Positions 1 to 64,000 of a stretch of DNA of 64,000 nt are shown piece by piece; the stretch's first letter is position 1; each line of letters starts with the position of its first letter. The stretch spans positions 682,001 through 746,000 of the forward strand of contig NZ_CP101988.1 in NCBI RefSeq assembly GCF_024508335.1, in the 5' to 3' direction. The notes under the pieces were generated by a model. It saw only the letters and a list, made by a program, of their open reading frames with translations. It searched no databases and was not told where the DNA came from. Source of the stretch: Cellulomonas chengniuliangii (GTDB lineage Bacteria > Actinomycetota > Actinomycetes > Actinomycetales > Cellulomonadaceae). A program made the translations under genes and the position numbers.

Positions 1-1
1 C

Positions 2-85
2 CAGCGCGGCTACCAGGCGAACGCCGCCGTGGTGGACCGCGCCAAGGCGACCTATGAGGCGGCACTCCAGATCGGACGCAACTGA
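2..85 (+). CDS. flgC: Flagellar proximal rod protein FlgC, C-terminal 27 residues only
   Basis: The 5' part lies outside the window. The visible tail reads QRGYQANAAVVDRAK and ends ALQIGRN. This is the conserved C-terminal helix of flagellar rod/hook family proteins, in particular FlgC, which builds the proximal rod. The stop codon TGA (83-85) overlaps the ATG of fliE, the usual flgC-fliE junction. FlgC and FliE interact in the rod base, which supports the call. Only the last helix can be judged, so FlgB or FlgG cannot be excluded from sequence alone, but the neighbour makes FlgC much more likely. Confidence 0.8.
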   Translation, partial: QRGYQANAAVVDRAKATYEAALQIGRN

Positions 86-399
86 TGAGCATCCCCGCGA
101 TCGGTGGCGTGACCTCGGTCGCGCCCACCGCGTACCTGTCCGCGCTGACCGGCGCCGACACCGCAGCCCCGGCCTCCGACGGCAGCGCGTTCGCGTCGGT
201 GCTCGGGTCCATCGACTCGCTGCAGGGCCTGCAGGCGACCAGCAACGAGCTCGCGGTGCGCGCCGTGACCGGTGACCTCGACGACGTGCACGACTACACG
301 GTGGCCGCGGCCGAGGCGAGCCTCACGCTCGAGCTCACCGCGGCGCTGCGCAACAAGGCTGTGGACGCGTTCACCGAGATCATGCGGATGCAGGCCTGA
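85..399 (+). CDS. fliE: Flagellar hook-basal body protein FliE
   Basis: This 104-residue protein has the usual FliE length and composition. FliE is the adaptor between the MS ring (FliF) and the rod and is exported early by the flagellar secretion system. The C-terminal half is the conserved part: an alpha-helical stretch beginning about residue 62, with ASLTLELTAALRNKAV and ending AFTEIMRMQA. This matches the helix found at the FliE C-terminus (typically ..NKxxxAYxEImrMqV). ATG overlaps the flgC stop, and its own TGA overlaps the fliF ATG at 399, so translation is coupled in this operon. Confidence 0.92.
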   Translation: MSIPAIGGVTSVAPTAYLSALTGADTAAPASDGSAFASVLGSIDSLQGLQATSNELAVRAVTGDLDDVHDYTVAAAEASLTLELTAALRNKAVDAFTEIMRMQA

Positions 400-1991
400 T
401 GCCCGCGCAGATCTCCGCGGTGCTGGAGCGGATGGGCGGCACCGTCAAGCAGTTCACGCTGGCGCAGCGCACGCTCGCGATCATCGGACTGGCAGTGCTG
501 GTGCTGGGGGCCGTGGCCCTGACCAGCTGGATGACCAAGCCGAGCCTGAGCCCGCTGTTCACCAGCCTCTCCGCGACCGACGCGAGCGCCGTCGTGGACG
601 AGCTCAGCGCGGCGGGCGTCGCCTACGAGCTCGCCGACGGCGGCTCGACGGTGATGGTCCCCGCCGACCAGCTGTACTCGATGCGCCTCAAGCTGGCGGC
701 GGCGGGCCTGCCCGCGAACGCGGACGGCGCCGGGTACTCGCTGCTCGACGACATGGGCATGACCGCCTCGGAGTTCCAGCAGGAGGTCACCTACCAGCGG
801 GCGCTCGAGGGCGAGCTCTCCAAGACGATCAGCGCGCTGTCCGGGGTCGAGGCCGCGACGGTCAAGCTGGCCATCCCCGAGGACAGCGTCTTCGTGTCGC
901 AGACGGCCGACCCGACCGCCTCGGTGTTCGTCCGGACGGCCCAGGGCTCCACGCTCGGAGCCGAGAAGGTCCAGGCCATCGTGCACCTCGTCTCGGCCGG
1001 CATCGAGGGCATGAAGCCCGCCGACGTCGCCGTTGTCGACTCGAGCGGCGCCGTGCTGTCCACGGTGGGCGCCGAGACCGGCACCGGGCTCTCCGGCCAG
1101 CAGACGGCCGAGTACGAGTCGCGGGTGCAGCTCGCGGTGCAGGCGATGCTCGACCGGCTCGTCGGCGCCGGCAAGTCCGCGGTGACGCTCACCGCCGAGC
1201 TGGACTACGACAAGACGGAGCGGGTCAGCGAGCAGTTCTCGGCGACCCCTGACGTGCCGCCGCTGATCTCCGCGACCACCACCGAGGAGTACACCGGTCG
1301 TGGCAGCACCTCCACCGGGGTGCTCGGCCCGGACAACATCGCCGTGCCGTCGGGGGACGCCGACGCCGGCGCGTACTCGTCGACCACGGAGAACCTCAAC
1401 AACGCCGTGAACAAGGTGACCGAGCAGACGGTCACCGCCCCCGGCAGCGTGAAGCGGCAGTCGCTCGCGGTCGCCGTGGACGCGGCCGCCGCGGCCAAGA
1501 TCGACATGAACGAGCTCACCGCCATGGTCAGCGCCGCCGCGGGCATCGACACCGCGCGGGGCGACACGGTCGCCGTGCAGCGGATGGCCTTCGACACCAC
1601 GACCGCGGAGGCGGCGCAGGCCGCGTTGAGCGCGGCCGACGCGCAGGCGGCGAAGGCCGCGACGGCCTCACTGGTCCGCGAGCTGGCGATCGCCGGCGCG
1701 GTCCTGCTCATCGTGCTGGCGCTGCTCGTCGCGGCCGTCCGCCGGTCGCGGCGGAACCGCCGGGAGTCGCTCGACATCGGCGAGCTGCCCTTGCTGGGCG
1801 CCGGTGACGACCCGCTCGAGCTGGAGGGCCCGGACCTGGCGCTCGCCGCGCTGACCCCGCCGGTGGCGCCGGACGGCTCGGCGATCCGGCGCGCGGAGAT
1901 CAGCGCGCTGGCCGACGAGCAGCCCGCGGAGGTCGCGGACCTCCTGCGCGGCTGGCTCAGCACCTCCGGCTCCGGGGCGGGCAGGCGCTGA
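399..1991 (+). CDS. fliF: Flagellar MS-ring protein FliF
   Basis: FliF forms the membrane-embedded MS ring that houses the export gate and carries the C-ring. The 530-residue protein has the standard layout. A first membrane helix lies at about residues 24-44 (TLAIIGLAVLVLGAVALT). It is followed by the extracytoplasmic YscJ/FliF ring-building modules, including the run LYSMRLKLAAAGLPA, and a low-complexity region around residues 280-340. A second membrane helix lies at about residues 428-447. The cytoplasmic tail ends with EVADLLRGWL, corresponding to the FliG-binding tail seen in other FliFs. The gene sits between fliE and fliG with 1-base overlaps at both ends. Confidence 0.96.
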   Translation: MPAQISAVLERMGGTVKQFTLAQRTLAIIGLAVLVLGAVALTSWMTKPSLSPLFTSLSATDASAVVDELSAAGVAYELADGGSTVMVPADQLYSMRLKLAAAGLPANADGAGYSLLDDMGMTASEFQQEVTYQRALEGELSKTISALSGVEAATVKLAIPEDSVFVSQTADPTASVFVRTAQGSTLGAEKVQAIVHLVSAGIEGMKPADVAVVDSSGAVLSTVGAETGTGLSGQQTAEYESRVQLAVQAMLDRLVGAGKSAVTLTAELDYDKTERVSEQFSATPDVPPLISATTTEEYTGRGSTSTGVLGPDNIAVPSGDADAGAYSSTTENLNNAVNKVTEQTVTAPGSVKRQSLAVAVDAAAAAKIDMNELTAMVSAAAGIDTARGDTVAVQRMAFDTTTAEAAQAALSAADAQAAKAATASLVRELAIAGAVLLIVLALLVAAVRRSRRNRRESLDIGELPLLGAGDDPLELEGPDLALAALTPPVAPDGSAIRRAEISALADEQPAEVADLLRGWLSTSGSGAGRR

Positions 1992-2992
1992 TGGCCACGC
2001 TGACTGGCGCCCAGAAGGCCGCCATGGTGCTGCTCCAGCTGGGCCGTGACCGCGCCGCGCGTGTGATGGCGCAGCTCGACGTCGCCGAGATCGAAGAGCT
2101 GACCGCCGAGATCCTCCGCCTGGAGCACGTCGACCAGGCCGTGGCCGACGAGGTGCTGGACGAGTTCTACGAGGTCTCCCTGAGCGGGCCCGGGGTGGGC
2201 GGCGGCCTGGGCTACGCCCAGCACCTGCTCGAGGCGTCCATCGGACGGGACCAGGCCGCGGGGATGATCGACCGCCTCCAGTCCACGATGGCTGGGCAGC
2301 GGTTCGACTTCCTGCAGAACGCTGACGCCCGCCAGGTGCTGTCGTTGATCAGCGGCGAGCACCCGCAGACCATCGCGCTGGTCCTCGCCCACCTGCGTCC
2401 CGACCACGCGTCGGCGATCCTCGCCGGCCTGGCGGGAGACCTCCAGGCCGAGGTCGCGCACCGCATCGCGCTGATGGAGCGCGCGTCGCCGGACGTGGTG
2501 GCCGTGGTCGCCGACAGCCTGCGCCGCAACGCCTCGACGGTGCTGACCCCGCAGGAGCTCTCCGCCGTCGGCGGCGTGCAGCCGTTGGTGGAGATCATCA
2601 ACCGCGCGGACCCGATGACCGAGAAGCTCATCCTCGAGGGACTGCAGGAGCGGGACGAGGCCCTCGCCGAGGAGGTCCGGAGCCGGATGTTCGTGTTCGG
2701 CGACATCGTGCTGCTCGAGGACCGGGCGATGCAGCTCGTGCTGCGCCAGGTCGAGACGGGCGAGCTCTCCGTGGCGCTCAAGGGCGTCGGCGACGAGGTG
2801 CGCGACAAGATCCTGCGGAACCTGTCCGAGCGGGCGCGCGAGAACCTCCTCGAGGAGGTCGAGCTGCTGGGACCGGTGCGCCTGTCGCAGGTCGAGGACG
2901 CCCGCGCGGGGATCGTGCAGGTCATCCGCCGCCTGGAGGAGGGCGGCCAGATCGTCATCCGCCGCGAGGGCGAGGACGAGTATGTCTCCTGA
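1991..2992 (+). CDS. fliG: Flagellar motor switch protein FliG
   Basis: FliG is the rotor protein that contacts FliF, FliM and the MotA stator and transmits torque. The 333-residue length is normal. Diagnostic motifs are EHPQ at residues 123-126 (middle domain, FliM binding), MFVF at 233-236 (start of the C-terminal domain) and, after it, the charged torque helix with DEVRDKILRNLSERA, where alternating Arg/Lys/Asp/Glu face the stator. The tail holds LGPVRLSQVEDA, a conserved FliG segment. ATG overlaps the fliF stop; the 3' end overlaps fliH by 11 bases. Confidence 0.97.
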   Translation: MATLTGAQKAAMVLLQLGRDRAARVMAQLDVAEIEELTAEILRLEHVDQAVADEVLDEFYEVSLSGPGVGGGLGYAQHLLEASIGRDQAAGMIDRLQSTMAGQRFDFLQNADARQVLSLISGEHPQTIALVLAHLRPDHASAILAGLAGDLQAEVAHRIALMERASPDVVAVVADSLRRNASTVLTPQELSAVGGVQPLVEIINRADPMTEKLILEGLQERDEALAEEVRSRMFVFGDIVLLEDRAMQLVLRQVETGELSVALKGVGDEVRDKILRNLSERARENLLEEVELLGPVRLSQVEDARAGIVQVIRRLEEGGQIVIRREGEDEYVS

Positions 2993-3641
2993 CCTGCGGA
3001 CCAGTCCGTTCCACAGCGCGGCCATCGGCCAGCCCCGAGACGCGGCGCGCGACGCCGCCCGGGCCGCCGAGCTCGAGCTCGCGCGGGGGGCCGGGCACGC
3101 CGTGGGTTTCGCGGCAGGGCGCCGCGAGGCCGCCCAGCTCGCTGCCGTCGAGGCCGAGCGGGTGGCGGCGGAGCGCGCCGTGGCTGACGCCACGCGAGCC
3201 GCCGAGCACGCTGCCGCGCTGGCAGTGCTCGAGCGGGCGGCCGCCGCCGCGGCAGCGCGCACCGCTCCGGTCCTCGCCGAGCTCGAGCAGCGCCTGCACG
3301 GCGCGGCCCTCGAGCTCGCCCAGGCCGTGCTCGGCCACGAGCTGCGGGACGGCGAGCACTCGGCGCGCGCGGCGCTGGCCCGCGTGCGGCAGCACCCCCA
3401 GCAGGTGGGCCCGCAGACGGTGCGGATGCACCCGCGCGACCTCGCGGCGCTCGAGGCCGTCGGCGTGACGGCCGACATCGACGGGCTCACGCTGGTCGCC
3501 GACGCGACGCTCGGGCTGGGCGACGCGGTGAGCGAGCACCCCGACGGGTACCTGGACGCCCGACTGGCCACCGCCCTGGACCGGGTGCGCGCGGCGCTCG
3601 AGCTGCCGCTGGCGAGCACTGCCGGGCAGGAGCCGGCGTGA
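2982..3641 (+). CDS. fliH: Flagellar export ATPase regulator FliH
   Basis: This 219-residue protein is rich in Ala, Glu and Arg over residues 15-110, predicting a long helical/coiled-coil arm like the peripheral stalk formed by FliH. FliH binds the FliI ATPase and docks it at the export gate. The C-terminal half (about 115-205) shows the FliH/V-ATPase E-subunit-like pattern, with VRQHPQQVGPQTVRMHP followed by hydrophobic beta strands. FliH diverges strongly between phyla, so the call rests on length, helical arm, C-terminal pattern and its position exactly between fliG and fliI. It overlaps fliG by 11 bases and fliI by 4. Confidence 0.88.
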   Translation: MSPDLRTSPFHSAAIGQPRDAARDAARAAELELARGAGHAVGFAAGRREAAQLAAVEAERVAAERAVADATRAAEHAAALAVLERAAAAAAARTAPVLAELEQRLHGAALELAQAVLGHELRDGEHSARAALARVRQHPQQVGPQTVRMHPRDLAALEAVGVTADIDGLTLVADATLGLGDAVSEHPDGYLDARLATALDRVRAALELPLASTAGQEPA

Positions 3642-4993
3642 GCGCCCCCACGCTCGACCCCCCCGTGGCGTTCTCCGAGACGGGCGCCTCCTGCTGGGAC
3701 CGCGCTCTGCGGGTCGCGCGGCCCGAGGTGGTGGGCTCGGTGCGAGGCATCGTCGGCCTGACCATCGAGGTCGCCGGGACGATGTCCGCGGTGGGCGACC
3801 TCGTCCAGATCGGCTCCGGGCCCGACGCGGTGCCCGCCGAGGTCGTCGCGGCGGATCGCGACGCGGCACGGTGCATGCCGCTCGGCCCCACGCACGGGCT
3901 CCGCAGCGGCATGCCGGTGCGCGCCCTGGGCTCCGCGCTCACCGCCCCCGTGGGGCGCGGCCTGCTCGGACGCGTCGTGGACGGCCTGGGCCGCCCGATC
4001 GACGGCAAGGGCCCGCTCCGTGCCGACGCGCGCCTGCCCGTCACCGGGAACGCGCCGCACCCCCTCGAGCGCGCCCGGGTCGCCGAGCCGCTCGAGCTCG
4101 GCGTGCGGGTGCTCGACACCTTGGTGACGGTCGGCCGCGGGCAGCGCATGGGCCTGTTCGCCGGCTCCGGCGTCGGCAAGTCGAGCCTGCTGTCCATGGT
4201 CGCGCGCGGCACCGACGCCGAGGTGTCCGTGATCGCCCTGGTCGGGGAGCGTGGCCGTGAGGTGCGCGAGTTCCTCGAGGACGACCTGGGCCCCGAGGGC
4301 CTGGCGCGTTCGGTGGTGGTCGTCGCGACCTCGGACGAGCCGCCCTTGGTGCGCCTCCGCTCGGCCTTCGTGGCCACCCGGATCGCTGAGGGCTTTCGCG
4401 ACGAGGGCTCGCACGTCGTGCTGATGATGGACTCCCTGACCCGCGTGGCGATGGCGCAGCGCGAGATCGGCCTGTCGGTGGGGGAGCCCCCGGCGACGCG
4501 CGGCTACCCGCCCAGCACCTTCGCGCTGCTCGCCCAGCTGCTCGAGCGGGCCGGCACCGCGGCCACCGGGTCGATCACCGGCATCTACACCGTGCTGGTC
4601 GACGGTGACGACCACAACGAGCCGATCGCCGACGCGGCCCGCTCGATCCTCGACGGCCACGTGGTGCTCGACCGCAAGCTCGCGGTCGCCGGCCACTTCC
4701 CGAGCGTCGACGCGCTCGCGTCGATCTCCCGCGTCGCCACCCGCGTCATCTCCCGCGAGCAGCGGAGCCTGGCTGTCGGCCTGCGCACCGTGATGGCCGC
4801 GCGCCGCCAGGCGCAGGACCTGCTCGACGTGGGCGCCTATGTCTCGGGATCCAACCCCCTGGTGGACGCGGCCGTCACGCACGGCCGCGCCATCGACGCG
4901 TTCCTGCAGCAGCCCCTCGAGGACGCCGCCGGCGCCGAGGACTCCTGGCGGCGGCTGGCCGAGCTGGTGGCCGTGATGGGCGTGACCGCATGA
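3638..4993 (+). CDS. fliI: Flagellum-specific export ATPase FliI
   Basis: FliI is the hexameric ATPase of the flagellar type III export apparatus, homologous to F1-ATPase beta subunits. The 451-residue protein has the Walker A loop GSGVGKSS at residues 176-183, Walker B in VVLMMDSLTR, and the catalytic-Glu segment VGERGREVREFLED. The Arg-rich region GEPPATRGYPPSTF is characteristic of FliI/type III ATPases. The start is GTG at 3638, giving a 4-base GTGA overlap with fliH. The C-terminus ends just before fliJ with a 4-base overlap, so fliH-I-J are translationally coupled. Confidence 0.97.
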   Translation: MSAPTLDPPVAFSETGASCWDRALRVARPEVVGSVRGIVGLTIEVAGTMSAVGDLVQIGSGPDAVPAEVVAADRDAARCMPLGPTHGLRSGMPVRALGSALTAPVGRGLLGRVVDGLGRPIDGKGPLRADARLPVTGNAPHPLERARVAEPLELGVRVLDTLVTVGRGQRMGLFAGSGVGKSSLLSMVARGTDAEVSVIALVGERGREVREFLEDDLGPEGLARSVVVVATSDEPPLVRLRSAFVATRIAEGFRDEGSHVVLMMDSLTRVAMAQREIGLSVGEPPATRGYPPSTFALLAQLLERAGTAATGSITGIYTVLVDGDDHNEPIADAARSILDGHVVLDRKLAVAGHFPSVDALASISRVATRVISREQRSLAVGLRTVMAARRQAQDLLDVGAYVSGSNPLVDAAVTHGRAIDAFLQQPLEDAAGAEDSWRRLAELVAVMGVTA

Positions 4994-5427
4994 GCCGCGC
5001 ATTCCGCCTGGCGAGCCTGCTGCGGCTGCGCGGCATCGCCGAGGACCGCGCCGCCGTCGAGCTCGCCGCCGCCACCCGCCGTCGGGACGAGGCGGAGCGC
5101 CGTCGGCTCGACACCGAGGTGATGCTCGGGAACGCCGCGCTGCCCGCTCGGGCCGACGAGCTGCACTGGCGCGCGGCCATCGCGAGCCGCACCGCCCTCA
5201 GCGGCCTGCTGATCGAGCACGGGACGCGCGTGGCGCGAGCCCAGGACGACGTGGATGGCGCGCAGGGAGTGTGGTCGCAGGCGCGCACCGCCACCCGCAC
5301 GTTGGAGAAGCTCGAGGAGCGGCACGACGCCGAGGTCCGCTCGGAGGACGAGCGGGCCGAGCAGGCGGTCCTCGACGAGGTCGCGGGGCGTCGGCGCCCC
5401 GCGGGAGCAGACGGAGGACCCCGATGA
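4990..5427 (+). CDS. fliJ: Flagellar export chaperone FliJ
   Basis: This 145-residue, strongly charged protein is predicted to be almost all helix. It is rich in Arg/Glu/Ala with heptad-like spacing, matching the two-helix coiled coil of FliJ that inserts into the FliI hexamer like the F1 gamma subunit. The opening MSRAFRLASLLRLRGIAED resembles other FliJ N-termini (basic, then LLxLR). Sequence conservation of FliJ is weak, so identity rests on length, coiled-coil character and location directly after fliI (4-base overlap). Its stop overlaps the ATG of the following peptidase gene. Confidence 0.87.
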   Translation: MSRAFRLASLLRLRGIAEDRAAVELAAATRRRDEAERRRLDTEVMLGNAALPARADELHWRAAIASRTALSGLLIEHGTRVARAQDDVDGAQGVWSQARTATRTLEKLEERHDAEVRSEDERAEQAVLDEVAGRRRPAGADGGPR

Positions 5428-6119
5428 GCGGCATGGCAGGCGTGCAGCCCAGCGGCATGGCGGGCGTGCAGGCGCGTATCGCGGAGCTTCGCCAGCTCGT
5501 GGAGCCCACCGCGCCGGTCGTGGCGTCGGCAGTGGCGGCCTCGACCAGTGGGGGCAGCTCGGACGCGTCCTTCGCCGCGGCCCTCGCGGCCCTCGGCGTG
5601 GACCCGGCCCAGTACGCGGCGCTGGCTGGCGGATCGTCCGGCTCGGGCGCCGCGACGGGCCAGGGCCTCGTGGAGGCGGCCAAGAAGTACCTCGGCGTCC
5701 CGTACGTGTGGGGTGGCGAGACCCTCGACGAGGGCGGCCTGGACTGCTCCGGCCTGGTGCTCCGCGCCATGACCGACCTGGGCGTCGGAGACGGCGTCCC
5801 GCGCACCGCACGGCAGCAGATGACCATCGGCGCGCCGGTGGCGAGCCTCGACCAGGCCCTGCCCGGGGACCTCCTGGTCTTCGGCGGCGGCACGCACATC
5901 GGCATCTATGTAGGGGACGGCCAGATGATCGACGCGCCCAGGGCGGGCTCGCACGTGCAGATCCGCGACGTGTACGCGACGCCCACCGCCATCCGGCGCG
6001 TGCTGCCGCAGGAGGCGGCGGTCGCCGACCCGGGCGTGGCCCTGTCAGCGGCGCTGACCACCGCGACCGCGCAGCGCAGCGTGCTGAGCCTGATGGCCGG
6101 CGCGGGGGTGGCCTCGTGA
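5424..6119 (+). CDS. NlpC/P60 peptidoglycan hydrolase inside the flagellar operon
   Basis: This 231-residue protein has a C-terminal NlpC/P60 cysteine-peptidase domain from about residue 82 onward. The catalytic Cys lies in LDCSGLVLRAM (Cys108) and the catalytic His in GTHIGIYVGDG. The family cleaves D-gamma-Glu to diamino-acid bonds in peptidoglycan stems. Residues 1-80 are low-complexity (Ala, Ser, Gly) with no Sec signal peptide, so export by the flagellar type III system is an inference. The start is ATG 5424, preceded by GGAGG at 5413-5417 and overlapping the fliJ stop. It lies between fliJ and fliK and probably plays the wall-opening role that FlgJ has in proteobacteria, letting the rod pass through the wall. 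Confidence 0.9.
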   Translation: MSGMAGVQPSGMAGVQARIAELRQLVEPTAPVVASAVAASTSGGSSDASFAAALAALGVDPAQYAALAGGSSGSGAATGQGLVEAAKKYLGVPYVWGGETLDEGGLDCSGLVLRAMTDLGVGDGVPRTARQQMTIGAPVASLDQALPGDLLVFGGGTHIGIYVGDGQMIDAPRAGSHVQIRDVYATPTAIRRVLPQEAAVADPGVALSAALTTATAQRSVLSLMAGAGVAS

Positions 6120-7420
6120 CCGCGCCAGTGGCGTCGCGCGGCGTGCCCGCACCCGCCCCCGCGCCGCAACCGGCGCAGTCTGCGCCGGGGCGCTCCGCGA
6201 CCCAGCAGGACTTCGACGCGGTGCTCCGCGACCAGGTCCGACGTGACGACGTGCGGCGCGACGACGTCCGACGTGACGACGTTCGACGTGATGACGTCCG
6301 ACGTGAGCAGGCGGGACGCGACCAGGTCGGACGCGGCGCCCAGACGCGTGTCCAGGACCGTCCAGCGGGGGTCGCCCCCAGCACCGAGGGCGAGGCGACG
6401 CTCGACAGCGGCCTCACCGGAGCGATCGCGGCCGCCGCCCAGCTCGTGGCGGCCCCGGTGGTCCCGTCGGCGCCGCTGGCGGCTCCCACCGCTGCCGAGG
6501 GGCCCGAGGGCGCGCCGGCCGGGACCAGCCTGACGCCTGTCGCCGACCCGTCTGCGCTCGCGACGGCGCTCGCGGCGGCCTCGACCGCCGCGTCGCTCGG
6601 TGGGGCGCCATCCGGCGTCGTCGCGGACGGCGCCGGGACGGCCGGTGGCGCAGCGGTCCTCGGCGCGCAGGCGTCGCCGGTCATCGCCGCCGCGGACGTC
6701 GCCGCGATTCCACCTAGCCCGGTCGCCGGTGAGACGGCGCCTGTCGTCGTGCCGCCTCGTGCCGTCATGCCCGAGCCCGTCGTCAGCGCGCCCACCGCGC
6801 CGACCGGCGTGCCCGCCGCCGCGGTGGACGGACAGGGCGCGGCGCCGCGCGCAGCCCAGCCCGCCGCCCCCGCGCCAGCGGCCCCCGCCGCGCCCGTCCC
6901 GGCGGACGCGCTGCCCGCCGTCGCGACCGCTCCCGTGGAGCCGCCCGTCGCGCCCGCCGCCGTGCGGGCAGCGGTCCCCGTCCCGCCGCCCCCGCCCGTG
7001 CCGGTCGCCGCCCAGCTCGCGCCCCAGCTCGCGTCGCTGCGCAGCCTGGGGGAGGGGCAGCACGTGATGTCCCTCGCGATCGACCCCGAGCACCTCGGCC
7101 CCGTGCGGGTCGTCGCGCACATCAGCCCCGACGCCATCCGGATCGAGCTGATCGGGGCCACGGACGCCTCACGCGAGGCGCTGCGCGGCTCGCTCTCCGA
7201 GCTGCGGCGGGACCTCGCCGCGTCAGGCCTGCAGGCCGAGCTCCAGCTCGGGCAGCGGCAGGCTGGCTCGAGCGACCAGGGCCGCGCCGACGGAGGACCC
7301 GCTCGCGGCGCCTCCCCGACAGCCTCCACCGGCGCCGGCGGCACTGCCGCCGGGGACCTCCCCACCCAGCCCCGCACCCCGTCGGCCACCCGGCCCGGCG
7401 GCATCGACGTCATCGCCTGA
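6116..7420 (+). CDS. fliK: Flagellar hook-length control protein FliK
   Basis: This 434-residue protein starts at GTG 6116 (GTGA overlap with the preceding peptidase). FliK is secreted as a molecular ruler and switches export specificity from hook to filament. The N-terminal three quarters are Ala/Pro/Val-rich low complexity, as in other FliKs, with a short 5-residue tandem repeat (VRRDD) near residue 41. The conserved C-terminal hook-length domain (about residues 315-385) contains MSLAIDPEHLGPVRV, the family's LxPexLGxvrV signature, then the Leu-rich LRGSLSELRRDLAASGLQ. flgD and flgE follow, the usual substrates of this control. Confidence 0.93.
   Translation: MTAPVASRGVPAPAPAPQPAQSAPGRSATQQDFDAVLRDQVRRDDVRRDDVRRDDVRRDDVRREQAGRDQVGRGAQTRVQDRPAGVAPSTEGEATLDSGLTGAIAAAAQLVAAPVVPSAPLAAPTAAEGPEGAPAGTSLTPVADPSALATALAAASTAASLGGAPSGVVADGAGTAGGAAVLGAQASPVIAAADVAAIPPSPVAGETAPVVVPPRAVMPEPVVSAPTAPTGVPAAAVDGQGAAPRAAQPAAPAPAAPAAPVPADALPAVATAPVEPPVAPAAVRAAVPVPPPPPVPVAAQLAPQLASLRSLGEGQHVMSLAIDPEHLGPVRVVAHISPDAIRIELIGATDASREALRGSLSELRRDLAASGLQAELQLGQRQAGSSDQGRADGGPARGASPTASTGAGGTAAGDLPTQPRTPSATRPGGIDVIA
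6221..6340 (+). repeat. 15-bp tandem repeat within fliK (8 units, 4 near-identical)
   Basis: Eight consecutive 15-base units encode LRDQ-VRRDD-VRRDD-VRRDD-VRRDD-VRREQ-AGRDQ-VGRGA. Units 2-5 (6236-6295) differ from one another only at scattered positions; the flanking units are more degenerate. The unit is a multiple of three, so copy-number change would alter ruler length without breaking the frame. It encodes a highly charged segment in an otherwise Ala/Pro-rich protein. Confidence 0.9.
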
Positions 7421-7435
7421 ACAGGAGCGCACCCC

Positions 7436-7885
7436 TTGAGCATCGACGCGTCCGCCATCTACTCGGCTCCCGCCTCGTCCACCGGGTCGACCACCTCGGC
7501 GGCCAAGAACACCCTCGACTCGCAGGCGTTCCTCAACCTGCTCGTCGCGCAGCTCTCCAACCAGGACCCGAGCTCGCCGATGGACACCAACGACCTGATG
7601 GCCCAGACCACCCAGCTCGCCACCATGGAGCAGCTCACCGAGCTGACCTCGACCTCGCGCGAGGGCTTCGCGCTGCAGATGCGGATGGCCGCGGCCGGCC
7701 TCGTCGGCCAGCAGGTCACCTACACCGACGCGGAGGGCGTGACCCAGACCGGGGTCGTCTCGTCCGTGTCCTACCGGACCTCGGTGCCGACTGTGATGGT
7801 CGGCGACGCCGAGGTGTCCCTCGACTCCGTGGCCACGGTCACGGCGCCCGGCACGACCCCCGCCACCCCCGCGCCCAGCGCCTGA
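7436..7885 (+). CDS. flgD: Flagellar hook cap/assembly protein FlgD
   Basis: FlgD caps the growing hook and scaffolds FlgE polymerisation. The N-terminal signature is clear: DSQAFLNLLVAQLSNQDPSSP, the FlgD F1 region (typically FLxLLvaQLqnQDP), then MDTNDLMAQTTQLATMEQL. At 149 residues it is a short FlgD, keeping a reduced C-terminal beta domain (VGQQVTYTDAEG onwards). The start is TTG at 7436, supported by AGGAG at 7423-7427 with 8-base spacing and by absence of a better start. The gene lies between fliK and flgE. Confidence 0.95.
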   Translation: MSIDASAIYSAPASSTGSTTSAAKNTLDSQAFLNLLVAQLSNQDPSSPMDTNDLMAQTTQLATMEQLTELTSTSREGFALQMRMAAAGLVGQQVTYTDAEGVTQTGVVSSVSYRTSVPTVMVGDAEVSLDSVATVTAPGTTPATPAPSA

Positions 7886-7915
7886 CGCAGGCCTCCTCCA
7901 CCGAAGGGAACTTCC

Positions 7916-9094
7916 ATGCTCCGCTCGCTCTTCTCCGGCATCAGCGGTCTGCGCAGTCACCAGACCATGCTCGACGTGACCGGCAACAACATCGCGAATG
8001 TCAACACCACCGGGTTCAAGTCCTCCCAGGTCCAGTTCCAGGACACCCTCAGCCAGGTGCTCCAGAACGGCGGCGGCGCCCAGGACGGCACCGGCGGCAC
8101 CAACCCCGCGCAGGTGGGCCTCGGCGTGCGCGTCGCGGGCATCACGACCAACTTCACGCAGGGCGCCTCGCAGTCCACCGGGCGCTCGACCGACATGATG
8201 ATCCAGGGCGACGGGTTCTTCGTGGTCCGCAAGGGTCCCGAGACCTTCTACACGCGCGCCGGCAGCTTCGACTTCGACGCCACCGGCCAGATGGTGCTGC
8301 CGGGCGAGGGCGCCATCGTGCAGGGCTGGGCGGCCGTGAACGGCGTCATCGACACGAACAGCCCGCTGGTGGACCTCAAGGTCCCGGCTGGCACCGTGAT
8401 GGCCGCGGTGCAGACCACCCAGGCGAGCTTCGTGGGCAACCTGCCCGCCGACGCCGCGGACGGCACCGTGCTGCACCGCACCATCTCGGCCTACGACTCC
8501 ACGGGCGTCGAGCGCGAGATCGAGCTCACCTTCACGCGATCGGCCACCGGCTGGTCGCTGGCCGCCACCGACGGGACCGCCACGGTGGCTCCCGGCGCGC
8601 TGACCTTCAACGCGGACGGCTCGCTGGCCACGCCCACCACCTTCGCGATCGGCGGGGTGGACGTGGACCTTTCGACCATCACCGGCTTCGCCGGCATCGA
8701 GACGCTCAAGGCGGGCGCGCAGGACGGCCAGGCCGCCGGCACCCTGCTCTCGTTCGCGCTGGGCGCCGACGGCACCATCACGGGGTCGTTCAGCAACGGG
8801 CTCAAGCAGGCCATCGGCCGGATCGCGCTGGGCGGGTTCACGAACCCGGCCGGCCTGGAGAAGGCGGGCGGCTCGCTGTTCCGCACCGGGGTCAACTCCG
8901 GCCCCGCGCAGGTCGGCACGGCCGGCACCGGCGGGCGGGGCGGCCTGGCGGGCGGCTCCCTCGAGATGTCCAATGTGGACCTCTCGAGCGAGTTCACGTC
9001 GCTGATCATCGCCCAGCGCGGCTTCCAGGCGAACTCCCGCGTGATCACCACGTCGGACGAGGTGCTGCAGGAGCTCGTCAACCTCAAGCGCTGA
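7916..9094 (+). CDS. flgE: Flagellar hook protein FlgE
   Basis: This 392-residue protein begins MLRSLFSGISGLRSHQ and contains NNIANVNTTGFKSS, the N-terminal rod/hook signature that forms the D0 domain. The central part is the FlgE D1/D2 beta region. The C-terminus (NVDLSSEFTSLIIAQRGFQ, ending VLQELVNLKR) is the matching D0 helix. FlgE polymerises into the hook joining rod and filament. GAAGGGAA just upstream serves as the ribosome site. The gene closes this transcription block: a 12-bp perfect hairpin follows at 9111-9144. Confidence 0.97.
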   Translation: MLRSLFSGISGLRSHQTMLDVTGNNIANVNTTGFKSSQVQFQDTLSQVLQNGGGAQDGTGGTNPAQVGLGVRVAGITTNFTQGASQSTGRSTDMMIQGDGFFVVRKGPETFYTRAGSFDFDATGQMVLPGEGAIVQGWAAVNGVIDTNSPLVDLKVPAGTVMAAVQTTQASFVGNLPADAADGTVLHRTISAYDSTGVEREIELTFTRSATGWSLAATDGTATVAPGALTFNADGSLATPTTFAIGGVDVDLSTITGFAGIETLKAGAQDGQAAGTLLSFALGADGTITGSFSNGLKQAIGRIALGGFTNPAGLEKAGGSLFRTGVNSGPAQVGTAGTGGRGGLAGGSLEMSNVDLSSEFTSLIIAQRGFQANSRVITTSDEVLQELVNLKR

Positions 9095-9110
9095 CCTCCT
9101 CTCGGGGGAT

Positions 9111-9144
9111 GACCGGGCCGTGTGCCGACCACCACGGCCCGGTC
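9111..9144 (+). terminator. GC hairpin after flgE (12-bp perfect stem)
   Basis: GACCGGGCCGTG (9111-9122) pairs perfectly with CACGGCCCGGTC (9133-9144) across a 10-base loop. There is no T-tract, as is common for actinobacterial terminators. It separates the fliE-flgE block from the flbD-motAB block. Confidence 0.75.
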
Positions 9145-9156
9145 GCCTCCGGAAGC

Positions 9157-9184
9157 CTCATATCCGCCGAAGAGCGGCCGATCA
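9157..9184 (+). promoter_or_regulatory. FliA/WhiG-type promoter P1 (CTCA-N16-GCCGATCA) for flbD-motAB-fliL
   Basis: CTCA at 9157-9160 and GCCGATCA at 9177-9184 are separated by 16 bases. The -10 matches the sigma-28 consensus GCCGATAA. The same element with identical spacing occurs upstream of five other transcription units in this window. The predicted leader to flbD GTG 9241 is about 50 bases. Confidence 0.8.
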
Positions 9185-9240
9185 GAACAGCACAGGGCCC
9201 ACGGATGGGCTCGTCGGACTGAACCAGGGACGGAACAGCT

Positions 9241-9537
9241 GTGATCGTCGTGACGCGCCTCAACGGGCACCAGTTCGGGGTGAACCCCGACCTGCTCCAA
9301 CGCATCGACAGCGCCCCTGACACGATCCTCACGCTCATCGACGGGTCCAAGTACATCGTGGAGGAGTCGATGACCGAGGTCATCGCCCTCATCCACGAGC
9401 ACCGAGCCCAACTCTTGGCACGCGCGCAGGAGATCCAGACGTCGCCCAGGGCGACAGTCGAGCTCGTCCGGGACGAGGAGTCCAAGGACGACGCCCCCCT
9501 TGCGCACCCTGTGCCCCTTCGACCCAGGAGTCGCTGA
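9241..9537 (+). CDS. flbD: FlbD/SwrD-family flagellar protein
   Basis: This 98-residue protein has the conserved N-terminal core of the small FlbD family: VTRLNGHQFGVNPDLLQRI and TLIDGSKYIVEESMTEVI. This is the Gram-positive flagellar FlbD (SwrD in Bacillus), not the Caulobacter response regulator. SwrD in Bacillus increases motor power and is found beside motor genes, which fits the ATGA overlap with motA here. The C-terminal 30 residues are charged and poorly conserved. The start is GTG 9241, downstream of a sigma-28-like promoter. It is first in the flbD-motA-motB-fliL unit. Confidence 0.9.
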   Translation: MIVVTRLNGHQFGVNPDLLQRIDSAPDTILTLIDGSKYIVEESMTEVIALIHEHRAQLLARAQEIQTSPRATVELVRDEESKDDAPLAHPVPLRPRSR

Positions 9538-10304
9538 TGGACCCCGCCGGAATCATCGGGATCGTCGTCGTCTTCGGCGCCATCTTCGGTGCGCTGCTGA
9601 TCGAGGGCGCCGACCCGATGTCCATTTTCCTTCCCGCGCCGCTCATGCTGGTGTGGATCGGCACCATCGGCGTGGGCATCGCCGGGCACACCGTCAAGGA
9701 CGTGCTCGCCTCGTACGCGGCGGTGCCGCGGGCGTTCCGCGCGAAGGCCGCCGACCCGGGCGCGATGGTCGACACCGTGGTGAACCTCGCGGACCGCGCC
9801 CGTCGCGAGGGCCTGCTGGCCCTGGAGGACGCCGCGAAGGACATCGACGACCCGTTCCTGCGCTCCGGGCTGCAGGCGGCGATCGACGGCACGGACCCAG
9901 AGGACCTGCGGATCATCCTCGAGGACAAGATCGCCACGAAGCGGACCCAGGACCGGGTGCACGCCAAGTTCTTCCAGGACATGGGCGGCTACGCGCCCAC
10001 CATCGGCATCATCGGCACGGTCATCTCGCTGGTCCACGTGCTCGAGAACCTGGCCGATCCCGCGTCGCTGGGCCACTCGATCGCGGCGGCCTTCGTCGCG
10101 ACCCTGTGGGGGATCCTCTCCGCCAACGCGGTGTGGCTGCCCATCGGCACGCGCATCCGCCGGCTCTCCGACCTGGAGTGCCTGCAGATGGAGGTCACCC
10201 TCGAGGGCCTGCTGGCGGTGCAGGCCGGCGCGAACCCGCGCCTGGTCGGCGAGCGCCTCCGCAGCCTCGTGCCCGCGTCGCCCGCCGCCAAGGCCGCGGC
10301 GTGA
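9537..10304 (+). CDS. motA: Flagellar stator protein MotA
   Basis: MotA forms the pentameric part of the stator proton channel. The 255-residue protein has two N-terminal membrane helices (about 4-22 and 31-51), a cytoplasmic region with VNLADRARREGLLALE (the conserved MotA RxxGLLALE motif), and two C-terminal helices. The pattern FFQDMGGYAPTIGIIGTVISL is typical of MotA/TolQ proteins. AGGAG at 9526-9530 precedes the ATG, which overlaps the flbD stop. The stop overlaps the GTG of motB, as expected for a co-translated stator pair. Confidence 0.96.
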   Translation: MDPAGIIGIVVVFGAIFGALLIEGADPMSIFLPAPLMLVWIGTIGVGIAGHTVKDVLASYAAVPRAFRAKAADPGAMVDTVVNLADRARREGLLALEDAAKDIDDPFLRSGLQAAIDGTDPEDLRIILEDKIATKRTQDRVHAKFFQDMGGYAPTIGIIGTVISLVHVLENLADPASLGHSIAAAFVATLWGILSANAVWLPIGTRIRRLSDLECLQMEVTLEGLLAVQAGANPRLVGERLRSLVPASPAAKAAA

Positions 10305-11203
10305 GCTCGGCGCGCGGCCGTGGCGGGCGCCGGCGCTCGTCAGGCCACGAGGAGGAGCACTCCAACCACGAGCGCTGGTTGATCAGCTACTCCGACATGA
10401 TCACCGTGCTGATGGCGCTGTTCATCGTGCTGTTCGCGATCAGCCAGGTCGACCAGCAGAAGTACGTGGCGCTGCGCGACTCCCTGGCCGCCGGCTTCAA
10501 CACGAACGCGGCGCCGTCTGTGCTCGACGGCAGCAACGGCACGCTCGACGGCGGCAGCGTGGACCCGCAGGCGGCGCCCGCGACCAGCACCGGCGGGATG
10601 GTCGACGCGGACGCAGGGCTTGGCACGCAGGGCGCCAACCCGTCGAGCGTCCCCGCGGAGACGGTCGACCCCGTGCTGCTCGAGGCGGCGCGCCGCGAGG
10701 CCGCCCACCTCGAGGGGGTCCGAGCCCAGCTCGCGGGCTTGCTGCAGGCGAACGGCCTGAGCGACGCGGTGCGGTTCCGCATCGACGAGCGAGGCCTCGT
10801 CATGGGCCTGGTCGCCGACGACGTGTTCTTCGCCGCGGCCAGCGCGGTCCTGACCCCGACCGCCCGCCAGGTGCTGGACGTGTCGGGCCCCACCCTCGTC
10901 TCGCTGGCCGAGTCCATCTCGGTCGAGGGGCACGCCAACACGATCCCGGTCTCGGGCCGGTATCCCACGAACTGGGAGCTGTCCTCGGACCGTGCGACGC
11001 AGGTGCTGCGGCACCTGGTCGAGGTCGACGGCGTCGCGCCGCAGCGCATCATGGCGGTCGGCTACGGCGACGCCCGACCGCTCGTCGACGGCCCGGGCGA
11101 GGACGCGATCGTCGCGAACCGCCGAGTCGACCTCGTCATCCTCAGCAGCGCGCCGGAAGCCGTGCGTGTGCTGGTTCCCACCCTGACCGGGACGGAGGGC
11201 TAG
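10301..11203 (+). CDS. motB: Flagellar stator protein MotB
   Basis: MotB anchors the stator to peptidoglycan and supplies the proton-carrying Asp. The 300-residue protein starts at GTG 10301 (GTGA overlap with motA). The N-terminus has a basic tail, then WLISYSDMITVLMALFIVLFA. The Asp in SYSDM is the conserved ion-binding residue of the single membrane helix. The C-terminal OmpA-like peptidoglycan-binding domain (about residues 165-285) shows SVEGHANTIPVS, SSDRATQVLRHL and IMAVGYGDARPL. An acidic/Ser/Ala linker of about 90 residues separates the two parts. Confidence 0.96.
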   Translation: MSSARGRGGRRRSSGHEEEHSNHERWLISYSDMITVLMALFIVLFAISQVDQQKYVALRDSLAAGFNTNAAPSVLDGSNGTLDGGSVDPQAAPATSTGGMVDADAGLGTQGANPSSVPAETVDPVLLEAARREAAHLEGVRAQLAGLLQANGLSDAVRFRIDERGLVMGLVADDVFFAAASAVLTPTARQVLDVSGPTLVSLAESISVEGHANTIPVSGRYPTNWELSSDRATQVLRHLVEVDGVAPQRIMAVGYGDARPLVDGPGEDAIVANRRVDLVILSSAPEAVRVLVPTLTGTEG

Positions 11204-11207
11204 ACCC

Positions 11208-11723
11208 ATGCCCATCGAGCAACGAGTCATCTCCAGCAGCAAGATCGGGGCGAAGAACGCCCAGCCCGCGGCAGGGCTCAAGCCTGCCGAGGAGCCCCCG
11301 GCGAAGGGGAAGGGCAAGCGCGTCAAGCTGCTCGTCCTCGGCGCGGTGCTCCTCGTCGTGCTGGGCGCGGCCGCCGCCTACCTGGGCGGGGTGTTCGATC
11401 GGGGGGCCGCCGCCGAGCCGTCGGCTCCGCCGCCGCCGACGCCCGGCGAGGTGCTGGCGGTCGAGCCGGTGAGCCTCAACCTGGCGGGTGGGCACTACCT
11501 GCGTATCGGGCTGGGCCTGCAGCTCACCACGGACGTCCACGAGGCGCCCGACCCGTCGAAGGCGGTGGACGTCGCGATCGCCCTGTTCTCCGGGCGCTCG
11601 ATGGAGGAGGTCTCCGACCCGGCGACCCGGGACGCGCTCAAGGCGCAGCTCGCCGAGCAGCTCGTCGAGGTCTACGAGGGCGAGGTGATGGACGTCTACC
11701 TGACCAACTTCGTGACGCAGTAG
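11208..11723 (+). CDS. fliL: Flagellar basal body-associated protein FliL
   Basis: FliL is a single-pass membrane protein that surrounds and supports the stator. The 171-residue protein has a 34-residue basic cytoplasmic tail, one membrane helix (KLLVLGAVLLVVLGAAAAYLG, about residues 37-57), a Pro/Ala linker and the extracytoplasmic FliL domain (LAVEPVSLNLAGGHYLRIGLGLQ). It ends in the family-typical YEGEVMDVYLTNFVTQ. It lies four bases after motB and ends the motor unit, before a 150-base gap carrying hairpins and the fliM promoter. Confidence 0.93.
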   Translation: MPIEQRVISSSKIGAKNAQPAAGLKPAEEPPAKGKGKRVKLLVLGAVLLVVLGAAAAYLGGVFDRGAAAEPSAPPPPTPGEVLAVEPVSLNLAGGHYLRIGLGLQLTTDVHEAPDPSKAVDVAIALFSGRSMEEVSDPATRDALKAQLAEQLVEVYEGEVMDVYLTNFVTQ

Positions 11724-11735
11724 TGCCAGCACGGC

Positions 11736-11777
11736 CCGGCTGCGAGCCGGTGAAGTCGGGGCGCCATGGAGGGCGCC
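11736..11777 (+). terminator. Two short GC hairpins after fliL
   Basis: CCGGCT/AGCCGG (11736-11741 and 11745-11750, 3-base loop) and GGCGCC/GGCGCC (11760-11765 and 11772-11777, 6-base loop) occupy the gap after fliL. They are candidate weak terminators ahead of the fliM promoter. Each stem is only 6 bp, so function is uncertain. Confidence 0.4.
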
Positions 11778-11841
11778 GTACCGCTCCGCCCACGAGGCGG
11801 CCCATGAGGGGCCAGGTCGGAGAACCCGCGCGCATCGCTTG

Positions 11842-11869
11842 CTCATGAATGCGCGCAGTCCGCCGATGG
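11842..11869 (+). promoter_or_regulatory. FliA/WhiG-type promoter P2 (CTCA-N16-GCCGATGG) for fliM onward
   Basis: CTCA at 11842-11845 and GCCGATGG at 11862-11869, 16-base spacer. Only seven bases separate the -10 from the fliM GTG at 11877, so transcription from it would start at or next to the start codon and give a leaderless mRNA. Confidence 0.75.
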
Positions 11870-11876
11870 GTCGTGC

Positions 11877-12821
11877 GTGACAGTAGACGAGACCCTGCAC
11901 GCGCCCGCTCGCGCCGCGACGCGCCGCGCTCGACTGCAGGAGCCGGAGGCCTACGACTTCCGGCGTCCGATGACCATGGCCCGTGAGCACGCCCGGGTGC
12001 TGGAGATGGCGTTCGAGACGTTCGCCCGCCAGTGGGGCAACCAGTTGAGCGCGCGGCTGCGCGTGAGCGCCCAGGTGACGTTCGACGGCCTGGACCTGTG
12101 CTCGTACGACGAGTACGTGCGGGCTCTTCCCACCACCACAGCGATGGTGCTGTGCACGGTGGAGCAGTCCCGGCAGACGGCGGTGGTGCAGATCCCCGTG
12201 GGTGTGCTCATGGTGTGGGTCGACTACTTGCTCGGCGGCGCGGGCAAGGGCGACGAGCGGGAGGGCCGCGAGCTCACCGAGATCGAGATGGTGTTGGTGC
12301 GCGAGCTCCTGCAGCTCGCGCTCGGCGACCTCGGCTACGCGTTCGCAGGGCTGATGCCGCTCGACGTGAGTGTGCGGTCGGTGCAGTACAACCCCCAGTT
12401 CGTGCAGGCCGTGGGAGCCACGGACCCGGTGCTGAAGGCGTCGTTCACGCTGCGCTCCGGCGAGCGCGAGGACCACGCGACGCTGATGTTCCCCGCGGAC
12501 CTGCTCCTGGCGGGGCTGCTGAAGGGGGACGGCACGGACACCCGCTCCGCCGAGGAGAGCCGGGCCCTGGCCGTCGCGCTCGAGGACCTCGAGCTCGCCG
12601 TGCAGCACGTCCCCGTCGAGGTCGCCGTGCGCTTCACGCCGAAGACGGTGCGCCCCCAGGAGGTCCTGGCCTTCGCGGTGGGCGACGTCCTGCCCTTGGA
12701 ACATCCCTCGTCGCGTCCGCTGGACGTGGTCGTCGACGGGGTCGTGCTCGCCCGAGCCGCCGCCGGGAACAACGGTTCCCGGCTCGCCTGCATGGTCGTC
12801 GATGTCGAGGAGAACCTCTGA
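11877..12821 (+). CDS. fliM: Flagellar motor switch protein FliM (N-terminal CheY-binding motif not recognisable)
   Basis: FliM is the C-ring protein joining FliG to FliN and, in most bacteria, binding CheY-P. The 314-residue protein has the FliM middle domain beginning at YDFRRP (about residue 26), the switch segment VDYLLGGAGKG and MVLVRELLQLALGDL, and a C-terminal SpoA-like domain. The usual N-terminal LSQxEIDALL motif is not seen. The first 25 residues (MTVDETLHAPARAATRRARL) are basic. There is no earlier in-frame ATG, GTG or TTG, so GTG 11877 is the most upstream start. No Shine-Dalgarno is present, and the sigma-28-like promoter P2 ends seven bases before it. The stop overlaps fliN. Confidence 0.93.
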   Translation: MTVDETLHAPARAATRRARLQEPEAYDFRRPMTMAREHARVLEMAFETFARQWGNQLSARLRVSAQVTFDGLDLCSYDEYVRALPTTTAMVLCTVEQSRQTAVVQIPVGVLMVWVDYLLGGAGKGDEREGRELTEIEMVLVRELLQLALGDLGYAFAGLMPLDVSVRSVQYNPQFVQAVGATDPVLKASFTLRSGEREDHATLMFPADLLLAGLLKGDGTDTRSAEESRALAVALEDLELAVQHVPVEVAVRFTPKTVRPQEVLAFAVGDVLPLEHPSSRPLDVVVDGVVLARAAAGNNGSRLACMVVDVEENL

Positions 12822-13543
12822 TGAACCCCACCCCCCCGCTCACCGCCGGCACGCTGACGGCGGCCGCGCTCGACGCGGCGGCAGCGGTGGCCCGCCTGCT
12901 GCCCTCGACCACGCCGCTCACCGCGACGCCCGCCGAGCCCGGCGCGCTGCCCGCGCCCGACGAGGTCGCCGTGGTGGCGTCCTTCGTCGGGTCGGCGAGC
13001 GCCGACCTGGTGATCATCGCGGAGGAGGCGGTGCGCGAGGCGCTGCTCGCCGCGGCGGACGCCGGCTCGCCGGTGGCCCTGGCGGACGCTCTGCGCCCGG
13101 CGCTCGAGGCAGCCTGCGCCGAGCTCGGCGCAGGCGTGCTCGACGCTGCGACGACGGCCACCGCCGGCGAGGCCGTGGCCTCCGACGCGCACCTGTTCGC
13201 CCTGACGCACGACGGCGTCACGCGCGCCTGGTTCGCGCTGCGGATCCGCGCCGAGCCGGTGCCGGCCCGTGAGGCCGGCATCCCGACGCAGCGCGCAGGG
13301 CTGCACGTCCTCTACGACGTGGAGATGACGCTCACCGCCGAGCTGGGCCGCACCCGCCTGCCGGTGCGGCAGGTGCTCGAGCTGACGCCCGGCGCCGTGC
13401 TCGAGCTCGACCGGACGGCGGGGAGCCCGGCGGACGTCATGGTCAACGGCCGGCTGATCGCCCGCGGCGAGGTCGTCGTGGTCGACGAGGAGTACGGCAT
13501 CCGCATCACGCAGATCGTGGCGGGATCGGACGGCATCGCCTGA
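12821..13543 (+). CDS. fliN: Flagellar motor switch protein FliN, long form with extra N-terminal domain
   Basis: This 240-residue protein ends in a clear FliN/SpoA domain (about residues 160-236): YDVEMTLTAELGRTRLPVRQ, LTPGAVLELDRTAG and VMVNGRLIARGEVVVVDEEYG, the standard FliN signature. FliN builds the base of the C-ring. E. coli FliN is 137 residues. Here about 150 extra N-terminal residues look like a degenerate CheC/CheX-type domain, reminiscent of FliY from Bacillus, but without a visible ExxN phosphatase pair. The ATG overlaps the fliM stop; its stop overlaps fliO. Confidence 0.92.
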   Translation: MNPTPPLTAGTLTAAALDAAAAVARLLPSTTPLTATPAEPGALPAPDEVAVVASFVGSASADLVIIAEEAVREALLAAADAGSPVALADALRPALEAACAELGAGVLDAATTATAGEAVASDAHLFALTHDGVTRAWFALRIRAEPVPAREAGIPTQRAGLHVLYDVEMTLTAELGRTRLPVRQVLELTPGAVLELDRTAGSPADVMVNGRLIARGEVVVVDEEYGIRITQIVAGSDGIA

Positions 13544-14166
13544 TGGACGGGCCCGTCCTGGTGCTGCGCGTGGCGTTGGCCCTGGCATGCGTGGTGGGGC
13601 TGATCTGGCTCGCGAGCCGCAAGCTGGGCGGGGTGCAGGGCCGACGCAAGCTGACGGCCCCGGAGATGCAGGTCGTCTCCCGCCAGGTCTTCGGTCGGCA
13701 CTCGGGCGTGGCCGTGCTCGCGGTGGGCAACCGCCGCCTGCTCCTCGGGTATGGGGAGCAGCAGGTCACGATGCTCACCGAGCTCGCCCCGGTGGCCGAC
13801 ACCGCGCCGCACCCGGCCGGGCTGTCGCTGGCCGCCGGCGGCTCGGGCTCGACGCCTGGCACGGCGGGCGGCGGCTCGCTGCCCGGCTCGCGTCGTGCGA
13901 GCGCCGCGAGCGCGGCGGCCCCGCTGCTGGCCGCTGTGCCGGCCGCGCGGCCCGAGCTCGACATCGACGCCGTGCTTGCCCAGGCGCGCCTCGACGCGGT
14001 CCGCGAGCCGGCGGCGGGGGACGCCGAGCCCTCCGCCGTGCCGTCCCCGGCGCTGGACGGGCCGCACGGAACGGCCAAGGCGGGCCCACTCGACGGGTCG
14101 ATCCTGTCGCCCAGCACGTGGCGGCGCGCCATCAACGTGCTGCAGGACCGCACGGTGCGCCGATGA
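13543..14166 (+). CDS. fliO: Flagellar biosynthetic protein FliO
   Basis: This 207-residue protein has one N-terminal membrane helix (VLVLRVALALACVVGLIWLAS), then a small conserved beta domain with MQVVSRQVFGRHSGVAVLAVGNRRLLLGYGE. That matches the FliO pattern in which a short cytoplasmic domain follows the helix. FliO helps assemble the FliP pore of the export gate. The C-terminal two thirds are Ala/Gly/Pro/Ser-rich and not conserved. FliO is variable across phyla; position between fliN and fliP with 1- and 4-base overlaps supports the call. Confidence 0.87.
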   Translation: MDGPVLVLRVALALACVVGLIWLASRKLGGVQGRRKLTAPEMQVVSRQVFGRHSGVAVLAVGNRRLLLGYGEQQVTMLTELAPVADTAPHPAGLSLAAGGSGSTPGTAGGGSLPGSRRASAASAAAPLLAAVPAARPELDIDAVLAQARLDAVREPAAGDAEPSAVPSPALDGPHGTAKAGPLDGSILSPSTWRRAINVLQDRTVRR

Positions 14167-15005
14167 CCTCGACGGCGACGACCCCACGACGCGGCGTGGG
14201 GCGGCTCCTCGCCCTCGCCGCGCTGCTCTCCGGGCTCGTCGTCGTGCTGATGCTCGTCGGCGGCGGCCCCGCGCACGCTGCGCCGCTGGACCCCGTGGAC
14301 CCGACGGCGCCGACCGCGCCGGGGGCCGGCGGCGACACCATCTCGGTGTCCGTCAACGGCGTGAACGGCACCCCGAGCAGCTCGCTCGTGGTGCTGCTCG
14401 GCATCACGTTGCTGTCCGTGGCGCCGTCCCTGATGCTGATGGTGACCAGCTTCACCAAGATCCTCGTGGTGCTGTCGCTGACCCGGAACGCGCTGGGCCT
14501 GCAGGGCGTCCCGCCGAACCAGGTGCTCGCCGGGCTGGCGCTGTTCCTCAGCCTGTTCGTGATGGCGCCGGTGATCGGCGACGTCAACGAGATCGGCGTG
14601 CAGCCCTACCTGGCCGGCGAGCTGACGTTCTCGCAGGCGGTCGACGTCGGCTCGGGGCCGTTGCGGGAGTTCATGCTCGCGCACACCCGGGAGGCCGACC
14701 TGGCGCTGGTGACGCGCGCGGCGGACCAGCCCAACCCCGAGGACCCGGCGTCGGTGCCGATGCTCACGCTGATCCCGGCGTTCATGCTCTCCGAGCTGCG
14801 GGCCGCGTTCATCATCGGCTTCGTCATCTTCGTGCCGTTCCTGGTGATCGACCTGGTGGTCTCCGCGGCGCTGATGTCGATGGGCATGATGATGCTGCCG
14901 CCGATCATGGTGTCGCTGCCGTTCAAGCTCCTGCTCTTCGTGCTCGTGGACGGGTGGGGACTGATCATCACCGCCCTGATCGGCTCCTACGCGGGCGGTG
15001 GTTGA
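14163..15005 (+). CDS. fliP: Flagellar export-gate protein FliP
   Basis: FliP forms the core pore of the type III export gate. The 280-residue protein begins with a cleavable signal peptide (hydrophobic run ALAALLSGLVVVLMLVGGG, cleavage near PAHAAP), typical of FliP. It then has SFTKILVVLSLTRNALGLQ, the family hallmark with PNQVLAGLALFLSLFVMAP, and the C-terminal SMGMMMLPPIMVSLPFKLLL. ATG 14163 overlaps the fliO stop. Two bases separate its stop from the fliQ start. Confidence 0.96.
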   Translation: MTSTATTPRRGVGRLLALAALLSGLVVVLMLVGGGPAHAAPLDPVDPTAPTAPGAGGDTISVSVNGVNGTPSSSLVVLLGITLLSVAPSLMLMVTSFTKILVVLSLTRNALGLQGVPPNQVLAGLALFLSLFVMAPVIGDVNEIGVQPYLAGELTFSQAVDVGSGPLREFMLAHTREADLALVTRAADQPNPEDPASVPMLTLIPAFMLSELRAAFIIGFVIFVPFLVIDLVVSAALMSMGMMMLPPIMVSLPFKLLLFVLVDGWGLIITALIGSYAGGG

Positions 15006-15007
15006 CG

Positions 15008-15280
15008 GTGGACACGAATGCCGTCCTCGACATCGGCCTGGACGCCCTGATCCTCGCGGCGAAGCTGGCCGCCCCCGTGCTGATCACGGCGCTGGTGGTG
15101 GGCTTCGTGGTGTCGCTGCTGCAGTCGGTGACCCAGATCCAGGAGGTCACGCTCAGCTTCGTGCCGAAGGCCGTGGCCGCCGCCGTGGCGCTGCTCGTGT
15201 CCGGGCACTGGATGATCTCCGAGCTCGTCACCTTCACCCACGAGCTGTTCGACCGCATCCCCCAGCTCGTGGGGGGCTGA
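15008..15280 (+). CDS. fliQ: Flagellar export-gate protein FliQ
   Basis: This 90-residue protein with two membrane helices matches FliQ length (about 89). Recognisable segments are LKLAAPVLITALVVGFVVSL-like helix one and the diagnostic SLLQSVTQIQEVTLSFVPK loop, followed by helix two. FliQ wraps the FliP-FliR pore of the export gate. The start is taken as GTG 15008, giving MDTNAVLDIG; an in-frame TTG at 15002 would add two residues and overlap fliP. No strong ribosome site is visible, which suggests translational coupling. Confidence 0.95.
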   Translation: MDTNAVLDIGLDALILAAKLAAPVLITALVVGFVVSLLQSVTQIQEVTLSFVPKAVAAAVALLVSGHWMISELVTFTHELFDRIPQLVGG

Positions 15281-15285
15281 GGCGC

Positions 15286-16059
15286 GTGGGCCCGCTGAGC
15301 GTCACGTTGCCGTTGGCGACGGTCGAGCTGGTGATGCTCGCCGGCGTGCGCGTCGCGGCGTTCCTGGTCATCGCGCCGCCGTTCGCGCACACCGCCGTGC
15401 CCGGCCGGATCAAGGCGATGCTGGCGGTGGGGCTGGCGCTGGCGATGAGCCCGCGCCTGCAGCCGGTCGAGGGCGGGTCCTTGAGCACCGCGGGATTCGT
15501 GGGCGCGTTGGCGATGCAGGTGCTGATCGGCGGGGCACTGGGCTTCCTGGTGGCGCTCGTCTTCGCGGCAGTGCAGGGCGCGGGCACGTTCATCGACCTG
15601 TTCGGCGGCTTCCAGATGGCGGCGGCCTTCGACCCGATGAGCATGACCAGCGGCGCCCAGTTCGCCCGCCTGTACCAGTACACGGCGGTGGTGCTGCTGT
15701 TCGCGTCGGACGGCCACCAGATGCTGATCGCGGGCCTGGCGCGCACCTTCGACGCCCTGCCGATCGGCGCGAACCTGGACATGGCCCAGCTCGGCAGCAC
15801 GCTCGTCGACGGCGCGTCGCAGATGTTCGTGGCGGCGCTGCAGATCGCGGGGCCGCTGATCGTGGTGCTGTTCCTCACCGACGTGGGCCTGGGCCTGTTG
15901 ACCCGGGTGTCCCCGGCGATGAACGCGTTCGCGTTGGGCTTCCCGCTGAAGATCTTGATGACCCTCACGTTCGTCACGTTCGCGTACCTCGCGATGCCCG
16001 GCATCATCGACGGGCTGCTGGGCTCCGCGGTCGAGGCACTGCTGGGGGTGGTCCGATGA
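15286..16059 (+). CDS. fliR: Flagellar export-gate protein FliR
   Basis: This 257-residue protein with six predicted membrane helices matches FliR. Typical segments are LAGVRVAAFLVIAPPFAHTAVPGRIKA at the N-terminus, FGGFQMAAAFDPMSMTSG in the middle and GLGLLTRVSPAMNAFALGFP (family RxxPxxNvfxxGfP) near the C-terminus. FliR completes the FliPQR gate. The start is GTG 15286, five bases after the fliQ stop; the stop overlaps the flhB ATG by 4 bases. Confidence 0.94.
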   Translation: MGPLSVTLPLATVELVMLAGVRVAAFLVIAPPFAHTAVPGRIKAMLAVGLALAMSPRLQPVEGGSLSTAGFVGALAMQVLIGGALGFLVALVFAAVQGAGTFIDLFGGFQMAAAFDPMSMTSGAQFARLYQYTAVVLLFASDGHQMLIAGLARTFDALPIGANLDMAQLGSTLVDGASQMFVAALQIAGPLIVVLFLTDVGLGLLTRVSPAMNAFALGFPLKILMTLTFVTFAYLAMPGIIDGLLGSAVEALLGVVR

Positions 16060-17195
16060 GCAACGACGGCCAGGAGCGCAGTCAGAAGGCCACCCCGCAG
16101 CGGATGAAGGAGGTCCGCCGCAAGGGCGAGCTCGCGCGCTCGCAGGACCTGTCGGCATGGATCGGGCTCGGCGCGGCGGCGATCATGCTGCCCACGGTGA
16201 TCGGGGGCGCGGGCGAGGCGGCGAAGGCCCAGATCGCGCGGGTGCGGGACGTCGTCGCGAACCCCGACGAGGGCATGGTCATCGCGGCCCTCGACGACGG
16301 GCTCGCCTCGCTGCTGCCCACCCTCGCGCCGATGTTCGTTCTCGTGGTGCTCGTGACGGTGGCCGTGGCCGCCGCGCAAGGCGGCGTGCACTTCAAGAAG
16401 TTCAAGCTCAACGTCAAGCAGCTCAACGTGTTCGCCGGGATCAAGCGGCTGTTCAGCGGGCAGACGTGGTGGCAGGGCGCCAAGACGCTGCTCAAGACGG
16501 CGGTGGTGGCCGGGGCCCTGTACGTGGGCGTCCAGTCGTTGGTGCCCTTGCTGATGGGCGCGGGGCGCCTGACCCTCGGGCAGTTCATCGGGGCGGCGGC
16601 GTCCGGCGCGACGACACTGCTGAAGCTGGGCATCGTCGCCGGGGTGCTGCTGGCCGTGGCCGACGTCGCGGTGGTCATGCGGCGCAACCGCAAGAAGACC
16701 CGCATGACCCTGCGCGAGGTCAAGGACGAGCACAAGCGCACCGAGGGAGACCCGCTGCTCAAGGGCGCCATCCGCTCCAAGCAGATGGCCATGAGCCGCA
16801 ACCGCATGATGGCCGCGGTCGCGGACGCGGACGTCGTCCTGCTCAACCCCACCCACGTGGCCGTCGCGCTCAGCTACAAGCCGGGCTCCGGCGCGCCCCG
16901 GATCGTGGCCAAGGGGGCCGGCGTGGTCGCCACCCGCATCCGCGAGGAGGCGGCCGCCAAGCACGTCCCGATGGTCGAGGACGTGCCCCTGGCCCGCGCG
17001 CTGCACGGCGCATGCGAGCTGGGGGAGGAGGTCCCGGAGCACCTGTTCACCGCGGTGGCCCGCGTGCTGGCCTTCGTCATGACGCTGCGCCGCCGCGGCG
17101 CGGCGACCGGCAAGCACCGCGTGCCGGGCGTCGCCCCCGAGTTGCCGGAGGCGCCCGAGCGCCGCGGCAAGCGGCGACGGGCGGCAGTCGTATGA
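16056..17195 (+). CDS. flhB: Flagellar export-gate switch protein FlhB
   Basis: FlhB controls the substrate-specificity switch of the export gate after autocleavage. The 379-residue protein starts with the usual QERSQKATPQRMKEVRRKGE, has four membrane helices, then a cytoplasmic domain with the autocleavage motif NPTH (Asn264) in LLNPTHVAVALSY. The C-terminal subdomain carries VPMVEDVPLARALH, a conserved FlhB segment. A basic tail rich in Arg follows. ATG overlaps the fliR stop. It works with FliK, also encoded here, for the hook-to-filament switch. Confidence 0.96.
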   Translation: MSNDGQERSQKATPQRMKEVRRKGELARSQDLSAWIGLGAAAIMLPTVIGGAGEAAKAQIARVRDVVANPDEGMVIAALDDGLASLLPTLAPMFVLVVLVTVAVAAAQGGVHFKKFKLNVKQLNVFAGIKRLFSGQTWWQGAKTLLKTAVVAGALYVGVQSLVPLLMGAGRLTLGQFIGAAASGATTLLKLGIVAGVLLAVADVAVVMRRNRKKTRMTLREVKDEHKRTEGDPLLKGAIRSKQMAMSRNRMMAAVADADVVLLNPTHVAVALSYKPGSGAPRIVAKGAGVVATRIREEAAAKHVPMVEDVPLARALHGACELGEEVPEHLFTAVARVLAFVMTLRRRGAATGKHRVPGVAPELPEAPERRGKRRRAAVV

Positions 17196-17202
17196 GGCTC
17201 CC

Positions 17203-17238
17203 GCCCTCCGCGCCCTCCGCGCCCTCCGCGCCCTCCGC
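17203..17238 (+). repeat. 9-bp tandem repeat (4 perfect copies plus a partial) between flhB and flhA
   Basis: The unit GCCCTCCGC is repeated perfectly four times (17203-17238), with a partial fifth starting at 17239. It sits eight bases after the flhB stop in the 142-base flhB-flhA gap. The unit length is nine, and the run contains no stop on the + strand. No promoter was recognised in this gap. Confidence 0.9.
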
Positions 17239-17337
17239 GCCCTGCGATCCGGCCCGCGATCCCGCCCGCGCCCCTGCGCACCACACGCTTGACGCACCTG
17301 CTGAGTCCGCAGCGCCCGCTGCCAGGAAGGCCCACCC

Positions 17338-19395
17338 ATGAAGAACCGTCCGATCGCCCAGCTCGCCGTCCCCGTGGGGGTCGTGGGGATCGTGCTGCTG
17401 CTCGTCGTGCCGCTGCCCGCGGGGCTGCTCGACGTGCTGCTCGCGGTGAACATCACGGCCTCGCTCGTGATCCTGCTGACCAGCATGTACGTGCAGCGAC
17501 CGCTCGACTTCTCGATCTTCCCGTCCCTGATCCTGGTGTTCACCCTGTTCCGGCTGGGGCTCAACGTCGCCTCGACCCGGCTGGTGCTGCGGGACGGCTA
17601 CGCGGGCCAGGTGATCGACGCGTTCGGCCACTTCGTGGTGGGCGGCTCACTGGTCATCGGCCTGGTGATCTTCCTGATCCTGGTGGTCATCCAGTTCGTG
17701 GTGATCACCAACGGCGCCGGGCGCGTCGCCGAGGTCGGCGCCCGGTTCACCCTCGACGCGATGCCCGGCAAGCAGATGGCCATCGACGCCGACCTCAACT
17801 CGGGCCTCATCACCGAGGACGAGGCGCGCAAGCGCCGCGCCGACGTGGCCGCGGAGGCCGACTTCTACGGCGCGATGGACGGCGGCTCGAAGTTCGTCAA
17901 GGGCGACGCGATCGCCGGCATCATCATCACCGTCATCAACCTCGTGGGCGGCTTCGCCATCGGCATGATGCAGATGGGCATGACGGCGGGGGAGTCGCTC
18001 GAGCGGTTCAGCCTGCTGACCATCGGCGACGGCCTGGTCACCCAGATCCCGGCGCTGCTGCTCTCGGTGTCCACCGGCATCGTCGTCACCCGCGCCACGG
18101 CCGAGGGCGACATGGGCACCGTCGCGGCCAAGCAGCTCATGCAGTCCAGGTCCGCGCTCGCGATCGCGGGCTGCGGGGCCATCGCCCTCGCGCTGCTGCC
18201 GGGCATGCCGAAGCCGCCGTTCCTCATCGTGGGCGCGGCACTGCTCATCGCGGCGCAGCGCATCAAGGCCACCGAGGCCCGTGACGCCCAGGCGGCCCAG
18301 GACTCGGCGCAGGCGTCAGCGGCCCCCGCCGCCGGCGACACCCCGGAGCAGCTCATCGAGCAGATGCGCGTGCACACCCTCGAGATCCTGCTGGCGCCGG
18401 ACCTCGTGGACCTGGTGGGCGCCGGGCCCGACCGCGACCTGCTGACCCGCGTGCGGGGCCTGCGCCGCAAGATCGCGATGGACCTCGGCATCGTGGTGCC
18501 GCCCGTGCGCACCCGCGACTCAGTGGACCTGCCGCGCTCGACGTACGTGGTGCGCATCTCCGGGGTGGAGGTCGGCCGCGGCGAGGCGCCTGCCGGCCGG
18601 CTGCTCGCGCTCGGCGACGACCTCGCCGCGCTGCCAGGCCAGCCGGTCGTGGAGCCGGTGTTCGGGCTGCCGGGCAAGTGGGTGCCCACCGAGCTGCGTC
18701 ATGCCGCCGAGCTCGCCGGCGCCACCGTGGTGGACCGTGTCTCGGTGCTCATCACGCACCTGGGGTCGATCATCACGCAGAACGCGCCGCGCCTGCTCGG
18801 CCGGGAGGACGTGCGGGTGCTGACCGAGGGCGTCAAGCAGGTCAACCCGTCCGTCGTGGACGAGCTGGTGCCCGGGCTGCTGACCCTCGGCGAGGTGCAG
18901 CGCGTGCTGCAGGGGCTGCTGTCCGAGGAGGTCGCCATCCGGGACCTGTCGCGGATCTACGAGGCGCTCACGCTGCGCGCGAAGACCAGCACCGAGCTGG
19001 AGGGCCTCGTCGAGGCGGCCCGGGCCGCGCTCGGGCCGGCACTGACCGCGCAGCACACCCAGGAGGGGGTGCTGCGGGTGGTCACGCTCGACCCGGCCCT
19101 CGAGCAAGGGCTCGTCGAGCAGCTCCGGCCGTCTGAGTCGGGATCCCAGCTCCTCGTGGAGCCGGACCGCCTCGAGTCCATCCTCAGCCAGCTCCGGACG
19201 GCGGTGGGCGCCGCCGAGGCGGCTGGGCACCCCGTGGTGCTGGTGTGCGCCCCGGCGCTGCGCCCCGCGCTGCGCCGCCTGGTGATGCTCGGCCAGACGC
19301 GCACCGCTGTGCTGTCCTACTCCGAGGTCACCGGCGCCGGAGTCCAGATCGAGACCGTCGGGGTGGTGAGCGGTGTCCACACGATTGCTGCTTGA
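17338..19395 (+). CDS. flhA: Flagellar export-gate protein FlhA
   Basis: FlhA is the large export-gate protein whose cytoplasmic ring docks substrates and chaperones. The 685-residue protein has about eight N-terminal membrane helices, the FHIPEP family signature near RLGLNVASTRLVL, the cytoplasmic loop ARFTLDAMPGKQMAIDADLN, and a C-terminal cytoplasmic domain from about residue 330 to the end. ATG 17338 is supported by AGGAAGG at 17324-17330. It is separated from flhB by a repeat-bearing gap and overlaps the next gene by 23 bases. Confidence 0.97.
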   Translation: MKNRPIAQLAVPVGVVGIVLLLVVPLPAGLLDVLLAVNITASLVILLTSMYVQRPLDFSIFPSLILVFTLFRLGLNVASTRLVLRDGYAGQVIDAFGHFVVGGSLVIGLVIFLILVVIQFVVITNGAGRVAEVGARFTLDAMPGKQMAIDADLNSGLITEDEARKRRADVAAEADFYGAMDGGSKFVKGDAIAGIIITVINLVGGFAIGMMQMGMTAGESLERFSLLTIGDGLVTQIPALLLSVSTGIVVTRATAEGDMGTVAAKQLMQSRSALAIAGCGAIALALLPGMPKPPFLIVGAALLIAAQRIKATEARDAQAAQDSAQASAAPAAGDTPEQLIEQMRVHTLEILLAPDLVDLVGAGPDRDLLTRVRGLRRKIAMDLGIVVPPVRTRDSVDLPRSTYVVRISGVEVGRGEAPAGRLLALGDDLAALPGQPVVEPVFGLPGKWVPTELRHAAELAGATVVDRVSVLITHLGSIITQNAPRLLGREDVRVLTEGVKQVNPSVVDELVPGLLTLGEVQRVLQGLLSEEVAIRDLSRIYEALTLRAKTSTELEGLVEAARAALGPALTAQHTQEGVLRVVTLDPALEQGLVEQLRPSESGSQLLVEPDRLESILSQLRTAVGAAEAAGHPVVLVCAPALRPALRRLVMLGQTRTAVLSYSEVTGAGVQIETVGVVSGVHTIAA

Positions 19396-20530
19396 GGGGA
19401 CCGACCTGCCCGAGCTCATGGCGCACGTGCGCGCCGAGTTCGGTCCATCGGCCCGGATCGTGCGAGCCGAGAGGGTGCGGAGCGGAGGGTTCGCCGGGTT
19501 CTTCGCCCGGCAACGCTATGAGCTGACGGTGGACGTGGCCGACGAGCCGCACACCCGCCCTCGCTCGATGCGCCAGCACCCCGAGCCGGTGGGCATCGAG
19601 GCGTTGCTCGCCGCGGCCGACGCCGCCGAGGTGGGCGGGCTGACCGGCGCTCCCGGCCAGGCGCTCGCGCCCCTGCCCGGGCAGGGCGTGGCTCCCGGCC
19701 CCGGCGAGGAGGCGGGGCCGCGGGTGTCGACGGGCGCCGAGGCCTTCGCCTCCGTCCTCGACCAGGTTCGGGCCATGGCGGGCGGCGAGGCGATCGCGGA
19801 CGTCGAGGTGCCGGCCCCTGCCGCGCGCCGGTTCGAGCCGTTGGCGCCCGCGACGGCGCCGTCGAGCACCACCGGCGTCAACCGCGACGCCCTGCGCGAC
19901 CTCGGCGTGCCCGAGCACTATCTGGCCCGGCTGCCCGGCTCCGGCCCTGTGCTGCTGTCCACGGTGCTGGAGGCCCTGCCCGTGGCGCCGCGGCTGCCCC
20001 GCACGCCGGGGGCCGTCGTCGTGGTCGTGGGCCCTCCTGTCGAGGCCTTGGCGGTGGCCGTGCAGCTCGCCGAGCGGCTCGGGCAGCCCACCTCGAGCGT
20101 GGTGCTGGCCGGTCGCGGCGAGGCTGCGCCCGGCCACGGGCGGCGCATGACCACGGCAGCGACGGCGCGGCGCTGGCGGGGCCGGCCGGAGAAGGACGAC
20201 CAGGTGGCCGTCGTCGCGCTGGGGGTCGGCCCCGACGCCGCCTCCCGCGCCGAGGCGGCCGAGCTGCTCGAGGCGTTCAGCCCCGACCAGGTGTGCGGTG
20301 TCGTGGACGCGCACAGCAAGCTGCGGGACTGCGCCCGGTGGCTGGCCGAGACCGGCGCCCGCCGCCGGGTCGACGTGCTCGCCGTGCGCGGGGTCTTCGA
20401 GACCACCCAGCCGGGCACGGTGCTGGACCTGGGGGTGCCCGTCGCCTGGATCGACGGCCTGCCCGCCACGCGGGTGGCCTGGGCCGCGGTGTTGAGTGAC
20501 CGCCTGGACGCGGGGGCGCGGTGGGACTGA
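19373..20530 (+). CDS. FlhF-like protein with degenerate GTPase motifs
   Basis: This 385-residue protein occupies the flhF position directly after flhA. The N-terminus resembles the FlhF B domain: MAHVRAEFGPSARIVRAERV and GFFARQRYELTVDV. The second half aligns by pattern with the SRP-type GTPase domain, but its key residues are missing. Where FlhF has a P-loop (GPTGVGKTT) this protein has VVVVVGPPVEALAVAV (about residues 214-230). Where TKLDE is expected there is VRGVFETTQPG (about 338-348), followed by the expected LGVPVAWIDG. FlhF sets flagellar placement and number in other bacteria; here GTP binding looks lost. GTG 19373 overlaps flhA by 23 bases. Confidence 0.65.
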   Translation: MSTRLLLEGTDLPELMAHVRAEFGPSARIVRAERVRSGGFAGFFARQRYELTVDVADEPHTRPRSMRQHPEPVGIEALLAAADAAEVGGLTGAPGQALAPLPGQGVAPGPGEEAGPRVSTGAEAFASVLDQVRAMAGGEAIADVEVPAPAARRFEPLAPATAPSSTTGVNRDALRDLGVPEHYLARLPGSGPVLLSTVLEALPVAPRLPRTPGAVVVVVGPPVEALAVAVQLAERLGQPTSSVVLAGRGEAAPGHGRRMTTAATARRWRGRPEKDDQVAVVALGVGPDAASRAEAAELLEAFSPDQVCGVVDAHSKLRDCARWLAETGARRRVDVLAVRGVFETTQPGTVLDLGVPVAWIDGLPATRVAWAAVLSDRLDAGARWD

Positions 20531-20593
20531 CGGACGGTCCGCCGCACGGGGCGTCGAGACGGGCGACCACCGCGGCGCGGGTAGGCTGAACCA

Positions 20594-20890
20594 ATGCTGG
20601 TCCTGAGTCGTCGCGTCGGTGAGCGTCTCGTGATCGGTGACAACATCGTCGTCACGGTGATCGAGGTCCGCAGCGACGGGGTCCGGCTGGGCATCGACGC
20701 CCCGCGGGACGTCCGCGTCCACCGGGCGGAGATCCTCGAGGCCGTCACCGCCGCCAACGTCGAGGCCAGCGCCGCGGTGGACGATGACGCCGCGGTCGCC
20801 GCGCTGCGCGACCTCGTGCACCGCCCGCGCCCGTCGAACGCGCCCAGCGAGGACACGGTCGGTCCCGGCCCGGACGGCTCCCAGGACTGA
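20594..20890 (+). CDS. csrA: Carbon storage regulator / translational repressor CsrA
   Basis: CsrA is an RNA-binding dimer that represses translation of GGA-containing leaders. In Gram-positive flagellar systems it represses flagellin and is antagonised by FliW. Residues 1-57 are a complete CsrA: MLVLSRRVGERLVIGDNIVV, then VRLGIDAPRDVRVHRAEI with the conserved RVHR segment that contacts RNA. The protein is 98 residues, about 30-35 longer than typical, with an acidic Ala-rich tail. No ribosome site precedes ATG 20594; a TAGGCT hexamer at 20582-20587 could make a near-leaderless transcript. No fliW is present in this window. Confidence 0.95.
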   Translation: MLVLSRRVGERLVIGDNIVVTVIEVRSDGVRLGIDAPRDVRVHRAEILEAVTAANVEASAAVDDDAAVAALRDLVHRPRPSNAPSEDTVGPGPDGSQD

Positions 20891-20972
20891 CCCTGCGTGG
20901 CCCGACGCGATCTGCGCCGGACGTCGACCAGCGGGGTGCTCCCGGATCACCCGCCGCCCGGCGGCCACTTCC

Positions 20973-21000
20973 CTCAAGTCGGCCTGATCCCGGCCGATCA
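20973..21000 (+). promoter_or_regulatory. FliA/WhiG-type promoter P3 (CTCA-N16-GCCGATCA) for cheA-cheW
   Basis: CTCA at 20973-20976 and GCCGATCA at 20993-21000, 16-base spacer, 50 bases before the cheA start. Same element and spacing as P1. Confidence 0.8.
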
Positions 21001-21050
21001 GTGAGGCGACGTCGTGGAACGCCCCCGACGAGGCACCCTCAGGAGGCTCC

Positions 21051-23519
21051 GTGGAGGACATGGACGACATCGTTCGCGAGTTCCTCGTGGAGAGCCATGA
21101 GAACCTCGACCAACTCGACCAGGACCTCGTCGCCCTGGAGAGCTCGCCGGGCTCGCGCGAGCTGCTCGGCAGCGTCTTCCGCACCGTCCACACGATCAAG
21201 GGCACCAGCGGCTTCCTCGCGTTCAGCCAGCTCGAACGGGTGACCCACGCCGGGGAGAACCTGCTCGTGGAGCTCCGCGACGGCCGCCGGGCGATGGATG
21301 GGCCGACCACCGATCTGCTGCTCCGCCTGGTGGACACGGTGCGGGCCATCCTCGCCGCGATCGACGCCACGGGCGGCGAGGGCGCAGTCCCGGTCGACGA
21401 CGTCATCGACGCGATCACCATCTTGCAGCGGGGCGGGTCCGCCGCTGCCGCGCCGGTCGCCGACGTGCCCGTCGCCGACGCGCCCGCTGACGAGGCCACA
21501 GTCGCCGAGGCCGCCGCCGCTGAGCCCCCCGCCACCGAGCCGCCCGTGAGCGAGGCCCCGGACCAGGACCTCGCGCCGGTCGACGCCTCGGCGACGCCAG
21601 CCGACGTGTCAGCGGTCCCGCCGGCCGCCGCGCCTGCCACACCCGCCGTCGAGCCTGCGGAGCCGTCGGGCGTCCCCACCGGCGCCGAAGACCCCGCCAC
21701 GGACGCCGCCCCCGGTGTGCCGCACCAGAGAGGAGCGGTCGCCGTGCCGCCCGTCGCCACCCCCAGTGCGCCCCCCGCTCCCGCAGCGCCCGTCACTCCC
21801 GCGGACGACTCGACCGCCTCGCGCGGCGTCGCCGACTCCTCGATCCGGGTCGACGTGGACCTGCTCGACGCCCTGATGCGCCAGGTCGGCGAGCTGGTGC
21901 TCGCCCGCAACCAGATCACCCGCCTCGCCAGCAGTGGCGAGGACGTCGAGTTGTCGCGCACCGCGCAGCGGCTCAACCTGATCGCGGGCGAGCTGCAGGA
22001 GGGGGTCATGAAGACCCGCATGCAGCCCATCGAGCATGTCTGGTCCAAGATGCCCCGCGTCGTGCGGGACCTGGCGGCCCACTGCGACCGCGAGGTCCAG
22101 CTCGAGATGACCGGCGGGGACACCGAGCTCGACCGCAGCCTCCTCGAGGCGGTCAAGGACCCGCTCACCCACCTGGTCCGCAACGCCGTCGACCACGGGA
22201 TCGAGTCCCCGGCCGAGCGCGCAGCCGCCGGGAAGCGGCCCAAGGGCACGCTCTCGCTGCGGGCCTACCACGCGGGCGGCCAGGTGGTCGTCGAGATCGC
22301 CGACGACGGCCGCGGCATCGACCCGGAGAAGATCGCCGCGAAGGCGATCGAGCGAGGCCTGCGGACCGCTGAGCAGATCGCCGCGATGAGCGCCGGCGAG
22401 ATCATCAACCTGGTGTTCCACGCCGGGTTCTCGACCGCCGAGGCGGTCACCAACGTCTCAGGCCGCGGTGTGGGCATGGACGTCGTGCGCACCAAGATCG
22501 AGGCCATCGGCGGCGCGGTGGACGTCGAGTCGACCGTCGGCCTGGGCACCGTGTGGCGCCTGGGCATCCCCCTGACGCTCGCGATCATGCCCGCCCTGAC
22601 GGTGGAGTGCGCTGGCGACCTGTTCGCGGTGCCGCAGGTCAGCCTGCTCGAGCTCGTGGCGCTCGACACCCAGCGCTCGCGGGCCGGCATCGAGTACGTG
22701 CACGCCGCGCCGGTGTACCGGCTGCGGGGCGAGCTCCTGCCGCTCGTGTCCCTCGCCGGGGTGCTCGAGGTCGGCGCCGGCCCGGAGGCCGGCGTCGAGC
22801 AGCAGGGCGTGATCGCTGTGGTCCAGGCCGACCAGCAGCGGTTCGGCCTGCTCGTGGACCGCGTCCTCAACACCGAGGAGATCGTGGTCAAGCCGCTGTC
22901 CGCACGGCTGAAGTCCATCGGCGTGTACGCGGGCGCCACGGTGCTGGGCGACGGGCACGTCGCGCTCATCCTGGACGTCCAGTCGATCGCGCGGCGGGCG
23001 CTGACCTCCGAGGGCGAGCTCGCGCGCGCGGCCCGTGATGTCGAGGCCGAGGTCGAGGTCGTCACCCACGAGCAGGTGCTCGTGGTCGGGATCGGCCATG
23101 GGCGCCGGGTCGCGATGCCGCTGGCGTCGGTCGCACGCCTCGAGCTGGTGCCCGCCGACCAAGTCGAGCTAGTGGGCGGCCGCGAGGTCATCCAGTACCG
23201 CGGGACGATCCTGCCCCTCGCCCGGCTCGACCGGGTGCTGCGGGTGCCCGGGGCGGGCGGCGCGGACGCCGCCGAGCTGCTGCTCGTCGTGTACACCCAT
23301 GACGGTCGCAGCGTCGGGCTGGTCGTGGACGAGATCATCGACATCGTCGACGACGACGCCGGCCGGCGCTCGGACATCGAGGACACGGGCCTGCTGGGCT
23401 CGACCGTGCTTGGCGATCGGGTCACCGAGCTGCTGGACGTGCGCGGCGCGGTGCTGGCCGCCGACCCGTCCTTCTACGACGCCGATCCGAGCCGCATCCT
23501 CGTGGGAGCCCACCGATGA
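21051..23519 (+). CDS. cheA: Chemotaxis histidine kinase CheA with two C-terminal CheW-like domains
   Basis: CheA phosphorylates CheY and CheB in response to chemoreceptors. Domains in the 822-residue protein are: Hpt with phospho-acceptor His47 in TVHTIKGTSGF; an Ala/Pro/Glu linker (about 130-262) where a CheY-binding P2 domain would normally lie; a dimerisation helix pair (VDLLDALMRQVGELVLARNQ); an ATPase domain with HLVRNAVDHGIES, DDGRGIDP and GRGVGMDVV; a CheW-like P5 (about 505-640); and a second CheW-like domain (about 672-810, ending VTELLDVRGAVLAAD). The start is GTG 21051 with AGGAGG at 21041-21046 (4-base spacing); ATG 21060 is an alternative. The stop overlaps cheW. Confidence 0.95.
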   Translation: MEDMDDIVREFLVESHENLDQLDQDLVALESSPGSRELLGSVFRTVHTIKGTSGFLAFSQLERVTHAGENLLVELRDGRRAMDGPTTDLLLRLVDTVRAILAAIDATGGEGAVPVDDVIDAITILQRGGSAAAAPVADVPVADAPADEATVAEAAAAEPPATEPPVSEAPDQDLAPVDASATPADVSAVPPAAAPATPAVEPAEPSGVPTGAEDPATDAAPGVPHQRGAVAVPPVATPSAPPAPAAPVTPADDSTASRGVADSSIRVDVDLLDALMRQVGELVLARNQITRLASSGEDVELSRTAQRLNLIAGELQEGVMKTRMQPIEHVWSKMPRVVRDLAAHCDREVQLEMTGGDTELDRSLLEAVKDPLTHLVRNAVDHGIESPAERAAAGKRPKGTLSLRAYHAGGQVVVEIADDGRGIDPEKIAAKAIERGLRTAEQIAAMSAGEIINLVFHAGFSTAEAVTNVSGRGVGMDVVRTKIEAIGGAVDVESTVGLGTVWRLGIPLTLAIMPALTVECAGDLFAVPQVSLLELVALDTQRSRAGIEYVHAAPVYRLRGELLPLVSLAGVLEVGAGPEAGVEQQGVIAVVQADQQRFGLLVDRVLNTEEIVVKPLSARLKSIGVYAGATVLGDGHVALILDVQSIARRALTSEGELARAARDVEAEVEVVTHEQVLVVGIGHGRRVAMPLASVARLELVPADQVELVGGREVIQYRGTILPLARLDRVLRVPGAGGADAAELLLVVYTHDGRSVGLVVDEIIDIVDDDAGRRSDIEDTGLLGSTVLGDRVTELLDVRGAVLAADPSFYDADPSRILVGAHR

Positions 23520-23932
23520 GCCAGTTCGTGACGTTCACTCTGGGCGGCAGCCTGTACGGCGTCGCCGTCACCCGGGTGCAGGAGGCCCTGCGGGCGCACA
23601 CCCGCACGCGGGTGCCCTTGGCGCCCGTGGGCGTGGCCGGCCTGGTCAACCTGCGCGGCCAGGTCGTCCTCACGGTCGACCTCCGCGCCCGGCTCGGCCT
23701 GGAGCCGCTCGCCGAGGGCGCCGAGCCGATGATGGTCGTGGTGCAGGTCGCGGGGGAGCCCGTGAGCCTGCTCGTCGACGAGATCGGCGACGTGGTCGAC
23801 GTGGGCCCCGAGGCGTTCGAGCCCCCGCCGGACACCCTCGACGTCCACCTGCGGTCCGTGATCCTCGGCGCCTACAAGCTCGACCACGATCTGCTCCTGG
23901 TGCTGGACGTCGACGCGGCCGCCGCGGCCTGA
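23516..23932 (+). CDS. cheW: Chemotaxis coupling protein CheW
   Basis: This 138-residue single CheW domain matches the family in length and pattern: FTLGGSLYGVAVTRVQEAL, VAGLVNLRGQVVLTVDLRARLGL and VSLLVDEIGDVVDV. The conserved Arg in NLRGQ is the receptor/CheA contact region. CheW bridges CheA and MCPs in receptor arrays. ATG overlaps the cheA stop by 4 bases. It closes the cheA-cheW unit; the next gene has its own promoter. Confidence 0.96.
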   Translation: MSQFVTFTLGGSLYGVAVTRVQEALRAHTRTRVPLAPVGVAGLVNLRGQVVLTVDLRARLGLEPLAEGAEPMMVVVQVAGEPVSLLVDEIGDVVDVGPEAFEPPPDTLDVHLRSVILGAYKLDHDLLLVLDVDAAAAA

Positions 23933-24048
23933 GAGCCGGGGCCGGCCTGCGCCTGCCACGGGCCTCACGCCCGGGGACCGTCGGCTGACCCCTCGGGCCC
24001 TGATCGGGTGCCCGACCTGCGCCATTCGGGGGATGTCGGGACGAGCCC

Positions 24049-24076
24049 CTCACCGGTGCCCTCGCGATGCCGATGG
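24049..24076 (+). promoter_or_regulatory. FliA/WhiG-type promoter P4 (CTCA-N16-GCCGATGG) for mcp1
   Basis: CTCA at 24049-24052 and GCCGATGG at 24069-24076, 16-base spacer. It decides the start of the following gene: an upstream in-frame GTG at 24008 would precede the promoter, so ATG 24113 is the better start. Confidence 0.75.
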
Positions 24077-24112
24077 GCCCAGGACAGGGTCGTCCACCGA
24101 ACGGAGCACGGC

Positions 24113-25975
24113 ATGCGCGTCAAGAGGGCCGGCTTCCGCAAGGCCGCCGCCACGGGGATCGACGGGACGCGGGCCTCAGCGGAGGGCGCCGAGCCCGCAA
24201 TGGCGTCCACCGAGCCCGCCGAGGCAGCCATCGAGCCCGACGGGACTGCCATCACCGACCCCGCCGCAGAGGCGGCAGACGAGCCCGCTGAGCTTGTGCC
24301 CGCTGAGCTCGAGCCCGCTGAGCTCGAGCCGGAGGCCCCCGGTGGCGCCGAACCCGCCACGGAGCCGCCCACGGAGGCCCCCGCCGCGCGGGTCGGCTCC
24401 TGGTTCGCCGCGCGGTCGGTGCGCACCAAGATCCTCAGCGCGATCCTGCTGCTCGCCATCGTGGCGCTGGCCGCCGGCGGCTACGCGGTCGTCGCGATGC
24501 GCTCGATCGCCACGGAGACCCAGGAGCTGGCGCGCCTGCAGGAGGAGATGGTCTTCAAGCGCAGCCAGGTCGAGCAGGGCCAGCTGACCGCGCGCGTGAT
24601 CGCCGCCGAGGTCGCAGCCTTCGACGACGACGTCATGACCGAGGAGTGGCTGGCGAAGCAGGCCGCGAACGACACTGCCGTGAACGAGGCGATCGTCGCG
24701 TACGAGAAGGCCTTCGACAGCGGAGAGGCGTGGGAGACGTTCACCTCGACCTACGAGAAGTGGGTCACGCTGCGCGACAGGGTGCTGATCCCCACGGCGC
24801 TGCAGGACGACCGGGTGTACTACTCGAAGCTCGTGGAGAAGTCGAGCCAGCCGTTGGTCGAGACCTACAGCGCGGCGCTTGGCCGGGTGGCCGACGAGAC
24901 CAACACGTACTTCTACGCGGTGGCCGAGCGGGCCGACTCCAAGGCGCAGAACGCCATGCTGATCCTGGGCGCCTCGCTCGTCTCGGCGCTGGTCCTGGTG
25001 GTGGCCCTCGGGCTGGTGATCGCCCGCTCGATCCGCGGCTCGGTCCAGGAAGTGCAGCACGCGCTCGAGGCGATGGGCGACGGCGACTTCACCGTCGCCG
25101 CCACTCAGCGCTCCGAGGACGAGCTGGGCCAGATGGCGAAGGCCCTGACCCGGGCGCAGGTGTCCGTGCGCGCGACGCTCGAGGGGGTCAGCGGCACCGC
25201 GGACGACGTCACGAGCGCGGCGCAGGAGATGGCCGCCGCCGCGGCGCGGGTGGCCGCCGGCTCGCACGAGACGTCGTCGCAGGCGGGTGTCGTCGCAGCC
25301 GCCGCAGAGCAGGTCAGCCGCAATGTGCAGGCCGTCGCGGCCGGCGCCGAGCAGTTGGGCGCCTCGATCCGCGAGATCGCGCAGAACGCGAACGAGGCCG
25401 CCGAGGTCGCCGCCGAGGGCGTCACGCACGCCCGGGCGGCTGCCGAGACGGTCGACGCCCTCGGGGCGAGCTCCGCGGAGATCGGGGCGGTCGTCAAGGC
25501 GATCACGGCCATCGCCCGGCAGACCAACCTGCTGGCGCTCAACGCGACCATCGAGGCGGCCCGGGCCGGCGAGGCCGGCAAGGGGTTCGCCGTCGTCGCG
25601 GGCGAGGTCAAGGACCTCGCGCAAGAGTCGGCCCGAGCCGCCGACGACATCGCGGCCCGCGTGCAGGCCAACCAGGAGCACACCACCTCGGCGGTCGCGG
25701 CCATCGGGGAGATCACCTCGGTGATCTCCCGCATCAGCGACTTCCAGCTCACCATCGCCTCGGCGGTCGAGGAGCAGACCGCCACGACCGGCGAGATGTC
25801 GCGGGGCGTGACCGAGGCGGCGACGGGATCTGGCGAGATCGCCGAGCGCATCACCGCCGTGGCGGAGGAGGCTGCCGCCACCTCAGACGTCATGGCGCGG
25901 ATGGAGGGCTCGGTCGAGCTGCTGGCGATGAACTCGGCGGACCTCCGGGCCCGTGTGGCGGCGTTCACCTACTGA
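24113..25975 (+). CDS. Methyl-accepting chemotaxis protein with long cytoplasmic N-terminal extension
   Basis: This 620-residue transmembrane chemoreceptor has ATG 24113 with CGGAG just upstream. Residues 1-106 are an unusual Ala/Glu/Pro-rich extension with repeated [10 protein letters not shown]-like runs. TM1 lies at about 107-129 ([19 protein letters not shown]), followed by a 4-helix-bundle-type sensor domain (about 130-285) and TM2 near 285-305. HAMP and the signalling domain come next, with the conserved hairpin tip in [21 protein letters not shown] and [15 protein letters not shown]. It ends in ARVAAFTY, almost the same as the second MCP here. The ligand cannot be told from sequence. 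Confidence 0.95.
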
Positions 25976-26041
25976 TCTCCGGGTGGCACCGCCGCGAGCA
26001 GATGCCGGGCCGGGGGGCGCCGGGCCACCAGGACGGGAACG

Positions 26042-26069
26042 CTCACATGCCCCGGTCGACAGCCGATCG
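26042..26069 (+). promoter_or_regulatory. FliA/WhiG-type promoter P5 (CTCA-N16-GCCGATCG) for the binding protein-mcp2 pair
   Basis: CTCA at 26042-26045 and GCCGATCG at 26062-26069, 16-base spacer, 51 bases before ATG 26121. Confidence 0.75.
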
Positions 26070-26120
26070 GAAGGGCGGAGCGGCAGCAGCGCCGGAACCG
26101 AGAGCCGAGGGAGTTCGCCG

Positions 26121-27239
26121 ATGAGGCGTCGGACACGACGAGGTGTGATCGAGGCCTCCGCAGGGATGGTGGCCGCAGTGCTGGCCGCCTCCACGCTGAC
26201 GGGGTGCGGCGTCGCGGGCGATGCGCCGGACAGGCCGCTGGTCGGGGTCGCCATGCCCACCACGACGTCCCAGCGCTGGATCGCGGATGGGGACAACGTC
26301 ACCGCGCAGCTCGAGTCCCTCGGCTACGACGTGGACCTGCGGTTCGCCGAGGACGACGTGCCCACGCAGGTCGCTCAGCTCGAGGAGATGGTCGCGGCGG
26401 GGGCCGACGCCCTGGTGATCGGGTCGATCGACGGCGTCGCGCTCAAGGACGTGCTGGCGCAGGCCCGTGGCGCGGGCATCCCCGTGGTCGCCTACGACCG
26501 CTTGATCCGCGAGTCGCCCGACATCGACTACTACGCCACGTTCGACAACGCGCGGGTGGGCGTCCTCCAGGCGACGAGCCTGCTGCAGGGCCTGGGCGTG
26601 CTCGACGCGGGCGGGCAGCCCACGGGCGACCCCGGGCCGTTCGCGGTCGAGCTGTTCGCCGGCTCCCCGGACGACAACAACGCCACCGTCTTCTACGAGG
26701 GCGCGATGCAGGTGCTGCAGCCCTACCTCGACTCCGGCGTGCTGACCGTCGCCTCGGGGGAGACGGACTTCGCCTCGATCGCCACCGACGCGTGGAGCGC
26801 CGACATCGCGGCGGCACGCATGCAGGAACTGCTGCCGCTGTACACGGGCAAGGCTCGGCTCGACGGCGTGCTGTCCCCGTTCGACGGGATCTCCCGGGCG
26901 GTGCTCGGCGCCGTGCAGGGCGTTGGCTACGGCACGGGCGGGCTCCCGCTGCCCGTGGTGACGGGCCAGGACGCGGAGCTGGACTCCGCGCGGTCCATCG
27001 GGGCGGGCGTGCAGCACTCGACCATCTACAAGGACACCCGGCAGCTCGCAGAGGTGGCCGTGTCCATGGTCCGCGCCCTGCTGGAGGGCATCGAGCCGGA
27101 GGCCAACGACATCACGACGTACGACAACGGCGTGATGGTCGTCCCGTCGTACCTGCTGGCGCCACAGCTCGTGACGAAGGAGAACTACCGCGCGGTCCTC
27201 GTGGACAGCGGCTACTACACCGCTGAGGAGCTGAGCTGA
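26121..27239 (+). CDS. Sugar-binding lipoprotein (periplasmic binding protein family) paired with an MCP
   Basis: This 372-residue lipoprotein has a lipobox LTGC (Cys about residue 29) after a hydrophobic stretch. The mature part is a type I periplasmic-binding-protein fold of the ChvE/XylF/multiple-sugar type: [40 protein letters not shown] and [14 protein letters not shown] 26121 follows CGAGGGAG and lies downstream of promoter P5. No permease or ATPase is adjacent. Instead the stop overlaps the ATG of an MCP, so the likely role is ligand sensing for chemotaxis rather than uptake. That role is inferred from context; the exact sugar is unknown. Confidence 0.88.
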
Positions 27240-28867
27240 TGGCCGCCGAACCCACCGTTGCCGGCCGGGTGCGCCGCCTGCGCGCCTCCTGGTTCTGGGA
27301 CCGCCCCATCGCCCTGAAGATCACGGCCTCGCTGCTCGTCCTGGGCGCGACCTTCGCCCTCGTGGGCGGCACGGGCGCCGTCGCGCTGTGGCGGGCCGGG
27401 CAGAACCTCGAGGAGATGTCCGGCCTCACCGGGCGCCTCCAGTCGTCGATGTCCGAGCTCCGCACCGCGCAGACGCGCAGCAACCTGCTCGTGCACCGCG
27501 CCGCCGAGGCCACCGACCCGGACACGCTGGCCCAGCTGCTGACGTCGTCGGCCTGGAACGACCGCGTGGTCGACGAGCAGATCGCGCTCATCTCCGAGTA
27601 CCCGCAGTCCGAGACCCGCCAGTGGGCGGACTTCATCCAGCGGTGGGGGGCGTGGGTGGCCTACCGCGACTCGACCCTGATGCCGCTGGTGCAGGCCGGT
27701 GACGTGACCGGGCTCCAGGCGGCCCTGGGCGCCGACGTCGCCGCCGACCCGGACTGGGCCGGCAGGGCGCTGGCGCTGGCGCAGGGCCAGGTGGACGCCC
27801 AGGTCGACGACATCCTGGCCGCGAGCCAGGCTGAGGTCGATCGGACGATCCTCGGCCTGCTGATCGCCTTCGTGGTGGGCAGCAGCCTCTCCGGCACGCT
27901 CGCCGTTTTGGTGACCCGCCGCATCACCGGGGCGGTGCGCACCGTTCAGGGGGCGCTCGAGGCGATGGCGGAACGGGACCTCACCGTCGCGGCCGACGTG
28001 CCGTGGCGCGACGAGACCGGCCGGATGGCCGAGGCGCTCGCGACCGCCCAGGAGTCCTTGCGCACGACCCTCGCGGGCGTGGCGTCGGCGGCCGGCACGG
28101 TCGAGGGCACCGCGGCGCAGCTCAACGCGTCCAACGGCGACGTGGTCGCCGGCTCGCAGCAGACCAGCGCCCAGGCAGGCGTGGTCGCGGCCGCCGCGGA
28201 GCAGGTCTCCCGCAACGTCCAGGCTGTGGCCGCCGGCGCCGAGGAGATGGGCGCGAGCATCCGCGAGATCGCGCAGAACGCCTCCGAGGCGGCGAAGGTC
28301 GCCAACCAGGCGACCCAGGCGGCTGCCTCGACGAACGAGCAGGTCGCTCGCCTCGGGGCCTCGTCGCAGAAGATCGGCGACGTCGTCAGGGTCATCACCT
28401 CGATCGCGGAGCAGACCAACCTGCTCGCTCTGAACGCGACGATCGAGGCGGCGCGCGCGGGGGAGGCGGGCAAGGGCTTCGCCGTCGTCGCGGGGGAGGT
28501 CAAGGAGCTCGCGCGGGAGACCGCCACCGCCACCGAGGACATCGCCCGGCGGGTCGACGCGATCCAGGGCGAGACGTCCGCGGCCGTCGTCGCCATCGCG
28601 GAGATCGCGCAGATCATCGCGACGATCAACGACTACCAGCTCACCATCGCCAGCGCGGTCGAGGAGCAGACGGCGACGACCAACGAGATGTCCCGGTCCG
28701 TCTCGGAGGCGGCGACCGGCGCAGGGGAGATCGCCGCCAACATCACCGGTGTCGCGGACGCCGCGGCACGGTCCGTGGCAGTCCTCGACGGGGTGTCCTC
28801 GCAAGTCACCGACTTGGCTGAGCTGTCCACCGACCTGAACGCCCGAGTGGCGCTGTTCACGTACTGA
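27239..28867 (+). CDS. Methyl-accepting chemotaxis protein, co-operonic with a sugar-binding lipoprotein
   Basis: This 542-residue chemoreceptor has a short cytoplasmic start, TM1 at about 24-47 ([23 protein letters not shown]), an extracytoplasmic helical sensor domain (about 48-198) with [21 protein letters not shown], and TM2 at about 200-222. HAMP follows ([17 protein letters not shown]). The signalling domain has the hairpin tip [19 protein letters not shown] and [15 protein letters not shown]. The C-terminus ARVALFTY mirrors mcp1. The ATG overlaps the binding-protein stop (ATGA), strongly suggesting that the lipoprotein presents ligand to this receptor. Confidence 0.95.
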
Positions 28868-28886
28868 CCGTTGGGGCGCTCTGCCG

Positions 28887-28914
28887 CTCAGGAACTGGCC
28901 GCTGCGGCCGATAA
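28887..28914 (+). promoter_or_regulatory. FliA/WhiG-type promoter P6 (CTCA-N16-GCCGATAA) for cheB-cheR-cheY-cheX
   Basis: CTCA at 28887-28890 and GCCGATAA at 28907-28914, 16-base spacer. The -10 is a perfect match to the textbook sigma-28 -10. It lies 42 bases before the cheB ATG. Confidence 0.85.
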
Positions 28915-28956
28915 GCAACACGTGCGCCCGCTCCGCGGTGCCAGGCAGGAGCTCAC

Positions 28957-30120
28957 ATGACCCGCATCCGGGTGCTGGTGGTTGACGACTCGGTCGTCAT
29001 CCGACGGCTCGTCACCGAGGCGTTGTCCACCGACGCCTCGATCGAGGTCGTGGGCAGCGCGCCCAACGGCCGGATCGCACTCGCGAAGGTCGACCAGCTC
29101 GGCCCGGACATCGTCACGATGGACGTCGAGATGCCGGAGATGAACGGCATCGACGCCGTGCGGGAGCTGCGGCGCACCGGGCACAGCCTGCCCATCGTGA
29201 TGTTCTCCACGCTGACGGAGAAGGGCGCCGCGGCGACCCTCGACGCGCTCGTCGCCGGCGCCAGCGACTACGTGACCAAGCCGAGCGGCAGCGGCAGCGT
29301 CCAGGAGTCCCTGCAGCGGGTCGCCGAGCAGCTGCTGCCGAAGATCCACGCGCTCGTCGGCCCGCAGGCCGGCAGCCAGCGAGGCAAGGACGGGGCCCCG
29401 AGCGCGGCCGAGGTCGTCGGGCAGCATGCCGCCGGGCGCAACCTGCCGGCGTCGCGCGGCGTCCCGTCCCAGCGGGCGGAGCCACGGCACCCCGTGCGCG
29501 CCGTGGTGCTCGGGTCGTCGACCGGGGGGCCCGAGGCCCTGTCGCGCCTGCTGAGCGCGTTGGGCCAGCCGCTGCCCGTCCCGATGCTCGTCGTGCAGCA
29601 CATGCCGCCTGTCTTCACCCGTCAGCTCGCCGCGCGCCTGGACCGGCTGGGCCCGTCGACGGTCGTCGAGTGCCGCGGCGACGAGGAGCTGCTGCGCGGG
29701 CACGTGTACGTCGCGCCAGGCAACCACCACCTCGAGCTGCGCCGCGCGGGCTCGGGCTTGCGCACCGCCCTCACCCAGGCCCCGCCGGTCAACTTCTGCC
29801 GCCCGTCGGTCGATGTGCTGTTCCGCTCCGCGGTCCAGGTGCTGCGGGGCGACCTGTTGGGCGTGGTCCTCACGGGCATGGGCGCGGACGGCCGCACCGG
29901 CTGTGAGGACGTGGTGACCGCCGGCGGGACCGTCATGGTCCAGGACCAGGCCTCGAGCGTCGTGTGGGGCATGCCGGGAGTCGTGGCGAACGCCGGGCTC
30001 GCGCACGAGATCGTCCCGCTCGACGACATGGGCCGGGTGATCGAGTCCTTCGTGGCGCGCTCCGTGGCGCACGCGGGCGCCCGACGGGCGCCTGCGACCT
30101 CCGGGGGAGCCGCCTCATGA
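28957..30120 (+). CDS. cheB: Chemotaxis protein-glutamate methylesterase CheB
   Basis: This 387-residue response regulator has a receiver domain (RVLVVDDSVVIRRL, phospho-acceptor Asp56 in VTMDVEMPEMNG, Lys in YVTKPSG). An Ala/Gly/Arg linker follows, then the methylesterase domain. Catalytic residues are visible: Ser188 in LGSSTGGPEAL, His in VVQHMPPVFT and Asp in LTGMGADG. CheB removes methyl groups from MCPs to adapt signalling and acts opposite CheR, encoded next with a 4-base overlap. Expression is probably from promoter P6. Confidence 0.97.
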   Translation: MTRIRVLVVDDSVVIRRLVTEALSTDASIEVVGSAPNGRIALAKVDQLGPDIVTMDVEMPEMNGIDAVRELRRTGHSLPIVMFSTLTEKGAAATLDALVAGASDYVTKPSGSGSVQESLQRVAEQLLPKIHALVGPQAGSQRGKDGAPSAAEVVGQHAAGRNLPASRGVPSQRAEPRHPVRAVVLGSSTGGPEALSRLLSALGQPLPVPMLVVQHMPPVFTRQLAARLDRLGPSTVVECRGDEELLRGHVYVAPGNHHLELRRAGSGLRTALTQAPPVNFCRPSVDVLFRSAVQVLRGDLLGVVLTGMGADGRTGCEDVVTAGGTVMVQDQASSVVWGMPGVVANAGLAHEIVPLDDMGRVIESFVARSVAHAGARRAPATSGGAAS

Positions 30121-30986
30121 CGCTCACCACCGACTCCTTCGAGTTCGTCGCGGACCTGGTCCGGCGCCGTAGCGCGATCCAGCTCGAGGCGGGCAAGGAG
30201 TACCTCGTCGAGAGCCGGCTCGCTCCGCTGGCCCGCCGTGCGGGCCTGGGCATCGACGAGTTCGTCCGCTCGGTGCGCTCGGCCGCGTCCGAGCACGAGC
30301 GCGACCTCGTGGTCGAGGCGCTCACCACCAATGAGACGTCGTGGTTCCGCGACGGCGCGCCGTTCGTGGCGCTGCACCAGCACATCATCCCGTCGCTGAC
30401 CGCCGGTCCCGGCACGCGCCGGCTCCAGGTGTGGTCGGCGGCGTGCTCGACCGGCCAGGAGCCCTACTCGATCGCGATGACGCTGCAGGACGCCCTGCCC
30501 GCGCACGCCGAGGCGGACATCCTCGCGACCGACCTCTCCGAGCAGGTGCTCGAGCGCGCGCGGGCTGGCTCCTACAGCAAGCTCGAGATCGACCGGGGCC
30601 TGCCCGCCGCCATGCGGGACCGGCACTTCGAGGCCGAGGGCCCCGAGTGGCGCATCTCGAGCACCCTGCGCTCGTCCGTGCGCTTCCTGCGGCACAACCT
30701 GCTCGACCCGGCGCCCGCCGGGCGGGTGTTCGACATCGTCTTCCTGCGCAACGTCCTCATCTACTTCGATGTGGCCACCAAGCAGCAGATCTTGGCGCGG
30801 ATGCACCGGGTGCTGAGGCCGGACGGGTTCCTGGTGCTCGGCGCCGCGGAGACCACGATCGGCGTCGACGACGACTGGGAACGGCTGCCCCTCGGCCGTG
30901 GCTCGGTGTACTGCCCCCGGCGCCTCGCGAGCGGCTCCGCGCCGCCAACCGTCCCGACCCCCTTCGGATCTGGAGTGACACGATGA
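30117..30986 (+). CDS. cheR: Chemotaxis protein methyltransferase CheR
   Basis: This 289-residue protein has an N-terminal helical CheR domain (FVADLVRRRSAIQLEAGKEY) and an S-adenosylmethionine-dependent methyltransferase fold. Signature segments are TTNETSWFRDGAPF, LQVWSAACSTGQEPYSIAM (SAM-binding loop) and DIVFLRNVLIYFD. CheR methylates Glu residues on MCPs. It overlaps cheB and cheY by 4 bases each, forming a tight cheB-R-Y-X unit. It has no TPR extension. Confidence 0.96.
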   Translation: MTLTTDSFEFVADLVRRRSAIQLEAGKEYLVESRLAPLARRAGLGIDEFVRSVRSAASEHERDLVVEALTTNETSWFRDGAPFVALHQHIIPSLTAGPGTRRLQVWSAACSTGQEPYSIAMTLQDALPAHAEADILATDLSEQVLERARAGSYSKLEIDRGLPAAMRDRHFEAEGPEWRISSTLRSSVRFLRHNLLDPAPAGRVFDIVFLRNVLIYFDVATKQQILARMHRVLRPDGFLVLGAAETTIGVDDDWERLPLGRGSVYCPRRLASGSAPPTVPTPFGSGVTR

Positions 30987-31366
30987 GAGCACTGGTGATC
31001 GACGATTCGCGCACGATGCGGCGCATCGTCTCGCGGATCCTTGAGCCGCTCGGTTACGAGGTCACGGAGGCTGCCCACGGGCAGGAGGCCCTCGACCTGC
31101 TCACCGGCGGCCTCGAGGTCGACCTGGCATGCATCGACTGGAACATGCCGGTCATGGACGGTTTCACGTTCGTCACGGAGGTGCGAGCGAACCGCGCCTG
31201 GCGCGACATCACCCTGATGATGGTCACGACCGAGAGCGAGCAGAGCCAGATCGTGCGGGCGCTGGCCGCCGGCGCCCACGAGTACCTGGTCAAGCCGTTC
31301 ACCCCCGAGGCTCTCCGGGAGAAGCTCGCGCTGCTCGGCCTGCTGCCGCTCGAGGACGCCCGATGA
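30983..31366 (+). CDS. cheY: Chemotaxis response regulator CheY (copy 1)
   Basis: This 127-residue single receiver domain has VIDDSRTMRRIVSRILE, phospho-acceptor Asp52 in CIDWNMPVMDG, the conserved Thr in MMVTTESEQSQI and Lys in YLVKPFTPEAL. The DWNMPxMDG motif is typical of CheY proteins. Phospho-CheY acts on the motor switch. The start is ATG 30983 (overlap with cheR); the stop overlaps the cheX-like gene. A second cheY-cheX pair lies just downstream. Confidence 0.95.
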   Translation: MRALVIDDSRTMRRIVSRILEPLGYEVTEAAHGQEALDLLTGGLEVDLACIDWNMPVMDGFTFVTEVRANRAWRDITLMMVTTESEQSQIVRALAAGAHEYLVKPFTPEALREKLALLGLLPLEDAR

Positions 31367-31845
31367 TGGCCGTGCGGGTCGCCACCGAGGGGGTTCGGCG
31401 CACCTTTGACGGCTCACAGGTCCAGTCGATCGCCGAGCAGGTCTTCGCGGCGATGATCGACGACGACCCGAGCACCCTGGTGCTGTGGTCGGGAGCCTTC
31501 CCGGCGCTCGCGGACCCGCTCGAGGCCTGGGTCGACCTCACGGGGTCGTGGACCGGTCGGGTGGCGCTGAACACCGAGCGGGCCACGGCGCACGACCTCA
31601 GCCGCGCGCTGCTGGGCATGGCCCCCGACGAGCCCGTGGACGACTGCGATGTGATGGACGCATTCGGCGAGGTGGCGAACGTCGTCGGGGGCAACGTGAA
31701 GTCCCTGCTGACGGAGGTCGGCGACCTGGGCCTGCCCCAGGTCGCGCAGGCAGCGCCGCCGATGGCCGGATCGCTCCTGCACGAGCTGCGCATGTCGTGG
31801 CGCGGGCGCCCGTTCGTCGTCGTCGTCACCGCGGCCGCCGAGTAG
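31363..31845 (+). CDS. cheX: CheX/CheC-family CheY-P phosphatase (copy 1)
   Basis: This 160-residue protein carries the CheC/CheX/FliY phosphatase motif in MDAFGEVANVVGGNVKSLL, where the Glu and Asn of EVAN are the predicted catalytic pair that hydrolyses CheY-P. The length fits CheX (about 155). ATG 31363 is followed by a second ATG. It overlaps cheY copy 1, implying stoichiometric expression of regulator and phosphatase. No cheZ is present in the window, so this family is the likely signal terminator. Confidence 0.85.
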   Translation: MMAVRVATEGVRRTFDGSQVQSIAEQVFAAMIDDDPSTLVLWSGAFPALADPLEAWVDLTGSWTGRVALNTERATAHDLSRALLGMAPDEPVDDCDVMDAFGEVANVVGGNVKSLLTEVGDLGLPQVAQAAPPMAGSLLHELRMSWRGRPFVVVVTAAAE

Positions 31846-31917
31846 CCGGCCCACACGTACACCTGAGAACCGACCACTTCGAGTGCGCGACGCGCACCTC
31901 TAGGGAGGAACACCTTC

Positions 31918-32280
31918 ATGCTCCGAGTACTCATCGCGGACGACAGCCGGGTGATGCGGCAGATCGTCATCCGCACGCTGCGCCAGGCGGGGTACGACTG
32001 GTCCGTCACCGAGGCGCCCGACGGCGCCGCCGCGCTCGCGGCGGTGCGGGCCGACGAGCCCGACCTGGTGCTCTCCGACTGGAACATGCCCGAGATGACG
32101 GGTATCGAGCTGCTGCGCGAGCTGCGCGCGGCGGGCTTCTCCACGCCGTTCGGGTTCGTGACGTCGGAGGGCTCCCCGGAGATGCGCCAGGCGGCCGAGG
32201 AGGCGGGGGCGCTGTTCCTCATCGCGAAGCCGTTCACGGCCGAGTCGTTCCGCGACGTCATCGAGCCGGTGCTCGCATGA
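31918..32280 (+). CDS. CheY-like response regulator (copy 2)
   Basis: This 120-residue stand-alone receiver domain has VLIADDSRVMRQIVIRTLR, phospho-acceptor Asp54 in LSDWNMPEMTG and Lys in IAKPFTAESF. It differs from copy 1 by MTG in place of MDG and by SEGSPEM in the beta4-alpha4 loop, where copy 1 has TTESEQ. GGGAGGAA precedes the ATG after a 72-base gap with no recognised sigma-28 promoter, so it may be read from P6 or from its own promoter. It overlaps a second CheX-like gene by 4 bases. Confidence 0.93.
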   Translation: MLRVLIADDSRVMRQIVIRTLRQAGYDWSVTEAPDGAAALAAVRADEPDLVLSDWNMPEMTGIELLRELRAAGFSTPFGFVTSEGSPEMRQAAEEAGALFLIAKPFTAESFRDVIEPVLA

Positions 32281-32771
32281 ACGCCGTGACGCCGCTGCCC
32301 GCCGCCAAGGAGGTCCGCGACATGCTGGCCGACCTCCTGAACCGGGACGTCGAGGTGGTGACGGGCGGGGACATGGTCGACCCCACCGTCGAGTTCGGCG
32401 GGCTGGTCGGCGTGTACGTGGACCGTCGCCTGCAGCTGAGCGCGCTGGTCATCATGGACCTGGAGCTCGCCGCGCGGACCGGCGCGGCCATCGCCCTCAT
32501 CCCGTCCTCGGGCGCCGAGCGGGCGATCGGCGCGGGGGCCATGCCGGACAACCTGCTGGAGAACGCCAGCGAGATCCTCAACGTGCTGGCCGCGCTGTTC
32601 AACGGCGAGGGCCTGCCGCACCTCAAGCTCGACTCGGTGTACGCCCCCGGGGAGCCGCTGCCGGCGGATGTCGCCAAGTGGGTGCTGGCCTACGTGCCGC
32701 GGCTCGACCTCGACATCGATGTCAAGGGCTACGGCTCGGGGCGGTTCTCGATGCTGGTGCTGGGCGGCTGA
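32277..32771 (+). CDS. CheX/CheC-family protein (copy 2)
   Basis: This 164-residue protein is only weakly similar in pattern to copy 1. The recognisable region is DNLLENASEILNVLAALFN, where EILN supplies a Glu-x-x-Asn pair like the CheC/CheX catalytic motif. Beta-strand runs follow (RLDLDIDVKGYGSGRFSMLVLGG). ATG overlaps the cheY-2 stop. By context it may be a dedicated phosphatase for CheY-2, or a scaffold lacking activity. The phosphatase call is inference. Confidence 0.68.
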   Translation: MNAVTPLPAAKEVRDMLADLLNRDVEVVTGGDMVDPTVEFGGLVGVYVDRRLQLSALVIMDLELAARTGAAIALIPSSGAERAIGAGAMPDNLLENASEILNVLAALFNGEGLPHLKLDSVYAPGEPLPADVAKWVLAYVPRLDLDIDVKGYGSGRFSMLVLGG

Positions 32772-32876
32772 CCGGCGTCGTCGGCGCGACTCGGCCGCGC
32801 CGGCGCCTGGCGCCATGAGAGCTTTCACATGGCCGCGGTGGGGACGCGCGGGTCACGATCCGATAACGTGCCGCAG

Positions 32877-33698
32877 ATGAACTCGACCGGTGCGGACCCC
32901 CTGCCGCGCCGTCGCGACCTCCGGGCGTGGCGGGAACGACGTGCTCGGAGGTTGCGCACGCTGCGGCGGGTGGTCGGCGTCTCGGCCGTCGTGGCGCTCG
33001 GCGCGGTGGCGGTCGTCGCCTCTCCCGTGCTCCGCGACGAGACCGGCGCCGTGCACCTCGCGGGCCTCCCGGACCGCGTCACGGCGCTGGCCGACCGTGG
33101 AGGCCAGACGGTGTCGCGCAGCAGTTCCCGCGAGGGGGAGCCGCAGGTCAGCGCGGCAGCGGAGGGCAGCGACCCGCACGCGGCGGACACTGCGGCGCCC
33201 CCCGGCGAGGTCGCGGCGCCTGCCCCCGCGCCCGCCGACCCCGCACAGCCCCCTGCCGAGGGAGCCCCGGTCTCACCGGACCCGGCGGCGCAGGAGCCGC
33301 CGCCCGCGGAGCCTCCCGTGCCCTCCGGCGCCACCGCCGCGGAGGAGTTCGCGGCGAGCCTGACCGCCCTCACCAACGAGCAGCGCCTCGCCGGTGGGCT
33401 CGCCACGCTCGCCACCTCGGGCTGCGCGGCGTCGCAGGCCGTCGAGCGCGCAGCGCTCCTGGTGGCTGAGGGCCGCTTCGAGCACGACCCGCTCGGCCCC
33501 GTCCTCGGCGCCTGCGGCGGGCGGACCGTCGGCGAGAACCTCGCGCTCGGCCACCGGACCCCCGCGGACATGACCGCGGGCTGGATGGGGTCGGCGGGCC
33601 ACCGGGCGAACATCCTGCGCGTGTCCCACACGTCGATCGGCGTCGGGTGCGTCGAGGGCCCGCGCGGCATGCTCTGCGCCCAGGTCTTCCTCGGTTAG
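32877..33698 (+). CDS. Secreted/membrane-anchored CAP (SCP-like) domain protein
   Basis: A basic N-terminus (RRRDLRAWRERRARR) precedes one membrane helix (VVGVSAVVALGAVAVVASPVL), a Pro/Ala/Glu linker and a C-terminal CAP/SCP domain (about residues 160-273). The CAP domain has FAASLTALTNEQRLAGG, GENLALGHRTP, GWMGSAGHRANIL and IGVGCVEGP. Two or more cysteines in the domain suggest disulfides outside the cell. The function of bacterial CAP proteins is unknown. The start is uncertain: ATG 32877 is chosen because GATAAC at 32862 looks like a -10, but ATG 32829 would add 16 residues. It follows the chemotaxis cluster directly. Confidence 0.85.
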   Translation: MNSTGADPLPRRRDLRAWRERRARRLRTLRRVVGVSAVVALGAVAVVASPVLRDETGAVHLAGLPDRVTALADRGGQTVSRSSSREGEPQVSAAAEGSDPHAADTAAPPGEVAAPAPAPADPAQPPAEGAPVSPDPAAQEPPPAEPPVPSGATAAEEFAASLTALTNEQRLAGGLATLATSGCAASQAVERAALLVAEGRFEHDPLGPVLGACGGRTVGENLALGHRTPADMTAGWMGSAGHRANILRVSHTSIGVGCVEGPRGMLCAQVFLG

Positions 33699-33791
33699 CG
33701 AGCTCCACGGAAGGGCGTCTGGACCCGTCGTGTTTCCGGCGTATTAACAAGCCTGGACACTGTCCAATCCCCTCCAGCCCGATCTGCCATC

Positions 33792-35279
33792 ATGCCCGCC
33801 ATGGCGACAACTTCCCCCGAGGTCGTGAAGACGTCACCCCCCCAGGGCGCTCTCGACCGCTTCTTCAAGATCACCGAGCGTGGCTCGACCGTCGGCGCGG
33901 AGATCCGCGGCGGCCTGGTCACGTTCTTCGCGATGAGCTACATCATCGTCCTCAACCCGATCATCCTCGGCTACGTCCAGGACGGCACCGGCCAGTTCCT
34001 CGGTGGGGGCGACGCGCCCAACCTCTCGATGATCGCCGCTGCCACCGCGCTGGTCGCTGGCGTGCTGACGATCGTCATGGGCGTGGTCGCCAACTTCCCG
34101 CTCGCGCTCGCCGCCGGCCTGGGCCTGAACGCCGTGGTGGCGTTCTCCATCGCCGTGCTGCCCGAGATGACCTGGGCCGACGCCATGGGCATCGTGGTGC
34201 TCGAGGGCCTCATCATCCTGGCGCTCGTGCTGACCGGCTTCCGTGAGGCGGTCTTCAAGGCGGTGCCGGCCCCGCTCAAGACGGCCATCAGCGTGGGCAT
34301 CGGCCTGTTCATCGCCTTCCTGGGCCTGATCAACTCCGGCTTCGTGCGGGTCGGCGAGGCCACCCCCGTCGAGATGGGCGTGGGCGGCTCGCTCAGCGGC
34401 TGGCCCGTCCTGGTCTTCGTCGTCGGACTGGTCGTCGCCATCGTCCTGATGGTCCGCAAGATCAAGGGCGCGATCCTCATCGCCATCCTCACCTCGACGG
34501 TGCTCGCCGTGATCATCGAGGCGATCGCGAAGATCGGGCCGCAGAACACCGACGGCACGAACCCCACCGGCTGGGAGCTCAACGCCCCCACCATCCCCGA
34601 CTCGATCGTCAGCGTCCCCGACTTCGGCCTGCTCGGGCAGTTCTCCCTGTTCGGCTCGTTCGGCAAGATCGGCGTGGTCGCGGTCATCCTGCTGGTCTTC
34701 TCGATCCTGCTCGCGGACTTCTTCGACACGATGGGCACCATGGTGGCCGTCGGTGGCGAGGCCGGCCTGCTCGACGAGGACGGCAACCCGCCCAAGACCA
34801 AGCAGATCCTGATCGTGGACTCGGTGGCGGCCGCGGCGGGTGGCGCCGCTGGCGTCTCGTCCAACACGAGCTTCGTGGAGTCGAGCGCGGGCGTCGGCGA
34901 CGGCGCGCGCACCGGCCTGGCGTCGGTCGTCACCGGCATCGCGTTCCTGCTCGCCACGTTCCTGTCCCCGCTGGTGGACATGGTCCCGTCCGAGGCTGCC
35001 GCCCCGGCGCTCGTCGTGGTCGGCTTCCTGATGGTCATGCAGGTCACCGGCATCGACTGGAAGAACTTCGAGATCGCCATCCCGGCGTTCTTCACCATGA
35101 TCATGATGCCGTTCACCTACTCGATCACCGCGGGCATCGGCGCGGGCTTCATCGCCTTCGTCGTCATCAAGCTCGCGGTCGGCAAGATCCGCGAGATCCA
35201 CCCGTTGATGTGGGTCGCGGGCCTGCTGTTCCTCGCCTACTTCACGCTCGGCCCGATCAAGGACGCGCTCGGCGTCTGA
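33792..35279 (+). CDS. AzgA-type NCS2 purine (adenine/guanine/hypoxanthine) permease
   Basis: This 495-residue polytopic membrane protein matches the AzgA/PbuG branch of the nucleobase:cation symporter 2 family. The N-terminal GSTVGAEIRGGLVTFFAMSY is the branch hallmark. Later segments DFFDTMGTMVAVGGEAGL, VSSNTSFVESSAGVGDGARTG and FTYSITAGIGAGFI also match. The expected substrate is adenine, guanine or hypoxanthine. The start is ATG 33792, with an alternative at 33801. TATTAAC about 50 bases upstream may be the -10. A long hairpin (35295-35331) closes the gene. Confidence 0.92.
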   Translation: MPAMATTSPEVVKTSPPQGALDRFFKITERGSTVGAEIRGGLVTFFAMSYIIVLNPIILGYVQDGTGQFLGGGDAPNLSMIAAATALVAGVLTIVMGVVANFPLALAAGLGLNAVVAFSIAVLPEMTWADAMGIVVLEGLIILALVLTGFREAVFKAVPAPLKTAISVGIGLFIAFLGLINSGFVRVGEATPVEMGVGGSLSGWPVLVFVVGLVVAIVLMVRKIKGAILIAILTSTVLAVIIEAIAKIGPQNTDGTNPTGWELNAPTIPDSIVSVPDFGLLGQFSLFGSFGKIGVVAVILLVFSILLADFFDTMGTMVAVGGEAGLLDEDGNPPKTKQILIVDSVAAAAGGAAGVSSNTSFVESSAGVGDGARTGLASVVTGIAFLLATFLSPLVDMVPSEAAAPALVVVGFLMVMQVTGIDWKNFEIAIPAFFTMIMMPFTYSITAGIGAGFIAFVVIKLAVGKIREIHPLMWVAGLLFLAYFTLGPIKDALGV

Positions 35280-35760
35280 CCTCCCCCTGCTCGTGAGCCG
35301 GGCCCGCCCCTTCGGGGGAGGGGCCCGGCTCGCGGCGTCTCCGGGCCAGCCACAGCTGGGCGGCCAGGAGCAGGCCGAGGCCCACGGCCGCCCCTGCCGT
35401 GTTGAGGACGACGTCCTGGACCGTGGGCACGCGGCTCGGCAGGAACGCGCGCTGGGCCAGCTCGATGGCCGTCGAGGTGGCGCACGCCGCGCCGACCACG
35501 ATGGCCGCGCGCTGACGCGTCCCGTCCAGCAGCAGCCCCACGAGCACCCCGAACGGGACGAACATGAGGACGTTCGACACCGCCTCCACGCCGTCGTAGG
35601 TCACCGGGGCGCCCCGGTCCGCGAGCCAGGCGATGACCTCCCGCACCACGTCGAAGGTCTCCGGCTCGGCGGGCTCGGGCCGCAGCGTCATCCGGGCGAC
35701 GAGCGCGAGGTAGCCGGCGAGGGCGGCGATCAGCAGGGCCTGGCGGCGGGGTCCCGACAT
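35257..35760 (-). CDS. VanZ-family membrane protein
   Basis: This 167-residue protein has four predicted membrane helices and the VanZ-like pattern: VEAVSNVLMFVPFGVLVGLL (the conserved N-x-x-x-F-x-P-x-G motif) and STAIELAQRAFLPSRVPTVQDVVLNTAGAAVG (E-x-x-Q ... D-x-x-x-N-x-x-G). VanZ proteins are associated with resistance to glycopeptides such as teicoplanin, but most homologues have no known role. The last 25 residues are charged and overlap the hairpin and the 3' end of the permease (23 bases), so the true C-terminus may be fortuitous. Confidence 0.83.
   Translation of the reverse strand: MSGPRRQALLIAALAGYLALVARMTLRPEPAEPETFDVVREVIAWLADRGAPVTYDGVEAVSNVLMFVPFGVLVGLLLDGTRQRAAIVVGAACATSTAIELAQRAFLPSRVPTVQDVVLNTAGAAVGLGLLLAAQLWLARRRREPGPSPEGAGPAHEQGEVRRRARP
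35295..35331. terminator. Long bidirectional hairpin with TTCG tetraloop, inside the vanZ-like coding end
   Basis: GAGCCGGGCCC (35295-35305) pairs with GGGCCCGGCTC (35321-35331), enclosing CCCC-TTCG-GGGG. It lies 16 bases after the permease stop and can serve both converging genes, although it is within the last codons of the VanZ-like reading frame. Confidence 0.8.
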
Positions 35761-35830
35761 CGGCCCAGCGTAGGCGGCGGCCCGCTGGGCGGCTGAGGGC
35801 CGGCGCCAGGCCGGCGGAGCGTGTGGGGTT

Positions 35831-35860
35831 TTGATTGCATTGGGTAATGAGTTAAGGTAA
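35831..35860 (+). promoter_or_regulatory. AT-rich promoter/operator segment upstream of marR
   Basis: This is a markedly AT-rich island in a GC-rich context, containing the inverted repeat CATT-GGGT-AATG (35838-35849), five bases before the marR ATG at 35865. MarR proteins usually bind such short palindromes over their own promoter. The proposal is from sequence pattern only. Confidence 0.5.
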
Positions 35861-35864
35861 CGAC

Positions 35865-36371
35865 ATGTCCTCTGCTCCCGTTGCCCCCGGCGTGTCCGGC
35901 GGGGCAGTGGCAGCCTCGACCGCCTCCCCAGGCCCGGTCACGGCCAAGCAGTGCCGTCCGCGCGAGCTCGCGGGGGACATGCGGGTGGCGGTGTTCCGGA
36001 CGGCGCGCCGCGTGCGGTCCGAGCGAGGCTCCGCCGACCTGTCCGACTCGCAGTTCTCCGTCCTCGCCTGGCTGCACCAGAACGGGCCCATGGCCCCCGG
36101 AGCCCTGGCCGAGCGCCAGCACGTCCAGCCGCCGTCCATGACGCGCACGGTGAACTCCCTCGTGGAGCTCGGCCTCGTCGCGAAGGGCGAGCATCCGACC
36201 GACAAGCGCCAGGTCGTCGTGAGCCTCACCGACGCGGGCACGGCCGAGGTCCGCGAGACCCGCCGCCGCCGCGACGAGTGGCTGACCCGCCGGCTCGCGT
36301 CGTTCACCCCGGAGGAACGCGCCACGCTCGCCGAGGCGACGGTGCTCTTGAGGAGGCTCGTCGCCGAGTGA
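35865..36371 (+). CDS. MarR-family transcriptional regulator
   Basis: This 168-residue winged-helix protein has the MarR core: LSDSQFSVLAWLHQNGPMAPGALAER, recognition helix region PSMTRTVNSLVELGLV, and wing HPTDKRQVVVSLTDAG. The ATG lies immediately after an AT-rich palindromic segment, likely its autoregulatory site. Its stop overlaps (GTGA) the start of an MFS exporter, so it probably represses that operon until an effector binds. Confidence 0.92.
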   Translation: MSSAPVAPGVSGGAVAASTASPGPVTAKQCRPRELAGDMRVAVFRTARRVRSERGSADLSDSQFSVLAWLHQNGPMAPGALAERQHVQPPSMTRTVNSLVELGLVAKGEHPTDKRQVVVSLTDAGTAEVRETRRRRDEWLTRRLASFTPEERATLAEATVLLRRLVAE

Positions 36372-37699
36372 GCAACACCTTCGCCTCCCTCAAGCACTTC
36401 AACTACAGGCTGTGGTTCGTCGGCGCCCTGGTCGCCAACATCGGCACCTGGATGCAGCGCGTCGCCCAGGACTGGCTCGTGCTCACCGTCCTCAGTGACG
36501 ACTCCGGCGTCGCCGTCGGCATCACCACGGCCCTGCAGTTCGCGCCGACTCTGCTGCTGTCCGCCTGGGCGGGCTTGCTGGCCGACCGCGTCGACCGGCG
36601 CAAGCTGCTGATCGGCACCCAGGCTGCCCAGGCGGTGCTCGCCCTCGGGCTCGGCGCCCTGGTGCTCAGCGGCCACGCCGAGCTGTGGCACGTGTACGTC
36701 TTCGCCGCGGCGCTCGGCTGCGTCTCCGCGATCGACGGCCCCGTCCGGCAGACGTTCGTCGCCGAGATGGTGCCCGCCGCCGGCCTGTCCAACGCCGTGG
36801 GGCTCAACAGCGCGTCGTTCAACGCCGCGCGGCTCGTGGGCCCCGGCCTCGCCGGCCTGCTCATCGCCTGGGTTGGCACCGGCTGGGTCTTCATGATCAA
36901 CGGCGTCACCTTCGTCGCGACCATCTTCGCGCTCACCCAGATGCGCCTCACCGAGCTGTACCCCCTGCCCACGGTGGCGCGCGCCAAGGGACAGATCCGC
37001 GAGGGCATCGCCTACGTGCGCCAGCGCAGCGACATCCTGGTGATCATGGTCGTGGTGGGCGTCGTGTCCACGTTCGGCCTCAACTTCCAGCTGACCAGCG
37101 CCATGATGGCCCGCACCGAGTTCGACCGCGGCGCCAGCGAGTACGGGATCCTCGGGTCCGTGCTGGCCATCGGGTCCCTCGCGGGCGCGCTGATGGCCGC
37201 GCGGCGTGAGCGCCCCCGGGTGCGCCTGGTCATCGGATCCGCGTTCGCCTTCGGCGTCTTGAGCGGCGCGATGGCGCTCATGCCCACGTACCCGAGCTAT
37301 GCGGTGTCGTGCATCCCGGTCGGCTTCGCGTCGCTCACCATGATGACGGCGGCGAACACGACCATCCAGATGACCACCGACCCCGCGGTACGCGGACGCG
37401 TCATGTCGCTGTACATGATCGTCTTCCTCGGGGCCACGCCCGTCGGGTCGCCTATCGTCGGCTGGGTGGCCGAGGAGTTCGGCGCGCGGTGGGCCATCGG
37501 CATCGGCTCGATCTCCGCGCTGCTGGTCGCGACCGGCGCCGCGATCTGGGCCAAGCGGCACTGGCATCTCGACGTGCGGTACCGGGTGCGCAGCCGCCCG
37601 CACCTGGACATCCGCTACCCCGTGCTGACCGCGGCGCCCCAGCCGGAGACCGCCGAGCTCCGCGCCCGGCAGGCCACCACGGCCACCACCGCGGACTGA
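36368..37699 (+). CDS. MFS exporter (EntS/MFS_3-like), under MarR
   Basis: This 443-residue transporter has about twelve membrane helices. The N-terminal pattern FNYRLWFVGALVANIGTWMQRVAQDWLVL and LLADRVDRRKLLIGTQ are characteristic of the MFS_3 (enterobactin exporter-like) group. The start is GTG 36368, overlapping the marR stop. The pairing suggests drug or toxic-compound efflux controlled by the upstream regulator; the substrate is unknown. The 3' end sits in a direct repeat (GCGGACTGAGCCCG, twice) and a hairpin shared with the convergent gene. Confidence 0.9.
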   Translation: MSNTFASLKHFNYRLWFVGALVANIGTWMQRVAQDWLVLTVLSDDSGVAVGITTALQFAPTLLLSAWAGLLADRVDRRKLLIGTQAAQAVLALGLGALVLSGHAELWHVYVFAAALGCVSAIDGPVRQTFVAEMVPAAGLSNAVGLNSASFNAARLVGPGLAGLLIAWVGTGWVFMINGVTFVATIFALTQMRLTELYPLPTVARAKGQIREGIAYVRQRSDILVIMVVVGVVSTFGLNFQLTSAMMARTEFDRGASEYGILGSVLAIGSLAGALMAARRERPRVRLVIGSAFAFGVLSGAMALMPTYPSYAVSCIPVGFASLTMMTAANTTIQMTTDPAVRGRVMSLYMIVFLGATPVGSPIVGWVAEEFGARWAIGIGSISALLVATGAAIWAKRHWHLDVRYRVRSRPHLDIRYPVLTAAPQPETAELRARQATTATTAD

Positions 37700-37704
37700 G
37701 CCCG

Positions 37705-37730
37705 GCGGACTGAGCCCGGCTCCGGTCCGC
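37705..37730. terminator. Hairpin between convergent MFS genes
   Basis: GCGGAC (37705-37710) pairs with GTCCGC (37725-37730), and within it GAGC pairs with GCTC around a CCG loop. It lies between the + strand MFS stop (37699) and the - strand MFS stop (37731-37733). Confidence 0.6.
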
Positions 37731-40924
<3,194 letters not shown>

Positions 40925-41052
40925 GCGCACGAGCACAACCCCCCTGCGGTGACGCGTCGATGACGTCGACGTGACGAACGTCACGGCGGGCTCCTGACCG
41001 GCGTGGTCCGATCAGCCACGCTTACGCCCAGGTCAGACCCACGCCACTCCCA

Positions 41053-41080
41053 CGGCCCCGTGTGTTGTCGCACGGGGCCG
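41053..41080 (+). terminator. GC hairpin downstream of ideR (10-bp perfect stem)
   Basis: CGGCCCCGTG (41053-41062) pairs with CACGGGGCCG (41071-41080), 8-base loop. It separates ideR from the riboswitch-controlled hydrolase unit. No T-tract. Confidence 0.65.
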
Positions 41081-41115
41081 AAGTGTTGCCCCAGCCGGGA
41101 GATCGTGACCGGAGC

Positions 41116-41144
41116 GTGACATGGCAGCGGGTCTGCTGTACGTT
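41116..41144 (+). promoter_or_regulatory. Candidate vegetative promoter for the riboswitch leader
   Basis: GTGACA (41116-41121, one mismatch to TTGACA) and TACGTT (41139-41144) are separated by 17 bases. Transcription would start near 41151, just before the riboswitch aptamer. Confidence 0.5.
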
Positions 41145-41174
41145 CAGTCCTGCTTCAAGGAACCCTCCTCCCTT

Positions 41175-41362
41175 TGAAGCCCTCGAGCGGAACGCCGAAC
41201 CCTGCCGCCGCACGAGGTCCGTACAACTTCGCCGGCAGGGGCGGGGGACCCACGTAGTGGGCGCTGATGTCTAGCGTCCTTGGGGTGAAGCCGAGGGACG
41301 GAACGTCGTCCATCGGCCGGGTGTTCTCCCACCCGAACCCGACAGCTCACCTCGTAGGCGAC
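41175..41362 (+). promoter_or_regulatory. c-di-AMP riboswitch (ydaO/yuaA leader) upstream of an NlpC/P60 hydrolase
   Basis: The leader carries the conserved blocks of the ydaO class: GCCGAACCCTGCC, GGCAGGGGCGGGGGACCCA, CCTTGGGGTGAAGCC and the closing GACAGCTCACCTCGTAGGCGA. In actinobacteria this class senses cyclic di-AMP and controls peptidoglycan hydrolases such as RpfA and NlpC/P60 proteins, matching the gene that follows. Binding of c-di-AMP turns these genes off in studied cases. The ribosome site AGGAGAGG (41363-41370) follows the aptamer directly, with no separate terminator visible. Boundaries are approximate. Confidence 0.88.
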
Positions 41363-41376
41363 AGGAGAGGCACCTT

Positions 41377-42147
41377 GTGACCGTGAGCTCGAACCGTGCG
41401 CGCCACCGCGCCGCGCGCCGCCCCGTGACACCACTGACCGACCTCGCACATGCCGCAACCGAGTCCATAGGCGTTGTCGGCCGCCGGACCGCTGTCGTCG
41501 CCGCCACCTCTGGCCTCGTCGTCACCATGATGGGCACCAGCGCCACCGCCGCGAACTCGGGCACCGCTGCCGGTTCGCTCCCCGCCGTCGACACCTCGGC
41601 TCTCACCGCCTCGGCCCGCGCGGTCCTCGAGACCGCCCCGGTCGTCACCGCACCGGTCGATGCCGCGTGGTCGTTCGACGCCCCCGCAGTCGAGGCTGTG
41701 GCCCCCGTCGTCGCCCCCACGCGTGCCGCCACCCGCGCTGCCGCCAGCACCCAGGCCGTCTCCCGCACGACGGAGCGCGCGGCGGTCGCCGCCAGCTCCG
41801 TCCCGCAGTCGGTGGCCGGCAACTCCGTCCTGGAGATCGCGGCGCTGTACGTCGGCGTCCCGTACGTCTCCGGCGGCACCACGCCCGACGGCTTCGACTG
41901 CTCCGGCTTCGTGTCCTACGTCTACGGCCAGCTCGGCATCTCGCTGCCCCGCACGTCCGCGGGCATCAAGGCCGCGGGCACCGTCATCTCGCGTGACGAG
42001 GCGAAGGCCGGCGACCTGATCTGGAGCCCCGGCCACATCTCGATCTACGCCGGCGGCGACCAGCAGATCGACTCGCCCCGCCCGGGCAAGACGGTTCAGT
42101 TCCGCTCCATCTGGCAGAGCGCGCCGGTCTTCCTGCGCATCGGCTGA
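41377..42147 (+). CDS. Secreted NlpC/P60 cell-wall endopeptidase
   Basis: This 256-residue protein has a long N-terminal region including a hydrophobic signal segment (TAVVAATSGLVVTMMGTSATA, about 41-61), an Ala/Val/Thr linker, and a C-terminal NlpC/P60 domain from about residue 150. Catalytic residues are Cys in GFDCSGFVSYVYG and His in SPGHISIYAGGDQQ. It is expected to cleave peptidoglycan stem peptides outside the cell. GTG 41377 is preceded by AGGAGAGG. The c-di-AMP riboswitch in its leader links wall hydrolysis to turgor/potassium signalling. Its catalytic domain resembles the flagellar-operon NlpC/P60 at 5424. Confidence 0.93.
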   Translation: MTVSSNRARHRAARRPVTPLTDLAHAATESIGVVGRRTAVVAATSGLVVTMMGTSATAANSGTAAGSLPAVDTSALTASARAVLETAPVVTAPVDAAWSFDAPAVEAVAPVVAPTRAATRAAASTQAVSRTTERAAVAASSVPQSVAGNSVLEIAALYVGVPYVSGGTTPDGFDCSGFVSYVYGQLGISLPRTSAGIKAAGTVISRDEAKAGDLIWSPGHISIYAGGDQQIDSPRPGKTVQFRSIWQSAPVFLRIG

Positions 42148-42158
42148 CACCACCTGCA

Positions 42159-42196
42159 CGAAGGGCCTCGGCGACTCAGGTCGCCGGGGCCCTTCG
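42159..42196 (+). terminator. Strong hairpin after the NlpC/P60 gene (17-bp stem, TCAG loop)
   Basis: CGAAGGGCCTCGGCGAC (42159-42175) pairs with GTCGCCGGGGCCCTTCG (42180-42196) with one T-G wobble and a four-base loop. There is no T-run. Confidence 0.85.
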
Positions 42197-42327
42197 GCGT
42201 CTCCACCCGGCGCATCGCCCAGAAAGACTGGGTGAGGGGAGAGGTGCCGCGTACGCTGGTCGCGCTTGCACCTCCCCCACGGGGCACTGGCAGCCAGCCG
42301 GGTCCCACTCCGGGCTTAGGAGTCGCC

Positions 42328-42834
42328 GTGCTGATGCCCACACCTCGCCGGACACTGCTGCTCAACGCCAGCATGGAGCCGCTCTGCGTCGTGAGCCTGC
42401 GGCGCGCGGTCAGCCTGGTGATGTCGGGCAAGGCCACGATCCTGGAGTCCGACGGCCGGCTGCTGCACTCGGAGCGCGCGGTGCTGCCCGCGCCCGTCGT
42501 GCTGTGCCTGACGCGCTATGTGCACGTGCCCGTTCGCCGCCCGCAGCCGCCCACCCGGCGCACGGTGCTGCAGCGCGACGCGTACCGGTGCGCGTACTGC
42601 GGCGGGGCCGCCGACACCGTGGACCACGTGCACCCCCGCTCGCGCGGCGGGCAGCACGAGTGGGCGAACGTGGTCGCGGCGTGCGCGCGGTGCAACCACC
42701 GCAAGGCCGACAGGCTGCTCACCGAGCTCGGTTGGGAGCTGTCGTACGTGCCGCGGAGCCCGCGCGGGTCGTCGGTGCTGGTCGCGGGCATCGTCGCGGT
42801 CGAGCCCGCGTGGTCGGCGTACCTGGTGGCTTGA
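42328..42834 (+). CDS. HNH endonuclease family protein
   Basis: This 168-residue protein is typical of the widespread actinobacterial HNH family. An N-terminal segment LLLNASMEPLCVVSLRRAVSL precedes the HNH domain (about 85-135): CAYCGGAADTVDHVHPRSRGG, then WANVVAACARCNHRKADRL. The two CxxC pairs bind zinc and the His-Asn-His form the nuclease site. Its biological role is not established. The start is GTG 42328 with TAGGAG five bases upstream; ATG 42334 is possible. A longer GTG start at 42232 has no support. Confidence 0.9.
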   Translation: MLMPTPRRTLLLNASMEPLCVVSLRRAVSLVMSGKATILESDGRLLHSERAVLPAPVVLCLTRYVHVPVRRPQPPTRRTVLQRDAYRCAYCGGAADTVDHVHPRSRGGQHEWANVVAACARCNHRKADRLLTELGWELSYVPRSPRGSSVLVAGIVAVEPAWSAYLVA

Positions 42835-42939
42835 TCGTCAAGGATCTCTCAAGAACACGTCCAGGATGTCCCGCCGAAAGGTGCGCTGAGGGCATCGTCT
42901 GGGGCACACTGGCCGCGTGAGCCACAGGAGGCTGGACCC

Positions 42940-43890
42940 ATGACACACGATCCCACGGTGATGGTGGGGGTGGATGGCTCCGCTGCGAGCCTCCACGCCC
43001 TGGACTGGGCAGCGGCTGAGGCGCGAACCCGGGGGCACGCCCTCCGGATCGTCTGCTCGTACTCGGTGCCGTCGTTCACGGCGGCGTCACTCGACGGTGG
43101 CTACGCGGCGCTCGACGACACCGCGATCCTCGAGGGCGCACGCGCGGTGCTGCTGGAGGCCAAGGAGCGGGCTCGCGCGGACGGGCCCCTGGACGTGACG
43201 GCGACGGTCGCCACCGGTGACGCCACCGGCGTGCTCGTCGAGATGTCCCGCGAGGTGAGCCTCGCGGTGGTGGGGACCCGCGGGCGCGGTGGTTTCGCGG
43301 ACCGGCTGCTGGGCACGGTGTCGTCGGCGCTGCCGGCGCACGCGTACTGCCCGACGGTCGTGGTGCCGTTGCGCGGCGCCGACGGGTCTGCGGTGGCGGA
43401 CGACGGCCCGCTGCCCGCCGTGCGGCCGGTGCGCCGCATCGTGGTGGGCATCGACGGCTCCCCGCAGGCGGACCTGGCCCTCCGCCGCGCCATCGCCGAG
43501 GCCCGCGCCTGGGGCGCTGAACTGGTCGCGGTGGCGGGCGTGCCCGTGGGCGCCGGGGCGGGGATCCTCGCGTGGATGCCCGCGACGATCGATCACGAGC
43601 AGCTGCTCGCCGACGCCGCCGAGGGCCTCAACGTGGTGGTCGACCGCGCACTGGTGGACAACCCGGACATCACGGTGCGCCGCCACGTGCTCGACGGGAC
43701 CGGCGCCGAGCTGCTCACCGAGTTCTCCTCCGCGAGCGACCTGGTGGTGCTCGGGTCGCGGGGCCGCGGTGGCTTCGCAGGGCTGCTGCTCGGCTCGACC
43801 AGCCAGGCCGTGCTGCACCACGCGCAGTGCCCGGTGATGGTCGTGACCAACCGCTGCAAGGACGCGGGCGCCTCCGACGCACCGCAGTGA
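42940..43890 (+). CDS. Tandem universal stress protein (two UspA domains)
   Basis: This 316-residue protein is made of two UspA domains (about 6-145 and 165-305). Each has the start motif (VMVGVDGSAASL; IVVGIDGSPQAD) and the ATP-binding signature G-2x-G-9x-G-S/T (GTRGRGGFADRLLGTVS; GSRGRGGFAGLLLGSTS). Double-domain ATP-binding Usps are common in actinobacteria and are linked to hypoxia and stasis. ATG 42940 is preceded by AGGAGG. It stands alone, convergent with an Lrp-type regulator. Confidence 0.94.
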   Translation: MTHDPTVMVGVDGSAASLHALDWAAAEARTRGHALRIVCSYSVPSFTAASLDGGYAALDDTAILEGARAVLLEAKERARADGPLDVTATVATGDATGVLVEMSREVSLAVVGTRGRGGFADRLLGTVSSALPAHAYCPTVVVPLRGADGSAVADDGPLPAVRPVRRIVVGIDGSPQADLALRRAIAEARAWGAELVAVAGVPVGAGAGILAWMPATIDHEQLLADAAEGLNVVVDRALVDNPDITVRRHVLDGTGAELLTEFSSASDLVVLGSRGRGGFAGLLLGSTSQAVLHHAQCPVMVVTNRCKDAGASDAPQ

Positions 43891-43927
43891 CGCGCGGGAC
43901 CGGGGCGGCCGGGCGCCCTGCGTGGGC

Positions 43928-44416
43928 TTAGTCGGCGAGGGCCGGTGGCACCTCGGGGCGGCGCACGAGCGCTGACAGCACGATCGTCGACCTGGTCCGG
44001 GCGACGAACGGCTCGGCGGCGAGCCGCTCGACGACGCGCTCCAGGTGGCGCATGTCCCGGGCGCGCACCTGGACCATGAGGTCCACATCGCCGGTGACGG
44101 TGCTCGCGGAGACGACCTCGGGGTAGTGCTCGACGGCCGCCTGCATGGTCGCAGGGCTGGTGGAGCCGTGGCAGAACAGCTCGATGAACGCCTCGGTGGA
44201 CCAGCCCAGCGCCGCGGGGTCGAGCCGCACGGTGAAGCCCCGGACGACGCCGCGGGCCCGCAGGCGGTCGACGCGGCGCTTCACCGCAGGAGCGGACAAC
44301 GACACCACCGCGCCGATCTCCGCATAGCTGGCGCGGGCGTCCACGGACAGCGCCCGCAGGATCCCCTCGTCGAGCGCGTCGAGGGCTTCTGCCCTGGTCC
44401 CGGTCTCGTGCTGCAC
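43928..44416 (-). CDS. Lrp/AsnC-family transcriptional regulator
   Basis: This 162-residue regulator has an N-terminal helix-turn-helix (LDALDEGILRALSVDARASYAEIG, SLSAPAVKRRVDRLRARGVV) and a C-terminal ligand-binding RAM domain (VEHYPEVVSASTVTGDVDLMVQVRA, FVARTRSTIVLSAL). GTG 44416 gives a normal Lrp length; an ATG at 44473 would add 19 non-conserved residues. Such regulators are frequently found with rocD and DDAH-type genes in actinobacteria. These lie 1.4 kb away here, beyond a CAP-domain gene, so regulation of arginine/ornithine catabolism is a reasonable inference. Confidence 0.9.
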   Translation of the reverse strand: MQHETGTRAEALDALDEGILRALSVDARASYAEIGAVVSLSAPAVKRRVDRLRARGVVRGFTVRLDPAALGWSTEAFIELFCHGSTSPATMQAAVEHYPEVVSASTVTGDVDLMVQVRARDMRHLERVVERLAAEPFVARTRSTIVLSALVRRPEVPPALAD

Positions 44417-44490
44417 CCGCCCATGATGTCGTAGATCGACGAGGCGGCCGCGGCGCCCGAATTCGACCCACACAGGTTGCTCCCAGCGAC

Positions 44491-44518
44491 TTCAGTTGTT
44501 TCTCCCGGTTGCCGATGG
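44491..44518 (+). promoter_or_regulatory. Possible FliA/WhiG-type promoter P7 (TTCA-N16-GCCGATGG) upstream of a CAP-domain gene
   Basis: TTCA at 44491-44494 and GCCGATGG at 44511-44518, 16-base spacer, 43 bases before ATG 44562. It differs from P1-P6 by one base in the -35 and lies outside the flagellar cluster. Confidence 0.5.
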
Positions 44519-44561
44519 TCTGTGGGTCCAGGAAAGTCGTGCACGACACGAGGGGGCTCAG

Positions 44562-45782
44562 ATGGCGACCGTCCGGCACAAGCACCAGAGGCGACTGGCG
44601 ACAGTCCCGACCCAGCGGCAGGGGAGCGCCGCTGCCCAGGTGGCGGCGCCCGTCGAGACCCGCCCGGCGTCGTTCGTGCCGCCGCCGCGCATCGACGCCC
44701 TCCCGCCGGAGACTGCCGCCCTGCTGCTGCCTGACCTCGCCGGATTGTTCGTGCCGACGGCCGAGCCTCTCGCGGCCCCTCCGCAGACGGCCCCCGGCCC
44801 CCGTCAGGCCGCCCCCGCCGCGCGCCCTGGCCGTCCCACGTCCGTGGTGGCGGGCGTCAGCGTGGTGCTGCTGCTCGGTGCTCTCGCAGCCGGCGCGGCG
44901 GTGCGCCTGCAGCAGCAGGCGGAGGCCGCGGAGCTCGCCCGGGCGCAGGAGCGGGTGGCGCAGGTCGTGGCCGAGCAGCGGGCCGACGAGCAGTTCTTCC
45001 AGGCGCGCGGCGCCGCTGTCGCCCAGGCGGCGGCAGCCGCCGCGCAGGCCGCCCAGGCCGCCGTGGCCCTGGAGGCTCAGGCGCAGGCCCAGGCGGTGCT
45101 GGAGGCGAACGCACAGGCCGGTGACGGACCGCGCGCGGCCCTCCAAGAGGCCATGGACACCGTGGCCGCCACCGCGGCGGCCCTCGGCCAGGGGACGAGC
45201 CAGACCGACCTGCGGGCGGCCCTCGCCGGGATCGCCGTCCCGCAGCAGGGAGTCGTCGAGGCCCAGGCCCAGTGGCAGGCCGCCGAGGATGCCCGGATCG
45301 CGGCAGAGCAGGCCGCCGCGGCCCAGGCTGCTGCCGCGGCAGAGAAGAAGGCCCGGGCGGCCGCTCCGAAGTCGAGCGCGCCCCGGAGCAGCCGTGCCGC
45401 GGCTGGCGCAGCAGCGGCCCCGGCCGCCGCTGGCGAGGCGCCCGCGGCCCAGGTCGCCGGCATCGAGGGGTACAGCGTCCAGTCCATCGGTGACGCGCTC
45501 AACGCCCACCGCGCGAACAACGGCCTGCCCGCCCTGAGCATCTCGGGCTCGTCGACCCTGAACGCGCACGCCACGGCGATGGCCAGCGAGTGGCGCATCT
45601 GGCACGGCGGCAACGACTCGATCGTCGGCTGGGTGCAGCCCGCCAGCTCGACGGCCATGATCAACGCCTACGCCAACTCCTCCGCCCACAACGCGTGGAT
45701 GCTCAAGAGCGACATCAGCCGGATGTCGATCGGCGCCGTGGTGCGTGACGGCCGGCTGTTCACCGCGATCAAGCTCAGCTGA
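44562..45782 (+). CDS. Membrane-anchored CAP-domain protein with Ala/Gln-rich stalk
   Basis: This 406-residue protein has a 90-residue cytoplasmic N-terminus (basic, Pro-rich), one membrane helix (VVAGVSVVLLLGALAAGAAV, about 92-112), then a long Ala/Gln/Glu-rich stalk (about 113-285, e.g. AQAAAAAAQAAQAAVALEAQ) predicted to be helical. It ends with a compact CAP-like domain: IGDALNAHRANNGLPALSISG, HATAMASEWRIWHGG and SAHNAWMLKSDISRMSIGAVV. ATG 44562 is preceded by AGGGGG. The stalk would hold the CAP domain away from the membrane within the wall. Function is unknown. A near-sigma-28 promoter upstream may place it with motility genes. Confidence 0.85.
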   Translation: MATVRHKHQRRLATVPTQRQGSAAAQVAAPVETRPASFVPPPRIDALPPETAALLLPDLAGLFVPTAEPLAAPPQTAPGPRQAAPAARPGRPTSVVAGVSVVLLLGALAAGAAVRLQQQAEAAELARAQERVAQVVAEQRADEQFFQARGAAVAQAAAAAAQAAQAAVALEAQAQAQAVLEANAQAGDGPRAALQEAMDTVAATAAALGQGTSQTDLRAALAGIAVPQQGVVEAQAQWQAAEDARIAAEQAAAAQAAAAAEKKARAAAPKSSAPRSSRAAAGAAAAPAAAGEAPAAQVAGIEGYSVQSIGDALNAHRANNGLPALSISGSSTLNAHATAMASEWRIWHGGNDSIVGWVQPASSTAMINAYANSSAHNAWMLKSDISRMSIGAVVRDGRLFTAIKLS

Positions 45783-45816
45783 CCGTCCGGCCGCACAGGC
45801 CCGGCCGACACGAGGG

Positions 45817-47046
45817 CTAGCAGAGGGCCTGGCTGAGGGGGTCGAGCGCGAGGTCGAGGTCGTCCGACCCGATGGTGAGGGGCGGGGCGAGGCGGATGGT
45901 CGAGCCGTGGGTGTCCTTGGCGAGCACGCCACGCGCCAGCAGCCGCTCGCACAGCTCGCGGCCGGTCAGGTGGGCAGGGTCCACGTCGATCCCGGCCCAG
46001 AGGCCCACGCCGCGGCTGCGCTCGATCAGGCCGGCCGTGGCCATCGTCGCGAGGCGGGAGTGCAGGTGCGCGCCGAGGGACCGGGCGCGGGCCTGCGGCT
46101 CTCCGGAGCCGAGCAGCTCGATCACGGCCAGGCCCACGGCGCAGGCCATCGGGTTGCCGCCGAATGTGGAGCCGTGCGTGCCGGGGGAGAGGACCTCGAT
46201 CACGTCCTCGCGGCCCACCAGCGCGCTGACCGGCACGATGCCCCCGCCGAGCGCCTTGCCGAGCGTCATGAGGTCGGGCTGCACGCCCCACAGCTCGCAC
46301 GCGAACGTGGCGCCGGTGCGGCCCAGGCCCGACTGGATCTCGTCGGCGATGAACAGCACGTCGGCCTCGTCGCACAGGGCGCGCACGGCGGGCAGGTAGT
46401 CGACGGGCGGCACCACGACGCCCTGCTCGCCCTGGATCGGCTCGAGCAGCACCGCGACGGTCGTCTCGTCGACGGCCTCGCGCAGCGCGTCCGCGTCACC
46501 GTAGGGGACCACGCGGAAGCCGGGGGTGAACGGGCCGAAGCCGTCACGGGCCTCGGCGTCCGTCGAGAAGGACACGATGGTGGTGGTGCGGCCGTGGAAG
46601 TTGCCGTCCGCCACGATGATGGTCGCCTGCTCGGGAGCGATGCCGCGCACGTCGTAGCCCCACTTGCGCGCGGCCTTGATCGCGGTCTCGACGGCCTCCG
46701 CCCCCGTGTTCATCGGCAGCACCAGCGGCGCCCCGCCACGGACGGCGGGCGCGGCGAGGTGCGCGAGCGCGTCGGCGAAGGGCTCGAGGAGGTCGTGGCC
46801 GAAGGCCCGGGACGAGAGGGTGAGCCGGTCGAGCTGGTCGCGGGCGGCCGCGACGAGCGCGGGATGGCGGTGCCCGAAGTTCAGGGACGAGTAGCCCGCG
46901 AGCATGTCGATGTACGCGCGCCCGTCCACGTCGCGGGCCCAGGCGCCGGACGCCCAGGCGAGGGTGACGGGAAGCGGCGCGTAGTTGCCCGCCAGCCGGC
47001 TCCCTCGAGGGGTGGCGCCGACGCCCGGGCCCGCGACGGCCGTCAT
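45817..47046 (-). CDS. rocD: Ornithine aminotransferase RocD
   Basis: This 409-residue class III PLP aminotransferase shows YSSLNFGHRHPALVAAA, PMNTGAEAVETAIKAARKWGY (the ornithine-transaminase signature), ADGNFHGRTTTIVSFS, FIADEIQSGLGRTG, and the PLP-binding Lys in MTLGKALGGGIVPVSA. It transfers the delta-amino group of ornithine to 2-oxoglutarate, giving glutamate semialdehyde toward proline or glutamate. ATG 47046 overlaps the upstream DDAH-family gene by 4 bases, so the pair acts together in arginine/ornithine breakdown. Confidence 0.94.
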   Translation of the reverse strand: MTAVAGPGVGATPRGSRLAGNYAPLPVTLAWASGAWARDVDGRAYIDMLAGYSSLNFGHRHPALVAAARDQLDRLTLSSRAFGHDLLEPFADALAHLAAPAVRGGAPLVLPMNTGAEAVETAIKAARKWGYDVRGIAPEQATIIVADGNFHGRTTTIVSFSTDAEARDGFGPFTPGFRVVPYGDADALREAVDETTVAVLLEPIQGEQGVVVPPVDYLPAVRALCDEADVLFIADEIQSGLGRTGATFACELWGVQPDLMTLGKALGGGIVPVSALVGREDVIEVLSPGTHGSTFGGNPMACAVGLAVIELLGSGEPQARARSLGAHLHSRLATMATAGLIERSRGVGLWAGIDVDPAHLTGRELCERLLARGVLAKDTHGSTIRLAPPLTIGSDDLDLALDPLSQALC

Positions 47047-47897
47047 GGCACGTCGCGGATCTCGAGCGTGCAGCACTTGGCGCCGCCGCCCCCCTTGAGC
47101 AGCTCGGAGGTGTCCACCGGGATGGTCTCGTAGCCGCGCTCGCGCAGCGCGGGCGCCAGGTCGACCGCGCCGGGGGCGACGACGACGTGCCGCCCGTCGC
47201 TGACCGCGTTGAGCCCCAGGGCCGCCGCGTCCCGGTCGGTGGCGTGCAGGGCGTCCGGGAACAGCTCGCGGAGCCGCTCCTGGGACGCGGGGGAGAACGC
47301 CGGGGGGAAGTACGCGACCTGCGGGTCGGCCGCGTCGCTCTGCAGCACCGCGAGCGCGGTGTCGAGGTGGTAGTACCGCGCGTCCACCAGTTCCAGGGAC
47401 ACGACCTCGTGGCCGGTGACCCGGGCCAGCTCGGCGTGCGCGGAGCGGTCGGTGCGGAAGCCGGTGCCCGCGAGGATCAGGTCGCCGACGGGGAGGATGT
47501 CGCCCTCGCCCTCGTTGACCTCGGCGGCGGTGTGGGTGACGAAGCCGCGGTCGGCGAACCACTTCTCGTACGCCGGGCCCTCGGGCGCGCGCTCGGGGTG
47601 GCGGAATCGCGCGGAGTAGACGATTCCGTCGACGATCAGGGCGCCATTGGCGGCGTAGACCATGTCCGGCAGCCCGGGGATCGGGTCGATCGTCTCGACC
47701 GTGTGCCCCAGGTCGAGGTAGACGTCGCGCAGCGTGCGCCACTGGCTCCGCGCCAGCTCGGTGTCCGTGTGCCGGGTCGAGTCCATCCAGGGGTTGATCT
47801 CGTACGCGACGGTGTAGTGCACCGGCTCGCACATCAGGTAGCGGCGCGGGGTCGCGACGCGGGGGGTGGAGGGATCGGCGGCCGGGCTCACGGGCAT
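47043..47897 (-). CDS. DDAH/amidinotransferase-family hydrolase (dimethylargininase-like; possibly citrulline or arginine hydrolase)
   Basis: This 284-residue pentein-fold enzyme shows MCEPVHYTVAYEINPWMD, DMVYAANGALIVDG, catalytic His in ARYYHLDTALAVL and nucleophile Cys in GGGGAKCCTLEI at the C-terminus. Family members hydrolyse guanidino/ureido groups: dimethylarginine, citrulline (CtlX-type) or arginine to ornithine (arginine dihydrolase-type). The 4-base overlap with rocD suggests that its product, directly or indirectly, is ornithine or citrulline. Substrate cannot be fixed from sequence. ATG 47897 is preceded by AAGGAG at 7-base spacing. Confidence 0.85.
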   Translation of the reverse strand: MPVSPAADPSTPRVATPRRYLMCEPVHYTVAYEINPWMDSTRHTDTELARSQWRTLRDVYLDLGHTVETIDPIPGLPDMVYAANGALIVDGIVYSARFRHPERAPEGPAYEKWFADRGFVTHTAAEVNEGEGDILPVGDLILAGTGFRTDRSAHAELARVTGHEVVSLELVDARYYHLDTALAVLQSDAADPQVAYFPPAFSPASQERLRELFPDALHATDRDAAALGLNAVSDGRHVVVAPGAVDLAPALRERGYETIPVDTSELLKGGGGAKCCTLEIRDVP

Positions 47898-48025
47898 TCG
47901 GGTGCTCCTTCGAAGAGGGTCAGGAGGGTGGCGTCGCGTCATCGGGACAAGGTCACGTCGAGCCTACGAGCCCTGCGTCGACGGAAATGACAGGTCGCGT
48001 TGTTGTGGCTGGCGTCTTCGTTGCG

Positions 48026-48439
48026 TCAACTAGGGGATCTGCGGTGATTCGTTGCGCGGGGCGCGATCTGATCATCGAGAGCCTGCACCATCCGGCGCAG
48101 CGCCACCTGGCGGTAGGAGTCGTCGAGCAGCTCCGCGACCTCGTCCCAGTCCACGGGGGCGGCGTCGAGGTCGAGCGCCAGCCAGCCGGACGGCCCGAAG
48201 TAGGGCGGCGAGGAGAACCGCGGATCGGCGAGCAGCGCCTCGCGCTCGTCCTCGTCGGGCCTGAGCACCAGGCCGTGCGGGCTGACGTGCGTGCCGAAGA
48301 CCGCGAAGATCTTGCGGCCCGCCCGGAACGTGGGCCGCCCCCACGACTCGACCTCGGCGGACTCCGGGAAGGCCGAGGTGAGGGCGCGCACCCCGGCCAG
48401 CAACGGGTCGCCGTCGTCGTACATGCGCGGGTGCGTCAT
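48026..48439 (-). CDS. MmcQ/YjbR-family protein
   Basis: This 137-residue protein of the MmcQ/YjbR (CyaY-like fold) family shows VESWGRPTFRAGRKIFAVFG, GLVLRPDEDEREALLADPRF and FGPSGWLALDLDAAPVDWDEVAELLDDSYRQVA. The W-G-x-P-x-F-x-x-x-x-K-x-F pattern and the final D-W-x-E-V-x-E-L-L-D-x-S-Y-R are diagnostic. The family is sometimes called DNA-binding, but function is unsettled. ATG 48439 overlaps the stop of the upstream SRPBCC gene by one base, so both are in one operon. Confidence 0.88.
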   Translation of the reverse strand: MTHPRMYDDGDPLLAGVRALTSAFPESAEVESWGRPTFRAGRKIFAVFGTHVSPHGLVLRPDEDEREALLADPRFSSPPYFGPSGWLALDLDAAPVDWDEVAELLDDSYRQVALRRMVQALDDQIAPRATNHRRSPS

Positions 48440-48984
48440 CACGGCGCCCCGGTCCGGGAGGGGCGCCGGCGGCGCGACGCCCGCACCTCGCGGCCGGCCC
48501 GGGCCAGCGCCAGGGCGAGCATCGCCCGCAGCACCGGCGCCACCAGGGCGGCGGCCGGCGCCGGGCCGGCCAGCCGCACGCGCTCCGACCAGGTGGCGCG
48601 CGAGCGATGCGGCCCGGCTGCCTCGACCACGATCTGCGACTCGCCGAGCAGGAGGGGCCCCAGCTTGGTGAACACCGCGACGCCCGCGGCGCCCTCGCCA
48701 GGCGGGTCCCACCGGTCGATCCGCATCCGGTCGACGATGCCCGGGGCTCCGCGGCGTGCGAGGGGCCCCGAGACCGCCGTGACCATCGCGCCCCGCCGCG
48801 GCGGCCCGGGAGGCGCCTCGACCCGCGTCATCGGGATCCATCGCGCATGGTTCCTGGCATCAGTGAGCAGGCGGAACGCCTCGGCGGCAGGGATCGGGAG
48901 CATCCGGGACACCGCCACCAGCCTGCCCGGGGCAGCCCTGCCGCTGCCCCGCGCGCCCTGCCTGCCGACCTGCGACGACGACAT
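48439..48984 (-). CDS. SRPBCC-superfamily (polyketide cyclase-like) protein
   Basis: This 181-residue protein has the helix-grip SRPBCC pattern: VAVSRMLPIPAAEAFRLLTDARNHARWIP (start of the fold), VDRMRIDRWDPPGEG, SQIVVEAAGPHRSRATWSERV. The C-terminal helix (ALVAPVLRAMLALALARAGREV) closes the hydrophobic pocket. A short Arg-rich tail follows. Such proteins bind small hydrophobic ligands; none is indicated here. It is divergent from an aldo/keto reductase gene 54 bases away. Confidence 0.78.
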   Translation of the reverse strand: MSSSQVGRQGARGSGRAAPGRLVAVSRMLPIPAAEAFRLLTDARNHARWIPMTRVEAPPGPPRRGAMVTAVSGPLARRGAPGIVDRMRIDRWDPPGEGAAGVAVFTKLGPLLLGESQIVVEAAGPHRSRATWSERVRLAGPAPAAALVAPVLRAMLALALARAGREVRASRRRRPSRTGAP

Positions 48985-49038
48985 GCGGGCCCCCTGACGC
49001 GTCCTGGATCACCTTTTCCTCACGGTAGCGTCAGGGCC

Positions 49039-50031
49039 ATGGAGACGCGTGTGCTGGGACGGACGGGCAGGTCGGTCGGGGTCGTGGGCCTCGGCTGCTG
49101 GCAGCTGGGCGGGGACTGGGGCGAGGTCGCCGACGACGACGCCTTCGGGGTGCTCGACGCGGCGGTGGAGAGCGGCGTGACCTTCCTCGACACCGCCGAC
49201 GTCTACGGGGACGGGCGCAGCGAGCGCCTGATCGGCCGGTTCCTCGCCGAGCGGGGCGACCGTGCGCACGGGCTGACGGTCGCGACCAAGATGGGCCGGC
49301 GCGCCGACCCGCACACCGCCGACGCCTACACCCTCGACGCGTTCCGGGCCTGGACGGACCGCTCGCGCGCGAACCTCGGCATGGACACCCTCGACCTGGT
49401 GCAGCTGCACTGCCCGCCCACCGAGGTCTTCCACCGCGACGACGTGTACGACGCGCTCGACACCCTGGTCGCCGACAAGGCGATCGCCGCGTACGGCGTG
49501 TCCGTCGAGACGGTCGACGAGGCCCTCGCGGCGATCGCGCGCCCGAACGTCGCGAGCGTTCAGATCATCCTCAACGTGTTCCGCCGCAAGCCGCTCGAGG
49601 CCGTGCTCCCCGCGGCCGCCGCGGCCGGCGTCGGCATCATCGCGCGCGTTCCGCTCGCCAGCGGGCTGCTGTCGGGCCGCTACGACGAGAGCACGACGTT
49701 CGCGGCCGGCGACCACCGCACCTTCAACCGCAACGGCGAGTCCTTCGACGTGGGCGAGACGTTCGCGGGAGTGCCGTTCGAGGTGGGGGTCGTGGCGGCC
49801 CGCGAGGTCGCGGCGCGCACCCCGGAGGGCGCGACCACTGCCCAGCTCGCGCTGCGCTGGATCCTCGACCAGGAGGGCGTCTCGGTGGTGATCCCCGGCG
49901 CGCGGAACGCCGAGCAGGCTCGCGGCAACGCGGCTGCCGCCGACCTGTCCCCCCTGGACGTGGGCACGGCCGCCGAGCTCGAGCGGATCTACGACACGTC
50001 GGTGCGCGCGCACGTGCACGGGCGTTGGTGA
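49039..50031 (+). CDS. Aldo/keto reductase
   Basis: This 330-residue NADPH-dependent oxidoreductase of the AKR superfamily shows VLGRTGRSVGVVGLGCWQLGG, the catalytic Asp and Tyr in FLDTADVYGDGRSE, Lys in LTVATKMGRR and His in LDLVQLHCPP. The cofactor-binding end has VVIPGARNAEQARGN. The gene stands alone; substrate unknown. ATG 49039 follows a 54-base divergent intergenic region. Confidence 0.93.
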   Translation: METRVLGRTGRSVGVVGLGCWQLGGDWGEVADDDAFGVLDAAVESGVTFLDTADVYGDGRSERLIGRFLAERGDRAHGLTVATKMGRRADPHTADAYTLDAFRAWTDRSRANLGMDTLDLVQLHCPPTEVFHRDDVYDALDTLVADKAIAAYGVSVETVDEALAAIARPNVASVQIILNVFRRKPLEAVLPAAAAAGVGIIARVPLASGLLSGRYDESTTFAAGDHRTFNRNGESFDVGETFAGVPFEVGVVAAREVAARTPEGATTAQLALRWILDQEGVSVVIPGARNAEQARGNAAAADLSPLDVGTAAELERIYDTSVRAHVHGRW

Positions 50032-50092
50032 GCGCCTGACCCACCTCTGACCGGGGCGTGTTCGGCCGCCGGACGGGCGAGGCCGCCCGGCC

Positions 50093-50899
50093 TCACCGAG
50101 GGTCGGGGCCGGCCTCGCCCTCCGGCGTGATCTGGTGGGGCCACACGACGCCGCCCACACCTTCGATGACCTGCGGGAAGCGCTCCGGGGCCGGGCCGAA
50201 GGCGATCCGCGCGCCCTGCACCACGGGCTTGCCAAGCGCCCTGGCGCCCGCGATCCCCACGGCCGCGCCGATCCCGAAGGGGAGCAGCCGCCCGAAGGCC
50301 AGGCCGCTCTGCCGGGCCGCCTGGGTCCGGATCAGCCGCCGAGTCAGCGTCGAGTTGACCCGGCGGATGGTCGACGTCGGCATCCGGGTGAGCAGCGTGC
50401 GCGCGAAGTGCGCCGAGCCGATGTGCGCGGAGTCGGCGACGGCCTTCGCGCCACTCTCGCCCAGCACGGTGGCCAGCAGCAGCGCCCGGCGGCGCTCCGC
50501 GTCCTGCACCTCGATGCCGTGCACGCTCGCCACCGCGAGCGAGAACGCCGCCGACGTCGCGAAGAACGTCCCCACATCGCTCGCGGTCAGCGCCATCGCC
50601 ACGCCCGTGCCGATCGCCGGCGCCGCGGCGGCCACTCCCACAGCAGCCCCGGTGCCCTGCACCACGCGCATGTACTCGCGCTCCAGCAGCCAGATGATCT
50701 GCTGCGGGGAGGCGTGCGGGTTGCGCCGGCGCAGGCTCTGCACGTGCGCGTGGATGGTCGCCGAGGGGATGGTCACTGCCTTGTCGAGCGCGGCGTCGAG
50801 CAACGGCGTCCGGCGCAGGTGCGGTGCGTCGACCTGCTCGGCGGGCCCTACGCCAGAGCCCGCGCCGGATGGCTCCCGCCGTTCGAGGGACGGGGTCAT
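50093..50899 (-). CDS. EcsC-like hydrophobic protein of unknown function
   Basis: This 268-residue protein has two small-residue-rich hydrophobic regions: VGVAAAAPAIGTGVAMALTASDV near 85-105 and FGIGAAVGIAGARALG near 215-230. Between them lies a helical stretch HGIEVQDAERRRALLLATVLGESG. The N-terminal HAHVQSLRRRNPHASPQQIIWLLE and overall layout resemble EcsC-family proteins, whose function is not known. The assignment is tentative. ATG 50899 overlaps the OsmC-family stop by 4 bases, so the two are co-expressed. Confidence 0.6.
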   Translation of the reverse strand: MTPSLERREPSGAGSGVGPAEQVDAPHLRRTPLLDAALDKAVTIPSATIHAHVQSLRRRNPHASPQQIIWLLEREYMRVVQGTGAAVGVAAAAPAIGTGVAMALTASDVGTFFATSAAFSLAVASVHGIEVQDAERRRALLLATVLGESGAKAVADSAHIGSAHFARTLLTRMPTSTIRRVNSTLTRRLIRTQAARQSGLAFGRLLPFGIGAAVGIAGARALGKPVVQGARIAFGPAPERFPQVIEGVGGVVWPHQITPEGEAGPDPR

Positions 50900-51357
50900 C
50901 GGCCGCCGCCCTCGACCGTGAGCTCGACCGTCGCGCCGTGCACGAGGGTGCGGCCCACGGTGCAGTGGCCGTCGACGGCGCGGTGCACGACGGTCAGCAG
51001 GCGCTCCCGCTGCACGGCGTCGAGGCTGGAGAGGTCGACCACCAGGCGCTCGGTCAGCGCGGGGTAGCGGTCCTCGTCGGGGTCGCTGGGGCCCTCGACC
51101 TCGACGGTCACGGCGACGTCCTCGCCGAGCCGGTGGGCGAGGGCGCTGTCGGCGCTCATGCCGGTGCACCCCGCGAGGGCGATCTTCAGCAGCTCGCCAG
51201 GGGTGAACACCGCCCCCGCCTCGACGGGGCCGATCAAGACCTCGGCGCCGCGGGAGCTGCGCCCGGTGTAGGTGCGTCGGCCGGTGCGCTCGACCCAGAG
51301 GTCGGCCTGCGGCGCGGCGGGCGCCGGGGTGGTGTGCGGAACCTGCTCGGTGGTCAT
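50896..51357 (-). CDS. OsmC/Ohr-family peroxiredoxin-like protein
   Basis: This 153-residue protein has the two conserved OsmC cysteines: LKIALAGCTGMSADSAL and DGHCTVGRTLVHG. Both belong to the active site that reduces organic hydroperoxides. A Glu in FTPGELLKIALAG is also conserved. The N-terminal 20 residues are Pro/Ala/Thr-rich. It is followed by the EcsC-like gene with a 4-base overlap, and preceded by a TetR gene 46 bases upstream on the same strand. Confidence 0.88.
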   Translation of the reverse strand: MTTEQVPHTTPAPAAPQADLWVERTGRRTYTGRSSRGAEVLIGPVEAGAVFTPGELLKIALAGCTGMSADSALAHRLGEDVAVTVEVEGPSDPDEDRYPALTERLVVDLSSLDAVQRERLLTVVHRAVDGHCTVGRTLVHGATVELTVEGGGR

Positions 51358-51403
51358 CCCGCGATCCTGCCACGCACGGCACTGCCCGGCGCGCGAGCGC
51401 AGG

Positions 51404-51994
51404 TCAGGAGCGGCGCTGCCAGTCCCGCACGAACGGCTCGAGCATCTCCTCGGCGCGGATGCGGGCGTCTGCCGGCTCGTGCCCGGTCTCGATCAAACGG
51501 CTGGCGGTGAGCACCACGCCGTTGACCAACTCGGCGGTGGTCTGCGGATCCGGCAGGCCGAGCTCGGTGAGGGCCCCGACCAGGGGCAGCAGCAGCGCGT
51601 CGTGCATCTCCCGGCTGCCGCGGGCCAGGGCGTCGCCCGGGGCGATCTCGGTCAGCGCCCGCGCGACGGCGTGCTCGCCCGAGGCCACCAGCTCCAGGTT
51701 GGAGCGCAGGTAGGCGAGGACCTGCTCCGCCGGGTCGTCAGCCTCGTCCATGGCCTGCTGCACTGTGGTGGACCACCGCGGGAAGACCTCGGTGACCAGC
51801 GCGGCCATCAGGTCGTCGCGCGAGGCGAAGTACTGGTACACGCTCGACCGGGCGAGCCCGGCCCGGGCTCCCACCGCCGCGAGGGTCGGCGGCGCGTCGG
51901 GCCGCTCGACGAGCAGTGCGTGGGCGGCGTCGAGGAGGGCCCGGTGCTGGGCCGCGCGGTGCTCTGCCACCGTCGCAGCCTGGATCTTCGGCAC
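51404..51994 (-). CDS. TetR-family transcriptional regulator, last gene of an ABC-transporter operon
   Basis: This 196-residue TetR regulator has an N-terminal DNA-binding domain: LLDAAHALLVERPDAPPTLAAVGARAGLARSSVYQYFASRDDLMAALV, matching the TetR helix-turn-helix signature. The C-terminal ligand domain is variable. It lies 27 bases downstream of a permease-ATPase pair on the same strand. A CCGAC-N5-GTCGG palindrome at the permease promoter (53916-53930) is a candidate operator. Confidence 0.92.
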   Translation of the reverse strand: MPKIQAATVAEHRAAQHRALLDAAHALLVERPDAPPTLAAVGARAGLARSSVYQYFASRDDLMAALVTEVFPRWSTTVQQAMDEADDPAEQVLAYLRSNLELVASGEHAVARALTEIAPGDALARGSREMHDALLLPLVGALTELGLPDPQTTAELVNGVVLTASRLIETGHEPADARIRAEEMLEPFVRDWQRRS

Positions 51995-52021
51995 GGGCCC
52001 TCCTCCTCGCAGTCGTCCGGC

Positions 52022-52753
52022 TCAGGCGCTCGGACGGGATCCCGCCGACAGCGTGCCGTCGATCATCTCGAGCACGCGGTCGCAGTGGAGCAGGATGTCA
52101 TGGTCGTGCGTGACCATCACAGTCGCGACACCGGACTGGCGTGTCTCGCGGGCGAGCAGCTCGACGATCTCCTGGCTGCGCGCGCGGTCGAGGGCTGACG
52201 TCGGCTCGTCCACCAGCAGCAGCGACGGGCCGCACACCAGCGCTCGGGCGATGCCGATGCGCTGGCGCTCGCCGCCCGACAGCTCGTGCGGGCGCCGGCC
52301 CAGCTTGCTGGACAGGCCGACCTCGTCGAGCAGCTCGCGGGGGTCGCGTGCCGGCTTGCCGCCGCGCATGTGCAGCGCGAGGCGGAGCTGGTCCTCCGCG
52401 GTGAGCGCGGGCACCAGGTTGCCCGACTGGAACACGAAGCCGATGTGCTCGAGGCGGAACCGGGTGCGCTCGCGGTCCTTCATCGCGCCCAGGTCCTGGC
52501 CGTCGATGAGCACCGTGCCGGAGTCCGGCGTGGTGAGCGCGCCCGCCACGGCGAGCAGGCTCGACTTGCCGGAGCCGGACGGGCCCACCACGGCCACGAG
52601 CTCGCCCGGGCTGACGGTCATGGACACGTGGTCGAGGGCGGTGATGGTGCTGTCCCCGTCCCCGACGGTCAGGGTCACGTCGGCCAGCACGAGGCCGCGC
52701 TGCGTGTCCGAGGGGCCGGTGGAGCCAGCGGATCGGGTGTCGGTGCTGGTCAT
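52022..52753 (-). CDS. ABC transporter ATP-binding protein (MacB/LolD type)
   Basis: This 243-residue ATPase has Walker A GPSGSGKSSLLAVAG, Q-loop FVFQSGNLVPALTAEDQL, signature HELSGGERQRIGIARAL, Walker B LLLVDEPTSALD and H-loop MVTHDHDIL. The type matches ATPases that work with FtsX/MacB permeases. Its ATG overlaps the upstream permease stop by 4 bases. The TetR gene follows. The role is probably efflux or cell-envelope remodelling; the substrate is unknown. Confidence 0.95.
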   Translation of the reverse strand: MTSTDTRSAGSTGPSDTQRGLVLADVTLTVGDGDSTITALDHVSMTVSPGELVAVVGPSGSGKSSLLAVAGALTTPDSGTVLIDGQDLGAMKDRERTRFRLEHIGFVFQSGNLVPALTAEDQLRLALHMRGGKPARDPRELLDEVGLSSKLGRRPHELSGGERQRIGIARALVCGPSLLLVDEPTSALDRARSQEIVELLARETRQSGVATVMVTHDHDILLHCDRVLEMIDGTLSAGSRPSA

Positions 52754-53880
52754 CGCTGTCCTCCGAGTGCCTTGAGCGGGTCGACCTTGGCGATGCGGGC
52801 GATCGCGAACGCGGCCCCGATCAGACCCAGGCCGATGAGCAGGACGAAGGCGAGCCCGATGGCCGGCGCCTCCAGTGCGAACGGCATCGAGGTGCCGGTC
52901 AGCAGTGCTCCCATGCCCAGCCCGACGGCCACCCCGGCGACCGTCGAGACGAGCAGCACGATGAACGCCTGCGCCAGGCCGTCGCGCATCAGGTAGCCGG
53001 TGGATCCGCCCATGGCGCGCAGCACGGCGATCTCGTGGCGCCGCTGGATCGTCCAGACGGTGAAGAACGCGCCGACGACGAGCGCCGAGATCGCGTACAG
53101 GAACACCTGGATGAGCATCAGCGTCGAGGTCTCGGCCGTGTAGCCGGGGGAGGCGCCGAAGGAATCGGTGAGCGTCATGCTCGCGGTGCCGACTGCCTTG
53201 TCACCGGCCGCGAGGTCGATGCTCTGGCCATCGGCGGCCTGCAGCGCGATGGCGCTGGCCTCGGTGTACGCGTCCGGGCGGACCTCCTCGCCGGCCGCCG
53301 AGCCGGAGTGGATCTCCTGCCAGGTGGTGAGCGGCAGGTAGGCGACGTCGACGTGGCCGAAGGTGTGCTGGTTGCCGGTGCTGCCGATGATGGTCAGCTC
53401 TGTGCCCACCCGGTCGACGGTGACGGTGTCGCCGATCTCGAGCCCTTCGCCCAGGGCGGTCTCGCTGACCACGATGCCGTGCGGGTCGCCCAGGCCCTGG
53501 CCCTCGGCTGCGTCGGGCTCGAGGAACGAGCCGGGCACGACGCCGAACAGCGCGAGGTCCACGGGGAGGTCGGTCGAGCTGTGCGCGTTGATGAGCATCG
53601 AGCCGAACGGCTCGGCGGCCGCCACGTCGGGGCGGTCGGCCCAGGCGTCCACCTGGGCGAGGTCGACCACGCTCCGGGAGAAGGCGGAGTCGGTCTTGGT
53701 GCCCTCGGCGAAGGCGAAGGCGTCGACGGGCTGGGCCTTGAGCCCGGAGACGCCGTCGTTCACCAGGCCGGAGGAGAGCCCGGAGAGCATGACCATGAGC
53801 ACGGCGATGAGTGCGACCACACCTCCCATCAGGCTGAAGCGCGATCGCGCGAAGCGGAGCTCGCGGAGTGCGAGGAACAT
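52750..53880 (-). CDS. ABC transporter permease (FtsX/MacB type)
   Basis: This 376-residue permease has one N-terminal helix (FSLMGGVVALIAVLMVMLSGLSSG), a large extracellular MacB-like domain (about 40-245), then three C-terminal helices. Segments VGAFFTVWTIQRRHEIAVLRAMGGSTGYL and ARIAKVDPLKALGGQR at the very end are hallmarks of FtsX-type permeases. It is the first gene of the permease-ATPase-TetR operon, with a TATGAT -10 and palindrome just upstream. Confidence 0.93.
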   Translation of the reverse strand: MFLALRELRFARSRFSLMGGVVALIAVLMVMLSGLSSGLVNDGVSGLKAQPVDAFAFAEGTKTDSAFSRSVVDLAQVDAWADRPDVAAAEPFGSMLINAHSSTDLPVDLALFGVVPGSFLEPDAAEGQGLGDPHGIVVSETALGEGLEIGDTVTVDRVGTELTIIGSTGNQHTFGHVDVAYLPLTTWQEIHSGSAAGEEVRPDAYTEASAIALQAADGQSIDLAAGDKAVGTASMTLTDSFGASPGYTAETSTLMLIQVFLYAISALVVGAFFTVWTIQRRHEIAVLRAMGGSTGYLMRDGLAQAFIVLLVSTVAGVAVGLGMGALLTGTSMPFALEAPAIGLAFVLLIGLGLIGAAFAIARIAKVDPLKALGGQR

Positions 53881-53915
53881 CTCGGACCTCTCGTCGGGAT
53901 GCGCCGGACGGCTTG

Positions 53916-53937
53916 CCGACGCCTTGTCGGAATCATA
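53916..53937 (-). promoter_or_regulatory. Candidate promoter and TetR operator for the permease-ATPase-TetR operon
   Basis: On the - strand TATGAT (53937-53932) is a strong -10. It is followed immediately by the palindrome CCGAC-N5-GTCGG (53930-53916), which would cover the transcription start. No convincing -35 was seen. Confidence 0.5.
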
Positions 53938-54119
53938 GCAACACGGTGTCGGGAAGTCGGCCTGCGGTGTCGAGGGCGCCTCGATTGACCCGGCCTCACT
54001 GTCGGCGGGTCGGTCGCGACACGGCGCGAACTACGCAAAGCCCCCAGATGTCCCACGCAGTGAGACGGCGTGCCCATCAGTTGGGCACCATGGCTGTGGG
54101 TGGAGCACAATCTGTGGCC

Positions 54120-54209
54120 ATGAGCACCCCACGAGGAACGCACGCGTCGCGACTGGCCAAGCGCCACGTCGTGATGATGTGTTGTCAGCTCCTCGTCGCG
54201 TGCCGCTGA
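54120..54209 (+). CDS. Cys-rich leader peptide (29 aa) upstream of metQ-metN-metI
   Basis: This short frame reads MSTPRGTHASRLAKRHVVMMCC and ends QLLVACR. Three of the last eleven codons are Cys, including a Cys-Cys pair, and AKRHV resembles the RRHVDLxR motif of actinobacterial leader peptides found before sulfur-uptake genes. No ribosome site precedes ATG 54120. CACAAT at 54106-54111 with TTGGGC at 54081-54086 (19-base spacing) could start transcription at or near the ATG, giving a leaderless peptide as in known mycobacterial Cys attenuators. An in-frame ATG at 54090 is an alternative. Stalling at Cys codons when cysteine is scarce would be the control. Confidence 0.65.
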   Translation: MSTPRGTHASRLAKRHVVMMCCQLLVACR

Positions 54210-54378
54210 GCCCAGCGATCGACCGCTAGGCCTCCGCCGCCCCCCAGGGGGCGCGCCGCACCCTCACTCCGCCAGGCCCGTGGCCTGCGCCCGAGGGCCC
54301 GCACCGAATCCGCACCCCAGCTCGTCGCACCCCTCGGGGTGGGCGCCGTGGGCTGCACCCACCGGAAGGAACACCTCC
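54210..54378 (+). promoter_or_regulatory. GC-rich leader with candidate attenuator structures before metQ
   Basis: This 169-base untranslated stretch between the Cys-rich peptide and metQ holds several G/C runs able to pair, such as CCCCC-AGGGGG near 54243 and GGTGGG/CCCACC flanking GCGCCGTGGGCTGCA just before the ribosome site GGAAGGA (54364-54370). Alternative folding depending on ribosome position on the leader peptide is proposed but not demonstrated. No SAM-riboswitch core was recognised. Confidence 0.4.
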
Positions 54379-55269
54379 ATGCTCCGCACCCTCGCCCGCA
54401 CCCTTGCCGCAGCATCGGCGGTCGCCCTGCTCGCGGCATGCGCCGGCACGAGCGACGCGGCCAGTGACGCCGGAGACGCCTCCGAGGTCGTCCGGATCGG
54501 CGTCGTCGGCGCCAGCGACGACTACTGGAAGGTCTTCACCGACGCCGCCGCCGAGGAGGGCATCGAGGTCGAGCTGGTCAACTTCACCGACTACACCCAG
54601 CCCAACCCGGCGCTCTCGCAGGGCCAGCTCGACCTCAACCAGTTCCAGCACCTGCAGTACCTGGCCCAGTACAACGTCGGGACCGACGAGGACCTGACGC
54701 CCATCGGCGCCACCGCCGTCTACCCGCTGGGGCTGTACTCCAAGAAGTTCACGTCGGTCGACGAGATCCCCGCGGGCAGCGAGATCGCCATCCCCAACGA
54801 CCCCACCAACCAGGCGCGGGCGCTGCTGGTGCTGCAGGACGCCGGGCTGCTGAAGCTCAAGGACGGCGGCACCTCGGTGGCGATCCCGGCCGACATCATC
54901 GAGGCGGAGTCCACGGTCACCGTCACGCCGGTGGACGCGACGCAGACCGCGGTGGCGCTGAACAGCGTCGCGGGCTCGATCATCAACAACGACTTCCTCA
55001 AGGACGCCGGGCTCGCGTCCACCGACGCCCTCTACCAGGACCAGGCCGACAGCCCCGGCGCCCGCCCGTACATCAACATCTGGGTCGCCCGGGCCGAGGA
55101 CAAGGACAACGCCACGTACCTCAAGCTCGTCGAGGTCTACCAGACGCCCGCAGTGCAGGAGGGCTTGCTCGAGAACTCGGGCGGCACCGCGGTGTTCGCG
55201 CACCAGAGCGGCGCCGAGCTGCAGGGCTACCTGGCCGACATCCAGAAGGCCGTCGCCGCCCAGGGCTGA
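54379..55269 (+). CDS. metQ: MetQ/NlpA-type substrate-binding lipoprotein
   Basis: This 296-residue lipoprotein has a lipobox LLAAC (Cys about 21). The NlpA/MetQ fold is shown by FTDYTQPNPALSQGQLDLNQFQHLQYL, PIGATAVYPLGLYSKK, SEIAIPNDPTNQARALLVLQDAGL and IINNDFLKDAGL. It captures methionine (or related sulfur amino acids) for the MetNI importer encoded downstream. ATG 54379 is preceded by GGAAGGA. Its leader carries a Cys-rich peptide, so cystine/cysteine-responsive control is suggested and cystine as substrate is possible. Confidence 0.93.
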   Translation: MLRTLARTLAAASAVALLAACAGTSDAASDAGDASEVVRIGVVGASDDYWKVFTDAAAEEGIEVELVNFTDYTQPNPALSQGQLDLNQFQHLQYLAQYNVGTDEDLTPIGATAVYPLGLYSKKFTSVDEIPAGSEIAIPNDPTNQARALLVLQDAGLLKLKDGGTSVAIPADIIEAESTVTVTPVDATQTAVALNSVAGSIINNDFLKDAGLASTDALYQDQADSPGARPYINIWVARAEDKDNATYLKLVEVYQTPAVQEGLLENSGGTAVFAHQSGAELQGYLADIQKAVAAQG

Positions 55270-55319
55270 CCCCCCAGCCCTGCGGCGCCGACCCCGACGG
55301 CGTCGCACGGCACGAGCAG

Positions 55320-55347
55320 CCCGGCAGGGGTCCCCGCCCCTGCCGGG
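55320..55347 (+). terminator. Intra-operon hairpin between metQ and metN (11-bp perfect stem)
   Basis: CCCGGCAGGGG (55320-55330) pairs with CCCCTGCCGGG (55337-55347), loop TCCCCG. A smaller stem (CAGGGCT/AGCCCTG) spans the metQ stop at 55261-55282. These may stop part of the transcripts or protect the metQ 3' end so that more binding protein than ATPase is made. Confidence 0.6.
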
Positions 55348-55384
55348 CGGCCTCGCCCCCCGACCCCCCCAGGAGGACCAGAGC

Positions 55385-56416
55385 ATGAGCGCGATGATCA
55401 CGTTCGAGCACGCGACGAAGGTGTTCGGCAGTGGCGGCACGGCCGTGCGCGCCGTCGAGGACGTCAGCCTCGAGATCCGGCGCGGCGAGGTCTTCGGGGT
55501 GATCGGCTACTCGGGCGCCGGCAAGAGCACCCTCGTGCGGCTCATCAACGCCCTCGAGCCCGTCACCTCCGGGCGGGTCGTCGTCGACGGGCATGAGGTC
55601 AGCGCCCTGGGGGAGGGCGAGCTCCGCAAGGTCCGCGCCGGGATCGGCATGATCTTCCAGCACTTCAACCTGCTCGCCTCGCGCACCGTCGCCGGGAACG
55701 TCGGCTACCCGCTGCGCGTGGCCGGCTGGTCCAAGGAGCGCCGTGCGGCCCGGGTCGCCGAGCTCCTCGAGTTCGTCGGGCTGAGCGACAAGGCGCGGCA
55801 GTTCCCCTCGCAGCTCTCCGGCGGGCAGAAGCAGCGCGTCGGCATAGCCAGGGCGCTCGCGGCCTCGCCTGCGGTGCTGCTCGCCGACGAGGCGACCAGC
55901 GCGCTGGACCCCGAGACGAGCCGGGACGTGCTGGCGCTGCTGCGGCGGGTCAACCGCGAGCAGGGCGTCACCGTCGTGGTCATCACGCATGAGATGGACG
56001 TGGTGCGCAGCACCTGCGACCGGGTCGCCGTGATGGAGCGCGGCCGCGTGGTCGAGGTGGGCGACGTCTACTCGGTGTTCTCCGAGCCGCAGGCGGACGC
56101 CACCCGCCGCTTCGTGGCCACCGCGTTGCACGACCGGCCCGACGCGGAGGTGCTCGCACGGCTGCGGCACCGGCACCGCGGGCGCATCGTCACCGTCGGG
56201 GTCCGGGACGACGGCGGCTCGGGCACGCTGCTGACGCGCGAGCTGCGCGAGCACGGCGTCGACGGGTCGATCATCTACGGCGGCATCTCCGAGATCGACG
56301 AGCGCCCCTTCGGCAGCCTCACCTTGGAACTGGTCGGTGACGACTCCGCGATCGACCGACTGCTGGCCTCGCTGCGCCGCACCACCGACGTGGTCGAGCT
56401 GACGGAGGCACGATGA
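55385..56416 (+). CDS. metN: Methionine ABC transporter ATPase MetN
   Basis: This 343-residue ATPase has Walker A GYSGAGKSTLVRLIN, Q-loop MIFQHFNLLASRTV, signature QLSGGQKQRVGIARAL, Walker B VLLADEATSALDPET and H-loop VVVITHEMDVV. The C-terminal NIL/ACT-like regulatory domain (about 265-340) is the mark of MetN and, in E. coli, binds methionine to inhibit transport. AGGAGG precedes ATG 55385. Its stop overlaps metI by 4 bases. Confidence 0.96.
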   Translation: MSAMITFEHATKVFGSGGTAVRAVEDVSLEIRRGEVFGVIGYSGAGKSTLVRLINALEPVTSGRVVVDGHEVSALGEGELRKVRAGIGMIFQHFNLLASRTVAGNVGYPLRVAGWSKERRAARVAELLEFVGLSDKARQFPSQLSGGQKQRVGIARALAASPAVLLADEATSALDPETSRDVLALLRRVNREQGVTVVVITHEMDVVRSTCDRVAVMERGRVVEVGDVYSVFSEPQADATRRFVATALHDRPDAEVLARLRHRHRGRIVTVGVRDDGGSGTLLTRELREHGVDGSIIYGGISEIDERPFGSLTLELVGDDSAIDRLLASLRRTTDVVELTEAR

Positions 56417-57075
56417 ACCGCGACTGGAGCGTCCTGCTGCCCATCCTGTGGGAGTCGTTGGGCGAGACGCTGTTCATGGTGTCTGTGACCCTGCTGGTCG
56501 GCGGGTTCGCAGGGCTCGTCCTGGGGCTCGCGCTGTACACGACCCGCAAGGGCAACCTGTTCTCCAGCGGGCCCGCCTTCGCGGTGCTCAACTTGCTGGT
56601 CAACATCGTGCGGCCCATCCCGTTCATCATCTTCATCACCGCGATCGCCCCGCTCACCCTTGCGGTGGTCGGCACCACGATCGGCACCGAGGCGGCGATC
56701 TTCCCGATGGCCTTGATGGCCACGTTCGCCACCTCGCGGATCGTCGAGCAGAACCTGGTGGCGCTGGACCCCGGGGTGATCGAGGCCGCGCGGGCGATGG
56801 GCGCCTCGCGGCTGCGGATCGTGGCCACCGTGCTGGTGCCCGAGGCCTTGGGCCCACTGATCCTGGGCTACACGTTCCTGTTCGTGGGGATCGTGGACAT
56901 GTCGGCGATGGTGGGCGCCATCGGCGGCGGTGGGCTCGGCGACTTCGCGATCGTGTACGGCTACCAGCGCTTCAACTGGCAGGTCACGCTCGTCACGGTC
57001 GTGGTGATCGTCGGCATCGTGCAGCTCGCGCAGTGGCTCGGGAACACCTTGGCGCGGCGCGTGCTGCGGCGGTGA
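56413..57075 (+). CDS. metI: Methionine ABC transporter permease MetI
   Basis: This 220-residue permease has five membrane helices, the usual MetI size. Matching segments are LWESLGETLFMVSVTLLVGG at the start, the NIVRPIPFIIFITAIAPLT segment, the EAA loop VIEAARAMGASRLRIVATVL that docks MetN, and IGGGGLGDFAIVYGYQRFN near the end. ATG overlaps the metN stop. It forms the membrane channel of the MetQ-MetN-MetI importer. Confidence 0.96.
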   Translation: MNRDWSVLLPILWESLGETLFMVSVTLLVGGFAGLVLGLALYTTRKGNLFSSGPAFAVLNLLVNIVRPIPFIIFITAIAPLTLAVVGTTIGTEAAIFPMALMATFATSRIVEQNLVALDPGVIEAARAMGASRLRIVATVLVPEALGPLILGYTFLFVGIVDMSAMVGAIGGGGLGDFAIVYGYQRFNWQVTLVTVVVIVGIVQLAQWLGNTLARRVLRR

Positions 57076-57248
57076 CCAGCGGGCGCCTCGCCGCGCACCG
57101 CCTGGGAAGGTAGTGCCTGCGGTAAGGCGGGGGTGGGGCAGGCCCCACACCGGACCGGGCAGGCGGCGTCATAGTGGCGCACAGGCCTCGCGAACCATGC
57201 TGAACGGGAGCGAAACGACCCGTCCGGCACGGTTATCCAGGAGGTCTC

Positions 57249-58496
57249 ATGTCCGAGCAGCCCCGCACCAAGCGCACCGCCCACCACCGCCCTCCCACAC
57301 GCATGTCGGCGCTCGTGATGGCATGCGCGTTCGCCGCCGGCGCCGCCGTGGCGGTCCCCGCCGCCGCGTTCGCCGGTGACCAGGACCGCCGGCACGGTCA
57401 CGGCGGGAAGCCCCGCGCCGACGTCGTCCAGCAGGCGATCGACCGGTTCGTCGAGGAGGACGGGGCCCCCGCCGCGCTCGCGGCGGTCACCGACCGCAAG
57501 GGCCGCGAGCGCAACCTCGTCGCCGGCGTGGGCGACCTGGCCACCGGCGCCCCGGTGCCCGTCGACGGGCAGGTGCGCATCGGCAGCAACAGCAAGACGT
57601 TCGTCGCCGCGGTGGTGCTGCAGCTCGTCGGCGAGGGCGCGATCGACCTCGACGCGCCGGTCGAGACCTACCTGCCCGGGGTGGTGCGCGGGCCCGTGGA
57701 CGGCAACGACATCACCGTCCGGGACCTGCTCCAGCACACCAGCGGCCTGGGCAACTACACGGACGGCGCGCCGTTCCTGGGCGTCGACGCCGACGGGCAG
57801 CCTGTGCCCACCCTGACGGCGCTCAAGGACTGGTACGTCGAGCCCCACGAGCTGGTCGCCCTGGGGCTGGCCCGGCCCGCGGCGCCCGAGGGCGAGTGGG
57901 CGTACAGCAACACGAACTTCGTCCTCGCCGGCCTGATCGTGCAGAAGGCCACGGGCCGCCCGCTGGCCGAGGCCATCACCGAGCGGATCATCGAGCCGCT
58001 GGGCCTCACGGACACCTACGTGCCTGGCCGGGGTGAGCGCCCTCTGCGCGGCGAGCACCCGAAGGGGTACCACGCCGAGCCGATCGGCTCCGAGCTGTTC
58101 GAGCACACCGACATCGACTCGTCCACCGGGTGGGCGGCCGGTGACGTCGTCTCCACGCCGAGTGACCTCAACACCTTCTTCCAGGCGCTGCTCGGCGGAG
58201 CGGTGCTGCAGCCTGCCGAGCTCGAGCAGATGAAGACCACCGTCCCGATGACCGGGGCGCCCGAGAGCATGCGCTACGGCCTGGGCCTGATGTCCACCGA
58301 CCTGAGCTGCGGCGGTCTCGCGTGGGGCCACGGCGGGGCCAGCCCTGGCTACCAGGTCGAGGGAGGCGTCTCCGAGAGCGGCGACCGTGCCCTGACGGTG
58401 GCCACCACGGCCCTGCACTTCGTGCTCGGCCCGGAGGCGCAGAGCTCGCTCGCGCAGGGGATCCCCGCGCTCGTCGACACGGTCCTGTGCTCCTGA
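57249..58496 (+). CDS. Secreted serine beta-lactamase/DD-peptidase-like hydrolase (copy 1)
   Basis: This 415-residue protein has a signal peptide (MSALVMACAFAAGAAVAVPAAAFAGD). The beta-lactamase (class C/DD-peptidase) fold carries SxxK as S113-N-S-K116 in IGSNSKTFVAAVV, the Tyr motif in WAYSNTNFVLAGL and HxG in WGHGGASPGY. Two Cys (LSCGG and the last residues LCS) may pair. The start ATG 57249 is preceded by AGGAGG. A paralogue follows 95 bases downstream. Function may be D-amino-acid peptidase, esterase or beta-lactamase; sequence alone does not decide. Confidence 0.9.
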   Translation: MSEQPRTKRTAHHRPPTRMSALVMACAFAAGAAVAVPAAAFAGDQDRRHGHGGKPRADVVQQAIDRFVEEDGAPAALAAVTDRKGRERNLVAGVGDLATGAPVPVDGQVRIGSNSKTFVAAVVLQLVGEGAIDLDAPVETYLPGVVRGPVDGNDITVRDLLQHTSGLGNYTDGAPFLGVDADGQPVPTLTALKDWYVEPHELVALGLARPAAPEGEWAYSNTNFVLAGLIVQKATGRPLAEAITERIIEPLGLTDTYVPGRGERPLRGEHPKGYHAEPIGSELFEHTDIDSSTGWAAGDVVSTPSDLNTFFQALLGGAVLQPAELEQMKTTVPMTGAPESMRYGLGLMSTDLSCGGLAWGHGGASPGYQVEGGVSESGDRALTVATTALHFVLGPEAQSSLAQGIPALVDTVLCS

Positions 58497-58591
58497 GCCA
58501 GACGCGCGACCGCTCGAGCGAGCCCGCCCGAGCAACCCCGAGCCACCCGCACGCGTGACCCGCCCCACCCGGCGCCTACCGAGGAGGAACC

Positions 58592-59854
58592 ATGTCCCGC
58601 CAGCACTCTCGCCCATCGCACCAGCCGAACTCGCCGGTCTCCATGCAGCGCGGTCCGCGCCGTGTCCCGAAGGGTCGTGCGCTCGCGGTCGTGGGCGCGC
58701 TCGCCGCGGGGGCGCTGCTCGCGTCCCCCGGCGTGGCCGTCGCCGGGGGAGGGCCCGGCCACGGCGGCCCGGGGCACGGCAAGCCGCGCGTCGACCGCGC
58801 GCAGCAGGCCCTCGACCGGCTGGTCGGCGAGGACGGGTTCCCCGCCGCGCTCGCCGCCGTCACCGACGCCCGCGGTCGCGAGCGGAACCTCGTCGCGGGG
58901 GTGGGGGACCTGGAGACGGGCGGGCCGGTCCCCGTCGACGGGCAGGTGCGCATCGCCTCGACCAGCAAGTCGTACACCGCGGTGGTGGTGCTGCAGCTCG
59001 TCGCCGAGGGCGCCGTCGACCTGGACGAGCCGATCGAGACGTACCTGCCGGGCCTGGTGCGGGGGGCGGACTTCGACGGGCACGGCATCACCGTGCGGCA
59101 GCTGCTCAACCACACCAGCGGGCTGCCCGAGTACACGAACCGTCTGGGCGGCGCCTTCGAGGCCCGGACCTGGTACCTGTCGGCGCGCGACCTGCTCGAC
59201 CTCGCCCTGGCCCAGCCGCGCCAGTTCCCGGCCGGCGAGACCTGGGGGTACAGCAACACGAACTACGTGCTCGCAGGGCTGCTCATCGAGAAGGTCACGC
59301 ACCGGCCGCTCGAGGAGGCCATCACGCAGCGGATCATCGAGCCGCTCGGGCTCACCGAGACGTACGTGCCCAATCGCGGGGAGATCGAGATCCGCGGCGA
59401 GCACCCCCGCGGGTATGACGCGGAGGTGATGTTCAGCGGCGACCTGGCCGACATCACCGACATCGACTCGTCGCTGGGCTGGGCCGCGGGGGAGATCGTC
59501 GCGACGCCTAGCGACGTCAACCGGTTCTACACCGCGCTGCTCGACGGCAAGCTGCTGCCGCCGGCCGAGCTCGAGGCGATGACGACGACCCTGGCGCTGC
59601 CCGAGGGCGCCTTCATCCCCGGGGTCGAGTACGGGCTCGGTCTGATGAAGTTCCCGCTGAGCTGCGGCGGGGAGGCGTGGGGGCACGGTGGCTCGATCCA
59701 GGGGTACGGGACCCGCAGCGCCGCCATCGAGGACGGGCGCGCCGCATCGGTCGCCGTCACGGCGCTGCCGCAGGCCCTGCGCGGCGACGAGGCGTCAGCG
59801 ACCGCCGCCGCCCAGCACGTGCTGGAGGCGATGGACACCGCGCTCTGCTCATAG
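58592..59854 (+). CDS. Secreted serine beta-lactamase/DD-peptidase-like hydrolase (copy 2)
   Basis: This 420-residue paralogue of the preceding gene has the same layout: a signal segment (LAVVGALAAGALLASPGVAVAGG), a His/Gly/Pro linker, SxxK as S123-T-S-K126 in IASTSKSYTAVVV, Tyr motif WGYSNTNYVLAGL and HxG in WGHGGSIQGY. It shares ALAAVTDxxGRERNLVAGVGDL with copy 1, and the C-terminal LCS. GGAGGAACC precedes ATG 58592. The strong hairpin at 59924-59962 ends the pair. Confidence 0.9.
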   Translation: MSRQHSRPSHQPNSPVSMQRGPRRVPKGRALAVVGALAAGALLASPGVAVAGGGPGHGGPGHGKPRVDRAQQALDRLVGEDGFPAALAAVTDARGRERNLVAGVGDLETGGPVPVDGQVRIASTSKSYTAVVVLQLVAEGAVDLDEPIETYLPGLVRGADFDGHGITVRQLLNHTSGLPEYTNRLGGAFEARTWYLSARDLLDLALAQPRQFPAGETWGYSNTNYVLAGLLIEKVTHRPLEEAITQRIIEPLGLTETYVPNRGEIEIRGEHPRGYDAEVMFSGDLADITDIDSSLGWAAGEIVATPSDVNRFYTALLDGKLLPPAELEAMTTTLALPEGAFIPGVEYGLGLMKFPLSCGGEAWGHGGSIQGYGTRSAAIEDGRAASVAVTALPQALRGDEASATAAAQHVLEAMDTALCS

Positions 59855-59923
59855 CACTCCCGCTCATGGGCGCGACGTCGTGCCCGTGAGGTGACGCTCC
59901 GGTCGATCGCCGACCGGCCCGCC

Positions 59924-59962
59924 GTCTGGCCCGGCCACCGCCCCCCGGTGGCCGGGCCAGAC
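59924..59962 (+). terminator. 16-bp perfect hairpin after the tandem hydrolases
   Basis: GTCTGGCCCGGCCACC (59924-59939) pairs perfectly with GGTGGCCGGGCCAGAC (59947-59962), 7-base loop, no T-run. The rest of the 246-base gap before the next gene shows no open frame I would support. Confidence 0.85.
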
Positions 59963-60100
59963 CCATGCCGCCGGGCTCGCCGCCCGGGTCGAGCGATCCA
60001 ACAGGCGGCTCACAGGCTGCGCTGGGGATCACCCCAGGGCGCTGCCAGACGGTGGGCTCACCGCGTGAGCGGTGACCCAAGCAACCTGACGGGAGCGTCG

Positions 60101-61576
60101 ATGTTCCTCACCTACCTGCGCCGCGAGCTGGCGCAACGCCGCAAGCAGACCTGGCTCGTGGCCCTCGGGCTCGGCCTGGCGATCGCCCTGGTCATCACCG
60201 TCACCAGCGTGACGGCGGGGATCGGCAAGGCCCAGGACGAGGTCCTCGCCTCGATCTACGGCGTCGGCACCGACATCACCGTGACGAACCGGCCGCAGAT
60301 GCCGGGCGCCGAGGGCGGGGGCGGCCCCCAGCAGTTCGACTTCGATCAGGGGGCCGACAACGGCTCCGGGGGCGCGACGTTCGCCCAAGACAGGCTCGAG
60401 GTCGCCCGCGGCTCCTCGACGATGGACGCCGCCGCGGTGGACCAGGTCGCCGGGATCGACGGCGTGGCCTCCGTGGCAGGGTCGCTGAGCCTGAGCAGCA
60501 CGAGCTTCTCCGGCGAGGTGCCGGACATGGGCTCCATGCCCGAGCCGGGCTCGCGGCCCGAGGGTGGCACTGGGGAGGGCGGCCAGCCTGGCGGCGGCTC
60601 GTTCAGCATCGACAGCATCAGCGTCGAGGGCATCGACCTGGTGAACGACGCCGTCGGCCCGCTCACCTCGGCCACCCTCGACGAGGGCCGCGCGCTCGAC
60701 GCCGCCGACTCCGGCGCCCAGGTCGCCCTGGTCGACTCCGCCTACGCCACGGCCAACGACGTCGCCCTCGACGGGACCGTCACGCTCGGCGGCACGGACT
60801 TCACCGTCGTCGGCATCGTGTCCTCGAGCTCGTCCTCCGCGACCACCGCCGCCAACGTGTACATCCCGCTCGACACGGCCCAGACCCTCGCCGACCAGGC
60901 CGGACAGGTCAGCACCCTCTACGTGCAGGCCGACTCCGCCGACGTCATCAGCGAGGTGCAGTCCGCCATCGAGACCGCGCTGCCCGACGCGACCGTCGCC
61001 ACCGCAGCGGATCTGGCCAGCAGCGTCTCCGGCTCGCTGTCCAGCGCCTCCGACCTCGCCGGGACCCTCGGCACGTGGCTCGCGATCGTGGTGCTCGTCG
61101 CGGCCTTCGCACTGGCCATCCTGTTCACCCTCTCGGGAGTCGGGCGCCGGGTGCGCGAGTTCGGCACTCTCAAGGCCCTGGGCTGGCGCAGCCGCCGGGT
61201 CGTCGGCCAGGTGATGGGCGAGTCCGTGGCCCAGGGCCTGCTCGGCGGGCTCGTCGGCCTCGTCGTGGGCCTCGGCGCGGTCCTGGCCATCAACCTCATC
61301 GCGCCCGAGCTGTCCGCGAGCCTCGGCGGCGGTGGCGGCATGCCCGGCGGCCCCGGCGGAGACGGCGGCGGCCCGATGGGCGGCGGCGGGATCGGCGGCG
61401 GTCCCATGGGCCAGGCCGCCTCCGCGGTGGCCGTCACCCTGCAGGCGCCCGTCACCGGGACCGCGGCGCTGCTCGCCGTGGCGCTCGCGGTGCTGGGCGG
61501 GCTGCTGGCTGGAGGCCTGGGCGGCTGGCGTGCGGCCCGGCTGCGACCGGCGGAGGCGCTGCGCAGTGTCGCCTGA
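60101..61576 (+). CDS. ABC transporter permease, MacB/FtsX type
   Basis: This 491-residue permease has the N-terminal helix at QTWLVALGLGLAIALVITVTS, a large extracellular domain (about 45-320) with a Gly/Pro/Met-rich insertion (PGAEGGGGPQ, PEGGTGEGGQPGGG), and three C-terminal helices. FALAILFTLSGVGRRVREFGTLKALGW and the terminal AARLRPAEALRSVA are FtsX/MacB signatures. A second Gly-rich loop (GGGGMPGGPGGDGGG) lies between the last helices. ATG 60101 follows GGGAG; an upstream GTG at 59891 would cross the terminator and is rejected. It pairs with the ATPase that follows. Confidence 0.92.
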   Translation: MFLTYLRRELAQRRKQTWLVALGLGLAIALVITVTSVTAGIGKAQDEVLASIYGVGTDITVTNRPQMPGAEGGGGPQQFDFDQGADNGSGGATFAQDRLEVARGSSTMDAAAVDQVAGIDGVASVAGSLSLSSTSFSGEVPDMGSMPEPGSRPEGGTGEGGQPGGGSFSIDSISVEGIDLVNDAVGPLTSATLDEGRALDAADSGAQVALVDSAYATANDVALDGTVTLGGTDFTVVGIVSSSSSSATTAANVYIPLDTAQTLADQAGQVSTLYVQADSADVISEVQSAIETALPDATVATAADLASSVSGSLSSASDLAGTLGTWLAIVVLVAAFALAILFTLSGVGRRVREFGTLKALGWRSRRVVGQVMGESVAQGLLGGLVGLVVGLGAVLAINLIAPELSASLGGGGGMPGGPGGDGGGPMGGGGIGGGPMGQAASAVAVTLQAPVTGTAALLAVALAVLGGLLAGGLGGWRAARLRPAEALRSVA

Positions 61577-61652
61577 ACCTGTGTCGACCGAACCCGTGTC
61601 GACCGACCCCGCACCCGTCCGCCCGTCTGTTCCTGCTCCGGAAGGCTCCCCG

Positions 61653-62363
61653 ATGTACGAGCTGCGCGACGTCACCAAGCGCTACACCCAGAAGAACCGC
61701 ACCGTCGACGCCCTGCGAGGGGTGAGCCTGTCCATCGCGGAGGGGGAGCTCGTCGCGATCCAGGGCCCGACAGGCGGCGGCAAGTCCACCCTCCTGCAGC
61801 TGCTCGGCGCGATGGACCGGCCCACCTCCGGCTCCGTGACGCTCGACGGCCTCGAGCTCGCCGGTCTCAGCGAGGCGGCGGGCGCCGACGTGCGGGCCCG
61901 CACCGTGGGCTTCGTGTTCCAGGGCTTCAACCTCATCCCCACCTTGACCGCGCAGCAGAACGTCGAGACGGGCCTGGTCCCGCTCGGTCTCGGCGCCGCC
62001 GAGCGGGCCGAGCGCGCCGCTCAGGCGCTCGCCGATGTGGGCCTGGCCGAGCGTGCCGCCCACATGCCCGACGAGCTGTCCGGCGGCCAACAGCAGCGCG
62101 TCGCCATCGCGCGGGCACTGGCCAAGAACCCGCGGGTCCTCTTGGCCGACGAGCCGACCGGCAACCTCGACGAGCGCACCCGCGACGAGATCATGGCGAT
62201 GATCGAACGCCTCTGGCAGGACCAGGGCCTGACGATCGTCATCGTCACCCACGACTCGTGGGTGGCGCGCCGGGCGCCGCGGCGGCTGTGGATCTCCGAC
62301 GGGGTCGTCACCGACAAGACGGACGGCCGGGCCCCGCGCGAGCCGGCAGCGACCGCCCGGTGA
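61653..62363 (+). CDS. ABC transporter ATP-binding protein (MacB/LolD type)
   Basis: This 236-residue ATPase has Walker A GPTGGGKSTLLQLLG, Q-loop FVFQGFNLIPTLTAQQNV, signature DELSGGQQQRVAIARAL, Walker B VLLADEPTGNLDERT and H-loop IVTHDSWVA. ATG 61653 is chosen with GGAAGG at 61640-61645. An in-frame GTG at 61566 overlapping the permease would add 29 residues containing a repeat (PVSTEPVSTDP) and is less likely. It partners the Gly-rich MacB-type permease. Confidence 0.93.
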   Translation: MYELRDVTKRYTQKNRTVDALRGVSLSIAEGELVAIQGPTGGGKSTLLQLLGAMDRPTSGSVTLDGLELAGLSEAAGADVRARTVGFVFQGFNLIPTLTAQQNVETGLVPLGLGAAERAERAAQALADVGLAERAAHMPDELSGGQQQRVAIARALAKNPRVLLADEPTGNLDERTRDEIMAMIERLWQDQGLTIVIVTHDSWVARRAPRRLWISDGVVTDKTDGRAPREPAATAR

Positions 62364-62432
62364 GGCGCGCGTCGGTGGCCCGTCCTAGCGTGAGTGGATC
62401 GCCGATGAGCACACCAACTCCCGGAGGGCCCC

Positions 62433-62990
62433 ATGGCCATGCTGTCTGACCGTCCCCACACCGCCCTGCTCGTGATCGACGTGCAAGAGGGCGTCGTGGG
62501 CGAGGCGTTCGATCGCGACCCCGTCGTCGCGCGCATCGCCGCGCTGGTCGACAGGGCCCGCTCCGAGCAGGTCCCGGTGGTCTGGGTGCAGCACGCGGAC
62601 GCCGGCCTCCAGCGGGGGAGCGCGGAGTGGCAGTACGTCCCCGAATTGACGCCGGATGCCGCGGAGGCTCTGGTCCACAAGAGCCACGGCGACTCGTTCG
62701 AGGGCACTGACCTCGAGGACGTGCTCGGCGCTGCCCGCGTCGGCCGGCTCGTGGTCGCAGGTGCGGAGTCCGACGTGTGCATCCGCTCGACGATCCACGG
62801 AGCCTTCACCCGCGGCTACGACGTGACGCTCGTGGGGGACGCCCACACCAGCAGCGACAAGTCCGTGTGGGGCGCCCCGCCGCCGGAGCAGGTGATCGCT
62901 CACACCAACCTGTACTGGGGCCACCAGACCGCCCCCGGTCGCACCGCCGCCGTCGACCTCGCGGCGGAGGTCCGGCTCCGCGGCGCCTGA
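62433..62990 (+). CDS. Isochorismatase-family cysteine hydrolase
   Basis: This 185-residue protein has the catalytic triad of the family: Asp in LLVIDVQEGVVG, Lys in VHKSHGDSFEGTDL and Cys in GAESDVCIRSTIHGAF. The family includes nicotinamidases, N-carbamoylsarcosine amidases and isochorismatases, so substrate is undetermined. ATG 62433, with a second in-frame ATG at 62439. The gene ends at a hairpin shared with the convergent small membrane-protein gene. Confidence 0.92.
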   Translation: MAMLSDRPHTALLVIDVQEGVVGEAFDRDPVVARIAALVDRARSEQVPVVWVQHADAGLQRGSAEWQYVPELTPDAAEALVHKSHGDSFEGTDLEDVLGAARVGRLVVAGAESDVCIRSTIHGAFTRGYDVTLVGDAHTSSDKSVWGAPPPEQVIAHTNLYWGHQTAPGRTAAVDLAAEVRLRGA

Positions 62991-63000
62991 CAGAGAACAC

Positions 63001-63044
63001 CCCCGGGCCTGACCGTCCCTGATCAGCGACTGTCAGGCCCGGGG
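63001..63044. terminator. Hairpin between convergent genes (13-bp perfect stem)
   Basis: CCCCGGGCCTGAC (63001-63013) pairs with GTCAGGCCCGGGG (63032-63044), 18-base loop. It lies 11 bases after the isochorismatase-family stop and overlaps the last codons of the - strand gene. Confidence 0.75.
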
Positions 63045-63286
63045 ACCGGCCCCGCATCGCCACGGGTCAGCCGGGTCACGGCCCTCACCAGCAGCGCCAG
63101 CGCGACGCCAGCCCCGACGCCTGCCCCGCCCTGGGCGACGTCACCGTCCGCGACCCAGGCGACGGCGATCCCGGCGAGGAGCACCGCCGACAGCACCACG
63201 TCGTGGGCGCCTCGTGGCACGGGGGCCTTCCAGGTCAACAGCCCGATAGCGCATCCGAGGGCGATGCCCAGGAGCCCGATCAGCAT
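63023..63286 (-). CDS. Small membrane protein of unknown function
   Basis: This 87-residue protein has three predicted membrane helices: LIGLLGIALGCAIGLLTW, VVLSAVLLAGIAVAWVA and GAGVGAGVALALLVRAV. The start is ATG 63286, with GAGGGG upstream on the - strand; a longer frame to 63421 has no support because it runs into the upstream gene. I do not recognise a family. The C-terminal residues overlap the terminator hairpin. Confidence 0.6.
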   Translation of the reverse strand: MLIGLLGIALGCAIGLLTWKAPVPRGAHDVVLSAVLLAGIAVAWVADGDVAQGGAGVGAGVALALLVRAVTRLTRGDAGPVPGPDSR

Positions 63287-63311
63287 CTCGGCCCCTCGCC
63301 GCGGCTCCGCA

Positions 63312-64000
63312 TCAGGAGCCGCTGAGGACGGCGCGGAGAGCGGTGGCGAACGCGTCCGGGTCGCCCTCCATGCTGGCGTCGAGGAACGCCGCGTGCCCAC
63401 CGGGGAAGACCACCGGCTCAACGCCGAGGAGGGCGGCGATCGCCCGACCGGCGCGGTGCGCCAGCTGGCCCTCGGACCCGGCCCCCACCCCGATGACGAG
63501 CTGGGCCGGCGCGGCGCGCAGGGCGTCCAGGTCGGGCTCGTACGAGGTGCAGGTCACGAGGTTCTGGCTGAGCAGCACGTCCTCGCGGTGGCCGTCGTCC
63601 TCGACGGGCAGTCCGAAGGCCTGCGGGTCGGGCGCGGGGCCGGGCTCGTCCGGGAGCTCTCCCTCCCACGCGGTCAGCGCGATGAACCGGGCCATCGCCG
63701 GGCCGAAACCCTCCGCGGCATAGGAGGACCGGATGGCGTCGACGGCTGCTCGGGCCGCCTGTCGGTCTGGCAGGACTCCGGTCAGTGGCGGCTCGTGCGC
63801 CACCACGGTCACCACGTCCTCCGGGTGGGCCGTCAGCAGGGCGAGGGCGTTGACGGCCCCGCCGCTGCTGGCGAACAGGTCGACGGGACCCGCGCCGACC
63901 GCCTCGATCACCAGGTGCAGGTCCTCCCCGTGCTGCTCGGGGGTGGACTCCGGCGCCGGGTCGCTGCGGGTGCTGCGGGCCGCGCCCCGCGGGTCGTAGG
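63312..64000 (-). CDS. Alpha/beta-fold hydrolase, N-terminal part beyond window end
   Basis: The frame is open to the window edge. The first visible residues, YDPRGAARSTRSDP, are the conserved loop before the nucleophile in proline-iminopeptidase-like alpha/beta hydrolases, and EQHGEDLHLVIEAVG follows as usual. The nucleophile elbow is FASSGGAVNAL, with Ser as the likely nucleophile (A-S-S-G-G in place of the common G-x-S-x-G). A catalytic His lies in FPGGHAAFLD near the C-terminus. About 40-80 N-terminal residues are missing. Substrate is unknown. Confidence 0.87.
   Translation of the reverse strand, partial: YDPRGAARSTRSDPAPESTPEQHGEDLHLVIEAVGAGPVDLFASSGGAVNALALLTAHPEDVVTVVAHEPPLTGVLPDRQAARAAVDAIRSSYAAEGFGPAMARFIALTAWEGELPDEPGPAPDPQAFGLPVEDDGHREDVLLSQNLVTCTSYEPDLDALRAAPAQLVIGVGAGSEGQLAHRAGRAIAALLGVEPVVFPGGHAAFLDASMEGDPDAFATALRAVLSGS

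What the first reader, a model, noticed from the sequence alone, without database searches (positions are those of the whole stretch)
9157..28914. A six-site sigma-28 (FliA/WhiG-type) promoter set with fixed CTCA-N16-GCCGAT architecture across the motility region
Reading every intergenic gap upstream of motility units gives the same element: CTCA, exactly 16 bases, then GCCGATNN. Sites are 9157-9184, 11842-11869, 20973-21000, 24049-24076, 26042-26069 and 28887-28914. The -10 matches the known sigma-28 consensus GCCGATAA; the -35 is CTCA, not the proteobacterial TAAA. I recall a similar CTCA/GCCGA consensus for FliA-family factors of motile Actinoplanes, which should be checked. Identical spacing in six places is strong evidence that motor, switch/export gate and chemotaxis genes are one FliA-type regulon, whereas fliE-flgE are not preceded by a visible copy in the window.
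Basis: partly seen in the sequence, partly recalled or inferred. Interest (0 to 1): 0.72.

Follow-up and report, generated by a model that had tools for sequence, protein, structure and literature searches.

The report
One promoter type runs Cellulomonas flagella
Six near-identical DNA switches in this Cellulomonas-type bacterium are very probably the start signals read by its flagellar sigma factor; the same signal heads early and late flagellum genes alike, so the order of assembly may be set by the messenger RNAs instead of by a cascade of regulators.

Summary
In detail: six CTCA-N16-GCCGAT sites lie at the stated places (0.20 expected, 0 of 100 shuffles reach six). As far as sequence can show they are promoters of the flagellar sigma-28 factor FliA, whose gene lies 4-5 kb left of the window. 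In 21 genomes the element recurs upstream of fliC, flgB, flbD, fliM, cheA and cheB: 64 of 92 upstream windows at N16, six hits in all at 20 other spacings, 0 of 80 windows of control genes. New: rod/hook, switch/export, motor, filament and chemotaxis units all carry the element and no FlgM was found, so the regulon looks single-tier; fliM starts with GTG 8-10 bases after the -10 in 17 of 17 genomes, so its mRNA is probably leaderless; leaders of fliC, flbD and flgB carry GGA hairpins of CsrA type. No transcript was measured, and a WhiG sigma factor may share some sites.

The parts
9157..9182 (+). FliA-type promoter 1, CTCA-N16-GCCGAT, heads flbD-motA-motB-fliL
   Evidence: relaxed element ahead of flbD in 15 of 16 genomes, own included
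9195..9212 (+). CsrA-type hairpin GGGCCC-ACGGAT-GGGCTC in the flbD leader
   Evidence: 14 of 16 flbD leaders, 3.0 expected
9241..9537 (+). flbD (GTG start), first gene of the motor unit
   Evidence: PF06289
9537..10304 (+). motA
   Evidence: PF01618
10301..11203 (+). motB
   Evidence: PF13677 and PF00691
11208..11723 (+). fliL
   Evidence: PF03748
11842..11867 (+). FliA-type promoter 2, heads fliM and the export genes; GTG of fliM 9 bases after the -10 (probably leaderless)
   Evidence: fliM GTG 8-10 bases after the -10 in 17 of 17 genomes, own included
11877..12821 (+). fliM
   Evidence: PF02154
13543..20530 (+). export gate run fliO, fliQ, fliR, flhB, flhA and a gene without a Pfam match (fliN and fliP were not identified by these scans)
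20594..20890 (+). csrA, last gene before promoter 3; no element directly ahead of it
   Evidence: PF02599; 0 of 17 genomes, own included
20973..20998 (+). FliA-type promoter 3, heads cheA-cheW
   Evidence: 9 of 10 genomes
21051..23519 (+). cheA
23516..23932 (+). cheW
24049..24074 (+). FliA-type promoter 4, ahead of an mcp gene (ATG 24113)
24113..25975 (+). methyl-accepting chemotaxis protein, start inferred
   Evidence: PF00015
26042..26067 (+). FliA-type promoter 5, ahead of a periplasmic binding protein and an mcp gene
26121..27239 (+). periplasmic binding protein (PF13407), start inferred
27239..28867 (+). methyl-accepting chemotaxis protein
   Evidence: PF00015
28887..28912 (+). FliA-type promoter 6, the only one reading GCCGATAA, heads cheB-cheR and following chemotaxis genes
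   Evidence: exact core in 5 of 7 genomes, relaxed in 6 of 7
28957..30120 (+). cheB
   Evidence: PF01339
85..9094 (+). fliE to flgE, downstream part of the flgB operon; the element of that operon lies outside the window (genome 681228, 773 bases before window base 1)
   Evidence: no copy directly ahead of fliE or flgE (0 of 19 genomes each)

Best explanation
The six elements are promoters of the flagellar sigma-28 factor FliA. FliA-RNA polymerase reads TCA (in the register of the proteobacterial TAAA) and, 15 bases further on, GCCGAT. The same element or a near-copy heads the flagellar and chemotaxis units examined, except fliA itself, fliD-fliS and one mcp gene: flgN-flgK-flgL-fliW, fliC, flgB to flgE, flbD-motAB-fliL, fliM to csrA, cheAW, cheBR and 5 of 6 mcp genes. 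So rod, hook, switch and export genes share one tier with filament and chemotaxis genes, and no FlgM was found. Shown: sequence, spacing, conservation, gene context. Inferred: that FliA binds, where transcription starts, that fliM mRNA is leaderless. The confidence given is for FliA-type promoters read by FliA; for the single tier I hold about 0.6, and for the further step, that CsrA (countered by FliW) sets timing at hairpins in the fliC, flbD and flgB leaders while the leaderless fliM/export/csrA mRNA escapes it, about 0.4.
For: Chance. Footprint in 21 genomes, own included: 64 of 92 upstream windows at N16, six hits in all at 20 other spacings, 0 of 80 windows of fliE, flgE, csrA, fliD, flgK. 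Without fixing the -35: of 69 windows with exactly one NCCGAT, the four bases at N16 are CTCA in 56, with T in 66 and A in 64. In 80 named loci around fliA (partly the same genomes), CTCA..GCCGAT gives 92 at N16 against 0-10 at each other spacing. flgN side: 48 of 79 loci with [CG]T[CT]A-N16-NCCGAT, 0 of 79 at N16 towards fliA. T and A are bases 1 and 3 of TAAA in TAAAGTTT-n11-GCCGATAA; changing base 1 or 3 lowers the E. coli aer promoter about ninefold (PMC2859248 Table 1, passage). Lower-GC relatives show CTAA/CTTA. fliA present; site density higher in fliA+ genomes, p 2e-7. Genomes with fliA and no WhiG match keep the element (G018, 5 of 5 genes). FlgM over its cut-off in 0 of 25 fliA+ genomes. 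fliM GTG 17 of 17. Hairpins: fliC 19 of 19, flbD 14 of 16, flgB 19 of 19 leaders, shuffles 2.0, 3.0, 4.6.
Against: No transcript start or FliA binding was measured. 28 of 92 positive windows lack exact CTCA-N16-NCCGAT, and fliC has N15 in 4 of 73 named loci. About 9 of 26 exact genome matches are expected by chance, and 16 of the 20 outside the window are inside genes or face no clear gene. Genomes with fliA but no WhiG have no more exact sites than genomes with neither (p 0.32, 5 against 26 genomes) and half those with both (p 0.002), so part of the genome-wide excess may belong to WhiG. The recognition-helix difference (QSR..LR in FliA, ESR..MH in WhiG) does not covary cleanly with the -35. 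In the aer table a change at base 5 of the -35 also lowers activity (223 to 50), and base 5 is not fixed here. Whole leaders fold no better than shuffles (z -0.83, -0.62, -0.15), and the arm-exchange controls ignore relatedness. fliD has the relaxed element in 3 of 21 genomes only. A diverged FlgM could escape Pfam; 4 of 25 genomes show hits under the cut-off, best E 0.007.
Confidence: 0.85

Rival explanations
1. The elements are read mainly, or also, by the second sigma-28-family factor of this genome, the WhiG orthologue (genome 2235046-2235726), and not by FliA alone.
For: WhiG shares flagellar promoter specificity (PMC8325347, passages seen) and is the only match over the FliA_WhiG cut-off in this genome. 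Genomes with both factors have about twice the density of exact sites of genomes with FliA only. No TAAA-N13-17-SCCGATA site exists in the genome for WhiG to read.
Against: WhiG-only genomes, leaving out G036 with a cut fliA piece, do not differ from genomes with neither (p 0.32). Genomes with fliA and no WhiG in the E-sorted, capped list (G018, G003, G028, G015) keep the element or its CTAA form ahead of flagellar units.
Confidence: 0.12
2. The element is an operator for an unknown activator and the real promoters are sigma-A type further downstream.
For: No start is mapped; distances of 38-58 bases between the -10 and the start codon leave room at five of the six sites.
Against: The fixed N16 spacing, the match in register to the sigma-28 consensus, and the fliM start 8-10 bases after the -10 in 17 of 17 genomes, which leaves no room for another promoter in between.
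Confidence: 0.04
3. Chance in a 73% G+C window.
For: GC-rich motif; about 9 genome-wide matches per spacing are chance.
Against: 0 of 100 shuffles reach six in the window; conservation at orthologous places.
Confidence: 0.01
4. The hierarchy is classical after all: early units (flgB, fliM) have a further, FliA-independent promoter or read-through, and the FliA element only boosts them late, as at mixed class 2/3 promoters of enterics (recalled).
For: fliA has no N16 element of its own (0 of 79), so some other promoter acts upstream in the cascade; other promoters of the early units were not tested.
Against: No FlgM found to make a checkpoint (PMC10746217 and PMC2587704 passages); the fliM start codon sits where the FliA start is expected.
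Confidence: 0.25

Closest known systems
FliA-family promoters of the Actinoplanes missouriensis flagellar cluster (Jang et al. 2016, recalled; paper not held)
   Same: CTCA -35 and GCCGA -10 of a FliA-family factor, one motility island (recalled); 29 flagellar-cluster and 9 mcp genes rise at least 100-fold between day 1 and day 3 (PMC11960193, passage seen)
   Different: The recalled -10 is GCCGAA with N15-17; here GCCGAT and N16. Here one FliA plus WhiG; Actinoplanes has FliA1, FliA2 and FliA3 (PMC13293333, passage). I do not recall leaderless fliM or CsrA hairpins from there.
Enteric sigma-28 promoters, TAAAGTTT-n11-GCCGATAA (PMC2859248, passages)
   Same: Same register, the T and A of the -35 that matter at aer, same GCCGAT
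   Different: C before and inside the -35, no conserved AA after GCCGAT; early genes included (their exclusion in enterics is recalled); no FlgM found
Streptomyces/Rubrobacter WhiG promoters, TAAA / GCCGATAA (PMC8325347, passages)
   Same: Same sigma family and -10
   Different: -35 TAAA; targets are sporulation or type IV pili
Bacillus subtilis CsrA-FliW control of hag (PMC7652899, passages)
   Same: csrA and fliW in the flagellar cluster; in this genome the flagellin leader has a hairpin and a second GGA at the Shine-Dalgarno site
   Different: Hairpins also ahead of flgB and flbD-mot; csrA lies at the end of the operon with the probably leaderless start

Membership tests
sigma-28 (FliA) promoter | GCCGAT -10 | tested here: met
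   6 of 6 window sites. In the 86 relaxed sites CGA[TA] was fixed by the pattern; free there: C at base 2 92%, G at base 1 60%
sigma-28 (FliA) promoter | -35 with T1 and A3 of TAAA, 15 bases before the -10 | tested here: met
   of 69 windows with exactly one NCCGAT, T in 66 and A in 64 at N16, -35 not fixed; register. In the 86 sites T and A were fixed by the pattern
sigma-28 (FliA) promoter | full -35 TAAA and octamer GCCGATAA | tested here: not met
   -35 is TCAN in 6 of 6; AA follows in 1 of 6
sigma-28 (FliA) promoter | cognate FliA in the genome | tested here: met
   154.7 bits to TIGR02479, below its 189.6 cut-off; sigma-70 regions 2, 3, 4 over Pfam cut-offs; a profile of 17 family FliA matches solved FliA 6pmi, E 1e-41
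sigma-28 (FliA) promoter | located ahead of flagellar and chemotaxis units in relatives | tested here: met
sigma-28 (FliA) promoter | FliA-dependent transcription start 6-10 bases after the -10 | not testable with these tools
   needs 5'-end mapping and a fliA deletion
classical FlgM-gated flagellar hierarchy | FlgM | tested here: not met
   best hit E 0.55 in this genome; over cut-off in 0 of 25 fliA+ genomes, 4 of 25 with weak hits
classical FlgM-gated flagellar hierarchy | rod/hook/export genes outside the sigma-28 regulon | tested here: inconclusive
   flgB and fliM carry the element, but other promoters of these units are not excluded
CsrA-binding leader | ANGGAN hexaloop on a paired stem | tested here: met
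flgB has a 7-base loop (1 of 500 trials) and so meets it only loosely
CsrA-binding leader | binding of CsrA | not testable with these tools
   needs gel shift

The most novel reading that the evidence does not exclude
Flagellated Cellulomonas and kin have no transcriptional assembly tiers. One FliA regulon without FlgM covers early and late genes, and order is imposed on the mRNAs: the switch/export operon, which also makes CsrA, is leaderless and escapes CsrA, while rod-hook (flgB), motor (flbD-mot) and filament (fliC) mRNAs wait behind CsrA hairpins until FliW frees them.
Probability: 0.4. Interest if true: 0.82.

Novelty: new variant of a known kind. Interest (0 to 1): 0.62.

Why it matters
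In the textbook scheme sigma-28 waits for FlgM export through a finished hook-basal body. Here the hook-basal-body and export genes carry the sigma-28 element themselves and FlgM was not found, so that checkpoint may not exist. A 2008 paper on Kineococcus states that flgM was missing from the flagellated Actinobacteria sequenced to that date and that FliA may be controlled by a novel mechanism (PMC2587704, passages seen). The promoter map, the probably leaderless fliM and the paired CsrA-type hairpins turn that open question into a small set of direct tests.

Tried and rejected
A separate TAAA regulon for WhiG: pattern TAAA-N13-17-SCCGATA gives 0 matches in the genome.

A clean covariation of the FliA recognition helix with the -35: rejected, since R stays in relatives with CTAA.

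An element ahead of fliA itself: 0 of 79 at N16. An element ahead of fliD: exact 0 of 21, relaxed 3 of 21, these three in the lower-GC genomes G017, G015 and G012.

CTCA..GCCGAA, the recalled Actinoplanes form: 5 at N16 and 9 at N17 over 80 loci, no clear peak.

The Paractinoplanes locus (L194): no N16 site and no flagellin hit in the fetched stretch; uninformative. The Nocardioides MAG (L192) had no flagellar gene hit. The Actinomadura (L193) and Aeromicrobium MAG (L191) loci do have a site whose end is 58-59 bases ahead of an ORF start at fliC, and Kineococcus (L190) two on the flgK side.

Invariance of T and A in the 86 sites was partly built in by the search pattern; I repeated the tally without fixing the -35.

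A first hairpin count chose hairpins by their stem, which leans towards pairing; I repeated it taking the first ANGGAN in each leader whatever its stem. That takes in some wrong picks (six of 47 fliC 20-mers do not pair over four bases). For flgB the hexaloop frame fails (0.365 against 0.362) and only a 7-base loop pairs (0.880 against 0.817).

Papers: only the passages shown by the find calls and search listings were seen; none was read whole. Jang 2016 and Hashiguchi 2020 are recalled or seen only as references.
Full report
What was claimed and what is there. The window is bases 682001-746000 of a 3.57 Mb single-contig genome. Its closest named relatives by FliA are Cellulomonas timonensis (94%) and a strain labelled C. 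cellasea (93%), so I call it a Cellulomonas-type organism; the genome itself is unnamed. With the density outside the window as background, six or more in 64 kb has Poisson P 2.4e-6. Over the genome, N16 gives 26 matches, and spacings 6-26 together 211, about 9 per other spacing, P 5e-6. Chance therefore still accounts for roughly a third of the genome-wide matches.

What the elements head. By Pfam the six units are flbD-motA-motB-fliL, fliM and the export gate up to csrA, cheA-cheW, an mcp, a periplasmic binding protein with an mcp, and cheB-cheR with further chemotaxis genes. Of the 20 exact matches outside the window, three lie in promoter position ahead of recognised genes: an mcp (148634 -), an EAL-HDOD gene beside fliW (673236 -) and a GGDEF gene (2869001 +, with a GTG 9 bases after the -10). 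A fourth (636999 +) precedes a 138-residue reading frame with no Pfam match. The other 16 are inside genes or face no clear gene. Near-copies head flagellin (CTCA-N16-CCCGAT, 677863), flgB (CTCA-N16-TCCGAT, 681228) and the flgK-flgL-fliW side (GTCA-N16-TCCGAT, 676635; the first gene there is taken as flgN by position). Of six mcp genes, four have their own element: two exact (24049 and 148634) and two GTCGAT near-copies, one of which overlaps the first possible start codon of its reading frame. One lies in the unit headed by site 26042, and one (1375088) has no convincing copy.

Footprinting in relatives. I took 40 stretches around fliA from 22 unnamed relatives, located genes with tblastn and scanned upstream of projected starts. 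One search shows the best site for each gene; its middle part (hdod, part of flgK) was cut from the output. Upstream windows that passed came from 21 genomes, own included. Exact CTCA-N16-NCCGAT within -150..+30: fliC 10 of 21, flgB 14 of 21, flbD 11 of 16, fliM 15 of 17, cheA 9 of 10, cheB 5 of 7, in all 64 of 92, with six hits summed over the 20 other spacings. Genes inside operons or without a site (fliE 19, flgE 19, csrA 17, fliD 21, flgK 4) give 0 of 80. With relaxed -35 and -10 the positives are 15, 18, 15, 17, 9 and 6; fliD then has 3 of 21. In 80 named loci around fliA (the best 80 of 430, some from the same genomes), CTCA..GCCGAT occurs 92 times at N16 and 0-10 times at each other spacing; per gene, N16 is found ahead of fliC in 39 of 73 (N15 in 4) and flgB in 41 of 53. 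Towards flgN, 48 of 79 loci carry [CG]T[CT]A-N16-NCCGAT; towards fliA none does at N16. Among farther relatives, sites precede fliC in an Actinomadura and an Aeromicrobium MAG, and two lie on the flgK side in Kineococcus.

The -35 is in the register of TAAA. The 86 relaxed sites were collected with a pattern that fixes T and A of CTCA, so I tallied again without fixing the -35: of 69 windows with exactly one NCCGAT, the four bases at N16 are CTCA in 56; C 67, T 66, C 58, A 64 of 69 by column; in control genes 0 of 14 NCCGAT have CTCA and 3 have CTTA. The E. coli consensus TAAAGTTT-n11-GCCGATAA (PMC2859248, Table 1 passage) is TAAA-N15-GCCGAT; CTCA-N16 puts TCAN on TAAA, sharing T1 and A3. In the same table, changing T1 or A3 of the aer promoter lowers activity from 223 to 23 or 26 units; a change at base 5 lowers it to 50. 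In relatives of 57-60% G+C (fetched stretches) the element is often CTAA or CTTA, and non-C at the third base falls with G+C (rho -0.47, 13 of 86 sites, not independent). So CTCA-N16 is best seen as a GC-rich form of the known element.

Which sigma factor. TIGR02479 has 7 matches in the genome; one is over the cut-off, at 2235046-2235726 (267.7 bits), closest to solved Streptomyces WhiG entries (6pfj, E 5e-92); the second, 676959-677600 (154.7 bits, under the cut-off), is fliA in the flagellar cluster, just before fliC. The names WhiG and Streptomyces for 6pfj are recalled; the table calls it an RNA polymerase sigma factor. In 61 sampled family genomes, 26 have a fliA orthologue (E below 1e-50; one, G059, with a stop inside) and a median 6.0 exact sites per Mb, against 3.9 in nine WhiG-only genomes and 3.0 in 26 with neither; fliA+ against fliA-, p 2e-7, reversed-pattern control not raised (genomes are not phylogenetically independent). 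G018, G003, G028 and G015, without a WhiG in the E-sorted list, keep the flagellar sites (G015 mostly as CTAA), which suggests that FliA suffices. Against a simple picture, genomes with both factors have twice the density of FliA-only genomes (p 0.002), and FliA-only genomes do not exceed those with neither (p 0.32). WhiG may read some of the non-flagellar sites, or the FliA-only genomes have drifted to TCCGAT and GGCGAT. The genome has no TAAA-N13-17-SCCGATA site.

A single tier. The element heads rod/hook (flgB), switch/export (fliM), motor, filament, hook-associated and chemotaxis units. FlgM was not found in the genome (best E 0.55) and is over its cut-off in 0 of 25 fliA+ genomes, with weak hits in 4 (best E 0.007). 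Two papers whose passages I saw agree: later actinobacterial classes lack FlgM (PMC10746217), and Kineococcus and the other flagellated Actinobacteria then sequenced lack it, with FliA control unexplained (PMC2587704). If early genes need FliA, the enteric checkpoint cannot work in its known form. Other promoters for the early units are not excluded.

Leaderless fliM. In all 17 genomes with a fliM hit, own included, an in-frame GTG lies 8-10 bases after the -10, with no stop before the conserved part. In 7 of 17 no other start codon exists upstream in frame; in the other 10 the alternatives lie upstream of the GTG by 9 bases or more, that is within a base of the -10 or before it. One of 17 (G018) has a GGA-like match before the GTG, overlapping the promoter. 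With the usual sigma-28 start distance (recalled) the mRNA begins at or next to the GTG. At the other five window sites the start codon is 38-58 bases after the -10.

CsrA-type hairpins. The csrA gene is the last gene before the cheA promoter and fliW lies on the flgK side. Leaders of fliC, flbD and flgB hold a GGA hairpin with at least 4 pairs in 19 of 19, 14 of 16 and 19 of 19 genomes, with 2.0, 3.0 and 4.6 expected from shuffles; cheA 2 of 10 (1.5 expected) and cheB 0 of 5 (0.6). Taking the first ANGGAN in each leader irrespective of pairing, over both sets of loci (85, 17 and 70 leaders with some genomes twice; 47, 16 and 48 distinct 20-mers), the arms of fliC and flbD pair better than arms dealt anew among relatives (0 and 2 of 2000 trials reach the observed value), with changes such as GCCC/GGGC, GGCC/GGCC, TGCC/GGCG and GTTC/GGAC; flgB pairs only with a seven-base loop (1 of 500). 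This control does not allow for relatedness. The ANGGAN hexaloop is what the CsrA homologue RsmE binds (PMC7652899 passage). Whole leaders do not fold better than shuffles, and no binding is shown.

What is known and what is new. That actinobacterial FliA factors use a CTCA/GCCGA element is, from recall, reported for Actinoplanes; the paper was not available and a search for Actinoplanes with GCCGAA returned nothing. The promoters are therefore new members of a known kind. What moves the label to a new variant is the layout: early genes under the element, probably leaderless fliM, and hairpins ahead of flgB and flbD as well as fliC. I saw no account of these in the listings, which cover open-licence papers only; CsrA control of flagellin was already proposed for Kineococcus (PMC2587704).

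Noticed in passing
window 9195-9212; L035:15898-15914; L035:19263-19300: CsrA-type GGA hairpins in the leaders of flbD, fliC and flgB; the first two share CCCACGGATGGG. Found again in relatives with changed but pairing arms.
   Followed up: yes
window 11867-11880; L020:1526-1538: GTG start 9 bases after the -10 at fliM (8-10 in 17 of 17 genomes) and, in this genome, at a GGDEF gene: two probably leaderless FliA mRNAs.
   Followed up: partly
genome 2235046-2235726 (L027): A WhiG orthologue in a Cellulomonas-type genome, next to a tyrosine recombinase gene; its targets are unknown and no TAAA-type site was found. Genomes with both factors have twice the density of CTCA-N16-GCCGAT sites of FliA-only genomes.
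   Followed up: partly
L035:9961-11217 (-), genome 671961-673217: An EAL-HDOD gene beside fliW carries the element (CTCA-N16-NCCGAT in 20 of 60 named loci), tying a c-di-GMP-type gene to the flagellar regulon.
   Followed up: partly
L035:18753-19112: A 120-residue reading frame between fliS and flgB without Pfam match; FliT-like by position, or a candidate for an unknown FliA partner.
   Followed up: no
window 19373-20530: A 385-residue gene between flhA and csrA without Pfam match.
   Followed up: no
L004:1574-1990, genome 636999 site: An exact element 47 bases ahead of a 138-residue frame with a hydrophobic segment near its start and no Pfam match.
   Followed up: no
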